DNA from: Fusobacterium massiliense
Lineage (GTDB): Bacteria; Fusobacteriota; Fusobacteriia; Fusobacteriales; Fusobacteriaceae
Assembly: GCF_900095705.1 (NCBI RefSeq)
Contig: NZ_LT608327.1
Span: 248,001 to 312,000, forward strand
Reading direction: 5' to 3'
DNA: 64,000 nt
Each line of letters starts with the position of its first letter. Positions within the stretch are counted from its first letter, which is position 1. The translations under genes were made by a program, and so were the position numbers. Below, piece by piece: positions 1 through 64,000 of the stretch. A model generated the notes under the pieces. The model had not been told where the DNA came from, made no database searches, and worked only from the letters and a program-made list of their open reading frames with translations.

Positions 1-1
1 T

Positions 2-1099
2 AGATATAATAGTAATTTTTTAAATATACTCTCATCAATAATACTTGTTATGTTTTTTATAGGAGCTATGGTTGCACAATTTATTGGTGGAGCAAGACTA
101 TTTGAAACAGTTACAGGGTTACCATATATTACAGGTCTTATAATTTTTTCAACAGTTGTAATAATTTATACAACATTTGGTGGATTTAGAGCAGTTACAA
201 TAACAGATGCAATTCAAGCTGTTGTAATGTTTTTAGCAACATTAGTTTTATTCATAGTAATTTTAAAAAATGGACATGGTATGCAAAATATAATGCTAAA
301 AATAAAAGAAATTGACCCTAATTTATTAAGACCTGATTCTGGTGGAAATATAGCTAAACCTTTTATAATGTCATTTTGGGTTCTAGTAGGTATAGCTATT
401 TTAGGTTTACCAGTTACAACCGTTAGATGCATGGCTTTTAAAGATAGTAAAGCAATGCATAATGCTATGATAATAGGTACTTCATTAGTTGGAATATTAA
501 TTTTAGGTATGCATTTGGTTGGAGTAATGGGAAGAGCAGTTATAACAGATTTAACAGATGCAGATAAAATTATACCAATATTAGCTCTAAAAAATTTACA
601 CCCATTATTAGCAGGAGTTTTTATTGGAGGTCCTTTAGCAGCAATAATGTCATCAGTTGATTCTGTTCTTATACTATCATCTTCAACTTTAATCAAGGAT
701 ATGTATATAGGATATTTTGATAAAACAGCAAGTGAAAAGAAAATAAAGAAAATATCTATGATTACATCATTAGTAATAGGAATTTTAGTATTTATTTTAT
801 CAGCTAAACCACTTAGTTTAATTGTTTGGATCAATTTATTTTCATTATCTGGACAAGAAATAGTATTTTTACTTCCTTTGATATTTGGGTTATACTGGAA
901 AAGAGCTAACTCAACAGGAGCTATAATTTCTATATTAGGAGGAATTCCAGCTTATTTATTTTTAGAAATAACAAAGATAAAAGTTTTTGGACTTCATAAT
1001 ATAGTTCCATCTTTAGTAGTTGCTTTTGTATTATTTGTTATAGGTTCATATCTTGGAAAAAAAGATGATGAAAAAACATTAGAAATATTTTTTGAATAA
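2..1099 (+). CDS. panF: Sodium:solute symporter (pantothenate-type), 5' truncated by window
   Basis: The reading frame is open from base 2 to the stop at 1097-1099, so the start codon lies outside the window; the ATG at position 50 is internal. The 365 visible residues are strongly hydrophobic, with about nine membrane segments. They carry solute:sodium symporter family features, such as the conserved stretch GGFRAVTITDAIQ after the early helices and a Gly/Pro-rich GGPLAAIMSSVDS segment typical of the sodium-binding region. The general pattern resembles sodium/pantothenate symporters (PanF), which import pantothenate with Na+ across the inner membrane. Substrate is inferred from overall resemblance only; another SSS-family substrate is possible. 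Confidence 0.7.
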   Translation, partial: RYNSNFLNILSSIILVMFFIGAMVAQFIGGARLFETVTGLPYITGLIIFSTVVIIYTTFGGFRAVTITDAIQAVVMFLATLVLFIVILKNGHGMQNIMLKIKEIDPNLLRPDSGGNIAKPFIMSFWVLVGIAILGLPVTTVRCMAFKDSKAMHNAMIIGTSLVGILILGMHLVGVMGRAVITDLTDADKIIPILALKNLHPLLAGVFIGGPLAAIMSSVDSVLILSSSTLIKDMYIGYFDKTASEKKIKKISMITSLVIGILVFILSAKPLSLIVWINLFSLSGQEIVFLLPLIFGLYWKRANSTGAIISILGGIPAYLFLEITKIKVFGLHNIVPSLVVAFVLFVIGSYLGKKDDEKTLEIFFE

Positions 1100-1131
1100 T
1101 AAAAACTAATAAAAAAAATTAAAAAAAATTA

Positions 1132-1160
1132 TTGACAAAAAAACTAGAATATTATATACT
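1132..1160 (+). promoter_or_regulatory. Sigma70-type promoter of the metNIQ riboswitch leader
   Basis: TTGACA at 1132-1137 is followed after exactly 17 bases by TATACT at 1155-1160. Transcription would begin about 20-25 bases before the SAM riboswitch aptamer. Nothing else in the gap after the symporter gene looks like a promoter. Confidence 0.8.
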
Positions 1161-1192
1161 TACACAAACAATCAAAATTGATGTGTGAATAA

Positions 1193-1272
1193 CCATCCAG
1201 AGAAACTGAGGGACTGGCCCTGTGATGTTTCAGCAACCTACTTTATGTGTGGTGCTAATTCCAGAGAGATGG
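1193..1272 (+). promoter_or_regulatory. SAM-I (S-box) riboswitch aptamer
   Basis: The stretch shows the S-box core in order: a P1 strand CCATC (1193-1197), then AGAGAAACTGAGGGACTGGC, a GCAACC block at about 1233-1238, the GGTGCTAATTCC block at 1251-1262, and a closing GATGG (1268-1272) that pairs with the first strand. These are the most conserved positions of the SAM-I family, which binds S-adenosylmethionine. The outer helices are short. It sits between a strong promoter and an intrinsic terminator upstream of a methionine transporter, the classical arrangement in which SAM binding favours termination. Confidence 0.93.
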
Positions 1273-1296
1273 AGAGGCTATATATTTTTAAATACC

Positions 1297-1329
1297 AATC
1301 CATACTCTCAAAAGGGTATGGATTTTTTA
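1297..1329 (+). terminator. Riboswitch-controlled intrinsic terminator
   Basis: AATCCATACTC (1297-1307) pairs with GGGTATGGATT (1314-1324), an 11-bp stem with one wobble, followed by a run of T. It is the expression platform of the SAM-I riboswitch. I could not resolve the competing antiterminator pairing with certainty. Confidence 0.85.
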
Positions 1330-1339
1330 TTTATTTATT

Positions 1340-1447
1340 TATAGGAAAGTATAAAATTAAATAAAGAAAATTAGTCTCTGACGTCCGTATTAGTTCGAAG
1401 AGCCTATGTTCATTGAGCTCGTAGAACTCATACGGCTGTCAAGAGAC
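1340..1447 (+). repeat. Dispersed arm-plus-hairpin element, copy 1 (in the metNIQ leader)
   Basis: The arm (1340-1373) begins TATAGGAAAGTATAAAATTA. The 74-nt hairpin (1374-1447) opens with GTCTCTGACGTCCGTAT and closes with ATACGGCTGTCAAGAGAC. The outer stem is GTCTCT/AGAGAC, GAC/GTC and CCGTAT/ATACGG; the inner stems are AGTTC/GAACT and GAGC/GCTC. The arm starts 10 bases after the riboswitch terminator T-run, and the hairpin ends 26 bases before metN. It is therefore part of the read-through leader of the methionine operon. Confidence 0.9.
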
Positions 1448-1473
1448 TTTAATTTATAGCAGAGGGAGGAAAA

Positions 1474-2481
1474 ATGATAGTACTTGAAAATGTGAACAAG
1501 GTCTATCCAAATGGCTTACATGCTGTTAAAGATGTAAGTTTAAAAGTTAAAGAAGGAGATATTTTTGGAATAATCGGTCTGAGTGGTGCTGGTAAATCTT
1601 CTCTTATAAGACTTATAAACAGATTGGAAGAACCTACAAGTGGAAAAATAATTATTAATGATCAAGATATTTTGAGCCTTAATAAAAGCCAACTTTTAGA
1701 AAGAAGAAAAAAAATAGGAATGATATTTCAACATTTCAACCTTTTATCTTCAAGAACAGTTGAAGAAAATGTAGCTTTTTCTCTTGAAATTGCTAATTGG
1801 AATAAAAAAGAAATAAAAAGTAGAGTAGCAGAGTTATTAGAAATTGTTGGTTTGAGTGATAAGGCAAAATACTATCCTAGTCAATTAAGTGGAGGACAAA
1901 AACAAAGAGTTTCCATAGCAAGAGCTTTGGCAAATAATCCAGATATACTATTATCTGATGAAGCAACTTCAGCATTAGATCCAAAGACAACAAAATCTAT
2001 ATTGGAGCTTATAAAAGAAATACAACAAAAATTTTCTTTAACAGTGCTTATGATAACACATCAAATGGAAGTTGTTAAGGAAGTTTGTAATAAGGTAGCT
2101 ATAATGTCAGATGGAAGGATTATTGAAGAAGGTAATGTTCATCATATATTTACTGAGCCAAAAACAGATGTAGCTAAAGAATTAATTTCATATGTACATC
2201 AACAATCAGATACAGAAATTAATTATATGCATAATAAGGGTAGAAATATAGTTAAAGTTAAATTTATTGGAAGTACAGCAAATGAACCTATAATTTCTAA
2301 AGTTATAAAAGAATGCGGAATAGATGTAAGTATTTTAGGAGGCTCTATAGATAAGCTTTCAACAATGAATATAGGACATTTATATCTTGAGTTAAATGGA
2401 GAACTAGAGGCACAAGAAAAAGCTATAGAGCTTATGAGAAATATGGATACAATAGTAGAGGTGATATATAATGGAGATTAG
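1474..2481 (+). CDS. metN: Methionine ABC transporter ATP-binding protein
   Basis: This 335-residue protein is the ATPase of the MetNIQ importer and powers D/L-methionine uptake at the inner membrane. Visible motifs are Walker [10 protein letters not shown] (residues 35-43), a Q-loop near 86, the ABC signature LSGGQKQR (138-145) and Walker B ILLSDEA (158-164). After the ATPase core, residues about 255-335 form the NIL domain, which in E. coli MetN binds methionine and inhibits transport. The start follows a strong GAGGGAGG ribosome site. It is the first gene after the SAM riboswitch and overlaps metI by 11 bases, showing translational coupling. Confidence 0.95.
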
Positions 2482-3172
2482 TGCTATACTTGAACCCTTG
2501 TTTGAAAATGTAGAGAATCCAATAATAAGTATGTTGGTTATATCTACTGTAGAAACATTGTATATGGTTTTATTTTCAACATTATTTTCATTGATATTAG
2601 GGTTTCCTTTAGGAGTTTTACTTTTGGTAACTAAACCTGGAAATATTTATGAAATGAAAAAATTTAATGCAATTTTAGAAGTTGTAATAAATGCTTTAAG
2701 ATCTTTTCCATTTATTATCTTGATGATATTGTTATTTCCTTTATCAAGATTTGTAGTGGGAACAACTATCGGATCTACAGCAGCAATAGTGCCACTATCT
2801 ATTGGAGCAGCTCCATTTGTTGCTAGAATTGTTGAAGGGGCATTATTAGAAGTTGATCCAGGTCTTGTAGAAGCAAGTCAAAGTATGGGAGCAAATAATA
2901 AAACAATAATATTTAAAGTTATGCTTCCAGAATGTTATCCTACTCTTATTCATGGAATAACAGTTACAATAATTAGCTTAATAGGTTATTCAGCTATGGC
3001 AGGAACTATAGGAGCAGGAGGACTTGGAGACTTAGCTATAAGATTTGGATATTTAAGATTTAAATTAGATATTATGGTATATTCAATAATTATTATCATA
3101 ATACTTGTTCAAATCATACAATCAGTTGGTAATTTTATTGTACATAGAAGACAGAAAAAACTAGGAAAATAA
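2471..3172 (+). CDS. metI: Methionine ABC transporter permease
   Basis: This 233-residue inner-membrane permease has about five hydrophobic segments and a binding-protein-dependent transport motif ([17 protein letters not shown], residues about 136-152). That loop contacts the ATPase MetN. Length and content match MetI. Its ATG lies inside the 3' end of metN and metQ follows 16 bases downstream, so the three genes form one riboswitch-controlled operon. Confidence 0.95.
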
Positions 3173-3188
3173 AATAGGAGGTAAAAAT

Positions 3189-3977
3189 ATGTCTAAAAAA
3201 TTTGTAAAATTATTCGGAAACATTGGTGCATTTTTATTATTATCTGTGGGAGCATTTGCTGGAACTTTAAAAGTTGGAGCAACACCAGTTCCACATGCAG
3301 AACTTTTAAATTTAGTGAAAGCTGATTTAAAGAAAGAAGGAGTAGATTTAAAAATAGTTGAATTTACAGATTATGTAACTCCAAACTTAGCATTATCAGA
3401 TAAAGAAATTGATGTTAACTTCTTCCAACACAAACCTTATTTAGATAAGTTTGTTGAAGAAAGAAAATTAAATTTAGTTTCATTAGGTAATGTTCATGTT
3501 GAACCAATTGGGTTATATTCTAAAAAAGTTAAATCAGTTAATGAATTAAAAAATGGATCTACTATTGCTATACCAAGTGACCCATCAAATGGAGGAAGAG
3601 CTTTAATATTATTACATAATAAAGGTATTATTACTTTAAAAGATCCTAAAAATCTATTTGCAACAGAATTTGATATAGTTAAAAATCCTAAAAAATTAAA
3701 ATTTAAACCAACAGAAGTTGCTCAATTACCAAGAGTTTTACCTGATGTAACTGCTGCTGTTATAAATGGAAACTATGCATTAGAAGCTGGATTAAACCCA
3801 ACAAAAGATTCTATATTACTAGAAGGAAAAGAATCACCTTATGCAAATATAGTTGTTGTTAGAAAAGGTAGTGAAAAGAATCAAGATATCCAAAAATTAT
3901 TTAAAGCATTACGTAGTGAAAAAGTTAAAAACTTTATAAACAAAAAATACAATGGAGCTGTTGTAGCTGCATTCTAA
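3189..3977 (+). CDS. metQ: Methionine-binding periplasmic protein
   Basis: This 262-residue substrate-binding protein of the NlpA/MetQ family delivers methionine to MetNI. The N-terminus is a signal peptide with a likely signal peptidase I site (AFA before GTLKVGA). Conserved family stretches follow: TPVPHAELL, NFFQHKPYL, IAIPSDPSNGGRAL and YALEAGLNP. Many MetQ proteins are lipoproteins, but no lipobox cysteine is present and the protein has no cysteine near its N-terminus, so it is probably soluble in the periplasm. It has its own AGGAGG site and is followed by an intrinsic terminator. Confidence 0.93.
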   Translation: MSKKFVKLFGNIGAFLLLSVGAFAGTLKVGATPVPHAELLNLVKADLKKEGVDLKIVEFTDYVTPNLALSDKEIDVNFFQHKPYLDKFVEERKLNLVSLGNVHVEPIGLYSKKVKSVNELKNGSTIAIPSDPSNGGRALILLHNKGIITLKDPKNLFATEFDIVKNPKKLKFKPTEVAQLPRVLPDVTAAVINGNYALEAGLNPTKDSILLEGKESPYANIVVVRKGSEKNQDIQKLFKALRSEKVKNFINKKYNGAVVAAF

Positions 3978-4000
3978 AGATAGTTTAATATTTTAAAAGA

Positions 4001-4046
4001 AAAACTACTATAATTTGATAAAATTTATCAATTATAGTAGTTTTTT
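4001..4046 (+). terminator. Intrinsic terminator of metNIQ
   Basis: AAACTACTATAATTTGATAA pairs with its complement ending ATAGTAGTTT, a near-perfect stem of about 20 bp with a tiny loop, followed by TTTTTT. It starts 24 bases after the metQ stop codon. Confidence 0.85.
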
Positions 4047-4066
4047 AATTTGCAGGAATATATTTT

Positions 4067-4174
4067 GTCTCTGACGTCCGTATTAGTGCGAAGAACCTAT
4101 GTTTATTGAGCTCGTAGAACTCATACGGCTGTCAAGAGACTAATCTTTGCTATTTAATTTTATACTTTTCTATA
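4067..4174 (-). repeat. Dispersed arm-plus-hairpin element, copy 2
   Basis: The hairpin (4067-4140) reads GTCTCTGACGTCCGTAT ... ATACGGCTGTCAAGAGAC on the plus strand. The arm is on the right (4141-4174), as the reverse complement of TATAGAAAAGTATAAAATTA. Relative to the arm, the hairpin is inverted compared with copy 1. The arm faces the terminator of the minus-strand UPF0371 gene. The apical stem has AGTGC where most copies have AGTTC, a mismatch. Confidence 0.88.
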
Positions 4175-4180
4175 GAGTGA

Positions 4181-4228
4181 AAAAACTGTACACTTAATTT
4201 TAAAAATTAATATAAGTGTACAGTTTTT
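4181..4228 (-). terminator. Intrinsic terminator of the UPF0371 gene (bidirectional in form)
   Basis: AAAAACTGTACACTT (4181-4195) pairs with AAGTGTACAGTTTTT (4214-4228), and the inner AATTTT/AAAATT bases extend the stem. On the minus strand it ends in a T-run just after the stop codon at 4237. Confidence 0.8.
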
Positions 4229-4236
4229 ATTTAGAG

Positions 4237-5751
4237 TTATTGATTATAGTATAAATTTTCAGTTGGGAAAACTTGATCTGATGTGACATCAATTCCTAAT
4301 TTTCTAAGTGATTGTTCATCATTTCTACCTAAAATGTGTGTTGAATGAGCTTGAACTCCTTCAAGTTTAGATAATTTTGATAATGCAACTTCAGCCATAG
4401 AGTTAGTTGCAGCAGTAATACTTAATGCAATTAAAATTTCTTCACAATCTAAAGGTATATTTTTATTTTTTAAAGTTGTTTCTTTTAATTTTATAATTGG
4501 TTCCAATATTGTTGGAGATATTAAAAGTAATTCATCATCAAAATTAGATAAATATTTTAATGAATTTAATATAGCAGCTGAAGGAGCATCCATAAGTGAA
4601 CTTTTCTTTCCGGTAATTATTTTTCCATCTGGCATTTCAAAGGCAATCACAGATGATGTAAATTTTTTATTTTCTTCGTGTTCTTTATGAATAGATTCTA
4701 ATTTTTTTCTAGCATAATCAACAACTTTTCTATCTTCTTCTCTTAAGCCAAGACTATGCATTATAAACTCTGCTCTTTTAAAAGTTTCTAAATCGGCATT
4801 TCCTTTTTTATAATCACAACCTGTTTTAAAATATCTTCTTATAATTTCTTGTTCAGAAGCTTTTCTAACTATTTCATCGTTAATAATACCAAATCCTACC
4901 CTATTAACTCCCATATCAGTTGGAGATTGATAAATTGATTTTTTTCCAGTAATCTTTTCTATAATTCTTTTTAGTAAAGGAAAAGCTTCTATATCTCTAT
5001 TATAATTAATTGCAATTTCGTTATATTCTTCTAAATGAAAAGGATCAATCATATTAACATCGTTAAGGTCTACTGTTGCAGCTTCATATGCAATATTTAG
5101 AGGATGTTTTAAAGGAACATTCCATACTGGGAAAGTTTCAAACTTAGAGTAACCTACATTTCTTCCTCTTTTATATTCATGGTAAAGTTGACTTAAACAA
5201 GTAGCTAATTTACCACTTCCAGGACCCGGAGCAGTAACAACAACTATAGGTTTAGTTGTTTCAATATAAGCATTTTTTCCATATCCTTCATCACTAACAA
5301 TAGTATCTACATCACTAGGGTATCCTTTTGTAGCAAAATGTTTGTATACTTTTATATTTCTTCTTTCAAGTCTAGTAATAAAAAGGTCAGTAGAAGGTCT
5401 ATCTTCATATCTAGTTATAACTACACTATTAACTTTTAGATCATTTTCTCTTAAATCATCAATAAGTCTAAAAACATCCATATCATAAGTGATGCCGAAA
5501 TCTCCTCTTATTTTGTTTCTTTCAATATCTCCAGCATAGACACAGATAATAACTTCTATCTTATCTTTTAATTTATTTAAGACTTTAATCTTTGCATTCT
5601 CATCAAAACCAGGTAAAACCCTTTTTGCATGAAAATCTCCTAAAAGTTTTCCCCCAAACTCAATATACAACTTATCATAGTTATTAACTCTTTCTAGTAT
5701 ATACTTAGTTTGTTCTTCTAAATATTTGTTGTGATCAAATCCTACTTTCAT
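4237..5751 (-). CDS. UPF0371 / DUF1846 family protein
   Basis: A 504-residue soluble protein of the DUF1846 (UPF0371) family, widespread in anaerobes, with no settled biochemical role that I know of. It has a conserved P-loop-like stretch [19 protein letters not shown], then [17 protein letters not shown] and [12 protein letters not shown], all hallmarks of this family. The chosen start is the ATG at 5751, preceded by GGAGG four bases away. A longer frame to 5805 would add 18 hydrophobic residues without a ribosome site and is rejected. It is a single gene with its own terminator. Confidence 0.88.
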
Positions 5752-5847
5752 ATAACCTCCAAAAAGTAAAAATAAAATAATAAATAAAGCCAAGCTGTCT
5801 GCCATTAATATTATTTAAACTTAAGTTATGGTCATCACGACAGTTAA

Positions 5848-5878
5848 AGTTTTTATAATTATATAATTATAAAAAACT
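5848..5878 (-). terminator. AT-rich hairpin after the EamA transporter gene
   Basis: AGTTTTTATAATTAT (5848-5862) pairs with ATAATTATAAAAAACT (5863-5878) with one bulged base and almost no loop. It lies 3' of the minus-strand transporter gene and 5' of the UPF0371 gene. There is no clear T-run after it, so it could be a weak terminator or a DNA-level palindrome. Confidence 0.4.
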
Positions 5879-5925
5879 GACTTTATATTTTAGCATGAAA
5901 AATATATTTTGTGAATAGTATTAAC

Positions 5926-6798
5926 TTAATTTTTTGTCTTATTAAAAATGAACATACCTAGAATAATTAAAAAACCTCCGATAAAAGTAGAAAGTTTTGG
6001 AATATCATTAAGAAATAAAATTCCCATTATTGTTGCAAGTACAGGAGTAACGAACATAAATGTAGTAACTTCAGCTGTATTTTTTGCAAGTTGAAATGCT
6101 TTAGTCCATAAAAAATAAGAAACTATACTTGGGAATATTGACATATATATTATTAAAAGCAATGAAAATTTGCTAATAACAAAAATATTCTTAATTGAGC
6201 TTGGAGAGTAAAAAATTAACATTAATGAACCAAAAAGCATAGAGTACATACTTACATCAAAAGCAGAATATTTTTTTGTAAGATATCTTTGGCTTATGTT
6301 ATAAAGTGAAAGCAAAAGGGCAGCTATAAGCATATAGATAACTCCTATATTTATAGTAAGGCTTCCACCAGATAAAGTTAAAAATAAAATTCCTATAAAT
6401 GAAATTAAAAAAGAAAACCAACCTAACAATTTTATTTTTTCATTAAATAAAATAGAAGCAAAAGTAGCAGTAATAGCCGGACATAATGAGTTGATAACAC
6501 TCAATGTAGCAGGACTTGTGTAGACTGTTGCAATATTAAATAAAACAACATAAGCTCCATAACCTGAAAAACCAGCAAATAAAAAAGTTGGTAAATCCTT
6601 AAGGGCTGGAAATTTTATTTTTTTCTTAAATAGTATAATTAAAACAATGATAGTAGCAAAAAAATATCTGAGTACACCTAAGGTATAAGGATCAATTTCT
6701 TTTAAAAGAAATTTTGTGCTAATAAAAGCTGTTGCCCAAAAAAATATTGCAATAAAAGCCGTAAACTTAGCACTTTGTTTTAAGTGGCAAAAATTCAT
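5926..6798 (-). CDS. EamA / DMT-superfamily transporter
   Basis: A 290-residue inner-membrane protein with ten hydrophobic segments in two related halves, as in EamA (drug/metabolite transporter) carriers. Typical features are FFWATAFISTKFLL in the first helix, a LRYFFATIIVL second helix, and PVLATIMGILFLND in the second half. Such carriers usually export amino acids or other small metabolites; the substrate cannot be read from the sequence. The start at 6798 has GGAGG seven bases upstream; an upstream ATG at 6825 lacks such a site. It is a single gene on the minus strand. Confidence 0.8.
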   Translation of the reverse strand: MNFCHLKQSAKFTAFIAIFFWATAFISTKFLLKEIDPYTLGVLRYFFATIIVLIILFKKKIKFPALKDLPTFLFAGFSGYGAYVVLFNIATVYTSPATLSVINSLCPAITATFASILFNEKIKLLGWFSFLISFIGILFLTLSGGSLTINIGVIYMLIAALLLSLYNISQRYLTKKYSAFDVSMYSMLFGSLMLIFYSPSSIKNIFVISKFSLLLIIYMSIFPSIVSYFLWTKAFQLAKNTAEVTTFMFVTPVLATIMGILFLNDIPKLSTFIGGFLIILGMFIFNKTKN

Positions 6799-6956
6799 AT
6801 CTATTCCTCCATAATTTGTTTTCATAAATACATTATAATTTCTTTTGAAATAAATAGCTAGTATCAGAAAAAATAAAATTAATTTTAAGTAGATAAAGAT
6901 ATTCGTTTTTTTATTTTTATGATAAAATATAATAAAAATTGAAAGAGAGAAATCAA

Positions 6957-7727
6957 ATGGAATTTATTGAAAGTAAAGATAATAAAACTATAAAATATAT
7001 AAAAAAATTAAAGCAAAAGAAATATAGAGATATTGAAAATAAATTTATTGCTGAAGGCTGGAAATTTTTAGTCTATGATTATATTCCAGAATTAATTATA
7101 GTAAAGTTAGATAAAGCAGAAGACAAAAAAATAAAAGAGCTATTAGAAAAATTTCAGTGTAAAAAAATAATAGTTTTAGACAAAATTTTTGCTGATATAA
7201 GTTCTCAAGAAAATTCACAAGGAATTATAGTTATTTACAATAAGAAAGAGCAACATATAGATAGCATTAAAGGAGATGTTATTGTATTAGATGATGTGTC
7301 TGATCCAGGAAATTTAGGAACTATCATAAGAATATGTGATGCAACAAATTTTAAAAATATAATTGTAACTGAAAATACAGTAGATGCCTATAATGAAAAA
7401 GTTGTCAGAGCAACTATGGGTTCTATATTTAATGTAAATTTATATGTTTTAAAAAAAGAAAATATTATACAATTCTTAAAAGAGAAAAATTATTCAATTA
7501 TTTCTACTTGTTTGAGTGAAGATTCTCAAATGTATAATAAAATAAAGTTAGAAAATAAAAACGCAATTGTTTTTGGTAATGAAGGAAATGGTATAAGTGA
7601 TGATTTGATTAAAATTAGTAATAAGAAAATAATTATTCCATTATTAGGAAAAGCTGAATCCTTAAATGTTGCTGTTGCAACAGGTATAGTTCTATATAAA
7701 ATGAGAGAAATAGAGGGAGTTATTTAG
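6957..7727 (+). CDS. TrmH/SpoU-family RNA 2'-O-methyltransferase
   Basis: A 256-residue SPOUT enzyme transferring methyl from S-adenosylmethionine to the 2'-OH of a ribose in rRNA or tRNA. The N-terminal third is a lysine-rich substrate-binding domain (SKDNKTIKYIKKLKQKK). The C-terminal part has the three knot motifs: DDVSDPGNLGTIIR (motif 1, residues about 114-127), VFGNEGNGI (motif 2) and LGKAESLNVAVATGIVLY (motif 3). The start is the ATG at 6957; a TTG at 6939 is possible but less likely. The Nudix gene begins directly after its stop. Confidence 0.88.
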   Translation: MEFIESKDNKTIKYIKKLKQKKYRDIENKFIAEGWKFLVYDYIPELIIVKLDKAEDKKIKELLEKFQCKKIIVLDKIFADISSQENSQGIIVIYNKKEQHIDSIKGDVIVLDDVSDPGNLGTIIRICDATNFKNIIVTENTVDAYNEKVVRATMGSIFNVNLYVLKKENIIQFLKEKNYSIISTCLSEDSQMYNKIKLENKNAIVFGNEGNGISDDLIKISNKKIIIPLLGKAESLNVAVATGIVLYKMREIEGVI

Positions 7728-8255
7728 ATGAAATTTACACATATATCCAAAAAAGAAGTATTTAAAAATGATGTTATAACAGTATATGAAGAAAAGTTAG
7801 CTTTGCCAAATAATAATATTGTTACATGGACTTTTACAGGGAAAAAGGAAGCTGTAGCTGTGGTTGCCGAGAAAGATAATAAAGTAATTTTTGTGAAACA
7901 ATATAGACCAGCTATAAAAAAAGAATTATTAGAAATTCCAGCAGGTTTAGTTGAAAAAGGTGAAGATGTGGAACTGGCAGCAAAAAGAGAGTTTGAAGAA
8001 GAAACTGGTTATAAAGCAAATAAATTAGAGAAAATTGTTAGTTATTATGGTTCAGCTGGAATAAATGCAGGACAATATCATTTGTTTTATGCAAGTGAGT
8101 TAGAAAAAACAAGTCAACATTTAGATGAAAATGAATTTTTAGACATCGTTGAAATACCTTTAGATGAAATAAATCCATACTTATTTGAAGATGCTAAAAC
8201 TATAATTGCTTTGACATATTTGACATATATAAAAAACAAAAAAGGTAAAAAATAA
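7728..8255 (+). CDS. Nudix hydrolase, ADP-ribose pyrophosphatase type
   Basis: This 175-residue protein contains a complete Nudix box: G-LVEKG-E-DVELAAK-RE-F-EE-T-GY at residues about 75-97, the Mg2+-binding catalytic helix that cleaves nucleoside diphosphate-X compounds. Upstream VFVKQYRPAIKKELLEIPAG is typical of ADP-ribose pyrophosphatases (NudF-like). The ATG follows the TAG of the methyltransferase gene without a gap, so the two are co-translated. It probably clears ADP-ribose or a similar sugar nucleotide; the exact substrate is inferred. Confidence 0.85.
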   Translation: MKFTHISKKEVFKNDVITVYEEKLALPNNNIVTWTFTGKKEAVAVVAEKDNKVIFVKQYRPAIKKELLEIPAGLVEKGEDVELAAKREFEEETGYKANKLEKIVSYYGSAGINAGQYHLFYASELEKTSQHLDENEFLDIVEIPLDEINPYLFEDAKTIIALTYLTYIKNKKGKK

Positions 8256-8260
8256 AAAAT

Positions 8261-8289
8261 TTGCTTTATTTTAAATAATATGTTATAAT
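8261..8289 (+). promoter_or_regulatory. Promoter of the rimP-nusA-infB operon
   Basis: TTGCTT (8261-8266) and a perfect TATAAT (8284-8289) are 17 bases apart, just after the Nudix gene ends. Transcription would start about 70 bases before rimP. Confidence 0.7.
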
Positions 8290-8304
8290 TATCTTATAAT
8301 AATA

Positions 8305-8342
8305 GAAATGAAAGGAGTGGTAAAAAAGCCACTCCTTATTTC
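8305..8342 (+). promoter_or_regulatory. Leader hairpin upstream of rimP
   Basis: AAGGAGTGG (8312-8320) pairs perfectly with CCACTCCTT (8329-8337), and GAAAT/ATTTC extends the stem across a two-base bulge. No T-run follows. It lies between the operon promoter and rimP, so it is a leader structure rather than a terminator. It contains an AGGAG sequence hidden in the stem. Confidence 0.5.
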
Positions 8343-8363
8343 ATAAAAAGGAGGAAAAATTGT

Positions 8364-8834
8364 ATGGAGGACAGTAGTCAAATAATACAAAAAATAGAAA
8401 AAATTGTTAATCCATTTATAAATGAAATGAATTTATCTCTTGTAGATGTTGAATATTTACAAGAAAGTGGATATTGGTATGTAAGAATTTTTATTGAAAA
8501 TTTAAATGGAGATTTAACTTTGGAAGATTGTAGTAAACTGAGTTCTTTGATTGATGATAAGATCGAAGAGTTAATAGAACACAAATTTTTTCTTGAAGTT
8601 TCCTCACCAGGAATAGAAAGACCATTGAAAAAAATAGAAGATTATATAAGATTTAAAGGTCAAAAGATTTTATTGAATTTAAAAAATAAATTAAATGATA
8701 AAAAACAGATGAAAGCAACTATTTTAGATGTAAAAGAAAATAAAATATTGTTTTTAATTGACAAGAAAGAAGAAGAAATAGATTTTGATGAAATAGGAAA
8801 AGCTAATATATTGTTTGAATTTAATGATTTTTAA
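8364..8834 (+). CDS. rimP: Ribosome maturation factor RimP
   Basis: A 156-residue cytoplasmic factor needed for 30S subunit maturation. The sequence has the RimP pattern: an N-terminal domain with LVDVEYLQESGYWYVRIFIE, the conserved DCSKLSSLIDDKIE, and FFLEVSSPGIERPL before the C-terminal SH3-like domain. Normal length for the family. It is first in the translation-factor operon, preceded by a strong GGAGG site, and nusA follows after 26 bases, the usual bacterial order. Confidence 0.95.
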   Translation: MEDSSQIIQKIEKIVNPFINEMNLSLVDVEYLQESGYWYVRIFIENLNGDLTLEDCSKLSSLIDDKIEELIEHKFFLEVSSPGIERPLKKIEDYIRFKGQKILLNLKNKLNDKKQMKATILDVKENKILFLIDKKEEEIDFDEIGKANILFEFNDF

Positions 8835-8860
8835 TATAAAAATGGAGGTAGAAAAGAGTA

Positions 8861-9949
8861 ATGAAAGCGAAAGACTCAAAAAATTTCCTTGAAGCTTTAA
8901 CAGAGCTAGAAAAGGAAAAGGGAGTAAGCAAAGAAAGTGTGTTAGAAGCGATTGAAATGGCAATGCTAGCAGCATATAAGAAAAATTATGGTGAAGATGA
9001 AAATGTGGAAGTAATAATTGATAGAGAGAGTGGGGATATCAAAGTTTTTGAAACAAAAACTGTAGTTGAATCTGAAGACTTTGTAGACCCAAATATGCAA
9101 ATACTACTTGAAGATGCTAAAATAATTAAGAAAAAATCTAAAGTTGGAGATGTGTTAAAGTTTGAAGTTGATTGTGAAAATTTTAGAAGAAATGCTATTC
9201 AAAATGGAAAACAAATAGTAATTCAAAAAGTTAGAGAAGCTGAGAGAGAATATATTTATGAAAGATTCAAAGAAAAAGAAGGAAATATAATAAGTGGTAT
9301 CATAAGAAGAATTGACACTAAAAGAAATATATTTGTTGAAATAGATGGAATAGAATTAATTTTACCTCCAACTGAACAATCTCATTCAGATATTTATAGA
9401 GTTGGTGAAAGACTAAAAGTATATTTGATTTCTGTTGAAAAAACAAGTAAATTTCCTAAAATATTAATTTCAAGAAAGAGTGAAGGACTTTTAAGAAAAC
9501 TTTTTGAAATAGAAATCCCAGAAATATCATCAGGGTTAATTGAAATAAAATCTGTTGCAAGAGAAGCTGGTTCTAGAGCAAAAGTTGCAGTACATTCTAA
9601 AGATGTAAACATGGATACAGTAGGGGCATGTATAGGGCAAAAAGGAGCAAGAATCAAAAATATAATAGATGAGTTAAATGGAGAAAAAATAGATATAGTT
9701 ATTTGGAAAGAAACTCCTGAAGAATTTGTTTCAGCTGCATTAAGTCCTGCTATTGTTGAAAGTGTTGAAATGCAAGAAGATGGGACAGCAAGGGTGATGG
9801 TAGAGCAATCTCAATTATCATTGGCAATAGGAAAAAATGGACAAAATGCAAGACTTGTTGCAAGATTAACAGGAATGAGAGTAGACATAAAAGTTGTTGA
9901 AAAGACTCAAAAATGTGAAACTGAAGAAGTTGAAAATATAAATGAGTAG
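8861..9949 (+). CDS. nusA: Transcription termination/antitermination factor NusA
   Basis: This 362-residue protein binds RNA polymerase and modulates pausing, termination and rRNA antitermination. It has the NusA N-terminal domain (about 1-130), an S1 domain (about 135-200, including GIIRRIDTKRNIFVEI) and two KH domains (GACIGQKGARIKNI and SLAIGKNGQNARLVARLTG). It ends after KH2 and lacks the acidic repeats found in E. coli NusA, as is usual outside Proteobacteria. Its last eight bases overlap the next gene. Confidence 0.95.
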   Translation: MKAKDSKNFLEALTELEKEKGVSKESVLEAIEMAMLAAYKKNYGEDENVEVIIDRESGDIKVFETKTVVESEDFVDPNMQILLEDAKIIKKKSKVGDVLKFEVDCENFRRNAIQNGKQIVIQKVREAEREYIYERFKEKEGNIISGIIRRIDTKRNIFVEIDGIELILPPTEQSHSDIYRVGERLKVYLISVEKTSKFPKILISRKSEGLLRKLFEIEIPEISSGLIEIKSVAREAGSRAKVAVHSKDVNMDTVGACIGQKGARIKNIIDELNGEKIDIVIWKETPEEFVSAALSPAIVESVEMQEDGTARVMVEQSQLSLAIGKNGQNARLVARLTGMRVDIKVVEKTQKCETEEVENINE

Positions 9950-10475
9950 TCAACACATTCCTGAGAGAACATGTGCCTTATGTAGAAGTAAGAATGAAAA
10001 AAAAGAGTTATTTAGGTTGGCTAAAATAGATGAAACTCATTATACTTTTGATAAGGAACAAAAAAAGCAGTCGAGAGCTATTTATATATGTAAAAATTTA
10101 GCTTGTCTTGGAAAATTGTCAAAACATAATAAATTAAAAATAGAACCTCAAGAAATGTTGACAATGTTAAATATCGTTAACAAAGCTAATAAGAATTATT
10201 TAAATATATTAAGTACCATGAAAAATTCGGGAGAATTAGTTTTTGGAATTAATTTACTTTTTGAAAATATAAATAAAATACATTTTATCATATTAGCAGA
10301 AGATATTAGTAAAAAAAATGAAGAGAAATTATTGAAAAAAATTGAAGAGTTGGATATTCCATTCAAGAGAATTGGAACTATGGAAGACTTAGGTAAAATT
10401 TTCAATAAAATGGAAGTTAATGTAATAGGTGTAACTGATAAAAAAATGGCGAGAGGTCTTATAAATATAGTATAA
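9942..10475 (+). CDS. YlxR-YlxQ fusion protein (DUF448 plus L7Ae-like)
   Basis: A 177-residue protein joining two families usually encoded by separate adjacent genes. Residues 1-80 are YlxR/DUF448: IPERTCALCRSKNEKKELFRL and the YICKNLACLGKL stretch, an RNA-binding fold. Residues about 85-177 resemble YlxQ, an L7Ae/L30e-type RNA-binding protein: NSGELVFGINLLFENINKI, FIILAEDIS and a final NVIGVTDKKMARGLINI. Its position between nusA and infB is exactly where ylxR and ylxQ occur in many bacteria. The ATG overlaps the end of nusA, and infB follows after 19 bases. The fusion call is from sequence reading; function is probably ribosome- or RNase P-related. Confidence 0.85.
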   Translation: MSSQHIPERTCALCRSKNEKKELFRLAKIDETHYTFDKEQKKQSRAIYICKNLACLGKLSKHNKLKIEPQEMLTMLNIVNKANKNYLNILSTMKNSGELVFGINLLFENINKIHFIILAEDISKKNEEKLLKKIEELDIPFKRIGTMEDLGKIFNKMEVNVIGVTDKKMARGLINIV

Positions 10476-10494
10476 CTAAAGGAGGAGGTACAAA

Positions 10495-12711
10495 ATGAAA
10501 ACAAGAGTTCATGAATTAGCAAAAAAACATGGAATAAAAAATAAAGAATTCTTAGAGATATTAAAAAAAGATGTAGGGATAAACATTACATCTCACCTAT
10601 CTAATTTAGAAGATGACCAAGTTAAAAAAATAGATGATTATTTTGCAAAAATGAATATGTTAAAAGTTGATACAGTAGAACCTGTAAAAAATTACAAGGA
10701 AAAGAAAGAGGAAAAAGCAATTAGAAAGATAATAGATGAGGATGAAACTGATGAAAATGAGGGGCATTCTCAAAAAAATAATAAAAAAAATAAATTTCAA
10801 CAGCCTAAAAATAAAAAGGGAAATAATGTAGGTTTTGATGAGGAAAGTAGATCAGAACATAAAAATAAGAATAAAAAGAAAAAAGGGAGAAGAACAGACT
10901 TTGTAATGAAGGTTGCTGAACAAACTCCAGATGTAATAGAAGAAGATGGAATAAAAATAATAAAATTCAGAGGAGAAATAACTCTAGGAAATTTTGCTGA
11001 AAAATTAGGAGTTAATAGTGGAGAAATTATAAAAAAATTATTTTTAAAAGGACAAATGCTAACTATAAATAGCCCAATCACATTAGAAATGGCAGAAGAA
11101 TTAGCAGGTGAATACGATGCTTTGGTTGAAGAGGAAGAAGAAGTAGAATTAGAATTTGGAGAAAAATTTGCTTTAGAAATTCAAGATAAAGAAACAGATT
11201 TAATCGAAAGACCAGCTGTTATAACAATAATGGGACATGTTGACCATGGAAAAACATCGTTATTAGATGCAATTAGAACAACAAATGTAGTAAGTGGAGA
11301 AGCTGGAGGAATAACTCAAAAAATAGGAGCTTACCAAATAGAAAAAGATGGAAGAAAAATAACTTTCGTAGATACACCAGGTCACGAAGCATTCACAGAC
11401 ATGAGAGCTAGAGGAGCTCAAGTTACAGACATAGCTATCCTAGTTGTTGCAGCAGATGATGGGGTAATGCCTCAAACAATAGAAGCTATATCACATGCAA
11501 AAGTTGCAAAAGTTCCAGTAATTGTAGCTGTAAATAAAATAGATAAGCCTGAAGCTAATCCTATGAAAGTAAAACAAGAACTTATGGAACATGGACTAGT
11601 CTCTGTTGAATGGGGTGGAGATGTTGAGTTTGTAGAAGTTTCTGCGAAACAAAAAATGAACTTAGATGTCTTATTGGATACAATCTTAATAACAGCAGAT
11701 ATTTTGGAGTTGAAAGCTAACTCTAAAAAAAGAGCAAAAGGTGTTGTATTAGAATCAAGACTAGACCCTAAAATAGGACCAATAGCAGATATTTTAGTAC
11801 AAGAAGGAACTTTAAAAATAGGAGATGTTATTGTTGCAGGAGAAGTTCAAGGTAAAGTAAAAGCTCTTTTAGATGATAAAGGAGAAAGAGTTGAAAGTGC
11901 AACATTATCTCAACCAGTAGAAGTAATAGGATTCAATAATGTTCCAAATGCTGGAGATACAATGTATGTTATTCAAAATGAGCAACATGCTAAAAGAATA
12001 GTTGAAGAAGTTAGAAAAGAAAGAAAAATTCTTGAAACAACTAAGAAAACAATTTCACTTGAAAGTTTATCTGATCAACTAAAACATGAAAACTTGAAAG
12101 AATTAAACTTGATCTTAAGAGCTGACTCAAAGGGTTCAGTTGATGCATTGAGAGATTCTTTATTGAAATTATCAAATGATGAAGTTGCAGTAAATATAAT
12201 CCAAGCTGCTTCTGGAGCAATAACAGAAAGTGATATTAAACTTGCTGAAACAGCTGGTGCAATTATAATAGGATACAATGTAAGACCTACAACGAAAGCA
12301 ATAAAAGAAGCTGAAATAAGTAAAGTAGAAATAAGAACATCAAGTATCATTTATCATATAACAGAAGATATAGAAAAAGCACTTGCTGGTATGTTGGAAC
12401 CTGAATTTAAAGAAAATTATTTAGGAAGAATTGAAATAAAGAAAGTATTTAAAGTTTCTAAAGTTGGAAATGTAGCAGGTTGTGTAGTTGTCGATGGAAA
12501 AGTTAGAAATGATGCTAATATAAGAATACTTAGAGATAACGTTGTTTTATATGAAGGAAAATTATCTTCGTTAAAGAGATTTAAAGACGATGCAAAAGAA
12601 GTTGTTGTTGGACAAGAATGTGGACTTGGAGTTGAAAACTTCAATGACATAAAAGAGGGAGATGTTGTAGAAGCATTTGAAATGGTAGAAGTAAAAAGAA
12701 CACTAAAATAA
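10495..12711 (+). CDS. infB: Translation initiation factor IF-2
   Basis: A 738-residue GTPase that places initiator fMet-tRNA on the 30S subunit and promotes subunit joining. The N-terminal third is a lysine/asparagine-rich low-complexity region (residues about 60-140), ahead of the IF2-N domain. The G domain has GHVDHGKTSLLD (G1), DTPGHEAFTDMRARG (G3) and NKIDKP (G4). The C-terminal domains end normally. The start follows GGAGGAGG, and rbfA begins 16 bases after the stop. Confidence 0.97.
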   Translation: MKTRVHELAKKHGIKNKEFLEILKKDVGINITSHLSNLEDDQVKKIDDYFAKMNMLKVDTVEPVKNYKEKKEEKAIRKIIDEDETDENEGHSQKNNKKNKFQQPKNKKGNNVGFDEESRSEHKNKNKKKKGRRTDFVMKVAEQTPDVIEEDGIKIIKFRGEITLGNFAEKLGVNSGEIIKKLFLKGQMLTINSPITLEMAEELAGEYDALVEEEEEVELEFGEKFALEIQDKETDLIERPAVITIMGHVDHGKTSLLDAIRTTNVVSGEAGGITQKIGAYQIEKDGRKITFVDTPGHEAFTDMRARGAQVTDIAILVVAADDGVMPQTIEAISHAKVAKVPVIVAVNKIDKPEANPMKVKQELMEHGLVSVEWGGDVEFVEVSAKQKMNLDVLLDTILITADILELKANSKKRAKGVVLESRLDPKIGPIADILVQEGTLKIGDVIVAGEVQGKVKALLDDKGERVESATLSQPVEVIGFNNVPNAGDTMYVIQNEQHAKRIVEEVRKERKILETTKKTISLESLSDQLKHENLKELNLILRADSKGSVDALRDSLLKLSNDEVAVNIIQAASGAITESDIKLAETAGAIIIGYNVRPTTKAIKEAEISKVEIRTSSIIYHITEDIEKALAGMLEPEFKENYLGRIEIKKVFKVSKVGNVAGCVVVDGKVRNDANIRILRDNVVLYEGKLSSLKRFKDDAKEVVVGQECGLGVENFNDIKEGDVVEAFEMVEVKRTLK

Positions 12712-12727
12712 AGTGAGGTGATTTATT

Positions 12728-13087
12728 TTGAAAAGACAAAGGCTTGAAGGTATTGGGAAAGAAATGATGAAAGTAATATCAAAAGTATTACTAGAAGAAA
12801 TAAAAAATCCAAAAATAACAGGAATAGTTTCAGTAACTAAAGTTCATGTTACCGAAGATTTAAAATTTGCTGATACATATTTTAGTATACTACCTCCGTT
12901 GGAAGGAGAAAAGAAATATTCTGAAGAAGAAATAGTAGAAGCATTAAATCAAATAAAAGGATTTTTAAGAAGAAAAATAGCAGAAGAAATTGATATAAGA
13001 TACACTCCAGAAATAAGAGTTAAAATAGATAACTCTATTGAAAATGCAATAAAAATCACTAAACTTTTAAATGATTTGAAAGTTTAG
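12728..13087 (+). CDS. rbfA: Ribosome-binding factor A
   Basis: A 119-residue KH-fold factor for 30S maturation (16S rRNA 5' end). Family features are the basic N-terminus, EIKNPKITGIVSVTKVHVTED and the C-terminal KGFLRRKIAEEIDIRYTPEI. The start is TTG at 12728, supported by GAGGTGAT seven bases upstream; no ATG gives full length. The stop overlaps the possible GTG start of recJ by one base. Confidence 0.93.
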   Translation: MKRQRLEGIGKEMMKVISKVLLEEIKNPKITGIVSVTKVHVTEDLKFADTYFSILPPLEGEKKYSEEEIVEALNQIKGFLRRKIAEEIDIRYTPEIRVKIDNSIENAIKITKLLNDLKV

Positions 13088-14763
13088 TGGTTTGTATGAC
13101 GAAAGAAAAAAATACAGAAGAGTTAATAAAAGAGTTACTTGAAAAAAGAAATCATATTGATAAAGAGGATATAAAGAAATTTATCAATCCAAGTTTTTCA
13201 GATTTTAGAAATCCTTTTGATTTTGAAAATATGGAAGTCATAGTTACAAAAATACTAGAAGTGAAAAAAAGAAAGCAAAAAATATATATTTATGGTGATT
13301 ATGATGTTGATGGAATCAGTGGGACTTCATTTTTAGTAAGGTTTTTTAACGAAATAGGGATAGACACAAAATATTATATTCCTAGTAGAGAAGAAACAGA
13401 GTATGGAGTATCTAAAAAGAATATAGATTTTTTCAATAAAAAAGGTGCTAAGTTAATAATAACTGTTGATACTGGATATAATACAATAGAAGATGTAAGA
13501 TATGCTAAAAGTTTAGGCATTGATGTGATAGTAACAGACCATCATAAAACAGTAAAAGAAAAGTTTGACGATGAAGTTTTATATTTAAATCCTAAATTAA
13601 GTAAAAACTATAAATTTGAGTATTTATCTGGGGCAGGAGTGGCATTTAAATTAGCACAAGGAATATGTCAAGCTCTTGATATGAATATGGAGATTATCTA
13701 TAAATATCTTGATATAGTGATGATAGGAACAATAGCAGATGTTGTACCTATGATAGATGAGAATAGACTTATTATAAAAAAAGGTTTAAAAATAATAAAA
13801 AATTCAAAAGTTAAGGGATTGTCTTATTTATTGAACTATTTAAGGTTAAATAAGAAAAAATTGACAACAACAGATGTTAGTTATTATATATCACCTCTTA
13901 TCAATTCTTTGGGAAGAGTTGGAGTTTCAAAAATGGGAGCAGACTTTTTCGTGAAAGATGATGAATTTGATTTATATAACATAATAGAGGAAATGAAGGA
14001 ACAAAATAAAAATAGAAGAAGTTTAGAAAAAATTATATATGATGATGCTATGAAAAAAATAGAAAAATTAAATCAAACAATAGGGGAATTACCTTTGATA
14101 ATTTTATCCTCTTCTAGATGGCATGCAGGTGTAATTGGTGTAGTTTCTTCTAGACTATCATTAAAGTTTAATGTTCCTGTAATATTAATAGCATTTGATG
14201 GAGATGAAGGAAAAGCTTCGTGTAGAAGTGTTGGAAATATAAGTATTTTTAATTATTTAACAGAAATAAAAGACTTATTGGTTAGATATGGAGGCCATGA
14301 CTTAGCTGCAGGTTTTGTTATAAAAAGAGAAAATTTAGGAAGAGTAAGAGAATTTTTATTAAATAAAATTTCTTCTAATAATATTGAAAATGAGACAACA
14401 AAAATTAAAAGAACTAACAAAACTCATGATTATGAATTAGATTTAACAAAAATAGATACTAAAGTTTTTGAATTTATGGAAAAAATGGCACCTTTTGGAA
14501 TATCTAATCCTCATCCATTATTTTATGATAATGATATTCAGTTAAAAGATATAAAAAGATTTGGTGTAGATTCTAGACATTTTAATGGATATGTTTATAA
14601 AAATAATATTAAATATAATGTTGTAGGGTTCGACTTAGCCAATGAAATTAAAGAGAAGTATTTTTTGAAAAAATATAGTATAATATATTATCCAGAAAAG
14701 ATATTTTTAAATGATGAAGAGGTTATTCAAATCATTTTAAAAGATATAAAAGAGAAAGAATAA
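13087..14763 (+). CDS. recJ: Single-stranded-DNA exonuclease RecJ
   Basis: A protein of about 558 residues, a 5'-3' ssDNA exonuclease for recombinational and mismatch repair. DHH-family motifs are all present: YGDYDVDGISG (motif I), TVDTGYNT (II), VTDHHKT (III), GTIADVVPM (IV), then the DHHA1 block with RWHAGVIGVVSSRL, SCRSVGNISI and RYGGHDLAAGF. The start is either GTG at 13087, overlapping the rbfA stop, or ATG at 13096 three codons later; neither has a strong ribosome site. It lies in the translation operon, an arrangement different from most Proteobacteria. Confidence 0.93.
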   Translation: MVCMTKEKNTEELIKELLEKRNHIDKEDIKKFINPSFSDFRNPFDFENMEVIVTKILEVKKRKQKIYIYGDYDVDGISGTSFLVRFFNEIGIDTKYYIPSREETEYGVSKKNIDFFNKKGAKLIITVDTGYNTIEDVRYAKSLGIDVIVTDHHKTVKEKFDDEVLYLNPKLSKNYKFEYLSGAGVAFKLAQGICQALDMNMEIIYKYLDIVMIGTIADVVPMIDENRLIIKKGLKIIKNSKVKGLSYLLNYLRLNKKKLTTTDVSYYISPLINSLGRVGVSKMGADFFVKDDEFDLYNIIEEMKEQNKNRRSLEKIIYDDAMKKIEKLNQTIGELPLIILSSSRWHAGVIGVVSSRLSLKFNVPVILIAFDGDEGKASCRSVGNISIFNYLTEIKDLLVRYGGHDLAAGFVIKRENLGRVREFLLNKISSNNIENETTKIKRTNKTHDYELDLTKIDTKVFEFMEKMAPFGISNPHPLFYDNDIQLKDIKRFGVDSRHFNGYVYKNNIKYNVVGFDLANEIKEKYFLKKYSIIYYPEKIFLNDEEVIQIILKDIKEKE

Positions 14764-14785
14764 TAAATTTTTAGGAGGAAAATTA

Positions 14786-16075
14786 ATGAAATACGAAGTA
14801 AAAAAATTAGAAAAATCAGCTGTTGAGGTAAAATTATTTTTAACTAAAGATGAAACTACTCCCCTAGTTGATAAGGTTGTAAAAAATGCAGGAGAAAATG
14901 CAGAAATACCTGGATTTAGAAAAGGACATGCTCCAAAAGAAGCTATACTTGCTGCATACAAAGAACAAATAACAGAAGAAGTTGGAACTGCTGCAATCAA
15001 TGCAAACTTCCCAGAAGTTGTTGAAAAAGAAAAATTAGAACCAGTTAGCTATGTAAGAGTAAAAAATATTGAATTAAAAGATGATTTAGAAATAGTATTT
15101 GATATAGATGTATATCCTGAATTTGATTTACCTAACTATAAAGGTTTAGAAGTTGAAAAGAAAACATTTGAAATGACAGATGAAAGATTAAACGAAGAAT
15201 TAGATAGAATGGTACAAGGAGGAGCTAAATTAGAAGAAGTTGCAGATGAAGCATATGCAGCAGCTTTAAATGATACTGTTGACTTAGCTTTTGAAGGATT
15301 TATGGATGGAGTTCCATTTGATGGAGGAAAATCAGAGTCTCATTTATTACAATTAGGAAGTAAAAGTTTTATAGATAATTTTGAAGAACAATTAGTAGGG
15401 TATAAAAAAGGGCAAGAAGGAGAAATTACTGTAAAGTTCCCTGAAGAATACCATGCAAAAGAATTAGCTGGAAAACCTGCTGTATTTAAAGTAAAAATTA
15501 ATGCTATAAAGAAATTAAGTAAACCTGAATTGAATGATGAATTTGCAAAAGGATTAGGATATGAATCAGTAGCAGATTTAAAAGAAAAAACAAAAGAAGA
15601 TATTATTAAAAGAGAAAACGATAGAATAGAAAATGAATATGTTTCTGCATTAGTTGACAAAGTATTAGAAAATGCAAAAATAGATGTACCAGTTTCTCTT
15701 GTAAATGCTGAAATTGAAAATAGAATGAGAGATTTAGAATATCAACTTTCTATGCAAGGTTTCAAAATGGATGACTATTTAAAAATGATGGGTGGAAGCA
15801 GAGAAGCTTTTGCAGCTCAATTAGCTCCAACTGCTGAAAAGAAAGTAAAAACAGATTTAATACTTGATAAAATAGCTAAAACTGAAAAATTTGAAGCAAC
15901 AGAAGAAGAGTTGAATGAAAGAATGGCTGAAGTTGCAAAAATGTATGGAATGGACGTTCCAAAAATGGAAGAAGAACTTAAAAAACATAATAATTTAGAA
16001 AACTTTAAAGCTTCTGTAAAATATGATATAGTTATGAAAAAAGCTATTGATGAAATAGTAAAAAATGCAAAATAA
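14786..16075 (+). CDS. tig: Trigger factor (ribosome-associated chaperone)
   Basis: A 429-residue prolyl isomerase/chaperone that meets nascent chains at the ribosome exit tunnel. It has the ribosome-binding N-terminal domain with the signature GFRKGHAPKEAI (residues about 43-54), a central FKBP-type domain (about 155-240, including ALNDTVDLAFEGFMDG and EFDGGKS-like loops) and a long helical C-terminal domain. Length is normal. It follows recJ after 22 bases with an AGGAGG site and precedes clpP-clpX as in many bacteria. Confidence 0.96.
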   Translation: MKYEVKKLEKSAVEVKLFLTKDETTPLVDKVVKNAGENAEIPGFRKGHAPKEAILAAYKEQITEEVGTAAINANFPEVVEKEKLEPVSYVRVKNIELKDDLEIVFDIDVYPEFDLPNYKGLEVEKKTFEMTDERLNEELDRMVQGGAKLEEVADEAYAAALNDTVDLAFEGFMDGVPFDGGKSESHLLQLGSKSFIDNFEEQLVGYKKGQEGEITVKFPEEYHAKELAGKPAVFKVKINAIKKLSKPELNDEFAKGLGYESVADLKEKTKEDIIKRENDRIENEYVSALVDKVLENAKIDVPVSLVNAEIENRMRDLEYQLSMQGFKMDDYLKMMGGSREAFAAQLAPTAEKKVKTDLILDKIAKTEKFEATEEELNERMAEVAKMYGMDVPKMEEELKKHNNLENFKASVKYDIVMKKAIDEIVKNAK

Positions 16076-16100
16076 AAATTTTTTATTTGAATAAATAAAG

Positions 16101-16161
16101 CTCTTTGATGTTTGTATAAGTTCTATAATTTTAATGAACTGTTAATACAGACGTCAGGGAG
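16101..16161 (+). repeat. Degenerate copy of the dispersed hairpin element
   Basis: CTCTTTGATGTTTGTAT (16101-16117) pairs with ATACAGACGTCAGGGAG (16145-16161), matching the outer stem of the dispersed element with several changes that keep pairing. The inner AGTTC/GAACT stem is also kept. The apical part is shorter (61 nt in total) and no arm is visible. It lies 26 bases after tig. Confidence 0.6.
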
Positions 16162-16174
16162 TAATTTTAAATTT

Positions 16175-16196
16175 TATCCGAATAAGTATTCGGATA
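16175..16196. repeat. Perfect palindrome between tig and clpP
   Basis: TATCCGAATA-AG-TATTCGGATA is a 10-bp inverted repeat with a 2-base centre. It is relatively GC-rich for this region. It could be an operator or the base of an RNA hairpin. Confidence 0.6.
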
Positions 16197-16238
16197 AGCA
16201 TTAAAATACTTAATTTTTTTTAAGTATTTTAATGCTTA
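16195..16238 (+). terminator. Long hairpin between tig and clpP, probable terminator
   Basis: TAAGCATTAAAATACTTA (16195-16212) pairs perfectly with TAAGTATTTTAATGCTTA (16221-16238) around a T8 loop. It directly abuts the preceding palindrome, sharing two bases. No T-run follows the stem on the plus strand, so its role as a terminator of tig is likely but unproven. A regulatory role for clpP is the alternative. Confidence 0.5.
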
Positions 16239-16315
16239 GTATATAGGAGTAAGAATAAAAAATTGTAATATACAAAGAATATTTAATTAGATTTTTATAC
16301 AACAAGGAGGTTTTT

Positions 16316-16897
16316 ATGTATAATCCAACTGTAATTGATAACAATGGAAAATCAGAAAGAGCATACGATATATATTCAAGATTATTAAAAGATAGAATAA
16401 TATTTTTAGGGAGTGCTATAGATGAGAATGTAGCTAATTCAATTGTAGCACAATTATTATATTTAGAATCGGAAGACCCTGAAAAAGATATAATAATGTA
16501 TATTAATAGTCCTGGTGGAAGTGTAACAGATGGTATGGCAATATATGATACAATGAACTATATAAAACCGGATGTACAAACTATATGTGTTGGACAAGCT
16601 GCAAGTATGGGAGCTTTCTTATTGGCGGCAGGAGCAAAAGGTAAAAGATATGCATTAGAAAATGCTAGAGTAATGATTCATCAACCGCTAATATCTGGAG
16701 GTTTAAAAGGACAAGCAACAGATATATCTATACATGCTAATGAGCTTTTAAAAATAAAAGATAAGTTAGCTAGCCTATTAGCAAAGAATACAGGAAAAAC
16801 TAAAGAAGAAATATTGAAGGATACGGAAAGAGATAATTATCTAAGTTCAGAAGAAGCAAAAGAATACGGACTGATAGATAATATTTTTAAAAGATAG
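16316..16897 (+). CDS. clpP: ATP-dependent Clp protease proteolytic subunit
   Basis: A 193-residue serine peptidase that forms the tetradecameric barrel of ClpXP. The catalytic triad is visible: Ser97 in [11 protein letters not shown], His122 in RVMIHQPL and Asp173 in TERDNYLS. The [10 protein letters not shown] oxyanion-loop sequence is intact. There is no long propeptide. The start has AAGGAGG upstream. clpX follows 20 bases downstream, forming a clpP-clpX-lon unit. Confidence 0.97.
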
Positions 16898-16917
16898 ATA
16901 AGGGGGCAATAGATAAG

Positions 16918-18177
16918 ATGTCAAAAAAAATTGATAAATGCTCGTTTTGTGGAAGAGATGAAAGACTAGTATCACAGTTGTTTCAAGGGCCAGAAGAAGG
17001 AATTTTTATATGTGATAACTGCGTAGAAAGTTGTCACGATCTTTTAAGTGAGACAACTGGATCACATATTCATAATCACCAAATATCAAAAAATAATGGT
17101 TTAGAAGCTGATGGAAAACTTTTAACACCAGTTGAAATAAAAAATAAATTAGATGAGTATGTAGTTGGCCAAGATGAAGCGAAAAAAGTTTTAGCAGTGG
17201 CCGTATATAATCACTACAAAAGAATACTTAGCAAAAAAGATATAAATGATGAAGTTGAACTACAAAAATCTAATGTCTTATTAATAGGTCCTACAGGATC
17301 AGGGAAAACCTTATTAGCTCAAACATTAGCTAAAATATTAAAAGTACCATTTGCAATTGCAGATGCAACAACATTAACTGAAGCAGGGTATGTTGGAGAT
17401 GACGTTGAGAATGTGCTAGTCAGACTTATTCAAGCTTGTGATTATGATGTTGAAAGTGCTGAAAAAGGAATTATTTACATAGATGAGTTTGATAAGATTG
17501 CAAGAAAATCTGAAAATGTATCAATAACTAGAGATGTTTCTGGAGAAGGGGTACAACAAGCTTTACTAAAAATAATAGAAGGAACAAAATCACAAGTTCC
17601 TCCAAAAGGTGGAAGAAAACACCCAAATCAAGAATTAATTGAAATAGATACTAAGAATATACTATTTATAGTTGGAGGAGCATTTGAAGGACTTGAAAAA
17701 GTAATTAAAGCAAGAACTAATAAAAAAGTTATTGGTTTTGGAGCAGAAGTTCAAAAGAAAGATAATGCTGGAAATGAAGGAGAATTTTTTAAGAAAGTTT
17801 TACCAGAAGACTTAGTTAAACAAGGAATTATTCCAGAGCTTGTAGGAAGATTACCAATAATTTCTGCTTTAGATAATCTAGATGAAAAAGCTTTAATAAA
17901 CATTTTAACAGAGCCAAAAAATGCAATTATTAAACAATATAAAAAACTTTGTAAGATGGAAGGTGTGGACTTAGAATTTACACAAGAAGCTTTAAATGAA
18001 ATCGCTGGAAGAGCTTTAAAAAGAAAAATGGGAGCAAGAGGACTTAGAGCAATTATAGAACACACTATGCTTGATCTAATGTTTGAAATGCCTTCGAATA
18101 AAAATATTAAAAAAATAACTATTACAAAAGAAACAATTGATAACTATAAAGAGGCAATTATAGAGTATAAGAATTAG
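16918..18177 (+). CDS. clpX: ATP-dependent Clp protease ATPase subunit ClpX
   Basis: A 419-residue AAA+ unfoldase that feeds tagged proteins to ClpP. The N-terminal zinc-binding domain has cysteines at 8, 11, 32 and 35 (CSFCGR and CDNC). The AAA+ core has Walker A GPTGSGKT (124-131), Walker [10 protein letters not shown], the pore loop region after [12 protein letters not shown], and an IGF-like loop region (KVIGFGAE) that contacts ClpP. Length is normal. It is transcribed with clpP and followed by lon after 29 bases. Confidence 0.97.
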
Positions 18178-18206
18178 TGAGAAAAAGAAAGGAATAGGGA
18201 ATAAAT

Positions 18207-20513
18207 ATGTCAAAAACACCATTTCTAGCAATAAGAGATTTGGTAATTTTTCCAAATGTATTGACACCGATATATGTTGGAAGACCGAGTAGTGTGGCTA
18301 CTCTTGAAAAAGCAATAAAAGAAGAAAATAAACTTGTGTTAGGAATACAAAAAGATCCACTTCAAGAAGAACCATCTGTGAAAGAAGATTTTTATGAAAT
18401 TGGAGTTATTGCAGATGTAGTTCAAGTAATTAGAATGCCTAATAATAATATAAAAATATTGGTTGAAGGTTCTAATAGAGTAAGAATAAAAACTGTTGAA
18501 AAAGATGGTAAGGAAATGTATTCGACATTTACAACAGTTAGAGAAAATATGAAAGATGCTAAAGAAACTGAAGCAATTTATAGAAAAGTTTTTTCAAAGT
18601 TTGAAAAATATGTAAATTTAGTAGGAAAATTTTCTTCTGAGTTGATTTTAAATTTAAAAAATTCTGAAGACTATTCTAAAGCTTTTGATTTAATGGCAAC
18701 TAATCTAGGAATTAGTTCTGAAAAAAAATATGAAATATTTGAAATAACAAATGTAAGAGATAGAGGATATAAGATTTTAGAAACTATCGTAAATGAAATG
18801 GAACTTGCATCTCTAGAAAAAAATATTGATGATAAAGTTAAAAAGAAAATGAGCGAAGCACAAAGATCATATTATTTAAGAGAAAAAATATCGGCTTTAA
18901 AGGAAGAATTAGGAGATTTTTCTCAGAATGATGATGTTGCAGAAATAGTTGAGAAATTAGAAAAAGCTACTATACCTACTGAAGTTAGAACTAAGCTAGA
19001 AACAGAAGTAAAAAGATTGAGTAAATTACAACCATATTCTCCAGAATCAGCAGTTATTAGAAACTATATAGAGACTGTTCTAGATTTACCATGGGAAAAT
19101 TCAACTGAAGATATAGTAGATTTAAAAAAGGCTAATGAAATATTAGAAAGAGATCATTATGCATTGAAAGATGCTAAAGAAAAAGTATTAGATTTTTTAG
19201 CTGTTAAAAAATTAAAACCTACAATGAATGGACAAATATTATGTTTAGCAGGACCTCCTGGGATAGGTAAAACTTCACTTGTGAAATCTATAGCTGAATC
19301 TATGGGAAGAAAATTTGTTAGAGTATCTTTAGGTGGAGTTAGAGATGAAGCAGAAATTAGAGGTCATAGAAGAACATATATAGGTTCTATGCCTGGTAAA
19401 ATTATGAAAGCTATGAAAGAAGCAGGGACAAATAATCCAGTTATTCTTTTAGATGAGATAGATAAAATGTCTAACGATTTCAAAGGAGATCCAGCTTCTG
19501 CAATGTTAGAAGTATTAGATCCAGAACAAAACAAAACTTTTGAAGATCATTTTATTGATATGCCTTTTGATTTATCTAAGGTATTCTTTGTTGCAACTGC
19601 TAATGATTTAAGAACTGTAAGTGCTCCATTGAGAGATAGAATGGATATTTTAACTCTTTCTTCTTATACAGAATATGAGAAATTGCATATAGCACAAAAA
19701 TATTTATTAAAACAAGCTCAAAAAGAAAATGGGCTTGAAAATATAGAAATTAAAATTTCTGATAAGGTTATGTTTAAATTAATAGACGAATATACAAGAG
19801 AAGCAGGAGTAAGAAACTTAAAAAGAGAAATTATTGCAATTTGTAGAAAAATTGCAAGAGAAGTAGTAGAAAATAATGTAAAAAAAGTTAACTTAAAAGC
19901 AAGTGATTTAGAAAAATATTTAGGGAAAGCTAAATTTAGACCTGAAAAATCTAAGAAGGCAATAGGTAAAATAGGAGTTGTTAATGGTCTTGCTTGGACA
20001 GCTGTAGGAGGAGTAACTCTTGATGTACAGGCTGTTGATACTTCAGGAAAAGGGGAAGTTACAATGACTGGAACTCTAGGAAATGTTATGAAAGAATCAG
20101 TCTCTGTTGCCACTACTTATGTAAAAGCTAACCTACAAAAGTATAAACCAAAAGAAAAAGATTTTTTTAAAGAAAGAGCTATACATTTACATTTTCCAGA
20201 GGGAGCTACTCCAAAAGATGGACCATCTGCTGGAATTACAATTACAACTGCTTTGATATCTGTCTTGACTAATAGACCAGTTAGACAAGATATAGCAATG
20301 ACAGGAGAAATTACAATAACTGGAGATGTTCTAGCAATAGGTGGAGTTAGAGAAAAAGTTATAGGGGCTCATAGAGCAGGAATTAAAGAGGTAATCTTAC
20401 CTGATGATAATAGAGTGGATACTGATGAAATTCCAGATGAACTAAAAGATATAATGAAAATACACTTTGCTAAGACATATGATGATGTAAGCAAATTGGT
20501 TTTTGTTAAATAA
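18207..20513 (+). CDS. lon: ATP-dependent protease La (Lon)
   Basis: A 768-residue LonA protease that degrades misfolded and regulatory proteins in the cytoplasm. Domains in order: the N-terminal LON substrate-binding domain (about 1-200, starting FLAIRDLVIFPNVLTP), a coiled-coil linker, an AAA+ module with Walker A GPPGIGKTS and Walker B PVILLDEIDKM, and the C-terminal protease with the catalytic serine near 674 in PKDGPSAGIT. The partner lysine lies in a conserved VREKVIGAHRAGI stretch. The clpP-clpX-lon order is a known conserved cluster. engB follows after 12 bases. Confidence 0.97.
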   Translation: MSKTPFLAIRDLVIFPNVLTPIYVGRPSSVATLEKAIKEENKLVLGIQKDPLQEEPSVKEDFYEIGVIADVVQVIRMPNNNIKILVEGSNRVRIKTVEKDGKEMYSTFTTVRENMKDAKETEAIYRKVFSKFEKYVNLVGKFSSELILNLKNSEDYSKAFDLMATNLGISSEKKYEIFEITNVRDRGYKILETIVNEMELASLEKNIDDKVKKKMSEAQRSYYLREKISALKEELGDFSQNDDVAEIVEKLEKATIPTEVRTKLETEVKRLSKLQPYSPESAVIRNYIETVLDLPWENSTEDIVDLKKANEILERDHYALKDAKEKVLDFLAVKKLKPTMNGQILCLAGPPGIGKTSLVKSIAESMGRKFVRVSLGGVRDEAEIRGHRRTYIGSMPGKIMKAMKEAGTNNPVILLDEIDKMSNDFKGDPASAMLEVLDPEQNKTFEDHFIDMPFDLSKVFFVATANDLRTVSAPLRDRMDILTLSSYTEYEKLHIAQKYLLKQAQKENGLENIEIKISDKVMFKLIDEYTREAGVRNLKREIIAICRKIAREVVENNVKKVNLKASDLEKYLGKAKFRPEKSKKAIGKIGVVNGLAWTAVGGVTLDVQAVDTSGKGEVTMTGTLGNVMKESVSVATTYVKANLQKYKPKEKDFFKERAIHLHFPEGATPKDGPSAGITITTALISVLTNRPVRQDIAMTGEITITGDVLAIGGVREKVIGAHRAGIKEVILPDDNRVDTDEIPDELKDIMKIHFAKTYDDVSKLVFVK

Positions 20514-20525
20514 AAGAGGTTAAAT

Positions 20526-21110
20526 ATGAAAATAAAAAAAGCAGATTTTGTTAAATCAGCAGTATATGAAAAAGATTATCCAGAACAACTAGATAAAATG
20601 GAATTTGCATTTGTTGGGAGATCAAATGTTGGAAAATCTTCTTTAATAAATAGTTTAACATCAAGATTAAAATTGGCAAGAACGAGTAAAACTCCAGGAA
20701 GAACACAATTAATAAATTATTTTTTAATAAATGATGACTTTTATATTGTGGACTTACCAGGTTATGGCTTTGCTAAAGTTCCTAAAGAAATGAAAAAACA
20801 ATGGGGACAAACTATGGAAAGATATATTGCAAGTAAAAGGAAAAAATTAGTTTTTGTTTTACTTGATATTAGAAGAATTCCTAGTGATGAAGATATAGAA
20901 ATGCTTGAATGGCTTGAATATAATGATATGGACTATAAAATTATATTTACAAAGATAGATAAGTTATCAAATAACGAAAGAGCTAAACAATTAAAAGCAA
21001 TTAAAACTAGACTTGTTTTTGATAATGAAGATGTATTTTTTCATTCATCTTTAACAAGTAAAGGGAAAGAAGAAATTCTTAATTTTATTGAAGAAAAATT
21101 AAATAATTAA
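20526..21110 (+). CDS. engB: Ribosome biogenesis GTPase EngB (YsxC/YihA)
   Basis: This 194-residue GTPase helps assemble the 50S subunit and cell-division proteins. The G motifs are GRSNVGKSS (G1, residues about 31-39), the switch I region TSKTPGRTQLINYF, DLPGYG (G3) and FTKIDK (G4). Length is typical. It follows lon closely, as in many bacteria, and is probably in the same transcript. Confidence 0.95.
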   Translation: MKIKKADFVKSAVYEKDYPEQLDKMEFAFVGRSNVGKSSLINSLTSRLKLARTSKTPGRTQLINYFLINDDFYIVDLPGYGFAKVPKEMKKQWGQTMERYIASKRKKLVFVLLDIRRIPSDEDIEMLEWLEYNDMDYKIIFTKIDKLSNNERAKQLKAIKTRLVFDNEDVFFHSSLTSKGKEEILNFIEEKLNN

Positions 21111-21200
21111 AATAAAAGTAAAAATTAATAAATCAAGAGATAAAATTCAAAATTTAAAATATAGGAACTATAGTTAAAGATTTTGAAAGGAGAGATATAA

Positions 21201-23861
21201 ATGACTGAATTAGACAAAAATTATTCACCTAATGAGATAGAAGAAAAGTGGTATAAAATATGGGAAGACTCAAAGTATTTTGCAGCAAGCCTTTCATCAG
21301 AAAAGGAAAACTATTCAATAGTTATACCACCTCCAAATGTAACAGGAATTTTACATATGGGGCATGTTCTTAATAACTCAATTCAAGACACTTTAATAAG
21401 ATACAATAGAATGACAGGAAAGAATACTCTTTGGATGCCAGGTTGTGATCATGCAGGAATAGCAACTCAAAATAAGGTTGAAAGAAAGTTAGCAGAAGAT
21501 GGATTGAAAAAAGAAGATATAGGTAGAGAAAAATTTCTTGAAATGACTTGGGATTGGAAAGAAAAATATGGGGGAATAATAACTAAACAATTAAGAAAGT
21601 TAGGAGCATCATTAGATTGGGATAGAGAAAGATTTACTATGGATGAAGGACTTTCTTATGCAGTTAGAAAAATATTCAATGATTTATATCATGATGGTTT
21701 AATCTATCAAGGTGAATATATGGTAAACTGGTGTCCTTCTTGTGGAACTGCACTTGCAGATGATGAAGTTGATCACGAAGAAAAAGATGGACATTTATGG
21801 CAAATAAAATATCCAGTAAAAGATTCTAATGAATATATAATAATAGCTACATCAAGACCTGAAACTATGCTTGCTGATGTGGCAGTTGCAGTAAATCCAG
21901 ATGATGAAAGATATAAGCATTTAGTAGGAAAAACTTTGATTTTACCATTAATTAATAGAGAAATTCCAATTATTGCTGATGAATATGTCGATAAAGAGTT
22001 TGGAACAGGGGGATTAAAAGTAACTCCTGCACATGATCCTAATGACTATAACTTAGGAAAAAAATATAATTTACCAATTATAAATATGTTGACTCCTGAT
22101 GGTAAAATAGTTGAAGATTATCCTAAATATGCTGGATTAGATAGATTTGAAGCTAGAAAAAAAATAGTTGAAGATTTAAAAGAACAAGGTTTCTTTATAA
22201 AAACTGAACATTTACATCATGCAGTAGGTCAATGTTATAGATGTCAAACTGTTATAGAGCCAAGAGTGTCTCCACAATGGTTTGTAAAAATGCAACCTCT
22301 TGCAGAAAAAGCACTTGAAGTTGTAAGAAATGGAGAAATAAAAGTTCTTCCAAAAAGAATGGAAAAAATTTATTACAATTGGCTAGAAAATATAAGAGAC
22401 TGGTGTATATCAAGACAAATTTGGTGGGGACACAGAATACCTGCTTGGTATGGACCAGATAGACATGTTTTTGTTGCTATGGACGAAGCAGAAGCAAAAG
22501 AACAAGCTAAAAAACATTATGGACACGATGTTGAATTATCTCAAGAAGAAGATGTTTTAGATACTTGGTTCTCATCTGCACTTTGGCCATTTTCAACAAT
22601 GGGTTGGCCAGAAAAAACTAAGGAATTAGATTTGTTCTATCCTACAAATACATTAGTAACAGGAGCAGATATAATATTCTTCTGGGTTGCAAGAATGATA
22701 ATGTTTGGTATGTATGAGCTTAAAAAGATACCATTTAAAAATGTATTCTTCCATGGAATTGTAAGAGATGAAATTGGTAGAAAAATGTCAAAATCTCTTG
22801 GAAATTCTCCTGACCCTCTTGATTTAATAAAAGAATTTGGAGTAGATGCTATAAGATTTTCTATGATATATAATACATCTCAAGGTCAAGATGTACATTT
22901 TTCAACTGACTTACTAGGAATGGGAAGAAACTTTGCTAATAAAATTTGGAATGCTGCAAGATTTGTTATTATGAACTTAGAAGGTTTTGATGTAAAATCT
23001 GTAGACAAGACAAAATTAGATTATGAACTTGTTGATAAGTGGATAATTTCAAGATTAAATGAAACTGCAAAAGAAGTAGAGGATTGTTTAGAAAAATTTG
23101 AACTTGATAATGCAGCAAAAGCAGTTTATGAATTTTTAAGAGGAGATTTCTGTGATTGGTATGTTGAAATTGCAAAAATCAGACTTTATAATAATGATGA
23201 AGATAAGAAAAATTCTAAATTAACAGCACAATATATGTTATGGACTGTCTTAGAACAAGGATTGAGATTACTTCATCCATTTATGCCATTTATCACAGAA
23301 GAAATTTGGCAAAAAATAAAAGTAGATGGAAATACTATAATGCTCCAACAATATCCAGTAGCAGATGATAGCTTAATAGATGTTAAAATTGAAAAATCTT
23401 TTGAATACATAAAAGAAATTATTTCTTCACTTAGAAATATAAGAGCAGAAAAAGGAATTTCTCCTGCTAAACCTGCAAAGGTAGTTGTGTCAACTTCTAT
23501 TTCAGAAGAATTAGAAACTCTTGAAAAAAATGAGTTATTCATTAAAAAATTAGCTAACTTAGAAGAATTAACTTGTGGAACAAACATAGAAGCGCCTGCT
23601 CAAAGCTCTTTAAGAGTAGCAGGAAATTCATCAGTATATATGATATTAACAGGACTTTTAAATAATGAGGCAGAAATTAAGAAGATTAATGAACAACTTG
23701 CTAAATTAGAAAAAGAATTAGAACCTGTAAATAGAAAACTATCTGATGAAAAATTTACTTCAAAAGCTCCTCAACATATAATTGATAGAGAACTTAGAAT
23801 ACAAAAAGAATATTTAGATAAAATAGAAAAGTTAAAAGAAAGTTTGAAAAGTTTACAATAG
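21201..23861 (+). CDS. valS: Valyl-tRNA synthetase
   Basis: An 886-residue class Ia aminoacyl-tRNA synthetase charging tRNA-Val. The HIGH motif is present as HMGH (near residue 52, in PNVTGILHMGHVLNN) and KMSKS is intact near residue 528 (GRKMSKSLGNSPDPLD). The editing domain has TSRPETMLADVAVAV and GTGGLKVTPAHDPND. The C-terminal 65 residues form the tRNA-binding coiled coil. The 90 bases upstream contain no T-box-like stem or terminator, so T-box control is not indicated. The start has AAAGGAGAG. Confidence 0.97.
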   Translation: MTELDKNYSPNEIEEKWYKIWEDSKYFAASLSSEKENYSIVIPPPNVTGILHMGHVLNNSIQDTLIRYNRMTGKNTLWMPGCDHAGIATQNKVERKLAEDGLKKEDIGREKFLEMTWDWKEKYGGIITKQLRKLGASLDWDRERFTMDEGLSYAVRKIFNDLYHDGLIYQGEYMVNWCPSCGTALADDEVDHEEKDGHLWQIKYPVKDSNEYIIIATSRPETMLADVAVAVNPDDERYKHLVGKTLILPLINREIPIIADEYVDKEFGTGGLKVTPAHDPNDYNLGKKYNLPIINMLTPDGKIVEDYPKYAGLDRFEARKKIVEDLKEQGFFIKTEHLHHAVGQCYRCQTVIEPRVSPQWFVKMQPLAEKALEVVRNGEIKVLPKRMEKIYYNWLENIRDWCISRQIWWGHRIPAWYGPDRHVFVAMDEAEAKEQAKKHYGHDVELSQEEDVLDTWFSSALWPFSTMGWPEKTKELDLFYPTNTLVTGADIIFFWVARMIMFGMYELKKIPFKNVFFHGIVRDEIGRKMSKSLGNSPDPLDLIKEFGVDAIRFSMIYNTSQGQDVHFSTDLLGMGRNFANKIWNAARFVIMNLEGFDVKSVDKTKLDYELVDKWIISRLNETAKEVEDCLEKFELDNAAKAVYEFLRGDFCDWYVEIAKIRLYNNDEDKKNSKLTAQYMLWTVLEQGLRLLHPFMPFITEEIWQKIKVDGNTIMLQQYPVADDSLIDVKIEKSFEYIKEIISSLRNIRAEKGISPAKPAKVVVSTSISEELETLEKNELFIKKLANLEELTCGTNIEAPAQSSLRVAGNSSVYMILTGLLNNEAEIKKINEQLAKLEKELEPVNRKLSDEKFTSKAPQHIIDRELRIQKEYLDKIEKLKESLKSLQ

Positions 23862-23946
23862 ACAATAAGACTTAAGTGATATTTAGAACTCTCATTTACT
23901 TTTAATGAAATAATAAGTAATTGTAGTTTTATTAAGGAGGTATTCT

Positions 23947-24522
23947 ATGAAGAAAAATGTGGCTGTTTACTGTGGAGCAGCATTTGGAAATGATGAAACC
24001 TATAAAGATATTACAAAAAAATTAGGAAAATGGATAGGGAAAAATAATTATAATCTAGTATATGGTGGTGGAAGAGCAGGACTTATGGGCTTAATTGCTG
24101 ATTCTTGCTTAGAAGCTGGAGCAGAAGTAACGGGAGTTATAACTTATTTTTTAGCTGAACGAGAATTAGCTCACGATAAAATAAATAAAGTTATAAAAGT
24201 TGATACAATGTCTGAAAGAAAAAAGAAAATGGCAGAACTTGCAGATATTTTTATAGCATTACCTGGAGGACCTGGAACTTTAGAAGAAATATCAGAAGTT
24301 GTATCTTGGGCTGTTTTATCTTTACATAAATCTCCATGTATATTTTTTAATCATGATAATTATTACAATCATATAAGAGATTTCTATGACCTTATGGTAG
24401 AAAAAGGATATTTAGAAAAAGAAACAAGAGAAAAATTATTGTTTAGTAATTCTTTTGAAGAAATAAAGGAGTTTATAAAGAATTATAAAGCTCCAGATAT
24501 AAGAGAATATCATAATAAATAA
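23947..24522 (+). CDS. LOG-family (TIGR00730) Rossmann-fold protein
   Basis: This 191-residue protein is of the lysine-decarboxylase-like / LOG family. The hallmark PGGPGTLEE motif is present (residues about 108-116), and GGGRAGLMG (about 39-47) and the YCGA-containing start complete the phosphate-binding pocket. Family members remove the ribose 5'-phosphate from nucleoside monophosphates (cytokinin-type or AMP). It is not an amino-acid decarboxylase despite old names. A strong AAGGAGG site precedes the ATG, and an intrinsic terminator follows, so it may end the valS transcript. Confidence 0.85.
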   Translation: MKKNVAVYCGAAFGNDETYKDITKKLGKWIGKNNYNLVYGGGRAGLMGLIADSCLEAGAEVTGVITYFLAERELAHDKINKVIKVDTMSERKKKMAELADIFIALPGGPGTLEEISEVVSWAVLSLHKSPCIFFNHDNYYNHIRDFYDLMVEKGYLEKETREKLLFSNSFEEIKEFIKNYKAPDIREYHNK

Positions 24523-24525
24523 TAA

Positions 24526-24572
24526 AAAGAGCTATTGCAATTTTTTTAAAATGCAATAGCTCTTTTTTTGTT
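24526..24572 (+). terminator. Intrinsic terminator after the LOG gene
   Basis: AAAGAGCTATTGCA (24526-24539) pairs with TGCAATAGCTCTTT (24552-24565), followed by TTTTTG and further T. The arm of a dispersed element begins at 24574, directly after the T-tract. Confidence 0.88.
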
Positions 24573-24573
24573 T

Positions 24574-24676
24574 TATAGGAAAGTATAAATTTAATATGAA
24601 AATTACTCTCCGACGTCCGTATTACTCTGGAGAGCATTTCGGTGAGCTTGGAAGAGTCATACGGCTGTCAGGAGAC
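24574..24676 (+). repeat. Dispersed arm-plus-hairpin element, copy 3 (71-nt subtype)
   Basis: Arm 24574-24605 (TATAGGAAAGTATAAATTTA), hairpin 24606-24676. The outer stem is shared with other copies, with TCTCC/GGAGA instead of TCTCT/AGAGA. The apical part is a different subtype: ACTCT/AGAGT instead of AGTTC/GAACT, with an ATTTCGGT loop. These paired changes keep the helices. Confidence 0.88.
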
Positions 24677-24776
24677 TTTATTTATTTTAAAAAATAATAA
24701 AATTTTATTTAAAAATTATAAAAAAAGATACAAAATTTGTGATATAATAAATAATCAAAAAAAATAGAGGTAATAG

Positions 24777-25958
24777 ATGTCTAAAATAATTGTAAAAAAA
24801 GAGAAAGAACAAAAAATTATAAATTTTTATCCAAATATATTTAAAGATGAAATAAAAGAAATAATTGGAAATATTGAAACTGGAGATATTGTAGATGTTA
24901 TAACAAGTGATATGAGATTTTTAGCAAGAGGGTATGTTACAGAAGGAACATCTGCTTTAGTCAGAGTTTTAACAACAAAAGATGAAAAGATTGATAAAAA
25001 TTTTATTTTTGAAAGAATAAAAAGAGCAGTAGAAAAAAGAAAACATTTAAGAGATGAAACAAATAGTATAAGATATTTTTATTCAGAAGCAGATTATATT
25101 CCTGGCTTAGTAATAGATAAGTTTGATAAATATGTAACAGTTCAATTTAGAAATTCAGGTGTTGAAAAATTTAAATCTGATATAGTAGATGCAATTAAAA
25201 AATATTTAAAACCAAAAGGAATATATGAGAGAAGTGATGTCGAAAATAGAGTTCATGAAGGTGTTGAAACTAAAACGGGAGTTATTTATGGAGAAATACC
25301 TGATAGAATTATTATGGAAGATAATGGAATTAAATATAATATAGACATTATTGAAGGGCAAAAAACAGGATTTTTCTTAGATCAAAGAGAGTCAAGAAAA
25401 TTTATAAATAAATATATTAATTCACAAACAAGATTTTTAGATGTCTTTTCAAGTAGTGGCGGTTTTTCAATGAGAGCCTTAAAAAGTGGAGCAAGAGAAG
25501 TTGTAGCTATAGATAAAGATACGCATGCTTTGGAGTTATGCCATGAAAATTATAAGTTAAATGAATTTAGTGGAGAGTTTTCAACAATAGAAGGAGATGC
25601 TTTTTTAATGCTTGAAAGCTTAGCAACTAGAAATAAAAAATTTGATATAATAAGTCTTGACCCACCATCACTAATAAAAAAGAAAACTGAAATTTATAGA
25701 GGAAGAGATTTCTTCTTAGATCTATGTGATAAAAGTTTTAAGTTGTTAGAAAATAATGGTATTCTTGGGATAATAACTTGTGCTTATCATATTAGTTTAC
25801 AAGATTTAATAGAAGTAACAAGAATGGCGGCTTCAAAAAATAATAAGCTTCTTAGTGTCATAGGTATAAATTATCAGCCTGAAGATCACCCTTGGATTTT
25901 ACATATTCCAGAAACATTGTATTTAAAGGCTTTATGGGTAAGAGTGGAAGAGAGGTAA
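24777..25958 (+). CDS. Class I rRNA methyltransferase of the RlmI type
   Basis: A 393-residue protein with an N-terminal PUA RNA-binding domain (about 1-80), a linking domain (DYIPGLVIDKFDKYVTVQF) and a C-terminal Rossmann methyltransferase. SAM-binding motif I is LDVFSSSGGFSM (about 222-233), and the DPPSL catalytic motif IV lies at about 299-303. This layout matches RlmI, which methylates a 23S rRNA cytosine at C5; the target here is inferred. The ATG at 24777 has AGAGG upstream. The next gene begins five bases after the stop. Confidence 0.88.
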   Translation: MSKIIVKKEKEQKIINFYPNIFKDEIKEIIGNIETGDIVDVITSDMRFLARGYVTEGTSALVRVLTTKDEKIDKNFIFERIKRAVEKRKHLRDETNSIRYFYSEADYIPGLVIDKFDKYVTVQFRNSGVEKFKSDIVDAIKKYLKPKGIYERSDVENRVHEGVETKTGVIYGEIPDRIIMEDNGIKYNIDIIEGQKTGFFLDQRESRKFINKYINSQTRFLDVFSSSGGFSMRALKSGAREVVAIDKDTHALELCHENYKLNEFSGEFSTIEGDAFLMLESLATRNKKFDIISLDPPSLIKKKTEIYRGRDFFLDLCDKSFKLLENNGILGIITCAYHISLQDLIEVTRMAASKNNKLLSVIGINYQPEDHPWILHIPETLYLKALWVRVEER

Positions 25959-25962
25959 TGAG

Positions 25963-26502
25963 GTGCAGGTAGATATTTTAATTTTTATAATTCTATTAAT
26001 AGGAATTTTAAGTGGAATGAAAAATGGAATATTTGTAGAAATTATATCAGTTTTTGGATTTGCAATAAATATAATGATGACAAAAATTTATACTCCTGTA
26101 GTTCTAAGATTTTTGAAAAGATCGGAGATAACTTTTACAAATAACTATGTAATAACTTATGTTGTAACATTTATAACAGTTTATTTGGTAATGTCTATGG
26201 TTTTATTATTTGTAAAAAAGGCATTTAAAGGATTAAATGCAGGTCTTTTTAGTAGACTTATGGGTGCCGTTGCAGGTTTTGTAAAGGGATTGATTATATC
26301 CTTAGTAATATTGTTAGTTTATACTTATGCAATAAAATTAGTACCTTCATTTGAAAAATATTCTCGTAATAGTATAGCAATAACTATCTTTTATGAAATA
26401 TTACCTAATTTTGAAAATTTTATTCCAGATATTTTATTAGAAGATTTTAATAGAAATGCAACAACAAAAATTATTGAAAAGAATATAAATACTTTGTTAT
26501 AA
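25963..26502 (+). CDS. CvpA-family membrane protein
   Basis: A 179-residue inner-membrane protein with four hydrophobic segments and the CvpA family pattern: an early ILIFIILLIGILSGMKNGIF and a central RLMGAVAGFVKGLII. CvpA was first linked to colicin V production and later to envelope stress tolerance. The start is GTG at 25963, four bases after the previous stop, with an AGAGG site inside the end of the methyltransferase gene. It leads directly into the lptF-lptG pair. Confidence 0.8.
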   Translation: MQVDILIFIILLIGILSGMKNGIFVEIISVFGFAINIMMTKIYTPVVLRFLKRSEITFTNNYVITYVVTFITVYLVMSMVLLFVKKAFKGLNAGLFSRLMGAVAGFVKGLIISLVILLVYTYAIKLVPSFEKYSRNSIAITIFYEILPNFENFIPDILLEDFNRNATTKIIEKNINTLL

Positions 26503-26515
26503 GATAAGGTGAATT

Positions 26516-27592
26516 ATGAAAATATTAAATAAATATATATTAGAAGAATTAAAAGGACCAATAATTTTATCAATTTTTATTTTTACTTTTATTTTTTTAT
26601 TGGATATTATAGTAACAATGATGGAACATATTATTGTAAAAGGAATATCGATTTTAAATGTATTAAGACTTTTATCATTTTATGTACCTCCTATACTAAC
26701 TCAAACAATTCCAATAGGAATATTTTTAGGGATAATGATATGTTTTACAAAATTTAGTAGAAATAGTGAATCAGTAGCTATGGTTTCTATTGGGACATCG
26801 ATAAGAAGTATATTAAAGCCAATACTAGCTATTGCATTAGTTTCATCAATTTTTATTTTATTTTTACAAGAGAGTATAATCCCAAGATCATTTATAAAGT
26901 TAAAATACGTCGGTGCAAAAATAGCTTATGAAAATCCGGTTTTTCAACTGAAAGAAAAAACTTTTATAGACAATTTAGATCAGTACAGTTTATATGTTGA
27001 TGAAGTAAAATCTGATGGGAAAGCTAAAAATATAATAGCATTTGAAAAAGCAGAAAAAGGGAAATTTCCAATGTTATTAGTAGGAAAAGAAGCTTTTTGG
27101 AAAGATAATGCTATTGTTTTAAAAGATTCAGAGTTTATAAGTTTTGATGAAACTGGGAAGAAAAATTTATTTGGAACATTTGATGAGAAAAGAGTTGTTT
27201 TAGCTGCATACTTTCAAGATATAAATTTAAAAATAAAAGATGTTGAAGCTTTAAGTATAACTCAGTTAATAAAAGATTTAAAAGATGTGAGTGAAGAAGA
27301 TAAATTACAGTATAGAATAGAGATTTTTAGAAAATTAGCTCTAATTTTTTCAACAATTCCTTTAGCTGTTATAGGGTTTTCTCTTTCATTAGGACATCAT
27401 AGAATATCAAAAAAATATTCATTTTTAATAGCAATGTTAATAATTTTTACATATATTATATTTTTAAATGTAGGAATAGTTATGGCAAGTTCTGGTAGAA
27501 TAGCACCTTTTATTGCAACATGGACACCAAATATACTTTTATATATACTAGCTTATATATTATATAGAGTAAAGGAAAAGAGAGGTATATAA
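26516..27592 (+). CDS. lptF: LptF/LptG-family permease (first of pair)
   Basis: A 358-residue YjgP/YjgQ family protein with two N-terminal and several C-terminal membrane helices and a large periplasmic domain between them. With LptG and the ATPase LptB it extracts lipopolysaccharide from the inner membrane and passes it to the Lpt bridge. Supporting motifs are the PPILTQTIPIGIFLGIM helix and the IPLAVIGFSLSLGHH return. The last base of its TAA overlaps the first base of the next ATG. The F/G assignment follows gene order and N-terminal resemblance. lptB is not in the window. Confidence 0.85.
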   Translation: MKILNKYILEELKGPIILSIFIFTFIFLLDIIVTMMEHIIVKGISILNVLRLLSFYVPPILTQTIPIGIFLGIMICFTKFSRNSESVAMVSIGTSIRSILKPILAIALVSSIFILFLQESIIPRSFIKLKYVGAKIAYENPVFQLKEKTFIDNLDQYSLYVDEVKSDGKAKNIIAFEKAEKGKFPMLLVGKEAFWKDNAIVLKDSEFISFDETGKKNLFGTFDEKRVVLAAYFQDINLKIKDVEALSITQLIKDLKDVSEEDKLQYRIEIFRKLALIFSTIPLAVIGFSLSLGHHRISKKYSFLIAMLIIFTYIIFLNVGIVMASSGRIAPFIATWTPNILLYILAYILYRVKEKRGI

Positions 27593-28683
27593 TGAAAAAA
27601 TTAGATATATATATAAGTAAATATTTTATAAAATATTTTTTAATGAATATAGTTGCATTTATGGGAATTTTTTTACTAGCCCAGATGTTTAGAATAATAA
27701 AGTATATAAATCAAGGTAAATTGGTAGGAATTTCACAAATATTTGACTATGTAGTTAATTTATTACCAAAAATGTTTGTTGAAACAACTCCTTTAGCAAT
27801 TTTACTTGCTGGTCTTATTACCATAAGTATAATGGCAAGTAACTTAGAAATAGTATCTTTAAAAACAGCAGGGATAAAATTTTCAAGAATAGTTAGAGCC
27901 CCCTTAATAATAGCTTTTGTTATATCTTTGTTTGTATTTTTTGTAAACAATTCTATATATACAAAGTCTTTAGCTAAAATTAATTTTTATAGAAAAGGAG
28001 AAGAAGGAGTTTCTTTAAAATTGCCTGTGACTAAAGATAATGCATTTTTAATTAATTCAACAGATAAACATATTTATTTAATGCAAAATATAAATAGAGA
28101 AAGTGGTATAGCAACAGATGTTGAAGTAATAACTTATGAAACAGAGATATCTGAACCAACTGAAGTTATAACTGCAAAAGAAGCAAAATATGATAATGAA
28201 AAAAAATCTTGGCTATTTAAAGATGTAAATATTTACAATGTATCAACAAAAGAAACGGTTACAAAAAAAGAATATCAATCTGAAAGGTATAGTGATGCCC
28301 CTGATAATTTTATAAGAATGTCAGCAGAAGACCCGAGAATGCTTACTATTAAAGAGCTAAAGAAAACTATAAAAGAGCAGGCTAATATAGGAGAAGATAC
28401 AAGAATTTATCTAGCAGAGCTAGCTAAAAGATATGCTTTTCCCTTTGCAAGTTTTATAGTAGCTTTTATAGGACTTTCAGTTAGTAGTAGATATGTTAGA
28501 GGAGGAAGAACAACTCTAAATTTAGTAATATGTGTTGTTGCAGGTTATGGATATTATATTGTATCAGGAGCTTTTGAAGCTATGAGCTTAAATGGAATAT
28601 TGAATCCTTTTATAGCAACATGGATACCTAATATAATATACCTTATAATAGGCTTGTATTTTATGAATAAAGCTGAATACTGA
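27592..28683 (+). CDS. lptG: LptF/LptG-family permease (second of pair)
   Basis: A 363-residue partner of the preceding permease with the same topology: N-terminal helices including KMFVETTPLAILLAGLI, a periplasmic beta-jellyroll-like middle (about 120-260) and C-terminal helices ending GLYFMNKAE. Its start LDIYISKYFIKYF resembles the LptG N-terminus. The two genes overlap by one base (TAATG). Presence of the pair next to LpxK elsewhere in the window indicates an LPS outer membrane. A dispersed repeat follows 15 bases after the stop, with no terminator. Confidence 0.85.
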   Translation: MKKLDIYISKYFIKYFLMNIVAFMGIFLLAQMFRIIKYINQGKLVGISQIFDYVVNLLPKMFVETTPLAILLAGLITISIMASNLEIVSLKTAGIKFSRIVRAPLIIAFVISLFVFFVNNSIYTKSLAKINFYRKGEEGVSLKLPVTKDNAFLINSTDKHIYLMQNINRESGIATDVEVITYETEISEPTEVITAKEAKYDNEKKSWLFKDVNIYNVSTKETVTKKEYQSERYSDAPDNFIRMSAEDPRMLTIKELKKTIKEQANIGEDTRIYLAELAKRYAFPFASFIVAFIGLSVSSRYVRGGRTTLNLVICVVAGYGYYIVSGAFEAMSLNGILNPFIATWIPNIIYLIIGLYFMNKAEY

Positions 28684-28698
28684 TGCATAGTTAAAAAA

Positions 28699-28803
28699 CT
28701 CTCTGATGTCCGTATTAGTTCGAAGAACCTATGTTCATTGAGTTCGTAGAACTCATACGGCTGTCAAGAGACTAATAACTATTTTAAATTATACTTTCCT
28801 ATA
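28699..28803 (-). repeat. Dispersed arm-plus-hairpin element, copy 4
   Basis: Hairpin 28699-28772, arm on the right 28773-28803 (reverse complement of TATAGGAAAGTATAATTTAA). Here the apical GAGC/GCTC pair of other copies is changed to GAAC/GTTC, a compensatory change. It is the only full copy without an intrinsic terminator beside its arm. It separates lptG from the M16 peptidase gene. Confidence 0.88.
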
Positions 28804-28830
28804 GAATAAATGAAAGAAGAAAGGAATAAA

Positions 28831-30063
28831 ATGGAAGAGATAAAATTAAGAAAACTTGAGAATGGAATCACATTAATAACTGAAAATATATCAGCTTTAA
28901 ATACTTTTAGTATGGGTTTTTTTATAAAGACTGGTGCAATAAACGAAGATAAAAATTTAAATGAAACAGGTATATCTCATTTTATTGAACATCTAATGTT
29001 TAAGGGGACAAAAAAAAGAACGGCAAAAGAAATTTCAGAATATGTTGATTTTGAAGGTGGAGCAATAAATGCTTATACTGCAAGAGATAAAACTTGCTAC
29101 TATATAAAAATGATGTCATCAAAGATTGATATAGCTATAGATGTTTTAACAGATATGTTGCTAAACTCAACTTTTGAAGAAGAAAATATCGAAAAAGAAA
29201 GAAATGTAATTATAGAAGAAATAAAAATGTATGATGATATTCCTGAGGAAGTTGTGCATGATAAAGCTATGGAGTTTGCAATAAAAGGAATTTTTTCAAA
29301 CTCAATTTCAGGAACTGCTGAAGATTTAAAAAAGATAACAAGAGAAGATATTATAAGATATTTAGAAAAAAATTATGTAGCAGAAAAAATGGTAATTGTT
29401 GTTTCTGGAAATATTGATGAAGAATATTTATACAACGAACTAAATGAAAAATTAAAGGATTTTAGAAGAATAAACGAGGACAGGGACTTAGATTTAAGTT
29501 ATGAAATAATGTCAGGAGAAAATATTGTAAAAAATCCATCAAATCAAATACATTTATGTCTTACAACAAGAGGAGTTTCAGTAGATTCTGAGATGAGATA
29601 TCCTGCTGCAATTATTTCAAATATTTTAGGTCAAGGAATGAGCTCTAGATTATTTCAAAATATTAGAGAAGAAAGAGGCCTAGCTTATTCAGTATACACA
29701 TATTTGAGCAGATTTATAAATTGTGGTTTAATGACAGTTTATGTTGGAACTACAAAAGAAGATTATAAAGAAGTTATTGAGCTAATAAAAAAAGAATTTT
29801 CTGAAATCAAAGAACATGGAATTTCAGAAAGAGAATTGGAAAAAGCTAAGAACAAATATGAAAGTGCTTTTACTTTTAGTTTAGAAAGTACAACTTCAAG
29901 AATGAATAGCATAGCAAGTTCATATTTAACTTATGGGAAAATTATAACTATTGATGAAGTAAAAGAAGAAATAAAAGCCGTAACACTTGAAGATGTGAAA
30001 AAGGCAGCTCAATTCTTATTTGATGAAAATTATTATTCAACAACAATAGTTGGGAATTTATAG
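28831..30063 (+). CDS. M16-family zinc metalloprotease
   Basis: A 410-residue processing-peptidase-like protein. The inverted zinc motif HFIEH lies at residues about 51-55 (GISHFIEHLMFKG), and the distal glutamate of the family is in ERNVIIEEIKMYDD about 75 residues later. A second, non-catalytic half contains the RGLAYSVYTYL stretch typical of M16B peptidases. No signal peptide, so it is cytoplasmic. The start is the ATG at 28831 with AAAGGA upstream rather than the ATG at 28810. dut follows after 17 bases, a common pairing. Confidence 0.9.
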   Translation: MEEIKLRKLENGITLITENISALNTFSMGFFIKTGAINEDKNLNETGISHFIEHLMFKGTKKRTAKEISEYVDFEGGAINAYTARDKTCYYIKMMSSKIDIAIDVLTDMLLNSTFEEENIEKERNVIIEEIKMYDDIPEEVVHDKAMEFAIKGIFSNSISGTAEDLKKITREDIIRYLEKNYVAEKMVIVVSGNIDEEYLYNELNEKLKDFRRINEDRDLDLSYEIMSGENIVKNPSNQIHLCLTTRGVSVDSEMRYPAAIISNILGQGMSSRLFQNIREERGLAYSVYTYLSRFINCGLMTVYVGTTKEDYKEVIELIKKEFSEIKEHGISERELEKAKNKYESAFTFSLESTTSRMNSIASSYLTYGKIITIDEVKEEIKAVTLEDVKKAAQFLFDENYYSTTIVGNL

Positions 30064-30080
30064 AATAGGAGAATTTAAAA

Positions 30081-30521
30081 ATGAAAAAAATTCAAGTAAA
30101 AGTTGTTAGAGAAGAAGGAGTAACTTTACCTAAGTATGAAACAGAAGGTTCAGCCGGTTTAGATGTTAGAGCTAATATAAAAGAACCAATAGTCTTAAAA
30201 AGTTTAGAAAAAGTCTTAATTCCCACAGGATTAAAAGTTGCAATTCCTGAAGGATATGAAATACAAGTTAGACCTAGAAGTGGATTAGCAATAAAACATG
30301 GAATAACTATGCTTAATTCTCCAGGTACTGTTGACAGTGATTATAGAGGAGAATTAAAAGTGATTGCTGTGAATTTAAGTAATGAAAGCTATACAATAGA
30401 ACCTAACGAAAGAATAGCACAATTAGTTTTGAATAAGGTTGAACAAATTGATTTTATTGAAGTTGCTGAGTTGGACGAAACAGAAAGAGGAGAAGGTGGC
30501 TTCGGACATACTGGAAAATAA
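30081..30521 (+). CDS. dut: dUTP diphosphatase
   Basis: A 146-residue trimeric dUTPase that hydrolyses dUTP to dUMP and keeps uracil out of DNA. All five family motifs are visible: AGLDVRA, PRSGLAIKHGI, GTVDSDYRGELKV (with the catalytic aspartate), ERIAQLVLN and the C-terminal RGEGGFGHTGK. Normal length. It is placed between an M16 protease and rodA with short gaps, probably one transcript. Confidence 0.97.
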   Translation: MKKIQVKVVREEGVTLPKYETEGSAGLDVRANIKEPIVLKSLEKVLIPTGLKVAIPEGYEIQVRPRSGLAIKHGITMLNSPGTVDSDYRGELKVIAVNLSNESYTIEPNERIAQLVLNKVEQIDFIEVAELDETERGEGGFGHTGK

Positions 30522-30542
30522 AATAATAGTGGAGAACAAATA

Positions 30543-31655
30543 ATGTTTAATAATAACACGCATTTAGAAAAAATTTTAAAATTTAATATATTTTTTATAC
30601 TAAATATAATTTTAATATTTATAATGAGCTTATCAACTATTTATAGTGCTACTTTAGAAAAAACAGGAAATTTTTTCTTCAAAGAATTATTATGGTTTGT
30701 CATAGCAAGTTTAGTATTTATAATGGTTTCATTGGTAGATTATAGAAAATATATGAAGTATTCTAATCAAATTTATATTTTTAATTTACTTATTTTAGCT
30801 TCTGTCTTAGTAATAGGAACTAAAAAATTAGGAGCAAGAAGATGGATAGATTTAGGAGGTATAGCTCTCCAACCATCTGAATTTGCAAAAATATTATTAA
30901 TTTTTACATTTTCAAGTTTTTTGGTAAAAAATTATTCGGATAGATATACAGGTTTTAGAGCTATGTTCTACAGTTTTTTACATATATTTCCAATATTTTT
31001 TTTGATAGCAGTAGAGCCTGATTTAGGTACATCTCTTGTTATTATATTAATCTATGGAGTTTTACTTTTTGTAAATAGATTGGAATGGAAATGTATAGCA
31101 ACGGTTTTTTTATCAATATTATTTATAGTGCCATTAGCCTATAAATTTTTATTGAAAGATTACCAAAAAGATAGAATAGATACATTTTTATCTCCAGAAG
31201 CAGACGCATTAGGAACTGGTTGGAATATAAGCCAATCTAAAATTGCAATAGGTTCAGGAGAGATATTTGGAAAAGGATTTTTAAACAATACTCAAGGAAA
31301 ACTAAGATTTTTACCGGAATCACATACAGACTTTATAGGTTCAGTATTTTTAGAAGAAAGAGGATTTATTGGAGGAACTATATTAATATTACTTTATATA
31401 GCTCTAATAGGACAAATACTATATATTGCAGATAAAACTGATGATAAATTTGGGAAGTATGTTTGTTATGGAATTGCAACAATTTTCTTTTTTCATATTT
31501 TTGTAAATATGGGAATGATAATGGGAATTATGCCAGTAACTGGGTTGCCTTTGTTACTTATGAGTTATGGAGGAAGCTCCTTAGTATTTTCCTTTTTTAT
31601 GTTAGGAATAGTTCAGAGTATAAAAATATACAGAAATAATGGTGGAAGCAGATGA
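30543..31655 (+). CDS. rodA: Rod-shape SEDS glycosyltransferase RodA
   Basis: A 370-residue SEDS-family protein with about ten membrane helices that polymerises lipid II for cell elongation. Family signatures include RRWIDLGGIALQPSEFAKI, EPDLGTSLVI, PESHTDFIGSVFLEERGFIG and LPLLLMSYGGSSLV. The absence of a long extension and the company of dut and a pseudouridine synthase favour RodA over FtsW. A rod/spindle cell shape fits Fusobacterium. Its stop overlaps the next start by four bases. Confidence 0.88.
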   Translation: MFNNNTHLEKILKFNIFFILNIILIFIMSLSTIYSATLEKTGNFFFKELLWFVIASLVFIMVSLVDYRKYMKYSNQIYIFNLLILASVLVIGTKKLGARRWIDLGGIALQPSEFAKILLIFTFSSFLVKNYSDRYTGFRAMFYSFLHIFPIFFLIAVEPDLGTSLVIILIYGVLLFVNRLEWKCIATVFLSILFIVPLAYKFLLKDYQKDRIDTFLSPEADALGTGWNISQSKIAIGSGEIFGKGFLNNTQGKLRFLPESHTDFIGSVFLEERGFIGGTILILLYIALIGQILYIADKTDDKFGKYVCYGIATIFFFHIFVNMGMIMGIMPVTGLPLLLMSYGGSSLVFSFFMLGIVQSIKIYRNNGGSR

Positions 31656-32524
31656 TAGAATTCATTATTGATGAAGAGTATGAGAATGTTAGAATAGATA
31701 GATTTTTAAGAAAAAATTTGAATATTTCACTTTCAGAAGTATATAAGTTGTTAAGAAAAGCTAAAATAAAAGTTAATAATAAAAAGGTTTCTCAAGATTA
31801 TAGAATACAGTTAAATGATATAATAGCAATTTATCTTCCTAATTCTTGTATTCAAACTAAAGAGATTAATTTTGTAGACTTAACATTAGATAGAAAAAAT
31901 AGTTTAGAAAAAATGATTGTATATGAAGATGAAAATTTATTTATTGTAAATAAGCCATTTGGAGAAATAGTTCATAGGGGTAGTGGACATGATATTTCCT
32001 TATTAGAAGAATATAGAGCATATTTTCAAAATATAAATGTAAATTTTGTAAACAGAATAGATAAATTAACTTCCGGACTTGTTATAGCAACAAAAAATAT
32101 TAGAACAGCTAGAGAAATAGCAACTGAAATTCAAAATGGGAATATTATAAAAAAATATTATATTTTAGTTCACGGAGATATAACAGAGGAAGAATTTACA
32201 ATTACTAATTTTTTAAAAAAAGAAGATGAAAAAGTCGTTGTATCAGATGTTGAATTAGAGGGTTACAAAATAGCAATAACTTATTATAAAAAAATAGAAA
32301 ACATAAAAAATAAATATAGTTTATTGGAAGCTACTTTAGAAACTGGAAGAACTCATCAGTTGAGAGTGCAGTTGTCAAACAAAGGACATTCAATAGTTGG
32401 TGATACTAAGTATGGAATAAATGATAATGAAGAAAAAATGTATTTATTTTCATACTATTTAAAAATAAATATTTATAATATTGAAATAAACTTAGAAATA
32501 CCAAAATTTTTCATGGATAAATAA
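31652..32524 (+). CDS. RluA-family pseudouridine synthase
   Basis: A 290-residue RNA-modifying enzyme with an N-terminal S4 RNA-binding domain (residues about 12-70) and a RluA-type catalytic domain. The catalytic aspartate lies in NRIDKLTSG, matching the family RLD-x-x-TSG motif, and LETGRTHQLRVQLSNKGHSIVGD-like downstream residues (shown here only in part) complete the active site. The substrate uridine in 23S rRNA or tRNA is not deducible. The ATGA overlap with rodA shows tight coupling. Confidence 0.88.
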   Translation: MIEFIIDEEYENVRIDRFLRKNLNISLSEVYKLLRKAKIKVNNKKVSQDYRIQLNDIIAIYLPNSCIQTKEINFVDLTLDRKNSLEKMIVYEDENLFIVNKPFGEIVHRGSGHDISLLEEYRAYFQNINVNFVNRIDKLTSGLVIATKNIRTAREIATEIQNGNIIKKYYILVHGDITEEEFTITNFLKKEDEKVVVSDVELEGYKIAITYYKKIENIKNKYSLLEATLETGRTHQLRVQLSNKGHSIVGDTKYGINDNEEKMYLFSYYLKINIYNIEINLEIPKFFMDK

Positions 32525-32545
32525 AATTAAATGAAGGAGGGAAAA

Positions 32546-33838
32546 ATGGAATTTTTGGCAAAATTTTTTAAAGTATCTGAAAGAAACAGTACAATTTCTC
32601 GTGAGGTGATGGGAGGAATTACAACATTTTTAGCAATGTCGTATATTATAATTGTTAACCCTTCGATACTTGCACTTTCTGGAATGGAAAAGGGAGCTTT
32701 GATAACAATAACTTGTTTAGCATCATTTTTAGGAACATTTATAGCTGGAGTATGGGCTAATTCACCTATAGCTCTTGCACCTGGAATGGGGCTTAATGCT
32801 TTCTTTACTTATACGCTTGTAATGGAAAGAGGAGTACCTTGGGAGACAGGTTTAGGAATTGTATTTTTATCAGGAGTTTTCTTTTTGATTTTATCTATAG
32901 GTGGAATAAGAGAAAGAATAGCTAATTCAATTCCAGTACCATTAAGACTAGCAGTTGGTGGAGGAATTGGTCTATTTATAGCTTTTATAGGTTTAAAATC
33001 TATGGGTATTATAGTTGCAAACCAAGCAACATTTGTTGGTATAGGAGAATTTACTAAAACAACTTGTATTTCACTTATAGGTTTATTTATTATAGCTGTA
33101 ATGGAAATAAAACAAATGAAAGGTGGAATATTGATAGGAATAATAGTAACCACTGTTTTAGCAGTAGTTATAGGAGATGTAACTTTACCTACTCAAATGA
33201 TATCATTACCTCCAAGTCCATTACCAATAATGTTTAAATTAGATATTTTATCAGCTATGAAATTAACATTAGTTGGACCTATATTTTCATTTATGTTTGT
33301 TGATTTATTTGACTCACTAGGAACTTTAATTAGTTGCTCAAAAGAAATGGGACTTGTAAATGAAAAAGGAGAAGTTAAAAATTTGGGAAGAATGCTATAT
33401 GTCGATGCAACTTCAACAATTTTTGGTTCTGTAATGGGAACATCAACTGTAACAGCTTTTGTTGAATCAGCAGCTGGAATTATGGTTGGAGCTAGAACAG
33501 GTCTTGCAGCACTAATAACTTCTTTAGGTTTCTTGCTTGCATTATTTTTCACTCCTTTAATAAGTATAGTTCCTGGGTATGCAACAGCTCCAGCACTTAT
33601 CATTGTAGGAATTTTTATGTTTAGACAAATGGCTTCTTTAGATTTTAAAGACTTTAGAATATTATTGCCAGCGTTCATTACAACATTTACTATGCCACTA
33701 ACTTATAGTATTAGTACAGGTTTAGCTTTAGGATTCCTATCATATATAATTATACATTTTTTAATAGGAGATTTTAAAAAGTTAAATATTCCTTTATTAT
33801 TTATTGGATTAGTGTCATTATTACATCTACTTGTTTAA
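32546..33838 (+). CDS. AzgA-type purine (guanine/hypoxanthine) permease
   Basis: A 430-residue membrane protein of the NCS2/AzgA group with 12-14 helices that imports purine bases. Family patterns are GITTFLAMSYIIIVNPSIL near the N-terminus, ANSPIALAPGMGLNAFFTYT (substrate site helix) and LFDSLGTLISCSKEMG. The start is the ATG at 32546, directly after GGAGGG; the ATG at 32531 overlaps that site. Substrate specificity is inferred from the AzgA resemblance. No purine riboswitch is visible in front of it. Confidence 0.85.
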   Translation: MEFLAKFFKVSERNSTISREVMGGITTFLAMSYIIIVNPSILALSGMEKGALITITCLASFLGTFIAGVWANSPIALAPGMGLNAFFTYTLVMERGVPWETGLGIVFLSGVFFLILSIGGIRERIANSIPVPLRLAVGGGIGLFIAFIGLKSMGIIVANQATFVGIGEFTKTTCISLIGLFIIAVMEIKQMKGGILIGIIVTTVLAVVIGDVTLPTQMISLPPSPLPIMFKLDILSAMKLTLVGPIFSFMFVDLFDSLGTLISCSKEMGLVNEKGEVKNLGRMLYVDATSTIFGSVMGTSTVTAFVESAAGIMVGARTGLAALITSLGFLLALFFTPLISIVPGYATAPALIIVGIFMFRQMASLDFKDFRILLPAFITTFTMPLTYSISTGLALGFLSYIIIHFLIGDFKKLNIPLLFIGLVSLLHLLV

Positions 33839-33884
33839 TTTTAGATTAAAATAATATAAAAAGTTTAAAAAAAATTATTTTTGC

Positions 33885-33913
33885 TTGACTTTAATAGATA
33901 TTTATAGTAAAAT
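33885..33913 (+). promoter_or_regulatory. Promoter of the HU gene
   Basis: TTGACT (33885-33890) and TAAAAT (33908-33913) are 17 bases apart in an otherwise AT-only stretch, about 70 bases before the HU start codon. Confidence 0.65.
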
Positions 33914-33985
33914 TCGAAAGAAAACTAAGGTTATCATAGTTTTAAAAACATTTAATAACTAATTAATATAATGGAGGGATTTTAA

Positions 33986-34294
33986 ATGACAAAAAAAGAA
34001 TTTATCAATGTATTTGCTGAAAAAGGTGGATTGAAAAAAAATGAAGCTGAAAGATTAGTAGGAGCTTTCTTAGAAACTGTTGAAGAAGCTCTAGTAAAAG
34101 GAGAATTAGTAAGATTCATAGGATTTGGTTCTTGGGAAGTAAAAGAAAGAGCTGCAAGAGAAGTAATGAATCCACAAACTCAAAAGAAAATTAAAGTAGG
34201 AGCTAAAAAAGTAGTTAAATTTAAAGTTGGACAAACTTTAGCTGATAAAGTTGCTGCAAATGCAACTGCTAAAAAAGCAACTAAGAAAAAATAA
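33986..34294 (+). CDS. hup: HU-family nucleoid DNA-binding protein
   Basis: A 102-residue histone-like protein that bends and compacts DNA as a dimer. It starts MTKKEFINVFAEKGGLKKNE and carries the beta-arm DNA-binding core with GFGSWEVKERAAREVMNPQT and VKFKVGQTLADKV. The C-terminal 12 residues are an Ala/Lys extension beyond the usual 90. It is a single gene with its own promoter, a GGAGGG site and a strong terminator, consistent with high expression. Confidence 0.95.
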   Translation: MTKKEFINVFAEKGGLKKNEAERLVGAFLETVEEALVKGELVRFIGFGSWEVKERAAREVMNPQTQKKIKVGAKKVVKFKVGQTLADKVAANATAKKATKKK

Positions 34295-34310
34295 TAACTT
34301 AAAATAAAAA

Positions 34311-34338
34311 AAGCACTGTGTTTCACAGTGCTTTTTTT
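34311..34338 (+). terminator. Intrinsic terminator of hup
   Basis: AAGCACTGTG-TTT-CACAGTGCTT is a perfect 10-bp stem followed by TTTTT. A dispersed element arm starts at 34343, right after it. Confidence 0.92.
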
Positions 34339-34342
34339 ATTC

Positions 34343-34446
34343 TATAAGAAAGTATAAAAATAAATAGCAAAATTAGTCTCTGATGTCCGTATTACTCTGG
34401 AGAGCATTTCGGTGAGCTCGGAAGAGTCATACGGCTGTCAGGAGAC
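34343..34446 (+). repeat. Dispersed arm-plus-hairpin element, copy 5 (71-nt subtype)
   Basis: Arm 34343-34375 (TATAAGAAAGTATAAAAATA), hairpin 34376-34446. It is the same apical subtype as copy 3 (ACTCT/AGAGT, loop ATTTCGGT). Its inner pair is GAGC/GCTC where copy 3 has GAGC/GCTT. Confidence 0.88.
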
Positions 34447-34537
34447 TATATTTATATAAAGAAAATCTAAAACTTTTAATATATTTCATAAATTAAAATA
34501 TTTTATAAAAAAAAATTATCTCTATTAAATAATTTAC

Positions 34538-34566
34538 TTGAAAAATATTCAATAATTATGTATGAT
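34538..34566 (+). promoter_or_regulatory. Promoter of the DUF2318 / ABC / FMN-lipoprotein cluster
   Basis: TTGAAA (34538-34543) and TATGAT (34561-34566) with 17-base spacing, ending 31 bases before the first gene. Immediately upstream, AAATTAT (34513-34519) and ATAATTT (34529-34535) form an inverted repeat spaced by nine bases that could be an operator; a metal-responsive repressor would fit, but it is not a clear Fur box. Confidence 0.6.
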
Positions 34567-34597
34567 ACATTTAAAATATTATTATGGAGGTGTGTTG

Positions 34598-35887
34598 ATG
34601 TTAAAATTTTATATCGATGTGGTAAATTATCTTACTATATTTGCATTTTTAATTGGAATTTTAACTGCACTATTAATAAAAAATAAAAATACTTTTATAA
34701 GTATAAGTGTAGGGATACTTTCAATAATTGGACTGGGAAGTTCAATAGCAATGACAGTATTTAAACAATTATACCCACAGAAAATGGTAAAGATTTCATT
34801 ATTATATAATAGAAGGTCTTTGGCTATTGGAATGATTTTTATATTAATAGTTTTATTGGTTGAGATAATAGGAGTGCTTTTTAAAGAAGAAAAAGGAAGA
34901 AAAATGATAAAATCCTTATCCTATGTATCCATAGTTTTTATGACGATTGCTATATGGTTGTTAGCTTTTACAATTTTTCCACAAGTTTATGCTATGACAA
35001 AAGAATTTGTAGCTTTTGGAGAAGATTCTTTTGGAACACAATCATTATTGAGGTTAGGAGGATATTTACTAGGTTTAATAACAGTATTTTTAATTAGTCT
35101 TTCTGTTCAAAAAATATATTTTAAATTGAGTGAAATGAAAGGAAAACTATTTTCGTTATTTATAATATTGATAGCAAGTTTTGACTTTTTTTTGAGAGGA
35201 ATAGCTGCACTTGCAAGGCTTAGAATATTAAGAGCAAACAATGAATTTGTTTTTAATGTAATGATACTTGAAGATAAAGGTGGAACATATATAATATCTT
35301 TATTTGTTATATTAGCAGTAGTATTTTCTTTCTATCTATTTAGAAGTAGTTTAAAGGTAATAGGAACATTCAAAAATAATGCTATGCTTAGAAAAGAAAA
35401 AGCAAGATTGAAAAATAATAGAAGCTGGGCTATGACTTTAATATTTTTCTCGGTTATTACAGTGTTTTCTGTAACTGTAGTACATGCCCATATAAATAAA
35501 CCTGTGGAACTTACTCCAGCTCAACCATATCGAGAAGAAGGAAATACTATTATAATTCCTTTAACTGATGTTGAAGATGGACATTTACACAGATTTTCAT
35601 ATATTTCAGAAGGACATAATGTAAGATTTATTGTTGTAAAGAAACCTAAAGGTGGAAGTTATGGAGTAGGACTAGATGCCTGTGATATTTGTGGACTTGC
35701 TGGATATTACGAAAGAAATGATGAAGTTGTTTGTAAGCGTTGTGATGTGGTAATGAATAAATCTACCATTGGTTTTAAAGGTGGATGTAACCCAGTGCCA
35801 TTTGAGTATGAAATAAGAGATAAAAAAATTATGATAGATAAATCGGTTCTTGATAAAGAAAAGGATCGTTTTCCAGTAGGTGATTAA
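34598..35887 (+). CDS. DUF2318 membrane protein (predicted metal-binding, iron-uptake linked)
   Basis: A 429-residue protein with eight membrane helices (first near residue 10, last about 285-305) and a C-terminal domain predicted outside the inner membrane. That domain matches DUF2318: GHLHRFSY, then cysteines at 362, 365, 379, 382 and 397 in CDICG, CKRC and GGCNP. The cysteine pairs suggest metal or Fe-S binding. DUF2318 proteins accompany FTR1/P19-type iron systems and FtsX-like permeases in several bacteria; here no FTR1 or P19 gene is present. The start at 34598 has GGAGG seven bases upstream. First gene of the cluster. Confidence 0.82.
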   Translation: MLKFYIDVVNYLTIFAFLIGILTALLIKNKNTFISISVGILSIIGLGSSIAMTVFKQLYPQKMVKISLLYNRRSLAIGMIFILIVLLVEIIGVLFKEEKGRKMIKSLSYVSIVFMTIAIWLLAFTIFPQVYAMTKEFVAFGEDSFGTQSLLRLGGYLLGLITVFLISLSVQKIYFKLSEMKGKLFSLFIILIASFDFFLRGIAALARLRILRANNEFVFNVMILEDKGGTYIISLFVILAVVFSFYLFRSSLKVIGTFKNNAMLRKEKARLKNNRSWAMTLIFFSVITVFSVTVVHAHINKPVELTPAQPYREEGNTIIIPLTDVEDGHLHRFSYISEGHNVRFIVVKKPKGGSYGVGLDACDICGLAGYYERNDEVVCKRCDVVMNKSTIGFKGGCNPVPFEYEIRDKKIMIDKSVLDKEKDRFPVGD

Positions 35888-35888
35888 T

Positions 35889-37169
35889 ATGTTTTGGAGA
35901 ATGGTAAGAGGAACATTATTTAGGCAAAGAAGTAAAATGCTTATGATAGCATTTACAGTTGCACTTGGAGTATCTTTAGCAACGGCGATGATGAATGTTA
36001 TGCTTGGAGTTGGAGATAAAGTAAATAAAGAATTAAAAACATATGGTGCTAATATAACAGTAATGCATAAAGACGCATCAATATTAGATGACTTATATGG
36101 TATTAGTGGTGAAACAGTTTCAAATAAATTTTTAATAGAATCTGAAATACCTAAAATAAAACAAATATTTTGGGGATTTGCAATTTTAGATTTTGCTCCT
36201 TATTTAGAAAGAACAGGAGAAATAGAAGGAATTAGTAATAAAATAAAAATCTATGGTACTTGGTTTGATAAACACATGGTTATGCCGACAGGAGAAGAAG
36301 TAGATGCCGGTATAAAAAATCTTAAAACTTGGTGGGAAGTTAAAGGAGAATGGCTAAGTGAAGATGATTTAGATAAAGTTATGCTAGGTAGTCTTATAGC
36401 AGGTAAATATAATATAAATATTGGGGATAAAATAAAAGTTAAAGGCTCAAAGAGTGAAAAAGAACTTATTGTAAAAGGAATTATAAATTCTGGTGGAGAT
36501 GATGACCAAACAATTTATATGAATTTAAAAAATGTTCAAGATTTATATGGCTTAGAAGATAAGGTATCTATGCTTGAAGTTTCGGCTCTAACAACTCCTG
36601 ATAATGATTTAGCAAAAAAAGCCGCTCAAGATCCGAATAGTTTAACTATATCTGAGTATGAAACTTGGTATTGTACAGCTTATGTAAGTACAATAAGTTA
36701 TCAAATCCAAGAAGTTTTATCAGATAGTGTAGCAAAACCAAATAGACAAGTTGCAGAGTCTGAAGGGACTATACTTAACAAAACAGAATTATTGATGTTA
36801 TTGATTTGTATATTGAGTTCATTTGCTTCTGCACTAGGAATTTCAAATTTAATCACAGCTTCAGTTATAGAAAGAAGTCAAGAAATTGGACTTATAAAGG
36901 CTATCGGTGGAACAAGTAGAAGAATAATAATACTTATTCTTACAGAGGTTGTATTAACGGGGATATTAGGAGGAATTTTTGGATATATTGCAGGAATAGG
37001 GTTTACACAAATAATTGGTAAAACTGTATTTTCATCATATATAAGTCCAGCAGTTATAGTTATACCAATAGATATTGCTCTTGTATTTGCAGTTACAATA
37101 CTTGGAAGTATTCCAGCTATTAAGTATTTGTTAACTTTAAAACCAACAGAAGTTTTACATGGAAGATAA
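35889..37169 (+). CDS. FtsX/MacB-like ABC permease 1
   Basis: A 426-residue protein with one N-terminal membrane helix (about 16-40), a large extracytoplasmic MacB-type domain (about 45-290) and three C-terminal helices, the FtsX-like permease plan. The conserved SQEIGLIKAIGGTSRRII stretch between helices is the ATPase-coupling region. Such proteins are usually mechanotransmitters or extruders, not classical importers. The ATG at 35889 is preferred because AGGTGAT lies just upstream; a GTG at 35880 overlaps the previous stop. Confidence 0.85.
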   Translation: MFWRMVRGTLFRQRSKMLMIAFTVALGVSLATAMMNVMLGVGDKVNKELKTYGANITVMHKDASILDDLYGISGETVSNKFLIESEIPKIKQIFWGFAILDFAPYLERTGEIEGISNKIKIYGTWFDKHMVMPTGEEVDAGIKNLKTWWEVKGEWLSEDDLDKVMLGSLIAGKYNINIGDKIKVKGSKSEKELIVKGIINSGGDDDQTIYMNLKNVQDLYGLEDKVSMLEVSALTTPDNDLAKKAAQDPNSLTISEYETWYCTAYVSTISYQIQEVLSDSVAKPNRQVAESEGTILNKTELLMLLICILSSFASALGISNLITASVIERSQEIGLIKAIGGTSRRIIILILTEVVLTGILGGIFGYIAGIGFTQIIGKTVFSSYISPAVIVIPIDIALVFAVTILGSIPAIKYLLTLKPTEVLHGR

Positions 37170-37183
37170 GAATAGGAGGAAAA

Positions 37184-38386
37184 ATGACTAAGAAAAAGAT
37201 GTATATGAAACTTGTTGTAAATTCTCTTATTAGAAGAAAGGCAAGAATGATAGTAGCATTACTTGCTATTGCTATTGGAGCTACAATAATGTCTGGTCTT
37301 GTTACCATATACTATGATATACCAAGACAGCTTGGAAAAGAATTTAGGTCATACGGAGCAAACTTTGTTGTGTTGCCATCTGGAAATGAAAAAATAACAG
37401 AAGATGAATTTACAAATATAAAAAATGAGATGTCTCAACAAAAAATTGTGGGTATGGCACCTTATAGATATGAAACTACTAAAATTAATCAACAACCGTA
37501 TATATTAACTGGAACAGATATGCTAGAAGTTAAGAAAAATAGTCCGTTTTGGTATATAGAAGGGGAATGGTCAACAAATGAAGATAAAAATAATGTTATG
37601 ATAGGAAAAGAAATATCAAAGAAATTAAATTTAAAAATAGGAGAAACTTTTGTAATAGAAGGACCAAAAGCAGGTACAGAAGTTGTTGCATCAAAACAAT
37701 CTGATTCTGCTGAAGAAAGTAAGAAAAAAGATTTAAATTCAAATTTTTATTCAAAAAAATTAAAAGTTAAAGGAATTATTACAACTGGTGGAGCTGAAGA
37801 ATCATTTATATTTTTACCTTTAAGTGTATTGAATGAAATTTTGGAAGATTCTACTAAAATAGATAGTATAGAATGTTCAATTGAAGCAGATTCAAAACAA
37901 TTAGAAAGTTTAGCTACAAAATTAAAAGGAGAAAATTCAAATATTGAAGCTAGACCTATAAAGAGAGTTACACAATCACAAGATATAGTTTTAGGTAAAT
38001 TACAAGCTTTAGTTTTACTTGTTAATATAGTTGTCTTAATACTTACTATGATTTCAGTAACTACTACAATGATGGCTGTTGTTGCCGAAAGAAGAAAAGA
38101 AATTGGACTAAAAAAAGCTTTAGGTGCTTATGATTCAGAAATAAAAAAAGAATTTTTAGGAGAAGGTTCTGCATTAGGTTTTATCGGTGGAACTTTAGGA
38201 GTAGGTTTAGGATTTGTTTTTGCACAAGAAGTGAGTTTAAGTGTGTTTGGTAGAGCAATAGAATTTCAATGGTTATTTGCTCCTATAACAATTATTGTTT
38301 CTATGATTATAACTACTTTGGCCTGTTTGTATCCAGTTAAGAAAGCAATGGAAATTGAGCCAGCAATAGTACTGAAAGGAGAATAA
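37184..38386 (+). CDS. FtsX/MacB-like ABC permease 2
   Basis: A 400-residue protein with the same topology as the preceding gene product: an N-terminal helix (about 20-40), a periplasmic domain and three C-terminal helices. The coupling region is ERRKEIGLKKALGAYDSEI. The two permeases probably form a heterodimer driven by the ATPase encoded next. It starts 14 bases after the previous stop with AGGAGG and ends five bases before the ATPase gene. Confidence 0.85.
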   Translation: MTKKKMYMKLVVNSLIRRKARMIVALLAIAIGATIMSGLVTIYYDIPRQLGKEFRSYGANFVVLPSGNEKITEDEFTNIKNEMSQQKIVGMAPYRYETTKINQQPYILTGTDMLEVKKNSPFWYIEGEWSTNEDKNNVMIGKEISKKLNLKIGETFVIEGPKAGTEVVASKQSDSAEESKKKDLNSNFYSKKLKVKGIITTGGAEESFIFLPLSVLNEILEDSTKIDSIECSIEADSKQLESLATKLKGENSNIEARPIKRVTQSQDIVLGKLQALVLLVNIVVLILTMISVTTTMMAVVAERRKEIGLKKALGAYDSEIKKEFLGEGSALGFIGGTLGVGLGFVFAQEVSLSVFGRAIEFQWLFAPITIIVSMIITTLACLYPVKKAMEIEPAIVLKGE

Positions 38387-38391
38387 GTAAA

Positions 38392-39084
38392 ATGGATAAT
38401 CGTGAAATTTTATTAGAAGTAAAAAATGTTTCAAAAATATATGGAGATCTTCATGCATTAAAAGATGTAAGCTTAACTGTTAGAAAGGGAGAATGGGTTG
38501 CTATAATGGGTTCATCAGGTTCGGGAAAATCTACTATGATGAATATTATTGGCTGTATGGATAAGCCTACGATTGGAGAAGTTATACTTGATGGTCAAGA
38601 TATAACTAAAAAAAGTCAGAGAGCATTAACAGAAGTAAGAAGAGAAAAAATAGGATTAATATTTCAACAATTCCATTTGATTCCTTATCTAACTGCACTA
38701 GAAAATGTTATGGTAGCACAATATTACCATAGTATTCCAGATGAAGAAGAAGCATTGAGAGCATTGGAAAGAGTGGGATTGAAAGAAAGAGCAAAACATT
38801 TACCTAGCCAATTATCTGGTGGAGAACAACAAAGAGTTTGTATTGCAAGAGCTTTGATAAATAGTCCAGAAATAATTTTAGCAGATGAGCCAACTGGAAA
38901 CCTAGATGAAACGAATGAAAAGATAGTAATTGAAATTTTGAGACAGCTTCATGAAGAAGGAACTACAATTATAGTTGTAACTCATGATTTAGAAGTTGGA
39001 GATGTTGCAGAAAGAAAAATAATATTAGAATACGGTAAAATTGTTGATGTCGTAGATCAAAAAGAATTCGGGAAAAGAAAATAA
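38392..39084 (+). CDS. ABC transporter ATPase (MacB/LolD type) 1
   Basis: A 230-residue ATP-binding protein with Walker A GSSGSGKST (residues about 40-48), signature LSGGEQQR, Walker B IILADEP and a switch histidine in VVTHD. It is in the LolD/MacB-like group that partners FtsX-type permeases. It probably energises permeases 1 and 2. An FMN-binding lipoprotein gene follows after 33 bases. Confidence 0.9.
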   Translation: MDNREILLEVKNVSKIYGDLHALKDVSLTVRKGEWVAIMGSSGSGKSTMMNIIGCMDKPTIGEVILDGQDITKKSQRALTEVRREKIGLIFQQFHLIPYLTALENVMVAQYYHSIPDEEEALRALERVGLKERAKHLPSQLSGGEQQRVCIARALINSPEIILADEPTGNLDETNEKIVIEILRQLHEEGTTIIVVTHDLEVGDVAERKIILEYGKIVDVVDQKEFGKRK

Positions 39085-39117
39085 TAATATTTTAATACAG
39101 AAAAATAGGAGGAAAAA

Positions 39118-39540
39118 ATGAAAAAGAAATTATTAACTGGAACTTTGTTATTAGCTATACTTATAGTTGGTTGTGGAAAAAAAGATTTTTCAAAAATGAC
39201 TTTTAATGATGGAGTTTATCAAGGAATTTTTAAAAATGAAGATAAAGATCACCCAAGTAGTGCAGAAGTAAGTTTAGAAATTAAAGAAAACAAAATAGTT
39301 AATTGTGAAGCAGTTTTTAAAGATGGAAAAGGTAATGTAAAAGGGGAAGAATACGGTAAAGAAGCAGGAGAAGAAAAATATAAGAAAGCTCAAATAGCAG
39401 TTCAAGGTTTTTCTCAATATGCAGAGAAATTAGTTGAAGTTCAAGATCCAGATATGGTTGATGCTATTTCTGGAGCAACTGTTTCTAACAAAGAATTTAA
39501 AGAAGCAGTATGGAATGCATTAGAACAAGCAAAAAAATAA
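39118..39540 (+). CDS. FMN-binding-domain lipoprotein (flavinylation motif)
   Basis: A 140-residue exported lipoprotein. The signal peptide ends in the lipobox LIVGC, with lipidation expected at Cys19. The rest is one FMN-binding domain (RnfG/NqrC type), with the motif DAISGAT at residues 115-121. In this family the threonine (Thr121) is covalently loaded with FMN by the ApbE transferase, giving an extracytoplasmic one-electron carrier. No apbE gene is in the window. Its place among ABC and DUF2318 genes suggests electron delivery to a metal or other extracytoplasmic substrate. Confidence 0.88.
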   Translation: MKKKLLTGTLLLAILIVGCGKKDFSKMTFNDGVYQGIFKNEDKDHPSSAEVSLEIKENKIVNCEAVFKDGKGNVKGEEYGKEAGEEKYKKAQIAVQGFSQYAEKLVEVQDPDMVDAISGATVSNKEFKEAVWNALEQAKK

Positions 39541-39579
39541 GAATTACTATTGAATGAGAAAAGGTAGGTAATTATATCA

Positions 39580-40017
39580 ATGAAAAGAAATATTTTAGAA
39601 AAAATATCATTAATATTGGCAATAATTTTACTTTTAGTTCCTAAATATATAGCACCAGTTTGTCAACCAAAAGAAGATGGCTCACATATGTCATGTTTTT
39701 ATAGTGGAAATATGGTAATGAAGTTGGCTGTTTTTATTATTATAATTCTTGTAATTATGAATTTGGTAAAGAAATTAAAAGTTATAAAAATTCTAGGAAG
39801 TATTGCAACAATAGTCTTGTCTGCATTAGTGTATATGATACCTCATGGATTAACTGGTCTTGAAAATGAAATAGGACACTCTTATGGTGTTTGTAGAATG
39901 GATACTATGCTTTGTAGAGTTCACCATACCTTTGAAATAGCAACAGGAATAGCAGTTGTAATAGCAATTTTAATGATATTCAATATAATATATATTATTT
40001 TAAATAAGGAAGAATAA
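39580..40017 (+). CDS. DUF4418 family membrane protein
   Basis: A 145-residue protein with four membrane helices (about 9-27, 47-65, 70-90 and 120-140). Conserved polar residues face the outer side: APVCQ, HMSCFYSG and later GVCRMDTMLCR with HH. The cysteines and histidines suggest a redox- or metal-related role; the family function is unknown to me. It lies two bases before the next permease gene, so they are co-translated. Confidence 0.75.
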   Translation: MKRNILEKISLILAIILLLVPKYIAPVCQPKEDGSHMSCFYSGNMVMKLAVFIIIILVIMNLVKKLKVIKILGSIATIVLSALVYMIPHGLTGLENEIGHSYGVCRMDTMLCRVHHTFEIATGIAVVIAILMIFNIIYIILNKEE

Positions 40018-40019
40018 AT

Positions 40020-41225
40020 ATGAATAAAGCAATAGATTCAAAAACTTTAGCAATGGAGAATATTAGACAAAGAAAAACAAGAAGTACATATATGATATTG
40101 TTAGTAGCTTTATTTAGTGTAATTGTATATATGGGCTCTATATTCTCATTTAGTTTAAAAAAAGGATTAGAAAGTTTATCAGATAGACTGGGAGCTGATG
40201 TGATAGTTGTTCCGGCGGGTTATAAGGCAGAGATAGAAAGTGTTTTATTAAAAGGAGAGCCCTCAACTTTTTATTTACCTGAAGATACTTTAGAAAAATT
40301 GAAAGAATTTGATGGCATTGAAAAAATGTCACCCCAAATATATGTAGCAACATTATCTGCCTCATGTTGTTCTTATCCAGTTCAAATAATGGGAATAGAT
40401 ATAGATACGGATTTTTTAATTTATCCTTGGATTTCACATAGTTTTGATAAAGAATTAAAAGATGGAGAAGCAATAGTTGGAAATCATGTCGTTGGTGAAA
40501 AGGGAGAAACTATTCATTTTTTTAATCAAGAATTAAAAATTGTTGGAAGATTAAATCAAACTGGAATAGGATTTGATGCAACAGTCTTTGTAAATAGAAA
40601 TACTGCAAAAGAAATTGCAAAAGCTTCAGAAAGGATAACAGCTAACAGAGTTGCTGAGGAAAATGTAATTTCATCAGTGATGATAAAAGCTAAACCTGGA
40701 GTAGATTCTGTAAAACTTGCTTCTAATATTTCAAGAAGTTTAGGAAAAGATGGAATATTTGCTATGTTTAGCAAGAAATTTGTAAATTCTATTTCTGGTA
40801 ATTTACAAGTTTTATCAACAAGCATAATGATACTTGTAATAGTAATTTGGATATTATCTATAATAATTTTAAGTGTAAGTTTTTCAGCAATATTTAATGA
40901 GAGAAAAAAAGAAATGGCAGTACTTAGAGTATTAGGAGCTTCGAAAAAGATGTTAAGAGAAATTATAATGAAAGAAGCTATAATACTATCATTTATAGGA
41001 GCTGGAATAGGAGGTTTTATAGGAATGATTTTATCTATTATTCAGTTACCTATAATAGCATCAAAGTTTGGAATGCCATTTTTATCTCCTAGCTTTTTAG
41101 AATATATTTTAATATTTATTTTAAGTTTTGTTTTAGGACTTTTAATTGGACCATTATCTACAATAAAAATCGTTAAAAAACTAACTGATAAAGATAGTTA
41201 TTTAAGTCTAAGAGAAGAAATATAG
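40020..41225 (+). CDS. FtsX/MacB-like ABC permease 3
   Basis: A 401-residue permease with an N-terminal helix (about 25-45), a periplasmic domain and three C-terminal helices. The coupling segment is ERKKEMAVLRVLGASKKML. Its periplasmic domain has the vicinal cysteines SASCCSYPVQIMGID near residue 118, absent from permeases 1 and 2. The cysteines could contact metal or a thiol. It likely pairs with the ATPase encoded directly downstream. Confidence 0.85.
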   Translation: MNKAIDSKTLAMENIRQRKTRSTYMILLVALFSVIVYMGSIFSFSLKKGLESLSDRLGADVIVVPAGYKAEIESVLLKGEPSTFYLPEDTLEKLKEFDGIEKMSPQIYVATLSASCCSYPVQIMGIDIDTDFLIYPWISHSFDKELKDGEAIVGNHVVGEKGETIHFFNQELKIVGRLNQTGIGFDATVFVNRNTAKEIAKASERITANRVAEENVISSVMIKAKPGVDSVKLASNISRSLGKDGIFAMFSKKFVNSISGNLQVLSTSIMILVIVIWILSIIILSVSFSAIFNERKKEMAVLRVLGASKKMLREIIMKEAIILSFIGAGIGGFIGMILSIIQLPIIASKFGMPFLSPSFLEYILIFILSFVLGLLIGPLSTIKIVKKLTDKDSYLSLREEI

Positions 41226-41234
41226 GTGAAAAAA

Positions 41235-41924
41235 ATGTTAGAAATAAAAAATATATCAAAAAAATATAATAGATCAGGAAAAGATTTTTTTGCTGTAAAA
41301 TCTGTAAGCTTAAATATACAAGAAGGAGATTTTGTTCATATTGTTGGTAGAAGTGGAAGTGGGAAATCTACATTTTTAAATATAGTAGCAGGGCTTTTAT
41401 CAGCTGATGAAGGAAGTTTAAATTTAGATGGTATAGAATACTTAAAATTAAAAGATGAAGAAAAATCAAAGTTCAGAAATAAAAATATTGGTTTTATACC
41501 TCAATCACCAGCCTTATTATCATACTTGAATGTTTTGGAAAATATTAGATTACCTTATGACATGTATGAAAAAGATGGAGATTCAGAAGGAAAAGCTATA
41601 TATCATTTAAATGAACTAGGTTTAGAAAAATTAGCTAAATCTTATCCAAAAGAATTATCAGGGGGAGAGTTAAGAAAAGTTATAATAGCAAGAGCCTTAA
41701 TGACAGAACCTAAAATTTTAATAGCAGATGAACCTACTTCTGATTTAGATGTAGAGGCTACAAAAGAAGTTATGGAATTATTAAAAAAAATAAATGATAA
41801 AGGAACTACTGTTTTAATGGTAACTCATGAGCTTGAAACTTTGAAGTATGGTAAAAAAGTTTTTACTATGTCAGAAGGAGAGTTTTTAGAGGGGAATAAG
41901 TTTAAAAATGAGAGTGAAAATTAG
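41235..41924 (+). CDS. ABC transporter ATPase (MacB/LolD type) 2
   Basis: A 229-residue ATPase with Walker A GRSGSGKST, signature LSGGELRK, Walker B ILIADEP and the switch histidine in MVTHE. It resembles LolD-like ATPases. The ATG at 41235 is chosen because AGGTGA lies six bases upstream; a GTG at 41226 starts right after the permease stop. It is the last gene of the cluster; a terminator lies about 105 bases downstream. Confidence 0.88.
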   Translation: MLEIKNISKKYNRSGKDFFAVKSVSLNIQEGDFVHIVGRSGSGKSTFLNIVAGLLSADEGSLNLDGIEYLKLKDEEKSKFRNKNIGFIPQSPALLSYLNVLENIRLPYDMYEKDGDSEGKAIYHLNELGLEKLAKSYPKELSGGELRKVIIARALMTEPKILIADEPTSDLDVEATKEVMELLKKINDKGTTVLMVTHELETLKYGKKVFTMSEGEFLEGNKFKNESEN

Positions 41925-42029
41925 CTATTAAAAAATGTTGTATTTTATAAAAAATCTTCCATAATAAACATACTAGATAATAAAAGAGCGGTGATTCCCC
42001 ACCATAAAGAGTGGAAGTTAAAAGGATTA
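41925..42029 (+). other. Gap after the ABC cluster, no gene seen
   Basis: AT-rich spacer with a short GC-richer patch (CGGTGATTCCCCACC at about 41989-42003, with GTGG following at 42011). It could be a weak CCAC/GTGG hairpin. I see no coding sequence or known RNA in it. Confidence 0.4.
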
Positions 42030-42055
42030 GACTGGAGAATTTCCAGTCTTTTTTT
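42030..42055 (+). terminator. Intrinsic terminator after the ABC cluster
   Basis: GACTGGA (42030-42036) pairs with TCCAGTC (42042-42048), with a flanking A-T pair, followed by TTTTTTT. The arm of a dispersed element begins at 42057. Confidence 0.88.
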
Positions 42056-42056
42056 C

Positions 42057-42164
42057 TATAGGAAAGTATAAAATTAAATAATAAAAGTTGGTCTCTGACG
42101 TCCGTATTAGTTGGAAGAGCCTATGTTCATTGAGCTCGTAGAACTCATACGGCTGTCAAGAGAC
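42057..42164 (+). repeat. Dispersed arm-plus-hairpin element, copy 6
   Basis: Arm 42057-42090 (TATAGGAAAGTATAAAATTA), hairpin 42091-42164. It is nearly identical to copy 1, differing mainly by a G in the apical stem (AGTTG). Confidence 0.9.
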
Positions 42165-42281
42165 TTGTTATTTTACTGTATTTTTATTAGAATATAAGTA
42201 AGAATTTTTTTAATTTATACTTAATATAAAATATGGTATACTTAATATAAAAATTTTAAAAATAAATATTTAGGAGGAATT

Positions 42282-42656
42282 ATGCAGTTTCATTTTATAC
42301 ACGAAAATTTTAATGTTTTAGATTTGGATAAGAGTATAAAGTTTTATGAGGAAGCTTTAGGATTAAAGGTTGTTAGAGAGAAGAATGCAGAAGATGGTAG
42401 CTATAAGATAGTATATTTGGAGGACGGAATAACAAACTTTCAATTAGAACTTACTTGGCTTGCAGATAGAACAGAAAAATATGATTTAGGTGATGAAGAA
42501 TTTCATCTTGCTTTTAGAGTAGATAACTATGAAGAAGCATTTAAAAAGCACAAAGAAATGGATTGTGTTGTATATGTAAATGAAAAAATGGGTATTTACT
42601 TTATTACGGATCCAGATGGATATTGGTTAGAAATTATTCCGTCTAGAGATAAATAA
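42282..42656 (+). CDS. gloA: Lactoylglutathione lyase-like glyoxalase (VOC family)
   Basis: A 124-residue vicinal-oxygen-chelate protein. The four metal ligands of glyoxalase I appear in place: a histidine in FIHENFNV (residue 7), a glutamate in QLELTW, a histidine in EFHLAFRV and a glutamate in YWLEIIP. It likely detoxifies methylglyoxal, although the thiol cofactor in this organism is unknown. Single gene with GGAGG; no terminator is obvious after it. Confidence 0.85.
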   Translation: MQFHFIHENFNVLDLDKSIKFYEEALGLKVVREKNAEDGSYKIVYLEDGITNFQLELTWLADRTEKYDLGDEEFHLAFRVDNYEEAFKKHKEMDCVVYVNEKMGIYFITDPDGYWLEIIPSRDK

Positions 42657-42720
42657 ATATTTTATTAATGTGACACTTACTATTGCAATTTAGGAGGGGA
42701 GTTTAGGATTTATATTTTTC

Positions 42721-42749
42721 TTGAAATAATATATATTTTATGTTACTAT
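42721..42749 (+). promoter_or_regulatory. Candidate promoter of the first trimeric autotransporter gene
   Basis: TTGAAA (42721-42726) and TACTAT (42744-42749) with 17-base spacing. The expected leader is about 60 bases, ending with AAAGGAG before the ATG. Confidence 0.55.
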
Positions 42750-42816
42750 ACATACAATACACTAATAATGTTCTTAAAAAATACAAAAAAAAACGGAATA
42801 ATAAAAGGAGAAAAAT

Positions 42817-45381
42817 ATGAAAAAACAAAAGATATCAATTTACCTTTTGCTAATTTTAGGATTGTATTCTCAAACTTTTGCAGATGTAACAGATTATGTA
42901 AAAGTAAATTCAACAAGTGGTAATGCTAATGCAGCATTGAAAGATTCCGTAGCTATAGGAAATGGAGCTTCAGTAACACCTGAAGGTGGAGCTGGAACAA
43001 ATGGTATAGCAATAGGAACAAATGCTAGATCACATGTAATGACTAATGGTAATCATGAAAAAATAATAGTATTCGGAAGAACTCAAAATGAATTACCTGG
43101 TGGAATAGCAATAGGGAAAGATACACATGCTCGTATCGGAAATGTTGAGCTTGGAAATAGAGATTATAGAGGAAAAATTGGAGATTTTGATTTAGCTGGA
43201 AAAGATAATTTGAATGTAACTACAGGGATAGGTTCAACAGCAGTAGGAGACAATTCTTATGCTATGGGAAATTTTCAAAGTATTAATGGTGCATATAATG
43301 TCATTACAAAATCAGAAGATGTTTCAACAGCAGCTTGGGCAGGTAATATAATTAATAGAGGAATAAATGCTCTTCGTAATGCAGGAGGAGCCGTTCAGGG
43401 AATGGCTTCTACCATAAATGGAACTTTTAATAGCATAGAAGCTAATGAGGAGTTAAATGGAAATACTTTTGCACTTTTTGGAGATGGTCAACCAGCTAGT
43501 GGTCTTATGTATTCAGGTTTTTCTTCAACAATAGTGGGTTCGGCTAATAGAATCAATAAGAGTAATGGTTCATTGATTGTAGGAAGTGGAAATGAAATTA
43601 CTAATTCATATATTACACCTACTTCAAGAGTAGTAATAGATTCTTTATCAACAAGTGTTCCGTTTTTGGGACGACTAACATTAGACCCAACTGTAAAAAC
43701 AGGTTCAGTTAAAGAATTGGCAGATTCTTTTAGAAAATATGCACAAGAAAATAAACTGGCTTCTGTTGGAGTAGTAGGGGGTGCAAATAAAGCTGATTAT
43801 TCTCTGTTTACAAATATCACAGGAGTTGGAAATACAGTAGTAGGAAAAGGTGGAAGTAACGGTAATAGATTAGCTTTAGATGACTCAAATACAAGATATA
43901 ATTCCAGAGAAGAATATACTAATTTTTCAGCTTTTAATAATTTAACAGGATATGAAAATACAGGAGAAAATATCTATCATTCATATATAGCAGGTGCACA
44001 TAATACAATAAAAAATGCAGAAAAAAATATTATTATGGGAAATAATCATAATATAAAAGGAATAGATGAAAATAATGTTAAAACAAAAGGAAATATATTA
44101 ATAGGTTTTAATGATAAAGCAACAGAAATTGCTGCAACATCTACAGAAGCCTTAGAAAATACTATTGGGCTAGGGAATAATAACTTAGTTAAGGCTAGTA
44201 ACTCAATAGCACTAGGGAATAATATAAATATAGATAGTAAAAATACTCAAGTATTAGGAAACAATATAGGAACTAAAGCAGATGGGACAACTTTTTCTAC
44301 AGTAGAAAATTCAGTTTATTTAGGAACAAATTCAAATGTTACTTTAGGAGCTGCTGTTGGAACTAAAAATAAAGATAAAGAAAATGAAGATGGTTCAACA
44401 ACAACAGCTGGGGCAACTGGGAAAGTAGAAAACGTAACAGTAAACGGAGTAACTTATGGAAATTTTGCTGGTGCAGAAGCTAAGGGGGCTGTATCAGTAG
44501 GTTCGGCTGGAGAAGAAAGAAGACTTCAAAACTTAGCTGCTGGAGAAATTTCTAAAACATCAACAGATGCAATAAATGGTTCTCAATTATATAGTGTTAT
44601 TGATAAAGTAAAAACAGATCTTTCAAATATAAATGCTGGAACAATAAAAATAGAAAGTGGAAGTGATAATGTTATTATTAATTCTACTGAAAATGCAGGC
44701 AAAGGAAAAGATTATGTAATAGATATTAATAAGAACTTAAATGTTGAAACAGTAAAAGCAGGAGATGTTACACTATCAACAAATGGTATAGATGCAGGAA
44801 ATAAAAAAATTACAAATGTTGCTAAGGGTACAGATGATACTGATGCAGTTAATGTTAGTCAACTAAGAGAAATTAAAAATAATATTAATGAAGAAGTTGT
44901 GAGAGTTAAAAATGAAAGTAGAGGAATAGGAGCTGGAGCTGCAGCTCTTGCAGCTTTACACCCAATGCAATATGATAGAAATAAGCCTAATCAAATAATG
45001 GCAGGTTTTGGTAATTATAAAAATAAACATGCAGTAGCAGTTGGAGTGGCTCATTATTTCACAGAAAATTTAATGGGAACAGCAGCTATATCATTAACAG
45101 AAGAAAATAGAACTAATTCAATGATAAATTTCGGTTTAACTTGGAAGTTTGGGAAAAAAGATGATAGAGATAATATGCCAGATGAATATAAACAAGGACC
45201 ATTAAATGCAATTTATAAAATGCAAGAAGATTTAGTGGCATTGAAGTCAGATGATACTAATTTTAGAGAAGAAAATATTGAATTGAAAAAAGAAATATCT
45301 GTTTTAAAAGAAGAATTAAAAATTCAAAAATCTAAAATGGAAATTTTAGAAAAACAAATGAAACAACTATTAAAAAAATAA
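42817..45381 (+). CDS. YadA-like trimeric autotransporter adhesin with C-terminal tail
   Basis: An 854-residue surface adhesin. Signal peptide residues 1-22 (cleaved after TFA). The passenger has YadA head repeats (GSTAVGDNSYAMG, SIALGNN, GIAIGTNA), with an insertion (about 170-310) rich in Gly/Asn. A neck and stalk follow (VSVGSAGEERRLQNLAAG, DAINGSQLY), then the YadA anchor (from about 700: GAGAAALAALHPMQY to SMINFGLTWKFG at about 779). Unlike typical members, which end at the barrel, it continues for 75 charged residues predicted as coiled coil. Intrinsic terminator downstream. Confidence 0.9.
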   Translation: MKKQKISIYLLLILGLYSQTFADVTDYVKVNSTSGNANAALKDSVAIGNGASVTPEGGAGTNGIAIGTNARSHVMTNGNHEKIIVFGRTQNELPGGIAIGKDTHARIGNVELGNRDYRGKIGDFDLAGKDNLNVTTGIGSTAVGDNSYAMGNFQSINGAYNVITKSEDVSTAAWAGNIINRGINALRNAGGAVQGMASTINGTFNSIEANEELNGNTFALFGDGQPASGLMYSGFSSTIVGSANRINKSNGSLIVGSGNEITNSYITPTSRVVIDSLSTSVPFLGRLTLDPTVKTGSVKELADSFRKYAQENKLASVGVVGGANKADYSLFTNITGVGNTVVGKGGSNGNRLALDDSNTRYNSREEYTNFSAFNNLTGYENTGENIYHSYIAGAHNTIKNAEKNIIMGNNHNIKGIDENNVKTKGNILIGFNDKATEIAATSTEALENTIGLGNNNLVKASNSIALGNNINIDSKNTQVLGNNIGTKADGTTFSTVENSVYLGTNSNVTLGAAVGTKNKDKENEDGSTTTAGATGKVENVTVNGVTYGNFAGAEAKGAVSVGSAGEERRLQNLAAGEISKTSTDAINGSQLYSVIDKVKTDLSNINAGTIKIESGSDNVIINSTENAGKGKDYVIDINKNLNVETVKAGDVTLSTNGIDAGNKKITNVAKGTDDTDAVNVSQLREIKNNINEEVVRVKNESRGIGAGAAALAALHPMQYDRNKPNQIMAGFGNYKNKHAVAVGVAHYFTENLMGTAAISLTEENRTNSMINFGLTWKFGKKDDRDNMPDEYKQGPLNAIYKMQEDLVALKSDDTNFREENIELKKEISVLKEELKIQKSKMEILEKQMKQLLKK

Positions 45382-45398
45382 TTTTTTAACTTAAAATA

Positions 45399-45430
45399 AA
45401 AATGTAGGAAGATAATTCCTACATTTTTTT
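45399..45430 (+). terminator. Intrinsic terminator of the autotransporter gene
   Basis: AAATGTAGGAA (45400-45410) pairs with TTCCTACATTT (45417-45427), followed by T. The arm of a dispersed element starts at 45432. Confidence 0.88.
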
Positions 45431-45431
45431 C

Positions 45432-45539
45432 TATAGGAAAATATAAAATTAAATAGCAAAAATCAGTCTCTTGACAGCCGTATGAGTTCTACGAGCTTAG
45501 TAAACACAAGCTCTTCGAACTAATACGGACGTCAGAGAC
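45432..45539 (+). repeat. Dispersed arm-plus-hairpin element, copy 7 (hairpin inverted)
   Basis: Arm 45432-45465 (TATAGGAAAATATAAAATTA) and hairpin 45466-45539 reading GTCTCTTGACAGCCGTAT ... ATACGGACGTCAGAGAC. Relative to the arm, the hairpin is inverted compared with copies 1, 3, 5 and 6. Its apical stem is a perfect GAGCTT/AAGCTC on the opposite strand, changed in a paired way from other copies. Confidence 0.88.
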
Positions 45540-45682
45540 TTTTTTATATGCTTAAATATTTTATTAGAGTGGTACTTATTATTTCAATTTAAGAGGAAAT
45601 TAAAAAGATTAAATATTTATAGCATTTTTTAATAAATTATGCTATTATGAACTGTTAATATTATGTTATTTAGGAGAAAAAT

Positions 45683-48600
45683 ATGTATCTAAAAGCTGTT
45701 GAAATAAATGGATTTAAATCTTTTGGAGAAAAAGTATATATAGAATTTAATAGAGGTATAACAGCAATAGTTGGTCCAAATGGTAGTGGTAAATCCAATA
45801 TTTTAGATGCTGTTTTATGGGTGTTGGGGGAACAGTCATACAAAAACATAAGAGCAAAAGAAAGCCAAGATGTTATTTTCTCAGGGGGAAAAGATAAAAA
45901 ACCTGCTAATAAAGCAGAAGTATCTTTGATTATAGAAAATAGTGACAGATATTTAGATTTTGATGAAGATATTGTTAAAATTACAAGAAGAATACATATA
46001 ACAGGAGAAAACGAGTATTTAATAAATGATAGTAGAAGCAAACTAAAAGATATAGGTGCTTTATTTTTAGATACTGGAATAGGAAAAACAGCTTATTCTG
46101 TTATAGGGCAAGGAAAGGTTGAGAGAATAATAAATTCATCTCCCAAAGAAATTAAGAATATAATAGAAGAAGCAGCAGGGATAAAAAAATTACAATTTAA
46201 TAGAATAGAAACTCAAAAAAATCTAGCTAATATTGAAATAAATTTAGATAAAGTTGAGTTTATTCTGAATGAAACAAGAGAAAACAAAAATAAGATTGAA
46301 AAACAAGCAGAAATTGCAGAGCAATATTTAAATTTAAAAAGCGAGTTAAACTCTTTATCAAAAGGAATAGCTACAACTGAACTTTTTGTTAAGGAAAATA
46401 CTTTTTCTGAACTTGAAATAAAAATTAGTGATAAAAATAAAGAGTTGACAGAAAATCAAAATGATTTAAATAAAACATTAGATAGATTAGAAAATATTTA
46501 CACTGAAAAGGAAGATATAAAACAAGAAAAAGAAAGAATTGATGCTAAGAATAGAGAGCTTAAAGATTTTATTTCTGGCTTAGAAAAAGAACAAGCAGTT
46601 GCAAAAACAGAAATATCTAATTATGAAAAGTCAAAAAATATAAAAGAACAAGAAAAAATTTCTTTAAATGAAAAAATTAAAAAATTAAATGAAGAAAAAG
46701 AAGAGCATATTCTTAATAAAGAGAAAATTCAAAAAATTATTAAAGATTTAGAAGAGGAAAATACTCTGTACGACACAGAAATTTCTAAATTAGAGAAAGA
46801 GGAACAAGAGAAAAAAGACTTAAATGAAAATAGAAACTCTAAGATTAGAGATTTGGAGCTTGACAAACAAAGAGCAAGTCAAGATATTGAAAATAATGAG
46901 AAAAATTTAAAAAACTATCAAAGTCAAATAGAAAATTCTGATATCGAATTAGAAGAATTAAATAAGAAAAAAGAAGAATTAAACAAAAAGCTAGAAAATA
47001 AGAACAAAGACTTGGAAGTAAAAATATCCGAAGTAGCTAAAATTGAAGAAAGAAGTGATTTTTTAGCAGAACAATTGAGTGAATTAGGAAGAAATATAAA
47101 TAAAATTTCAAGTGTATGTCAAGAATTCTCATATCAAGAAAAAAATGCAAGTGGTAAGCTGGAAGCATTGAAGAGACTAGATGAAAACAATGAAGGTTTA
47201 TTTAAAGGAGTTAAAGAAGTTTTAGCAGCTAATATTTCTGGAGTTTATGGGGTACTTGTTTCACTTATTGATTTTGACAGTAAATTTGAAAAAGCAATAG
47301 AAGCAGCAGCAAGTGGAAATTTACAAGATATAGTTGTTGAAAATAAAGAAGTTGCTAAAAAAGGTATAGCTATACTTAATGAAAAAAAAGTTGGTAGAGC
47401 TTCATTCTTAGCATTAGATACTATAAAAGTAAATAAGAAAAATTTTAATAATACAGGTATATCTGGAGTGTATGGACTAGCTAGTAGTATAGTCAGGGCT
47501 GATAATAAATATGCTGATGTTATTGATTTTGTTTTTGGAAATATACTAATTGTTGAAAATATAGATGTAGCAACAGAAATTTTATCAAAAAATCAATTTT
47601 GGGGAAATATTGTGACCTTAACAGGAGAGCTTTTGAGTTCAAGAGGTAGAATTACTGGAGGAGAAAATCAAAAATCTACAATTAATCTTATATTTGAAAG
47701 AAAAAAAGAAATAAGAGAGCTTGAAGAAAAAGTATTGAATTTAAAAAAAGAGATAGAAAAAAATACTCAGAAAAGAGAAGAACTTGCTATAAAATTAGAA
47801 AAATATGAAAATGAGTATGATGAAAGTGATACATTAAAAGAAAATTGTGAAAATCAGAGAGATATTTTAAAGTCTGAAATAAAAGACTTAGAACTTGAGT
47901 TTAAAAATATTGAAAAAGATATTCATAGAACAGAATTTAATAAAACAGAAGCTGAGAGATACAAAACAGATTATACAAATAAAATATCATCTTATAGCAC
48001 GAGTATAGAAATGTTTCAAAGTCATATTGATACTCTTATAAAAGAAAGAGATGAAGATGATAAATCCTTGAAAGATATTATAGCAAAAAAAGAAGAATTT
48101 CATAAGTTATATTCTGAGAAAAGAATTATCTATCTAAATAATAAAGATAAATTAGACCAATGGGATATCCAAAATAATAGATTATTAGAGAGAGAAAATG
48201 AGTATTACGAAGAAAATAAAAAGAATGAAAGAGAGCTTTCAGACTGTGTTAATTCTATTTTGGAGTTAGAAGATAGGGAAACTGAACTTGCTAGTCAAAT
48301 AGAAGAGATGAATCAAAAATATAATAATGAAAATAAAGATATTGAGATACTAACACATAAAGCAAAAGACTTAGATGATGAAGAAAGAGATTTAAGCAGA
48401 AAAAAATCTTCATTGGAAACAAAAGTTTTACACTTAGATAATGAGTACAAGCAACTTATTGAAGCTAAAAGAAAAGTTGATGAAGAAATAGAAAATTTAA
48501 AACTTAAATTAGAAGAGCTTATTGATATTATTGAAGAGAAAGTTGAAGTTGAAAATTTAAAACAAAAAAAGGATAAGCTAAAAAATCTTGAAGGAAAGTA

Positions 48601-49234
48601 TAATAATTTTGGCTCTGTAAACATTGATGCTATACAAGAATTTAAAGAATTAAATGAAAGATATGATTTTCTTGCTACTGAAAGAGATGATATTATGAAG
48701 TCTAAAAAACAAGTTCTTGATTTAATTCAAGAAATTGATGAGAGAATTCATAATGATTTTTATGCTACTTATGAGCAAATAAGTGAAAATTTCTATAAAA
48801 TGTGTGATGAAACTTTAAGAAATACTGAGGGTAGATTAAATATTATTAACGCAGAAGATTTTGAAAATTGTGGTATAGAAATTTTTGTAAAGTTTAAAAA
48901 TAAGAAAAAGCAACCTTTATCATTGTTATCTGGTGGAGAAAAATCTATGGTTGCAATAGCTTTTATAATGGCGATATTTATGTATAAGCCTAGTCCATTT
49001 ACATTTTTAGATGAAATAGAAGCTGCTCTTGATGAAAAAAATACAAGAAATTTACTAGCTAAACTTAGAGATTTTACAGATAAATCTCAATTTATACTTA
49101 TAACACATAATAAAGAAACAATGAAAGAATCTGATAGTATGTTTGGTGTAACAATGAATAAAGAGATTGGGATTTCTAAGATTGTATCTCCAGATAGAAT
49201 AAGAAAGATTATGAATGAAATTAAGACTGAATAG
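45683..49234 (+). CDS. smc: Chromosome segregation/condensin protein SMC
   Basis: An 1183-residue SMC ATPase for chromosome compaction and segregation. The N-terminal Walker A is GPNGSGKSN (residues about 32-40). Two long coiled coils (about 170-490 and 660-1000) flank a hinge domain (about 505-640, with GVYGVLVSLIDFDSKFEKAI). The C-terminal head has signature LLSGGEKSM and Walker B FTFLDEIEAALD. Length is standard. A nearby inverted repeat (ATAGCAT/ATGCTAT at 45619-45645) overlaps its likely promoter. lpxK follows after nine bases. Confidence 0.96.
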   Translation: MYLKAVEINGFKSFGEKVYIEFNRGITAIVGPNGSGKSNILDAVLWVLGEQSYKNIRAKESQDVIFSGGKDKKPANKAEVSLIIENSDRYLDFDEDIVKITRRIHITGENEYLINDSRSKLKDIGALFLDTGIGKTAYSVIGQGKVERIINSSPKEIKNIIEEAAGIKKLQFNRIETQKNLANIEINLDKVEFILNETRENKNKIEKQAEIAEQYLNLKSELNSLSKGIATTELFVKENTFSELEIKISDKNKELTENQNDLNKTLDRLENIYTEKEDIKQEKERIDAKNRELKDFISGLEKEQAVAKTEISNYEKSKNIKEQEKISLNEKIKKLNEEKEEHILNKEKIQKIIKDLEEENTLYDTEISKLEKEEQEKKDLNENRNSKIRDLELDKQRASQDIENNEKNLKNYQSQIENSDIELEELNKKKEELNKKLENKNKDLEVKISEVAKIEERSDFLAEQLSELGRNINKISSVCQEFSYQEKNASGKLEALKRLDENNEGLFKGVKEVLAANISGVYGVLVSLIDFDSKFEKAIEAAASGNLQDIVVENKEVAKKGIAILNEKKVGRASFLALDTIKVNKKNFNNTGISGVYGLASSIVRADNKYADVIDFVFGNILIVENIDVATEILSKNQFWGNIVTLTGELLSSRGRITGGENQKSTINLIFERKKEIRELEEKVLNLKKEIEKNTQKREELAIKLEKYENEYDESDTLKENCENQRDILKSEIKDLELEFKNIEKDIHRTEFNKTEAERYKTDYTNKISSYSTSIEMFQSHIDTLIKERDEDDKSLKDIIAKKEEFHKLYSEKRIIYLNNKDKLDQWDIQNNRLLERENEYYEENKKNERELSDCVNSILELEDRETELASQIEEMNQKYNNENKDIEILTHKAKDLDDEERDLSRKKSSLETKVLHLDNEYKQLIEAKRKVDEEIENLKLKLEELIDIIEEKVEVENLKQKKDKLKNLEGKYNNFGSVNIDAIQEFKELNERYDFLATERDDIMKSKKQVLDLIQEIDERIHNDFYATYEQISENFYKMCDETLRNTEGRLNIINAEDFENCGIEIFVKFKNKKKQPLSLLSGGEKSMVAIAFIMAIFMYKPSPFTFLDEIEAALDEKNTRNLLAKLRDFTDKSQFILITHNKETMKESDSMFGVTMNKEIGISKIVSPDRIRKIMNEIKTE

Positions 49235-49243
49235 GAGGGGAAA

Positions 49244-50248
49244 ATGAGAATATTATCATATATATATTTTTTAGTAACTTTGATGAGAAATTTTTTATAT
49301 GATAAAAAAATTCTGCCAATTAGAAGACTTTCAAATGTTAAAATCATTTGTATTGGAAATATAAGTGTTGGTGGAACAGGTAAAACTCCTGCTGTTCATT
49401 TTTTTGTAAAAAAATTATTAGCTGAAGGAAAAAAAGTAGCTGTTATTTCAAGGGGTTACAAAGGAAAAAGAAAAAGAGAGCCACTACTTGTGAGTGATGG
49501 AATGATTATTTTTGCAACATCACAAGAGAGTGGAGATGAACCATATATACACGCTTTAAATTTGAAAGTTCCTGTTATTGTGGGAGCAAATAGATATAAG
49601 GCTTGTAGTTTTGCAAAAAAACATTTTGATATCGATACCATAGTTTTAGATGATGGTTTTCAACATAGAAAACTTTATAGAGATATTGATGTTGTTTTAA
49701 TAGATGCAACTAATCCGTTTGGTGGTGGATATCTTCTACCACTTGGTTTACTTAGAGAGGATTTTAAAAATGCTGTAAAAAGAGCATCAGAATTTATAAT
49801 AACAAAAGCAGACTTAATTAATGAAAGAGAGCTAAAAAGAATTAAAAATTATTTTAAGAAAAAATTTAAAAAAGAAGTATCAATAGCTAAACATGGGGTT
49901 AGCAAACTTTGTGATTTAAAAGGGAATATGAAGCCATTATTTTGGGTTAAAGGAAAAAGAGTTTTAATATTTTCTGGCTTAGCAAATCCTTTAAATTTTG
50001 AAAAAACTGTAATTTCTTTAGCACCAAGCTATATAGAAAGAATAGATTTTAAAGACCATCATAATTTTAAAGCAAAAGATATTTCTTTGATAAAGAAAAA
50101 GGCTGAAAAAATGGAAGCTGATTACGTAATAACAACAGAAAAAGATTTGGTGAAATTGCCAGAAAATTTGAATATGAATAATTTGTATGTTTTAAAAATA
50201 GAGTTCTCAATGTTGGAAGATAACACTTTAAAGGAAATGAAAGGATAA
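49244..50248 (+). CDS. lpxK: Tetraacyldisaccharide 4'-kinase (lipid A pathway)
   Basis: A 334-residue membrane-associated kinase that phosphorylates the 4' position of the lipid A precursor. Family features are an N-terminal hydrophobic helix, the P-loop GNISVGGTGKTPA (residues about 38-50), SRGYKG, SGDEPY and DDGFQHRKL with conserved aspartates, and PLGLLRE. Shows that the organism builds lipid A. It starts nine bases after smc with GGAGGGG and is followed closely by a hypothetical gene. Confidence 0.95.
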   Translation: MRILSYIYFLVTLMRNFLYDKKILPIRRLSNVKIICIGNISVGGTGKTPAVHFFVKKLLAEGKKVAVISRGYKGKRKREPLLVSDGMIIFATSQESGDEPYIHALNLKVPVIVGANRYKACSFAKKHFDIDTIVLDDGFQHRKLYRDIDVVLIDATNPFGGGYLLPLGLLREDFKNAVKRASEFIITKADLINERELKRIKNYFKKKFKKEVSIAKHGVSKLCDLKGNMKPLFWVKGKRVLIFSGLANPLNFEKTVISLAPSYIERIDFKDHHNFKAKDISLIKKKAEKMEADYVITTEKDLVKLPENLNMNNLYVLKIEFSMLEDNTLKEMKG

Positions 50249-50255
50249 AAGACTT

Positions 50256-51029
50256 ATGAAAAAAGATAGTAAAGTTGTATTTTTAAATAATAAAAATATA
50301 GAATTATTGAAAAATAAGATATCTAAAGAGGGAAAATACAAAATTCTTTCTGAATTTGCTACTTTTTTTGAAAGAAGAACTTATTTTAAAGTAAATGAGT
50401 ATGGAGATGTAGCTCAGAAAGAGTATAATCCTATTTGTATCTTATTTTCTTTAACTGATAATGTAGAAAAATTAGCAGAATATATTTTTAAATACTCGTA
50501 CACTTATGAAAAGCAAAATATTAAAAAAATTGATAGAATGAGTAATTTGGAAATAAACGATTTAAAAAAAGGTCTTATGAAAACTCTTGTTGCATCTAAT
50601 TTAGATTTTTCTAAAAGATATGCAAAAGAGTTATTTTTAAGAGATAAAAAAACTTTTTTTGAAGTAGTTTATACTTTTGCAATGATGGGAAATCCACAAA
50701 ATATAAAGCTAATATATGCCTATACTATTGAAAAGATATTTGAGAATTTAGAATATGATGAAAATATATTTTATGTGTTAATAGCATACCTAACTAATTA
50801 TAAAGATGAGTTTTCAAAATACATCCAATCTTCTTCTAAACCATTGGAGATAAATGAAAATGAAATAAAAGAATATTCAATTGATAAAAAGCTATATTTA
50901 GATATTTTTAATAAAGTTTCTACAAAGTATGAATTAAAAAATATAAATAAATTTAAAAATTCTCTATACGAATATTTTAAAAAAGAATTTTTTTTAAATT
51001 CAGATTTAAAAGAGCTTCTAATTGGATAA
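50256..51029 (+). CDS. Hypothetical protein between lpxK and nadD
   Basis: A 257-residue protein I do not recognise. It has no signal peptide or membrane segment and is rich in Lys, Glu, Asn, Phe and Tyr. The middle (about 90-200) is predicted mainly helical, with the conserved-looking stretches SNLDFSKRYAKELF and MMGNPQNIKLIYAYTIEKIF, which could be a helical-repeat domain. It lies seven bases after lpxK and 12 bases before nadD in the smc operon, so it is likely expressed. The ATG at 50256 lacks a strong ribosome site. Confidence 0.75.
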   Translation: MKKDSKVVFLNNKNIELLKNKISKEGKYKILSEFATFFERRTYFKVNEYGDVAQKEYNPICILFSLTDNVEKLAEYIFKYSYTYEKQNIKKIDRMSNLEINDLKKGLMKTLVASNLDFSKRYAKELFLRDKKTFFEVVYTFAMMGNPQNIKLIYAYTIEKIFENLEYDENIFYVLIAYLTNYKDEFSKYIQSSSKPLEINENEIKEYSIDKKLYLDIFNKVSTKYELKNINKFKNSLYEYFKKEFFLNSDLKELLIG

Positions 51030-51041
51030 TGGGAGAATAAT

Positions 51042-51614
51042 ATGAGAATAGCAATCTATGGTGGAAGTTTTAATCCCATACACAAGGGACACGAGCAAAT
51101 TGTAGAATATATATGCAATGATAAAGAACTAAATATTGATAAAGTTATTGTTATTCCCGTGGGTATACCTTCACATAAAGAAAATACTCTCAAAGCTTCT
51201 AATGTAAGACTAGAAATGTGTAGAGAAATCTTTAAGGATAATCAGAAAGTTTTTGTTTCTGACATAGAAATAAAAGAAAGTAAGACTTCCTATACCTATG
51301 ACACTTTAATAAAAATAATAGAAATATATGGTAAAGAAAATGAATATTATGAAGTAATAGGTATGGATTCACTTAAAAATTTAAAAACTTGGAAAAATTA
51401 TAAAGAACTTTTAAAGCTTGTAAAATTTATTGTATTTAAAAGAAAAGACTATCTTTTAGATGAAATGGATAAAGATCTATTAGAAAATGACAGAGTAATA
51501 ATATTGGAGAATGAATATTATGATTTTTCTTCGACTGAAATTAGAGAAAGAATAAAAAATAAAAAAGATATATCTGATTTTATAAATCCAAAAATAAAAA
51601 AATTTATTTATTAG
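51042..51614 (+). CDS. nadD: Nicotinate-nucleotide adenylyltransferase
   Basis: A 190-residue enzyme that joins nicotinate mononucleotide and ATP to nicotinate adenine dinucleotide in NAD synthesis. It begins with GGSFNPIHKGHEQI, the nucleotidyltransferase (HxGH-type) motif, and ends with DFSSTEIRERI, the SSTxIR motif. The GMDSLKNLKTW stretch is typical of NadD. It is the last gene of the smc-lpxK unit. Confidence 0.93.
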   Translation: MRIAIYGGSFNPIHKGHEQIVEYICNDKELNIDKVIVIPVGIPSHKENTLKASNVRLEMCREIFKDNQKVFVSDIEIKESKTSYTYDTLIKIIEIYGKENEYYEVIGMDSLKNLKTWKNYKELLKLVKFIVFKRKDYLLDEMDKDLLENDRVIILENEYYDFSSTEIRERIKNKKDISDFINPKIKKFIY

Positions 51615-51634
51615 TATTTAAAATTTAAAATAAA

Positions 51635-51740
51635 GTCTCTTGACAGCCGGTATGAGTTCTACAAGCTCAATAAACACATGTTCTTGGAACTAATACGGAC
51701 GTCAGAGACTATTTTTTATTTAATTTTATATTTTCTTATA
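51635..51740 (-). repeat. Dispersed arm-plus-hairpin element, copy 8
   Basis: Hairpin 51635-51709 (GTCTCTTGACAGCC ... GGACGTCAGAGAC, with an extra G), arm on the right 51710-51740 (reverse complement of TATAAGAAAATATAAAATTA). Read from the arm, the hairpin has the same orientation as copy 1. The arm faces the terminator of the minus-strand autotransporter. The apical stem is changed to CAAG/CTTG in a paired way. Confidence 0.86.
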
Positions 51741-51745
51741 GAATA

Positions 51746-51785
51746 AAAAAGATTAACCTCTCATTTGAGAAGTTAATCTTTTTTT
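51746..51785. terminator. Bidirectional intrinsic terminator between nadD and the second autotransporter
   Basis: GATTAAC-C-TCTC (51751-51762) and GAGA-A-GTTAATC (51767-51778) pair across one mismatch. It has AAAAAA on the left and TTTTTTT on the right, so it can stop transcription from both converging sides. Confidence 0.88.
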
Positions 51786-51801
51786 ATTTTAGAATATAAT
51801 T

Positions 51802-54800
51802 TTATTTTAGATTAAATTGATATGTAGCAGATGCTCCTATTGAGTTGTAATGAGGTTCTCCAGCTAATCCTGTCCATTTCATATTCATGAAGAAGTTATC
51901 AGTTGGTCTGTAAGCTACCCCTACAGCAATTCCTGTTTCATTACTATATTGTGCAATACTTGCTCCAACTCCTACATTTCCAACAGAAATTTGACCCCAG
52001 TCAAGAGAGGCAGTTGCTTGAGATATTGCAGCAACTTTATTAATTTTAGCATCAACTCTTTTAATTTCTTTAGCATTTGCTTTTATAGCTTCTTTATTAG
52101 CTTGAATTTCTGCAGAGTTTGAAATTATAACTTTGTCTCTAATTTCCATATCATTTTTGTGAACATAATTTTCTTTTAGGTGTTTATCAATAACTTTTCC
52201 TTTTACACCTTTTTCTTCATTTTCTTTAACTTCACCATCTAAATTTGTTTCAGTAGAAATATTAGAGATTTTTGAATCAATTTCATTTTTACTGTAAACA
52301 TCTATATTATTTCTAAAATCTTCCTTATCTTTTTTATTAACTATATTGTTTCCATTAATATTTGCTTTGTTATCAATATTTTTTGTTAATTCATCTGATA
52401 ATTTTTCTTTAGTTACTGACTTGTCTTTAAGTTCTATTTTTACATCTTCTTTTCCAATAAGTCTATCTTTTCCATTAGTTATTTCTAAAGTATCAGATAG
52501 AATATCTCCTTCTGCTTTTGGAGCAACAGTATTTTTTAATTTAGCATCTAATTCGTTTTTAGTGTAAACATCACTGGCATTAGCTTTTTTATCTAATTTA
52601 TTATCTAAATCAGTTTTTAAGTTATCTAGTTTGGTTTTAACTATTGTATCTGTTACTAAAGTATTAGTTGGAGTATCTAAATTAGCAGCTTCAGATAATT
52701 TTTCAGTTAACTTATCTTTAGCAGTTTTATCTATATTACTTCCATCTAATTTTACATATTTAGTTAAATCAGATTTATCAGCTTTTTCATTTAACTTATT
52801 ATCAGTTTCAGATTTAGAATATACATCTAAATTAGTTCTAGCTTTACCTTTATCTTCATTAGTTAAGTTAGATAAATCTTTATTAGCTTTATTATCAAGT
52901 TTACTTCCTAAGTCTGTATTCATAGAATCTAATTTATCCTTAACCATTTTATCAGTTACAACAGTATTAGTTGGAGTGTCTATATTTGCACCTTTTGTTA
53001 GATTAGTAGTAAATGCTTCTTTTTCTAAGTTATCTCCATTTTTGTTCAACTTGTTATCTAAATTAGCAACTGTTGGAATATTATCAAGTCCTAGATTTTT
53101 TAACAATGCTATTTTTTCATCATTAGTTAAATTATCACCTTTTTTATTTAATTTATCATCAACAGAATTAATTTTATTTTTAAGCGCTTCAGATAAATTT
53201 AAAGTAACATCTTTGAATGTAGAATTATCACCACCAGTTACAGTAATATCAGTAGAAGTTATATTACCTTTAGCTAATTTTTCATTTAATTTAGAAGCAT
53301 CAAGATTAGATAAATCTTTATCTAATTTTCCATCAAGCCCTTGCTTAACTAATGTATCAGTAACAAGTATTCCTTTAGGATCAGTTAAACTAGAGTTTTC
53401 ACTCAATTTAGAAGCAAGCGCAATTCTCTTATCATCAGAGTCAGCATTTGTTCCATCAAGTTTTAAATATGAACCTAAATCACTAGCATTAGCTTTATTA
53501 TTTAATTTAGTATCAATATCATTTTTTAAATTATCTAATTTAGCTTTTACAACTTCATCTTTAACAAGTCCACCATTAGTAGTGTCTAAATTTCCATCTC
53601 CAACTTTTGTGATAATAGTATTTTTATCAACATTAGATAAATCTTTATTAGCTTTATCATCAAGCCCTTGCTTAACTAATGTATCAGTTACTAATGCATC
53701 AGTAGGAGAAGTTAAGCTAGCACCTTCAGATAATTTTGTAGTATATTTATCTTTTTGAATATTACTAGCATCAGTCTTAGCAAATCCAGATAAATCGATA
53801 GCATTAATTTTCTCATCAATTTTAGTATTTGTTTGATCTTTAGTATATACTTCATCTTTATTAGCTTTATTGTCAACAGAATTAATTTTATTTTTAAGCG
53901 CTTCAGATAAATTTAAAGTAACATCTTTGAATGTAGAATTATCACCACCAGTTACAGTAATATCAGTAGAAGTTATATTACCTTTAGCTAATTTTTCATT
54001 TATTTTAGTTTCATCTAAATTTGATAAATCTTTATCTAATTTTCCATCAAGCCCTTGTTTAACTAATGTATCAGTAACAAGTATTCCTTTAGGATCAGTT
54101 AAACTAGAGTTTTCACTCAATTTAGAAGCAAGCGCAACTCTCTTATCATCAGAGTCAGCATTTGTTCCATCAAGTTTTAAATATGAACCTAAATCACTAG
54201 CATTAGCTTTATTATTTAATTTAGTATCAATATCATTTTTTAAATTATCTAACTTTTCTTTAACAACTGTATCTTTAACAAGTCCACCATTAGTAGTATC
54301 TAAATTTCCATCTCCAACTTTATTTATGATAGTAGACTTTTCTACATTAGATAAATCTTTATTAGCTTTATCATCTAACTTATCTTTTAATTGTTTATAT
54401 GTTACAGCATCTTGATCATCAGTTGCATCTTTTACATTTTTTATTTGTCTTTCATTGTTTGCACTTCCGACTGATATAGCATTACTTATAGGTGTTGCCC
54501 CATCTCCTAATGTTATAGAATTAGTGATATCTTTACTTACAGTAATTCCATTACCTAATACTATATTTCCATTAGATTTATTAGTATCTCCTAAAGCACC
54601 TACATTATTATTTCTACCAAATACAATATTATTTTCTCCATTAATAACATTTGTATTTCCTATTGATATATTATTATTACCATTAGTTACTAAATCTTGT
54701 CCTAATGCAGTTATTGCTTCACCGGTAGATTGATTTCTTGCTCCAATAGATACAGTATCTTTTCCAACTGAAATTGCTTTATATCCCATAGCTATTGTGT

Positions 54801-56727
54801 TATTACCAACGGCTAATGTATCAGTACCAATAGCTATTTGATTTTCTCCTTTATTTTTAAGGTCATTCAATGTAAGAGCATTTTTTAGATTTGTAAGTCT
54901 AGTATTAGCGTCGTTTAAATCTGCAGTTAATTTTTCTATTTCTGCTTTAACTTCTTCATATTTTTTAGCAACCACAACATCACTTTCATTAGGATTAATA
55001 CTGTTATAATTTATTTCTGCTTGATTTGACTCTTTAAGTAAAGTTTCTAATTCTTTTTCTTTTTTTATAACTTCTTCTTTATTAATATTCAATTCACGTT
55101 CCAACTCAGTTGTTAAAGTACTAATTGATATTTTATTTTTTTCTTTTGGATCGTCTATATTTTCTTTTTTCCAGTCTCCATAGTATTTTTTACCTATCAT
55201 ATAATCTATACCATTTAGAACTGTATTACTATCATATTCACCTGTATAAAAACCTAATTCTTTACCTTTTTCAAATAGCCTTTTACTATTATTATCAATT
55301 CTATCTTTTCTTATTTTTAGTGCCTCATTTTTTTTATCAAGCCATTCGTTAGCTTTTATAGGATTCTTATCTTTTTCTTGTTCATATTCCCATTGATAAT
55401 ATGTTATTTGTTTATCTAAGTCAACTAATTCAAATTTTAAATCTGTTACCATATTATAGTATTCTGTACTTTTACCACCTGTTAAAGTATCTACTTTTCC
55501 TAAAAATTGATCTCCTAACCTCGCATTATATTCATGTATTTTATTCTTCCATTTATCTTTTACACTTACCCAGTTATCATAATTTTCTTTACTAGTTAGA
55601 TCTACATCTATATTTACATAAGTATTTATTTTAATTCCATCAATATCATAAACAGTATCGTTTACCCATTCATTATCATCTTTACCTTTAGAATATAATC
55701 CTTCTAATCCAGTATCACCAATTTTTTGTAATGTGTATCCACCTAAAACATTATATTCCCAGCCTCCAGGAAGACTAGAAGCAGAGGAATATGAAGTAGA
55801 ATAATATGAAGAAGAAGAGCTACCTGATTTGTATGTATAAGGATGTGAATAAGAGGAAGCAGTATCTGAAGATGCGGCATATGAACTAGTTTTAGGAGAT
55901 GAATTTGGTATAATTAAATCAGTTAAGTCTTTTTTTAGTGCGTCATTAGCTTTTAAAAGTTTATAATTTTCAAAAGTTAATCCATCTGAATTACCTCTTG
56001 ATTTTGACCATATAAGTTCATTAACTCTTAAATCTCCTAGCACTTTATAGTGATTTACTACATAATCTTTATAAAAACTAGTTTCTAGTCTTAAATTTGT
56101 CCCTTCTTCAACTTTTTCTTTTAATTTTACTGCAGCTGCTTCCAAACCTTGATCACTCTTAATATCAAATGAACCTAAATCTTTCACAGCATTTAATCTA
56201 CTATTTAAGTCATTAATTTTGTTGTTATAATCTTCTAACAAGGTTTTACTATTTTCTTTTTCTGTATTGTAAGTATTTAACTTATTCTGCCACTCTGTTT
56301 TAGCTTTTTCTTTTGCTTTATTTATTTCTTCTACCCTAATTCCAGCTTCTATTGTTTCACTTTCTCTTAATTTTTTTAATCTTAATTCTTCTGTTTTGTT
56401 GATAACTTCTTTTTCAGTGCTTCTTATTTCTTCCAATTTTTGTCTATTTTCTTCTAATTTTCTCTCGATTGATTCTTTTGTCTCGTTTTCTCCAGTTGCA
56501 ACAGCATTTGTACCAATAGCTATTCCTTTTCTACCAGTACTTATACTTCCGATACCTCTTGCTCTAGAATCATCTCCAAGTTCTAAACCAAATTTTTCAT
56601 TCTTGATATTAACATTTTCTTCACCATATCCAATAGAGTTTGTGATCAAAAAAATAACTAGTAAAGCTTGTGTTAATTTCACCTTTCTTTTAATTTGGCT
56701 TTTTAAAATTTTACTAATATGTTCCAT
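51802..56727 (-). CDS. Large YadA-like trimeric autotransporter adhesin
   Basis: A 1641-residue surface adhesin. An extended signal peptide (about 1-35, basic MEHISKILKSQIKRKVKLTQ start) precedes YadA head repeats (GIGSISTGRKGIAIGTNA). A long charged coiled-coil region follows (about 80-240), then a Ser/Tyr-rich low-complexity stretch (about 270-312), more coiled coil, a second set of head repeats (about 630-760: IAIGTDTLAVGNNTIAMG) and tandem stalk repeats (about 780-1190). The C-terminal barrel ends at ASATYQFNLK. AAGGAGA precedes the ATG. It is likely a host- or partner-binding adhesin. Confidence 0.9.
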   Translation of the reverse strand: MEHISKILKSQIKRKVKLTQALLVIFLITNSIGYGEENVNIKNEKFGLELGDDSRARGIGSISTGRKGIAIGTNAVATGENETKESIERKLEENRQKLEEIRSTEKEVINKTEELRLKKLRESETIEAGIRVEEINKAKEKAKTEWQNKLNTYNTEKENSKTLLEDYNNKINDLNSRLNAVKDLGSFDIKSDQGLEAAAVKLKEKVEEGTNLRLETSFYKDYVVNHYKVLGDLRVNELIWSKSRGNSDGLTFENYKLLKANDALKKDLTDLIIPNSSPKTSSYAASSDTASSYSHPYTYKSGSSSSSYYSTSYSSASSLPGGWEYNVLGGYTLQKIGDTGLEGLYSKGKDDNEWVNDTVYDIDGIKINTYVNIDVDLTSKENYDNWVSVKDKWKNKIHEYNARLGDQFLGKVDTLTGGKSTEYYNMVTDLKFELVDLDKQITYYQWEYEQEKDKNPIKANEWLDKKNEALKIRKDRIDNNSKRLFEKGKELGFYTGEYDSNTVLNGIDYMIGKKYYGDWKKENIDDPKEKNKISISTLTTELERELNINKEEVIKKEKELETLLKESNQAEINYNSINPNESDVVVAKKYEEVKAEIEKLTADLNDANTRLTNLKNALTLNDLKNKGENQIAIGTDTLAVGNNTIAMGYKAISVGKDTVSIGARNQSTGEAITALGQDLVTNGNNNISIGNTNVINGENNIVFGRNNNVGALGDTNKSNGNIVLGNGITVSKDITNSITLGDGATPISNAISVGSANNERQIKNVKDATDDQDAVTYKQLKDKLDDKANKDLSNVEKSTIINKVGDGNLDTTNGGLVKDTVVKEKLDNLKNDIDTKLNNKANASDLGSYLKLDGTNADSDDKRVALASKLSENSSLTDPKGILVTDTLVKQGLDGKLDKDLSNLDETKINEKLAKGNITSTDITVTGGDNSTFKDVTLNLSEALKNKINSVDNKANKDEVYTKDQTNTKIDEKINAIDLSGFAKTDASNIQKDKYTTKLSEGASLTSPTDALVTDTLVKQGLDDKANKDLSNVDKNTIITKVGDGNLDTTNGGLVKDEVVKAKLDNLKNDIDTKLNNKANASDLGSYLKLDGTNADSDDKRIALASKLSENSSLTDPKGILVTDTLVKQGLDGKLDKDLSNLDASKLNEKLAKGNITSTDITVTGGDNSTFKDVTLNLSEALKNKINSVDDKLNKKGDNLTNDEKIALLKNLGLDNIPTVANLDNKLNKNGDNLEKEAFTTNLTKGANIDTPTNTVVTDKMVKDKLDSMNTDLGSKLDNKANKDLSNLTNEDKGKARTNLDVYSKSETDNKLNEKADKSDLTKYVKLDGSNIDKTAKDKLTEKLSEAANLDTPTNTLVTDTIVKTKLDNLKTDLDNKLDKKANASDVYTKNELDAKLKNTVAPKAEGDILSDTLEITNGKDRLIGKEDVKIELKDKSVTKEKLSDELTKNIDNKANINGNNIVNKKDKEDFRNNIDVYSKNEIDSKISNISTETNLDGEVKENEEKGVKGKVIDKHLKENYVHKNDMEIRDKVIISNSAEIQANKEAIKANAKEIKRVDAKINKVAAISQATASLDWGQISVGNVGVGASIAQYSNETGIAVGVAYRPTDNFFMNMKWTGLAGEPHYNSIGASATYQFNLK
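53162..54379. repeat. Two 714-bp-spaced near-identical segments inside the adhesin gene
   Basis: The segments 53162-53665 and 53876-54379 are about 504 bp each, 714 bp (238 codons) apart, and almost identical in most positions. They encode stalk repeats (DLGSYLKLDGTNADSDDKR and STDITVTGGDNSTFKDVTLN). Differences cluster toward the 54240-54379 end. In-frame spacing allows loss or gain of whole repeats by recombination. Confidence 0.9.
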
Positions 56728-56830
56728 AAGTTCTCCTTTTGTCTTAAAAAATCTCTACTAACACTTAAAAAACACTTATTTTGTAGAGGTGTTTTATTAA
56801 TTTTTGTTAATATTACATATTCCGTCGGAT

Positions 56831-56859
56831 ATTTTACTCCTTATATCATAAAAATGCAA
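56831..56859 (-). promoter_or_regulatory. Promoter of the large adhesin gene
   Basis: On the minus strand, TTGCAT (56859-56854) and TAAAAT (56836-56831) lie 17 bases apart, about 100 bases before the start codon. The leader then carries a possible CTCTAC/GTAGAG stem. Confidence 0.6.
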
Positions 56860-56990
56860 GACTTTTTATAAATAAAATAACAAAATATAGTAAGAAAATA
56901 AAAAAATAAAATTAAATAAAAATTTTAAAAATTAATTTCTAATAATATGGAATAAATTTGAAATATTTATAATATTATAGAATGTTATTC

Positions 56991-57019
56991 TTGACAATTT
57001 AATATAAAAAAAATATAAT
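56991..57019 (+). promoter_or_regulatory. Consensus promoter of the PRD regulator / glutaconate operon
   Basis: Perfect TTGACA (56991-56996) and perfect TATAAT (57014-57019) with 17-base spacing, the strongest promoter by sequence in the window. Transcription would begin about 185 bases before the regulator gene. Confidence 0.8.
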
Positions 57020-57071
57020 CTAGCTAAGTGTAAAATTTATTTCATTTTTTTTTGAAATAAAAAAAAGCTAG
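57020..57071 (+). promoter_or_regulatory. Inverted repeat at the transcription start of the regulator
   Basis: CTAGCT (57020-57025) and AGCTAG (57066-57071) bracket a perfect inner stem TTATTTCA (57037-57044) / TGAAATAA (57053-57060) around a T8 loop. It begins directly after the -10 box. It may be a DNA operator or a 5'-end RNA structure. No T-run follows, so it is not a classic terminator. Confidence 0.55.
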
Positions 57072-57209
57072 AAAAAATAGTAAAAAAATAGTATTATTAA
57101 GAAAATAAATATTTATATAAATGATATGTATAATTTAAAAAAAATATTTTTTTCTTTCATAGTGTGTATAAAAAAAACACAATATTTTTAAAAATAAAAT
57201 GGAGGAAAA

Positions 57210-59210
57210 ATGTTAAAAAAACAACATTTTGAGTTACTAAACCTTATGGAAGAAGAAAAAAGTCTCTCAAAATTATCTGAAATTTTATCTCTTTCTGAAA
57301 GAAGTATTAGGTACAAGATAGATGAAATAAATGAAAAATTAGATAATGAAGCTAAAATTAGGATAAAAAAAAGAGAAATAATTTCGACTTTATCCAGTAT
57401 AGATGTTCTAAAAGTTTTTAATGAAGTTGAAAGTACGAACTATATCTATAGCCAAAATGAAAGAGAAGAATTAATAATATTATATACTTTATTAAAAAAA
57501 GATACATTTCTTTTAAAAGAGATTGCCGATAAGTTAAATACAAGTAAGTCGACAATAAGAAGTGATATAAAAAATATTAAAAGGAAGTTAGAAGAATACA
57601 ATATTAGAATACTTCAAGATAATCAGTTAAAATATTACTATGACTACTTGGAAGAAGATTATAGATACTTTATAACTACTTATTTATATAAATATATTGA
57701 TTTTGATGGTGAATACTCTAAATTTCTTTTTACGGAGCTTAGTTATTTTAAAAAACTTATATATAATGAAATTAGAGAAGAATATATAGTAGATATAGAA
57801 AAAGTTGCTAAAAGAATAAGAGATATCAAACTATCTTTTATGGAAGAAACTATAAATATTTTGGCAACATTAATGGTTGTTTCTCATAACAGAGAGCAAA
57901 AAGGAAGAAGTATAGTTGTTAAAAATAGCAATATCTTAGAAAAAAGATACGAATATAAAAAAATGAAGGATCTTTTTCTTGAGTTTTCGGAAGAAAATAT
58001 ATTGTTTTTTGTGGATTACTTGTTTAGAATAGGTAGAGATGAAAGAGATATATTTATAAAATTTGAAAATTGGATAGATATTATAGTGGCAGTCAACAAA
58101 ATTGTAAGAAATTTTGAAATAGAAAATAAACTTGAATTAAAAAATGTAGATTTATTACTAAATCAAGTATTTTATTATATAAAACCTTTGATTTTTAGAA
58201 GTTTGAAAAAAATAGAATTAAAAAATTCGATTTTACGTGATATTGAAGATTTATACCCTGAAATTTTTAGCTTTTTAAAAAATAACTTTTCTATCTTAGA
58301 AAGAGTTATAGGAGTTAAAATATCTGAAAGCGAAATAGCTTATATTACACCACTTTTCTATAAGGCACTTCAAGAAGATAATAAAAGTAATAAAAAAGCC
58401 TTATTGGTAACAAACTATAAAGAAAATATTGCTTTGTTTCTAAAAGAAGAAATAGAAAGTGAGTTTTTATTAGATATAGATAAAATTATTAGTTTGAAAA
58501 ATTTTGAAGATACAAAAAAAGAACAAAAAAAATATGACTACATATTAGTAACTTTTAAGGTTGATGAAAAACTTGAAAAAGAATTTGAGAGAAGTAGAAT
58601 AATAGAGATAAACCCTATTTTAACAGAAAATGATAGGAAAAAGTTTGAAAATGAAAATTTATTAAGAAATAAAAAACTAAAACTCTCTAAACTTTTGAAA
58701 GTTATTTTAAGCAATACTGATAGTGTAAATATGAAAAATTTGATTAGTGATTTAAATAAAAATTTTTCAGACGAAATATATAATGATGTAGAGAAAGGAA
58801 AATTTACTTTAGGGAATTTTGTAGAAAAAAAGAACATATATAGAGTAAATTTTCAAAATATGAAAGAGCTATTAAATAACTTTTATAGCTTATCTTTCTT
58901 GAAAAAAAACGATATTAATGATATTATAAATAAGATAAATAATAATATTTTTTATTCGTATATTGGAAATAAGGTGGGAATAGTTTTTCATAAAATGAAT
59001 AGTGAAGATAATGTGTTAGTTATTATTAATGAAAAAGATTTTTGTATAAATAATGAGAAAGTAAATATTCTTGTGTTAGTTAATTCTAATTGTGGAATAA
59101 AATATAAAGGAATAATATATAATTTTGTAAAATTATTCTTTAAAAACTATGATCTAAATGTTAATCACGATAGACTAAAAGTCTATGATTATTTAATAAG
59201 TAACATCTAA
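57210..59210 (+). CDS. PRD-domain (MtlR/LicR-type) transcriptional regulator
   Basis: A 666-residue regulator. Two N-terminal helix-turn-helix domains (about 5-60 with LSERSIRYKIDEIN; about 85-135 with NTSKSTIRSDIKNIK) are followed by PRD-like domains (about 170-380, with His226 in VVSHNREQKG), an EIIB-like segment (about 395-470) and a C-terminal EIIA-like domain with His594 in GIVFH. Such proteins are activated or inhibited by PTS phosphorylation. The PRD2 position usually held by His (H-x-KP) is Tyr323 in YYIKPLIFR. The decarboxylase genes start 19 bases after it, so it is probably their regulator. Confidence 0.82.
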   Translation: MLKKQHFELLNLMEEEKSLSKLSEILSLSERSIRYKIDEINEKLDNEAKIRIKKREIISTLSSIDVLKVFNEVESTNYIYSQNEREELIILYTLLKKDTFLLKEIADKLNTSKSTIRSDIKNIKRKLEEYNIRILQDNQLKYYYDYLEEDYRYFITTYLYKYIDFDGEYSKFLFTELSYFKKLIYNEIREEYIVDIEKVAKRIRDIKLSFMEETINILATLMVVSHNREQKGRSIVVKNSNILEKRYEYKKMKDLFLEFSEENILFFVDYLFRIGRDERDIFIKFENWIDIIVAVNKIVRNFEIENKLELKNVDLLLNQVFYYIKPLIFRSLKKIELKNSILRDIEDLYPEIFSFLKNNFSILERVIGVKISESEIAYITPLFYKALQEDNKSNKKALLVTNYKENIALFLKEEIESEFLLDIDKIISLKNFEDTKKEQKKYDYILVTFKVDEKLEKEFERSRIIEINPILTENDRKKFENENLLRNKKLKLSKLLKVILSNTDSVNMKNLISDLNKNFSDEIYNDVEKGKFTLGNFVEKKNIYRVNFQNMKELLNNFYSLSFLKKNDINDIINKINNNIFYSYIGNKVGIVFHKMNSEDNVLVIINEKDFCINNEKVNILVLVNSNCGIKYKGIIYNFVKLFFKNYDLNVNHDRLKVYDYLISNI

Positions 59211-59228
59211 AATTAAAAGGAGGGAGCC

Positions 59229-59546
59229 ATGGGATTAACAGAAAATATGTCTTTTATGCAAAGTATAATAACCTTTTTAATAGGTTTTGCAATAGTGTTT
59301 ATATGTTTGATAGCTATAGCATTATTTATTATAATTTCATCAAAGATAATAGGAGTACTGGTAAAAGAAAAAGTACCAGAAGTTAAACCAGCTACGACTG
59401 CTGCAAGTCCTGCAAGTAGTCCAAAAGTGGTTGTTCAAGACAACCAAGAAGAAGTTGAAAGATTGGCAGTTATTATTTCTGCAATAAGTGAAGAAATGAG
59501 AGAACCTGTTGAAAATTTCAGCATTGTTAGTGTAAAAGAAATATAA
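59229..59546 (+). CDS. gcdD: Small OadG-like membrane subunit of glutaconyl-CoA decarboxylase
   Basis: A 105-residue protein with one N-terminal membrane helix (about 12-38) followed by a Pro/Ala/Ser-rich linker and a short acidic C-terminal helix (ISAISEEMREPVENF). This is the layout of the gamma/delta subunits of sodium-pumping biotin decarboxylases, which tether the complex to the membrane. It is the first structural gene after the regulator, with GGAGGGAG. Identified by context and topology rather than a clear motif. Confidence 0.8.
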   Translation: MGLTENMSFMQSIITFLIGFAIVFICLIAIALFIIISSKIIGVLVKEKVPEVKPATTAASPASSPKVVVQDNQEEVERLAVIISAISEEMREPVENFSIVSVKEI

Positions 59547-59574
59547 TAATTTAGTTAATTTGAAAGGAGAAAAA

Positions 59575-59979
59575 ATGAAATACGTAGTAACAGTAAATGG
59601 AAAAAAATTTGAGGTTGAAGTTGAAAAAGTAGGAGGAGCAAGCAGAACATTATCTCGTCAACCTGCTGAAAGAACTGTAAGACAAGAAGCAGTAGTTGAA
59701 ACAAAGGCAGCTCCAGTAGTTGAAACTCCAGTATCAGCTCCAGCAGCAACTTCTTCAGTAGCAGGTGGAACTACTATAACAAGTCCAATGCCAGGATCAA
59801 TTTTAGATGTAAAAGTAAATGTAGGAGATAAAGTAAAATATGGACAAACTCTTGCAATATTAGAAGCAATGAAAATGGAAAATGATATTCCAGCTACAGT
59901 TGATGGTGAAGTAGCAGAAATAAAAGTTAAAAAAGGAGATATCGTAGAATCTGACGCTGTTCTAATAGTTATAAAATAA
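59575..59979 (+). CDS. gcdC: Biotin carboxyl carrier subunit of glutaconyl-CoA decarboxylase
   Basis: A 134-residue carrier. The N-terminal part ([19 protein letters not shown]) is followed by an Ala/Pro/Val linker (about 30-65) and a biotinyl domain with the biotin attachment lysine in EAMKMEND (about residue 100). Carboxylated biotin moves between the carboxyltransferase and the membrane pump. The start is the ATG at 59575 with AAAGGAG; a TTG at 59560 is rejected. Confidence 0.93.
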
Positions 59980-59996
59980 TAAGGAGAGGATTATTA

Positions 59997-61118
59997 ATGA
60001 ATTTTTTTGAAGTTATTGAACAACTATTAGCTGAATCAGGTTTTGCAGCATTAACTTGGCAAAATGGAGTAATGATATTAGTATCATTTGTATTGTTTTA
60101 TTTGGCAATAGTTAAAAAGTTTGAACCATTACTACTACTTCCAATATCATTCGGTATGTTCTTAGTAAACTTACCTTTAACAGGATTAATGGAAGACGGT
60201 GGGGTAATATATTTAATGTCTTATGGAGTAAAAAGTAATTTATTCCCTTGTTTAGTGTTTATGGGAGTTGGAGCAATGACAGATTTCTCTCCTTTAATAG
60301 CTAACCCAATAAGTTTGTTACTAGGAGCTGCAGCTCAATTAGGTATTTATATAGCTTTTATAATTGCTATTCAATTAGGATTCTTACCTCAAGAAGCAGC
60401 AGCAATAGGAATAATAGGTGGAGCTGATGGACCTACATCTATATATGTGGCTAACAACCTAGCACCACATTTGATGGCACCAATAGCAGTTGCTGCTTAT
60501 TCATATATGGCGTTGATACCATTAATTCAACCACCAATTATGAGAGCATTAACAACAAAGAAAGAACGTTCTGTAAAAATGACTAACTTAAGAAAAGTAT
60601 CAAAAGTTGAAAAAGTTGTATTCCCAATAGCAGTTGTACTTTTCTGTTCATTATTGTTACCTTCAGTAGCACCATTATTAGGAATGTTAATGCTAGGTAA
60701 CTTATTTAGAGAATCAGGAGTAGTTCAAAGACTTTCTGACACAGCACAAAATGCAATGATTAATATTATAACTATAATGTTAGGAGTAAGTGTTGGAGCA
60801 AAAGCAGACGGAGTTACTTTCTTAGATGTTAAAACTTTAGGTATCATAGCTTTAGGACTTACTGCATTCTGTTTCTCAACTGTTGGAGGAGTTCTATTAG
60901 GAAAATTGTTATATTATGTAACAGGTGGAAAAATAAATCCGTTAATAGGTTCAGCTGGGGTATCAGCAGTTCCTATGGCAGCTCGTGTTTCTCAAACTGA
61001 AGGAGCTAAAGAAAATCCAACAAACTTCCTATTAATGCATGCAATGGGGCCAAATGTTGCAGGAGTTATAGGATCAGCAGTTGCAGCTGGATTCTTCTTG
61101 ATGGTATTTAAAGGATAA
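59997..61118 (+). CDS. gcdB: Glutaconyl-CoA decarboxylase beta subunit (Na+ pump)
   Basis: A 373-residue membrane protein that decarboxylates carboxybiotin and drives Na+ out of the cell. It has about nine to eleven helices and the key family regions: [20 protein letters not shown] (the aspartate-containing Na+ site) and [16 protein letters not shown]. It matches the OadB/GcdB/MmdB family. Closely follows gcdC. The downstream gap holds a perfect palindrome. Confidence 0.94.
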
Positions 61119-61172
61119 TAGAAGTTACAAAATTAGTTTTTAATAATTTTTACAATAAAATATGTAAGCTGG

Positions 61173-61200
61173 TATAAGATTGAGATTTCTCAATCTTATA
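61173..61200. promoter_or_regulatory. Perfect palindrome between gcdB and gctA
   Basis: TATAAGATTGAGA (61173-61185) and TCTCAATCTTATA (61188-61200) form a 13-bp perfect inverted repeat with a two-base centre. No T-run follows. It may be an operator, an mRNA processing/stability hairpin or an attenuating element. Confidence 0.65.
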
Positions 61201-61229
61201 GTAGTTTATAAAGATTAGGAGGGATTTTT

Positions 61230-62195
61230 GTGAGCAAAGTAATGTCATTACACGATGCAATAGCAAAATATGTTGAATCGGGAGATAGTTTATGTTTTGG
61301 AGGTTTTACAACAAATAGAAAACCTTATGCTGCTGTTTATGAAATTATAAGACAAGGTCAAAAAGATTTCATAGGATACTCAGGACCAGCTGGTGGAGAC
61401 TGGGATATGTTAATAGGGTGTGGAAGAATTAAAGCATTCATTAACTGTTATATAGCAAACTCTGGTTATACAAATGTATGTAGAAGATTTAGAGATGCTA
61501 TTGAAAAGAAACATAACTTATTACTAGAAGATTATTCACAAGACGTAATAATGTTAATGTTACACGCTTCTTCATTAGGTTTACCATATTTACCAGTAAA
61601 ATTAATGGAAGGTAGTGACTTAGAATATAAATGGGGAATAAGTGCAGAAATCAGAAAGACAATTCCTAAATTACCTGATAAAAAATTAGAGAGAATACCT
61701 AATCCATTCAAAGAAGGAGATGAAGTTATAGCAGTTCCAGTTCCAAGACTAGACACAGCTATAATTTCTGTTCAAAAGGCTTCTATTAATGGAACTTGTT
61801 CAATTGAAGGAGATGAATTCCACGATATAGATATAGCTATTGCTGCTAGAAAAGTAATAGTTATAGCTGAAGAAATTGTAACTGAAGAAGAAATTAGAAG
61901 AGATCCTTCTAAAAACTCTATACCAGAATTTTGTGTTGATGCAGTAGTACATGCTCCATACGGTGCACACCCATCTCAATTATATAACTATTATGATTAT
62001 GACCCAGCATTCTATAAAATGTATGACTCTGTAACTAAAACAGATGAAGATTTTGATAAATTTATACAAGAATGGGTAATAGATGTTAAAGATCATGATG
62101 GATATCTTGCAAAATTAGGATTACCTAGAGTATCTAAATTAAGAGTTGTTCCAGGATTCCAATATGCTGCAAAATTAGTTAAGGAGGGGGAATAA
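61230..62195 (+). CDS. gctA: Glutaconate CoA-transferase subunit A
   Basis: A 321-residue subunit of the enzyme that moves CoA from acetyl-CoA to (R)-2-hydroxyglutarate or glutaconate in glutamate fermentation. It matches family I CoA-transferase alpha subunits: DSLCFGGFTTNRKPYAAVYE, GPAGGDWD and an IAEEIVTEEEIRRDP stretch near the C-terminus. The start is GTG at 61230, with GGAGGG nine bases upstream. gctB follows after two bases. Confidence 0.93.
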   Translation: MSKVMSLHDAIAKYVESGDSLCFGGFTTNRKPYAAVYEIIRQGQKDFIGYSGPAGGDWDMLIGCGRIKAFINCYIANSGYTNVCRRFRDAIEKKHNLLLEDYSQDVIMLMLHASSLGLPYLPVKLMEGSDLEYKWGISAEIRKTIPKLPDKKLERIPNPFKEGDEVIAVPVPRLDTAIISVQKASINGTCSIEGDEFHDIDIAIAARKVIVIAEEIVTEEEIRRDPSKNSIPEFCVDAVVHAPYGAHPSQLYNYYDYDPAFYKMYDSVTKTDEDFDKFIQEWVIDVKDHDGYLAKLGLPRVSKLRVVPGFQYAAKLVKEGE

Positions 62196-62197
62196 TA

Positions 62198-63001
62198 ATG
62201 GCAAAGAATTATAAAAACTACACTAACAAAGAAATGCAAGCTATTACTATTGCTAAAGAAATAAAAGATGGACAAATCGTTATAGTAGGAACAGGATTAC
62301 CTTTAATAGGTGCAACAGTTGCTAAAAATAAATTTGCCCCAAATTGTAAACTAATAGTTGAAAGTGGACTTATGGATTGTAGTCCAATAGAAGTTCCAAG
62401 AAGTGTTGGAGATTTAAGACTTATGGGACATTGTGCTGTACAATGGCCAAACGTAAGATTTATTGGTTTTGAAACTAATGAATACTTAAACGGAAATGAC
62501 AGAATGATAGCTTTTATAGGTGGAGCACAAATCAACCCTTATGGAGATTTAAACTCAACAATAATCGGTGAAGATTATGTAAAACCAAAAACAAGATTTA
62601 CTGGTAGTGGAGGAGCTAATGGAATAGCTACTTATTCTAATACAGTAATAATGATGCAACACGAAAAAAGAAGATTCATAGATAAAATTGACTATGTAAC
62701 AAGCGTTGGTTGGGCTGGAGGACCAGGAGGAAGAGAAAAATTAGGACTTCCTGGAAACAGAGGACCATTAGCAGTAGTTACTGACAAAGGAATTTTAAGA
62801 TTTGATGAAAAAACTAAGAGAATGTATTTAGCTGGATACTATCCAGGAGTTACAATAGAAGATATTGTTGAAAACACTGGATTTGAACTTGATACTTCAA
62901 GAGCAGTTCAACTTGAAGCTCCAAGTGAAGAAATAATCAAAATGATAAGAGAAGACATTGATCCAGGTCAAGCATTTATAAAAGTTCCAGTGGAAGAATA
63001 A
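62198..63001 (+). CDS. gctB: Glutaconate CoA-transferase subunit B
   Basis: A 267-residue subunit carrying the active site. A glutamate at residue 55 in LIVESGLMDC fits the catalytic Glu that forms the CoA thioester in the Acidaminococcus enzyme. Other stretches are GTGLPLIGATVAKN, GGAQINPYGDLNST and GSGGANGIATYSN. It is tightly coupled to gctA, with GGAGG inside the gctA end. An intergenic hairpin separates it from gcdA. Confidence 0.94.
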   Translation: MAKNYKNYTNKEMQAITIAKEIKDGQIVIVGTGLPLIGATVAKNKFAPNCKLIVESGLMDCSPIEVPRSVGDLRLMGHCAVQWPNVRFIGFETNEYLNGNDRMIAFIGGAQINPYGDLNSTIIGEDYVKPKTRFTGSGGANGIATYSNTVIMMQHEKRRFIDKIDYVTSVGWAGGPGGREKLGLPGNRGPLAVVTDKGILRFDEKTKRMYLAGYYPGVTIEDIVENTGFELDTSRAVQLEAPSEEIIKMIREDIDPGQAFIKVPVEE

Positions 63002-63013
63002 TAGTTTAGATAA

Positions 63014-63046
63014 AAGGAAAAGTTTATAATTTATAGACTTTTCCTT
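63014..63046. promoter_or_regulatory. Inverted repeat between gctB and gcdA
   Basis: AAGGAAAAGT (63014-63023) pairs with ACTTTTCCTT (63037-63046), with further partly paired TATAA bases inside. It is followed by ATTC rather than a T-run. It lies 13 bases after gctB and may be a processing or stability hairpin. Confidence 0.5.
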
Positions 63047-63080
63047 ATTCAAAATATAGTAAAAGAAAAGGAGAAAATAG

Positions 63081-64000
63081 ATGAATTATTCAATGCCTAA
63101 ATATTTTCAAAATATGCCACAAGTTGGTAATACATTAGCAAACATTGATGAAGCTAATGAAACAGCAGTAAGAGAAGTTGAAGCAGCTATAGCTGAAAGC
63201 ATAGAAGCAATGCAACAAGCAGGAACACCTGATGAAAAAATTCATGATAAAAATCAAATGACTGCATTAGAAAGAATAGCAGAATTAGTTGATGAAGGAA
63301 CTTGGTTTCCTTTAAATACATTATACAATCCAGAAGATTTTGAAACTGGAACAGGTATAGTAAAAGGATTGGGAAGAATCGAAGGAAAATGGGCTGTAAT
63401 CGTTGCATCAGACAATAAAAAAATAGTTGGAGCATGGGTACCAGGACAAGCAGATAACTTATTAAGAGCTTCTGATACAGCTAAATGCTTAGGAATTCCA
63501 CTAGTTTATGTATTAAATTGTAGTGGAGTTAAATTAGACGAACAAGAAAAAGTTTATGCAAATAGAAGAGGTGGAGGAACTCCATTTTATCGTAATGCTG
63601 AATTACAACAATTAGGAATACCTGTAATTGTTGGAATTTATGGAACTAATCCAGCAGGTGGAGGATACCATAGTATCAGTCCTACTATCTTAATAGCTCA
63701 TAAAGATGCTAATATGGCAGTTGGAGGAGCAGGAATAGTTGGTGGAATGAATCCAAAAGGATTTATAGATATGGAAGGTGCTATTCAAATTGCTGAAGCA
63801 ACTGCAGCAGCTAAAAAAGTTGAAGTACCAGGAACTATTCATGTACATTATGACAAAACTGGATTCTTTAGAGAAGTATATGATGATGAAGTTGGAGTAT
63901 TAGAAGGAATAAAAGAATACATGAGCTATTTACCAGCTTATAACTTAGATTTCTTTAGAGTTGATGAACCAACTGAACCAGTATTAGATCCTCAAGATTT
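63081..64000 (+). CDS. gcdA: Glutaconyl-CoA decarboxylase alpha subunit (carboxyltransferase), 3' truncated
   Basis: The first 306 codons of the biotin-dependent carboxyltransferase that takes CO2 from glutaconyl-CoA to biotin on GcdC, yielding crotonyl-CoA. It begins MNYSMPKYFQNMPQVG and has GAWVPGQADNLLRASDTAK, LNCSGVKLDEQEKVY, NRRGGGTPFYRNAELQQLG and YGTNPAGGGYHSISPT, all closely matching the Acidaminococcus GcdA sequence as I recall it. The ATG has AAGGAGA upstream. The frame is open to the window end, so about half of the protein is missing. Confidence 0.96.
   Translation, partial: MNYSMPKYFQNMPQVGNTLANIDEANETAVREVEAAIAESIEAMQQAGTPDEKIHDKNQMTALERIAELVDEGTWFPLNTLYNPEDFETGTGIVKGLGRIEGKWAVIVASDNKKIVGAWVPGQADNLLRASDTAKCLGIPLVYVLNCSGVKLDEQEKVYANRRGGGTPFYRNAELQQLGIPVIVGIYGTNPAGGGYHSISPTILIAHKDANMAVGGAGIVGGMNPKGFIDMEGAIQIAEATAAAKKVEVPGTIHVHYDKTGFFREVYDDEVGVLEGIKEYMSYLPAYNLDFFRVDEPTEPVLDPQD

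What the first reader, a model, noticed from the sequence alone, without database searches (positions are those of the whole stretch)
1340..51740. Dispersed structured element with compensatory base changes (eight full copies)
Hairpins of 71-75 nt at 1374, 4067, 24606, 28699, 34376, 42091, 45466 and 51635 share an outer stem (GTCTCT-GAC..CCGTAT / ATACGG..GTC-A-AGAGAC). Between copies the stems change on both sides: AGTTC/GAACT becomes ACTCT/AGAGT, TCTCT/AGAGA becomes TCTCC/GGAGA, GAGC/GCTC becomes GAAC/GTTC, and another copy has GAGCTT/AAGCTC. Such covariation suggests selection on a folded RNA or DNA hairpin rather than drift of a dead repeat. I do not recognise the family; a REP/MITE-like mobile element or an intergenic RNA are both open.
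Basis: seen in the sequence. Interest (0 to 1): 0.8.

Follow-up and report, generated by a model that had tools for sequence, protein, structure and literature searches.

The report
Mini rolling-circle transposon beside terminators
The eight look-alike hairpins are copies of one small, gene-less jumping element that appears to move by borrowing the enzyme of an IS91-type transposon and to land just behind the natural stop signals of transcription, which would explain how so many copies can pile up in a bacterial genome without breaking genes.

Summary
In detail: eight related 73-77-nt hairpins with paired changes lie where stated. Each is half of a unit of about 120 bp: on one side a 24-nt box (TATAGGAAAGTATAAAATTAAATA) behind a T-run, on the other a short T-rich tail. 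In 857.8 kb of this genome there are 169 hairpins; 0 of 167 placed ones lie wholly inside a called gene. The box is the end 3' of the transposase gene of IS91-family elements: G000 has three IS copies with it, and in a genome of another genus 10 of 10 box matches lie 323-325 nt from a Y2_Tnp match. Full-length relatives sit directly behind terminator-like stems (27 of 31 flanks), and their other end is a hairpin plus TTTTTTTAT (33 of 34 flanks). Best reading: a non-autonomous IS91-family rolling-circle element, the box being the start end and the hairpin the stop end, inserting behind terminators. Stems and loops decay equally after insertion, while compensated changes are the more widely shared ones: selection acts on mobile masters rather than on resident RNAs. 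It is probably the unexplained 131-bp repeat reported in 2007 (not testable here). Transposition was not shown.

The parts
1336..1456 (+). unit 1: box core 1340-1363 (+), hairpin 1373-1448 (+, same orientation), tail; behind the terminator-like stem that follows the SAM riboswitch (aptamer 1190-1275)
4058..4178 (-). unit 2: box core 4151-4174 (-), hairpin 4066-4141 (flipped relative to box); behind a 16-pair terminator-like stem read on the - strand
24570..24685 (+). unit 3: box core from 24574 (+), hairpin 24605-24677 (same), ACTCT subtype; behind a terminator-like stem
28690..28807 (-). unit 4: box core 28780-28803 (-), hairpin 28698-28773 (flipped); between LptF/G and M16 peptidase genes, no stem upstream; the site is empty in G016
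34339..34455 (+). unit 5: box core 34343-34366 (+), hairpin 34375-34447 (same), ACTCT subtype; behind a terminator-like stem
42053..42173 (+). unit 6: box core 42057-42080 (+), hairpin 42090-42165 (same); behind a terminator-like stem
45428..45548 (+). unit 7: box core 45432-45455 (+), hairpin 45465-45540 (flipped); behind a terminator-like stem
51626..51744 (-). unit 8: box core 51717-51740 (-), hairpin 51634-51710 (same); behind a terminator-like stem, between convergent ORFs

Best explanation
The unit is a non-autonomous rolling-circle transposable element mobilised in trans by an IS91-family (HUH, two-tyrosine) transposase. The box is the start end (the end 3' of the transposase gene, called ori in IS91); the 75-nt hairpin with its T-rich tail is the stop end (ter). 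Shown here: the box is the end of IS91-family elements in this genome and in another genus; full-length relatives sit behind terminator-like stems and carry at their other end a hairpin followed by TTTTTTTAT; the small units have the same layout, polarity and target preference. Inferred: the transposase nicks at the box next to a target T-run, peels off one strand, and stops when it meets a hairpin followed by a T-rich tract. Because ter and target look alike (hairpin plus T-run), insertion goes behind any terminator or behind another copy, which gives tandem arrays. The stop signal is read as a structure, so stems may change if they stay paired and the hairpin may be inverted. After insertion the copies decay.
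For: Box = IS end: three G000 IS copies carry the box at one end (one against the other two: 96% and 85% identical over about 1.1 kb); the transposase matches Zn_Tnp_IS91 (1.5e-23) and Y2_Tnp (1.2e-7) and NCBIfam IS91 family transposase above cut-off (128.1 against 125 bits). In G038, another genus, 10 of 10 box matches, all exact, lie 323-325 nt from a Y2_Tnp match on its 3' side; the reversed control pattern gives 0 in G000, G016, G017 and G038 and 2 in all 61 genomes. Target: 52 of 130 boxes in G000 directly follow a stem and T-run, against 63 of 832 other intergenic T5 runs and 58 of 1300 shuffles (Fisher 1e-19); 7 of 8 in the window. For IS in G028, G026 and G038, 27 of 31 distinct non-tandem flanks (shuffled 9%). 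Stop end: IS right ends are hairpin + TTTTTTTAT in 33 of 34 distinct flanks, one reading TTTTTTTAC, constant while left T-runs vary, so not a target duplication. Tandem arrays join right end to left end. Small units: conserved tail of some 7-8 nt, then none; 20 of 102 hairpins flipped with the same junctions. Empty sites in G016 at 3 of 4 distinct gene pairs, the fourth uninformative. Masters against residents: of 18 compensated variants 10 are in 5 or more copies, of 93 broken variants 10 are.
Against: No transposition was observed. No intact transposase was found in G000: the Y2_Tnp search of the whole assembly gave five matches, three with a TGA and two cut by contig ends, and the four copies that cover one Trp codon all carry TGA there. 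The 75-nt hairpin shares no evident sequence with the hairpins of the IS right ends (seen by eye); its role as stop end rests on position, tail and analogy. 78 of 130 boxes fail the terminator test, and 1 of 8 in the window has no stem. 56 of 169 hairpins have no detectable box, and four sit in an unrelated MITE. C>T exceeds G>A in paired G-C, 112 to 74, which would fit some RNA-level constraint. IS91's tetranucleotide target is not used.
Confidence: 0.82

Rival explanations
1. An intergenic regulatory or stabilising RNA element: the hairpin is selected as RNA, for instance as a 3'-end stabiliser or bidirectional terminator, and was spread by an unrelated route.
For: Very stable fold and covariation above shuffles; C>T (keeps G-U) exceeds G>A (breaks), 112 to 74, p 0.0065 without correction for relatedness; none wholly inside genes.
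Against: Stem and unpaired divergence equal (0.077, 0.083); A>G against T>C in A-U pairs is even, 21 to 19; hairpin flipped in 20 of 107; hairpin orientation relative to genes is mixed; many units lie behind a terminator-like stem, hence probably outside the upstream transcript; box is a transposon end.
Confidence: 0.08
2. A REP-like element moved by a Y1 (RAYT/IS200) transposase.
For: Palindromic, intergenic, in high copy number, sometimes in pairs or in tandem.
Against: Only one Y1_Tnp match in G000, in a 47-aa frame; the hairpin is about twice the REP size that I recall, and the flanking box belongs to Y2_Tnp elements.
Confidence: 0.04
3. Box and hairpin are two separate mobile elements: IS91-family derivatives made of the box, and an independent palindrome that inserted into them.
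For: Boxes without hairpin (23 of 130) and hairpins without box (56 of 169); hairpin inside an unrelated MITE in 4 copies; flips; G016 has boxes without this hairpin.
Against: Hairpin and spacer subtypes are linked: the TTTAATAT spacer accompanies 7 of 13 ACTCT hairpins and 1 of 67 AGTTC hairpins; spacing of 30-33 nt in 73 of 82 unflipped and 19 of 20 flipped units; same tail.
Confidence: 0.1

Closest known systems
131-bp intergenic repeat of Fusobacterium nucleatum (PMC1924603, passages read)
   Same: Length close to unit plus T-run, intergenic position; 17 places in one strain, 28 complete copies in another; no function was found.
   Different: Its sequence is only in a figure that is not held, so identity could not be tested; no IS link, terminator link or structure was described in the passages seen.
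ISFv1 of Fusobacterium varium (PMC5720691, passages read)
   Same: IS91-family IS of 1.44 kb, 47 insertions in the chromosome; G028 contig C1 has exactly the chromosome length given there (3,965,155), so the G028 elements are very probably ISFv1. Its left end resembles the box and its right end is hairpin + TTTTTTTAT.
   Different: It codes for a transposase; left end reads CTTAGGAAATTATAATTTG; the passages seen give no target or ends.
Mini-IS801 one-ended derivatives in Pseudomonas syringae (PMC3189936, passages read)
   Same: Short gene-less IS91-family fragments that keep the 3' (ori) end and move.
   Different: They end in a target-like tetranucleotide with no obvious palindrome; here the stop end is a long conserved palindrome and 169 copies were counted in half of the genome.
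Helitrons, Helraiser (PMC4778049, passages read)
   Same: Rolling-circle HUH element in which a hairpin near one end works as transposition terminator; its stem sequence could be exchanged with about 90% activity.
   Different: Eukaryotic, with a helicase; the loop sequence mattered there; no insertion behind transcription terminators in the passages seen.

Membership tests
IS91 family (as non-autonomous derivative) | Related element codes a HUH two-tyrosine transposase with zinc-binding domain | tested here: met
   Pfam and NCBIfam matches above cut-off; NPHIH and YLG(R/K)Y seen in the translations (motif meaning recalled). The unit itself codes nothing.
IS91 family (as non-autonomous derivative) | Two unlike ends, ori 3' and ter 5' of the transposase gene, no inverted terminal repeats | tested here: met
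   Box 3', hairpin 5' of the gene in G000, G028, G026, G038 copies read.
IS91 family (as non-autonomous derivative) | No target-site duplication | tested here: met
   Right-end T7AT constant (33 of 34) while left T-runs vary.
IS91 family (as non-autonomous derivative) | Target tetranucleotide such as GAAC or CAAG (from PMC3189936 for IS801) | tested here: not met
   Target is a T-run, mostly ending ATT, behind a stem. A sub-group difference; the transposase itself passes the family model.
IS91 family (as non-autonomous derivative) | Rolling-circle transposition in trans | not testable with these tools
   Tandem arrays fit it; no experiment.
REP elements with RAYT | Y1 transposase of the RAYT/IS200 type in the genome | tested here: not met
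   One Y1_Tnp match in a 47-aa frame.
Classical MITE of a DDE transposon | Terminal inverted repeats and target duplication | tested here: not met
   The two ends differ; conservation stops at the T-run and at the tail.
131-bp repeat of F. nucleatum | Same sequence | not testable with these tools
   Figure not held; near relatives seem withheld.
Known Rfam RNA family | Match above gathering score | tested here: not met
   Only the SAM riboswitch at 1190-1275.

The most novel reading that the evidence does not exclude
A structure-read transposition code: one HUH transposase group treats 'hairpin followed by a T-run' as the same signal at its own stop end and at its target. Intrinsic terminators are thus natural stop-end mimics, the element parks behind terminators, and any palindrome that keeps the shape can serve as stop end, so that a swappable, invertible 75-nt palindrome could multiply to one copy per five kilobases. 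Transposase output may in addition be held down by read-through of a single in-frame UGA.
Probability: 0.38. Interest if true: 0.8.

Novelty: new variant of a known kind. Interest (0 to 1): 0.62.

Why it matters
It gives an origin and a working model to an abundant intergenic repeat, probably the one reported in F. nucleatum in 2007 without explanation, and links it to a group of IS91-family elements that land behind terminator-like stems. If the model holds, it shows how a transposon can reach very high copy number with little harm, by reading the shape of host terminators, and it makes testable whether rolling-circle transposases stop at structures rather than at sequences. It also warns that covariation between copies in one genome can reflect selection during mobilisation and need not mean a functional RNA.

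Tried and rejected
Known RNA family: only the SAM riboswitch in the window. RAYT/REP: rejected. Plasmid and phage collections, distant blastn with unit 1: no match. IMG/VR exact patterns for hairpin and box: 0 and 0. The genome-contig scan with the M16 peptidase returned 11 loci, none titled as Fusobacteria (one is titled only 'bacterium'). Empty-site search in G016: 31 of 262 flanking genes had an ortholog in the 305 kb read; 5 rows, 4 distinct gene pairs; three are informative, the fourth (C5 near 374 kb) is too rearranged. An RNA-level test by G-U against A-C changes was ambiguous. The hypothesis that the hairpin alone is the mobile unit was weighed and kept as a rival.

Rows dropped: alignment A1 used 66 of the 72 full hairpins then known: one straddled a stretch end, two short ones and three of the four copies inside the MITE were left out by hand. 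One search used 136 of 156 full hairpins (ACTCT types set aside). Searches used 42 G026, G028 and G038 copies or arrays' worth of fetched stretches, not all matches; tandem flanks were set aside, and one of the four failures is the right end of a related IS.

Literature searches: no listed title or abstract start names IS91-family insertion behind terminators, and beyond PMC1924603 none names this repeat; full texts were not read for it except the passages cited, and most subscription journals are not held. PMC2817692 (RAYT) was seen in a search listing only.
Full report
OBSERVATION. The eight hairpins exist and fold as described. Each belongs to a unit of 116-121 bp: a 24-nt box behind a T-run, a hairpin that starts mostly 30-33 nt after the box start, and a 7-8-nt T-rich tail. 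The window holds seven box matches with up to three mismatches where 0.01 are expected; the box of unit 3 is found by profile. In 857.8 kb of the same genome (464 kb around the window and 393.8 kb of contig C5) nhmmer finds 169 hairpins (E up to 1e-5; 156 nearly full-length) and 130 boxes (E up to 0.01). By simple extrapolation that is some 350 hairpins in 1.81 Mb. None of the 167 hairpins that could be placed lies wholly inside a called gene (96 between co-oriented, 45 between convergent, 26 between divergent genes; gene calls are ORFs of 75 aa or more picked by length, not a trained predictor).

ANATOMY. 107 of 130 boxes are followed by a hairpin, 87 in the main and 20 in the flipped orientation; 23 boxes have none, and 56 of 169 hairpins have no detectable box. 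Flipped and unflipped units share spacing (30-33 nt in 19 of 20 and 73 of 82) and tail, as if the hairpin had been inverted in place. Two hairpin subtypes, AGTTC and ACTCT, are linked to spacer types: the TTTAATAT spacer goes with 7 of 13 ACTCT but only 1 of 67 AGTTC hairpins, so box and hairpin seem to travel together. Conservation stops at the T-run on the left and after the tail on the right. In 129 boxes with both neighbours, the upstream gene points at the box in 92.

TERMINATORS. In the window, 7 of 8 units begin behind a stem and T-run (by eye on folds); unit 1 follows the stem behind a SAM riboswitch, ahead of an ABC transporter gene with NIL domain, hence MetN-like. Over the sample, 52 of 130 boxes pass a stem-and-T-run test, against 63 of 832 other intergenic T5 runs and 58 of 1300 shuffled flanks (Fisher 1e-19). 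An earlier version of the test gave 46 of 130, 5.9% and 3.2%.

THE BOX IS A TRANSPOSON END. Two boxes without hairpin behind them, C6:521742 and C6:536902, open a repeat of more than 1.1 kb at 96% identity; a third copy at C6:238090 is 85% identical. The gene inside, read towards the box, matches Zn_Tnp_IS91 and Y2_Tnp and NCBIfam 'IS91 family transposase' above its cut-off. Y2_Tnp is found in 22 of 61 genomes of the family; G000 has 5 matches, two at contig ends; G016 and G017, the two other held members of the genus, have none. A 19-nt box core with up to one mismatch occurs 123 times in G000, 13 in G016, 2 in G017, 10 in G038 and once or twice in six more of the 61 genomes; the reversed control gives 2 in all, 0 in these four. 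All 10 in G038, which is of another genus, are exact and lie 323-325 nt from a Y2_Tnp match on its 3' side. In G016 and G017 boxes also tend to follow terminator-like stems, but carry another, degenerate body.

FULL-LENGTH RELATIVES SHOW THE PLAN. G028 (whose contig C1 has the length of the F. varium Fv113-g1 chromosome, so the IS is very probably ISFv1; and PMC5720691), G026 and G038 hold at least 45, 15 and 26 Y2_Tnp matches (45 is the number scored). In the copies fetched, the left end follows a stem in 27 of 31 distinct non-tandem flanks (shuffled 9%). The right end, 5' of the gene, is a hairpin followed by TTTTTTTAT in 33 of 34 distinct flanks and TTTTTTTAC in one (17 G028, 7 G026, 10 G038; the lists include tandem junctions and one flank cut by a stretch end). 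Left T-runs vary while the right T7AT does not, so it is part of the element. Tandem arrays in all three genomes place right end directly before left end, though one junction in the G028 array is different. The small unit repeats this plan: box, then hairpin, then T-rich tail.

MECHANISM. PMC3189936 (passages) states that IS91 transposition starts at the right end (ori), which is essential, and ends at ter or at sequences like it, and that short one-ended derivatives of IS801 move. PMC4778049 (passages) reports that in the rolling-circle Helitron Helraiser a hairpin near one end is the termination signal and that its stem could be exchanged. By analogy, the box is ori and the hairpin ter. The stem and T-run of host terminators is what ter looks like, so one recognition rule would cover stop end, target and tandem junction. 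The role of the hairpin, the trans mobilisation and the shared rule are inference; the ends, the target preference and the family of the transposase are shown.

COVARIATION. In 66 hairpins, 94.2% of cells pair and 52 cells change on both sides, against 15.0 by shuffling. But in 136 AGTTC-type copies the stems differ from consensus as often as the unpaired positions (0.077, 0.083). Of 18 compensated variants 10 are carried by five or more copies, of 23 wobble variants 13, of 93 broken variants 10. So pairing is kept in the lineages that multiply and lost in residents. C>T against G>A in G-C pairs is 112 to 74 (p 0.0065 without correction for relatedness), A>G against T>C in A-U pairs 21 to 19; the first would suit some RNA-level constraint and is a result against my reading. 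Template-switch repair of quasi-palindromes could also make compensated changes; the mismatches and bulged A that persist in most copies speak against it as sole cause but do not exclude it.

EMPTY SITES. Against G016 (73-75% identical in two genes), the LptF/G-M16 gap at unit 4 is 31 instead of 126 bp; at C5:18409 both genomes have a matching terminator-like stem, followed by the unit only in G000; at C6:452830 G016 likewise has a stem without unit. A fourth gene pair is uninformative.

NOVELTY. A 131-bp intergenic repeat of unknown function in F. nucleatum is in print (PMC1924603, passages); length and setting fit, the sequence could not be compared. IS91-family IS, ISFv1 and mini derivatives are known kinds. 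I found no report of IS91-family insertion behind terminators, or of a palindromic, invertible stop end in such a mini-element, in the listings of the searches made. I rate it a new variant of a known kind.

Noticed in passing
L044:8410-9621, L033:10242-11447, L045:5065-5892, L228 (G000); L242 (G038); L230-L234, L247-L257 (G028); L235-L237, L258-L261 (G026): Transposase frames of this IS group carry one in-frame TGA where relatives have Trp, at three different places: 4 of 4 G000 copies covering it, 18 of 18 G028 and 8 of 8 G026 frames examined, and a second G038 lineage (8 copies with 1 TGA, one of them read). The first G038 lineage has none (13 frames). Two G000 copies that share the TGA differ with dN/dS 0.17 (dS 0.48), as if the frame were still read through. 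One tRNA-Trp, anticodon CCA, in the 857.8-kb sample.
   Followed up: partly
C6:405458, 446436, 467751, 621709 (L038, L040, L041, L049): Four hairpins without box lie in a repeat, about 330 bp in three copies and shortened in one, with inverted ends; the outer stem is replaced by GCCCC/GGGGC while the inner hairpin and bulged A are kept.
   Followed up: partly
L121, L124, L127, L130, L133, L140, L143 and others (G016): G016 has a different dispersed repeat that starts with the same box, often behind terminator-like stems; about half of 14 aligned copies end in variants of AGCTGACGAAGTCAGCTTTTTTTA. It looks like a second non-autonomous family, in a genome without Y2_Tnp match.
   Followed up: partly
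window 1190-1456: A unit lies between a SAM riboswitch with its terminator-like stem and the MetN-like transporter gene that it should control; the extra 75-nt hairpin is in the leader.
   Followed up: no
window 42817-45381 and 51802-56727: A trimeric autotransporter adhesin (YadA stalk and anchor) and a 1641-aa ORF on the - strand with internal repeats.
   Followed up: no
G000:C6:365276-365389 (L051): A remnant of a Y1 (IS200-type) transposase in a 47-aa frame, the only Y1_Tnp match in the genome.
   Followed up: no
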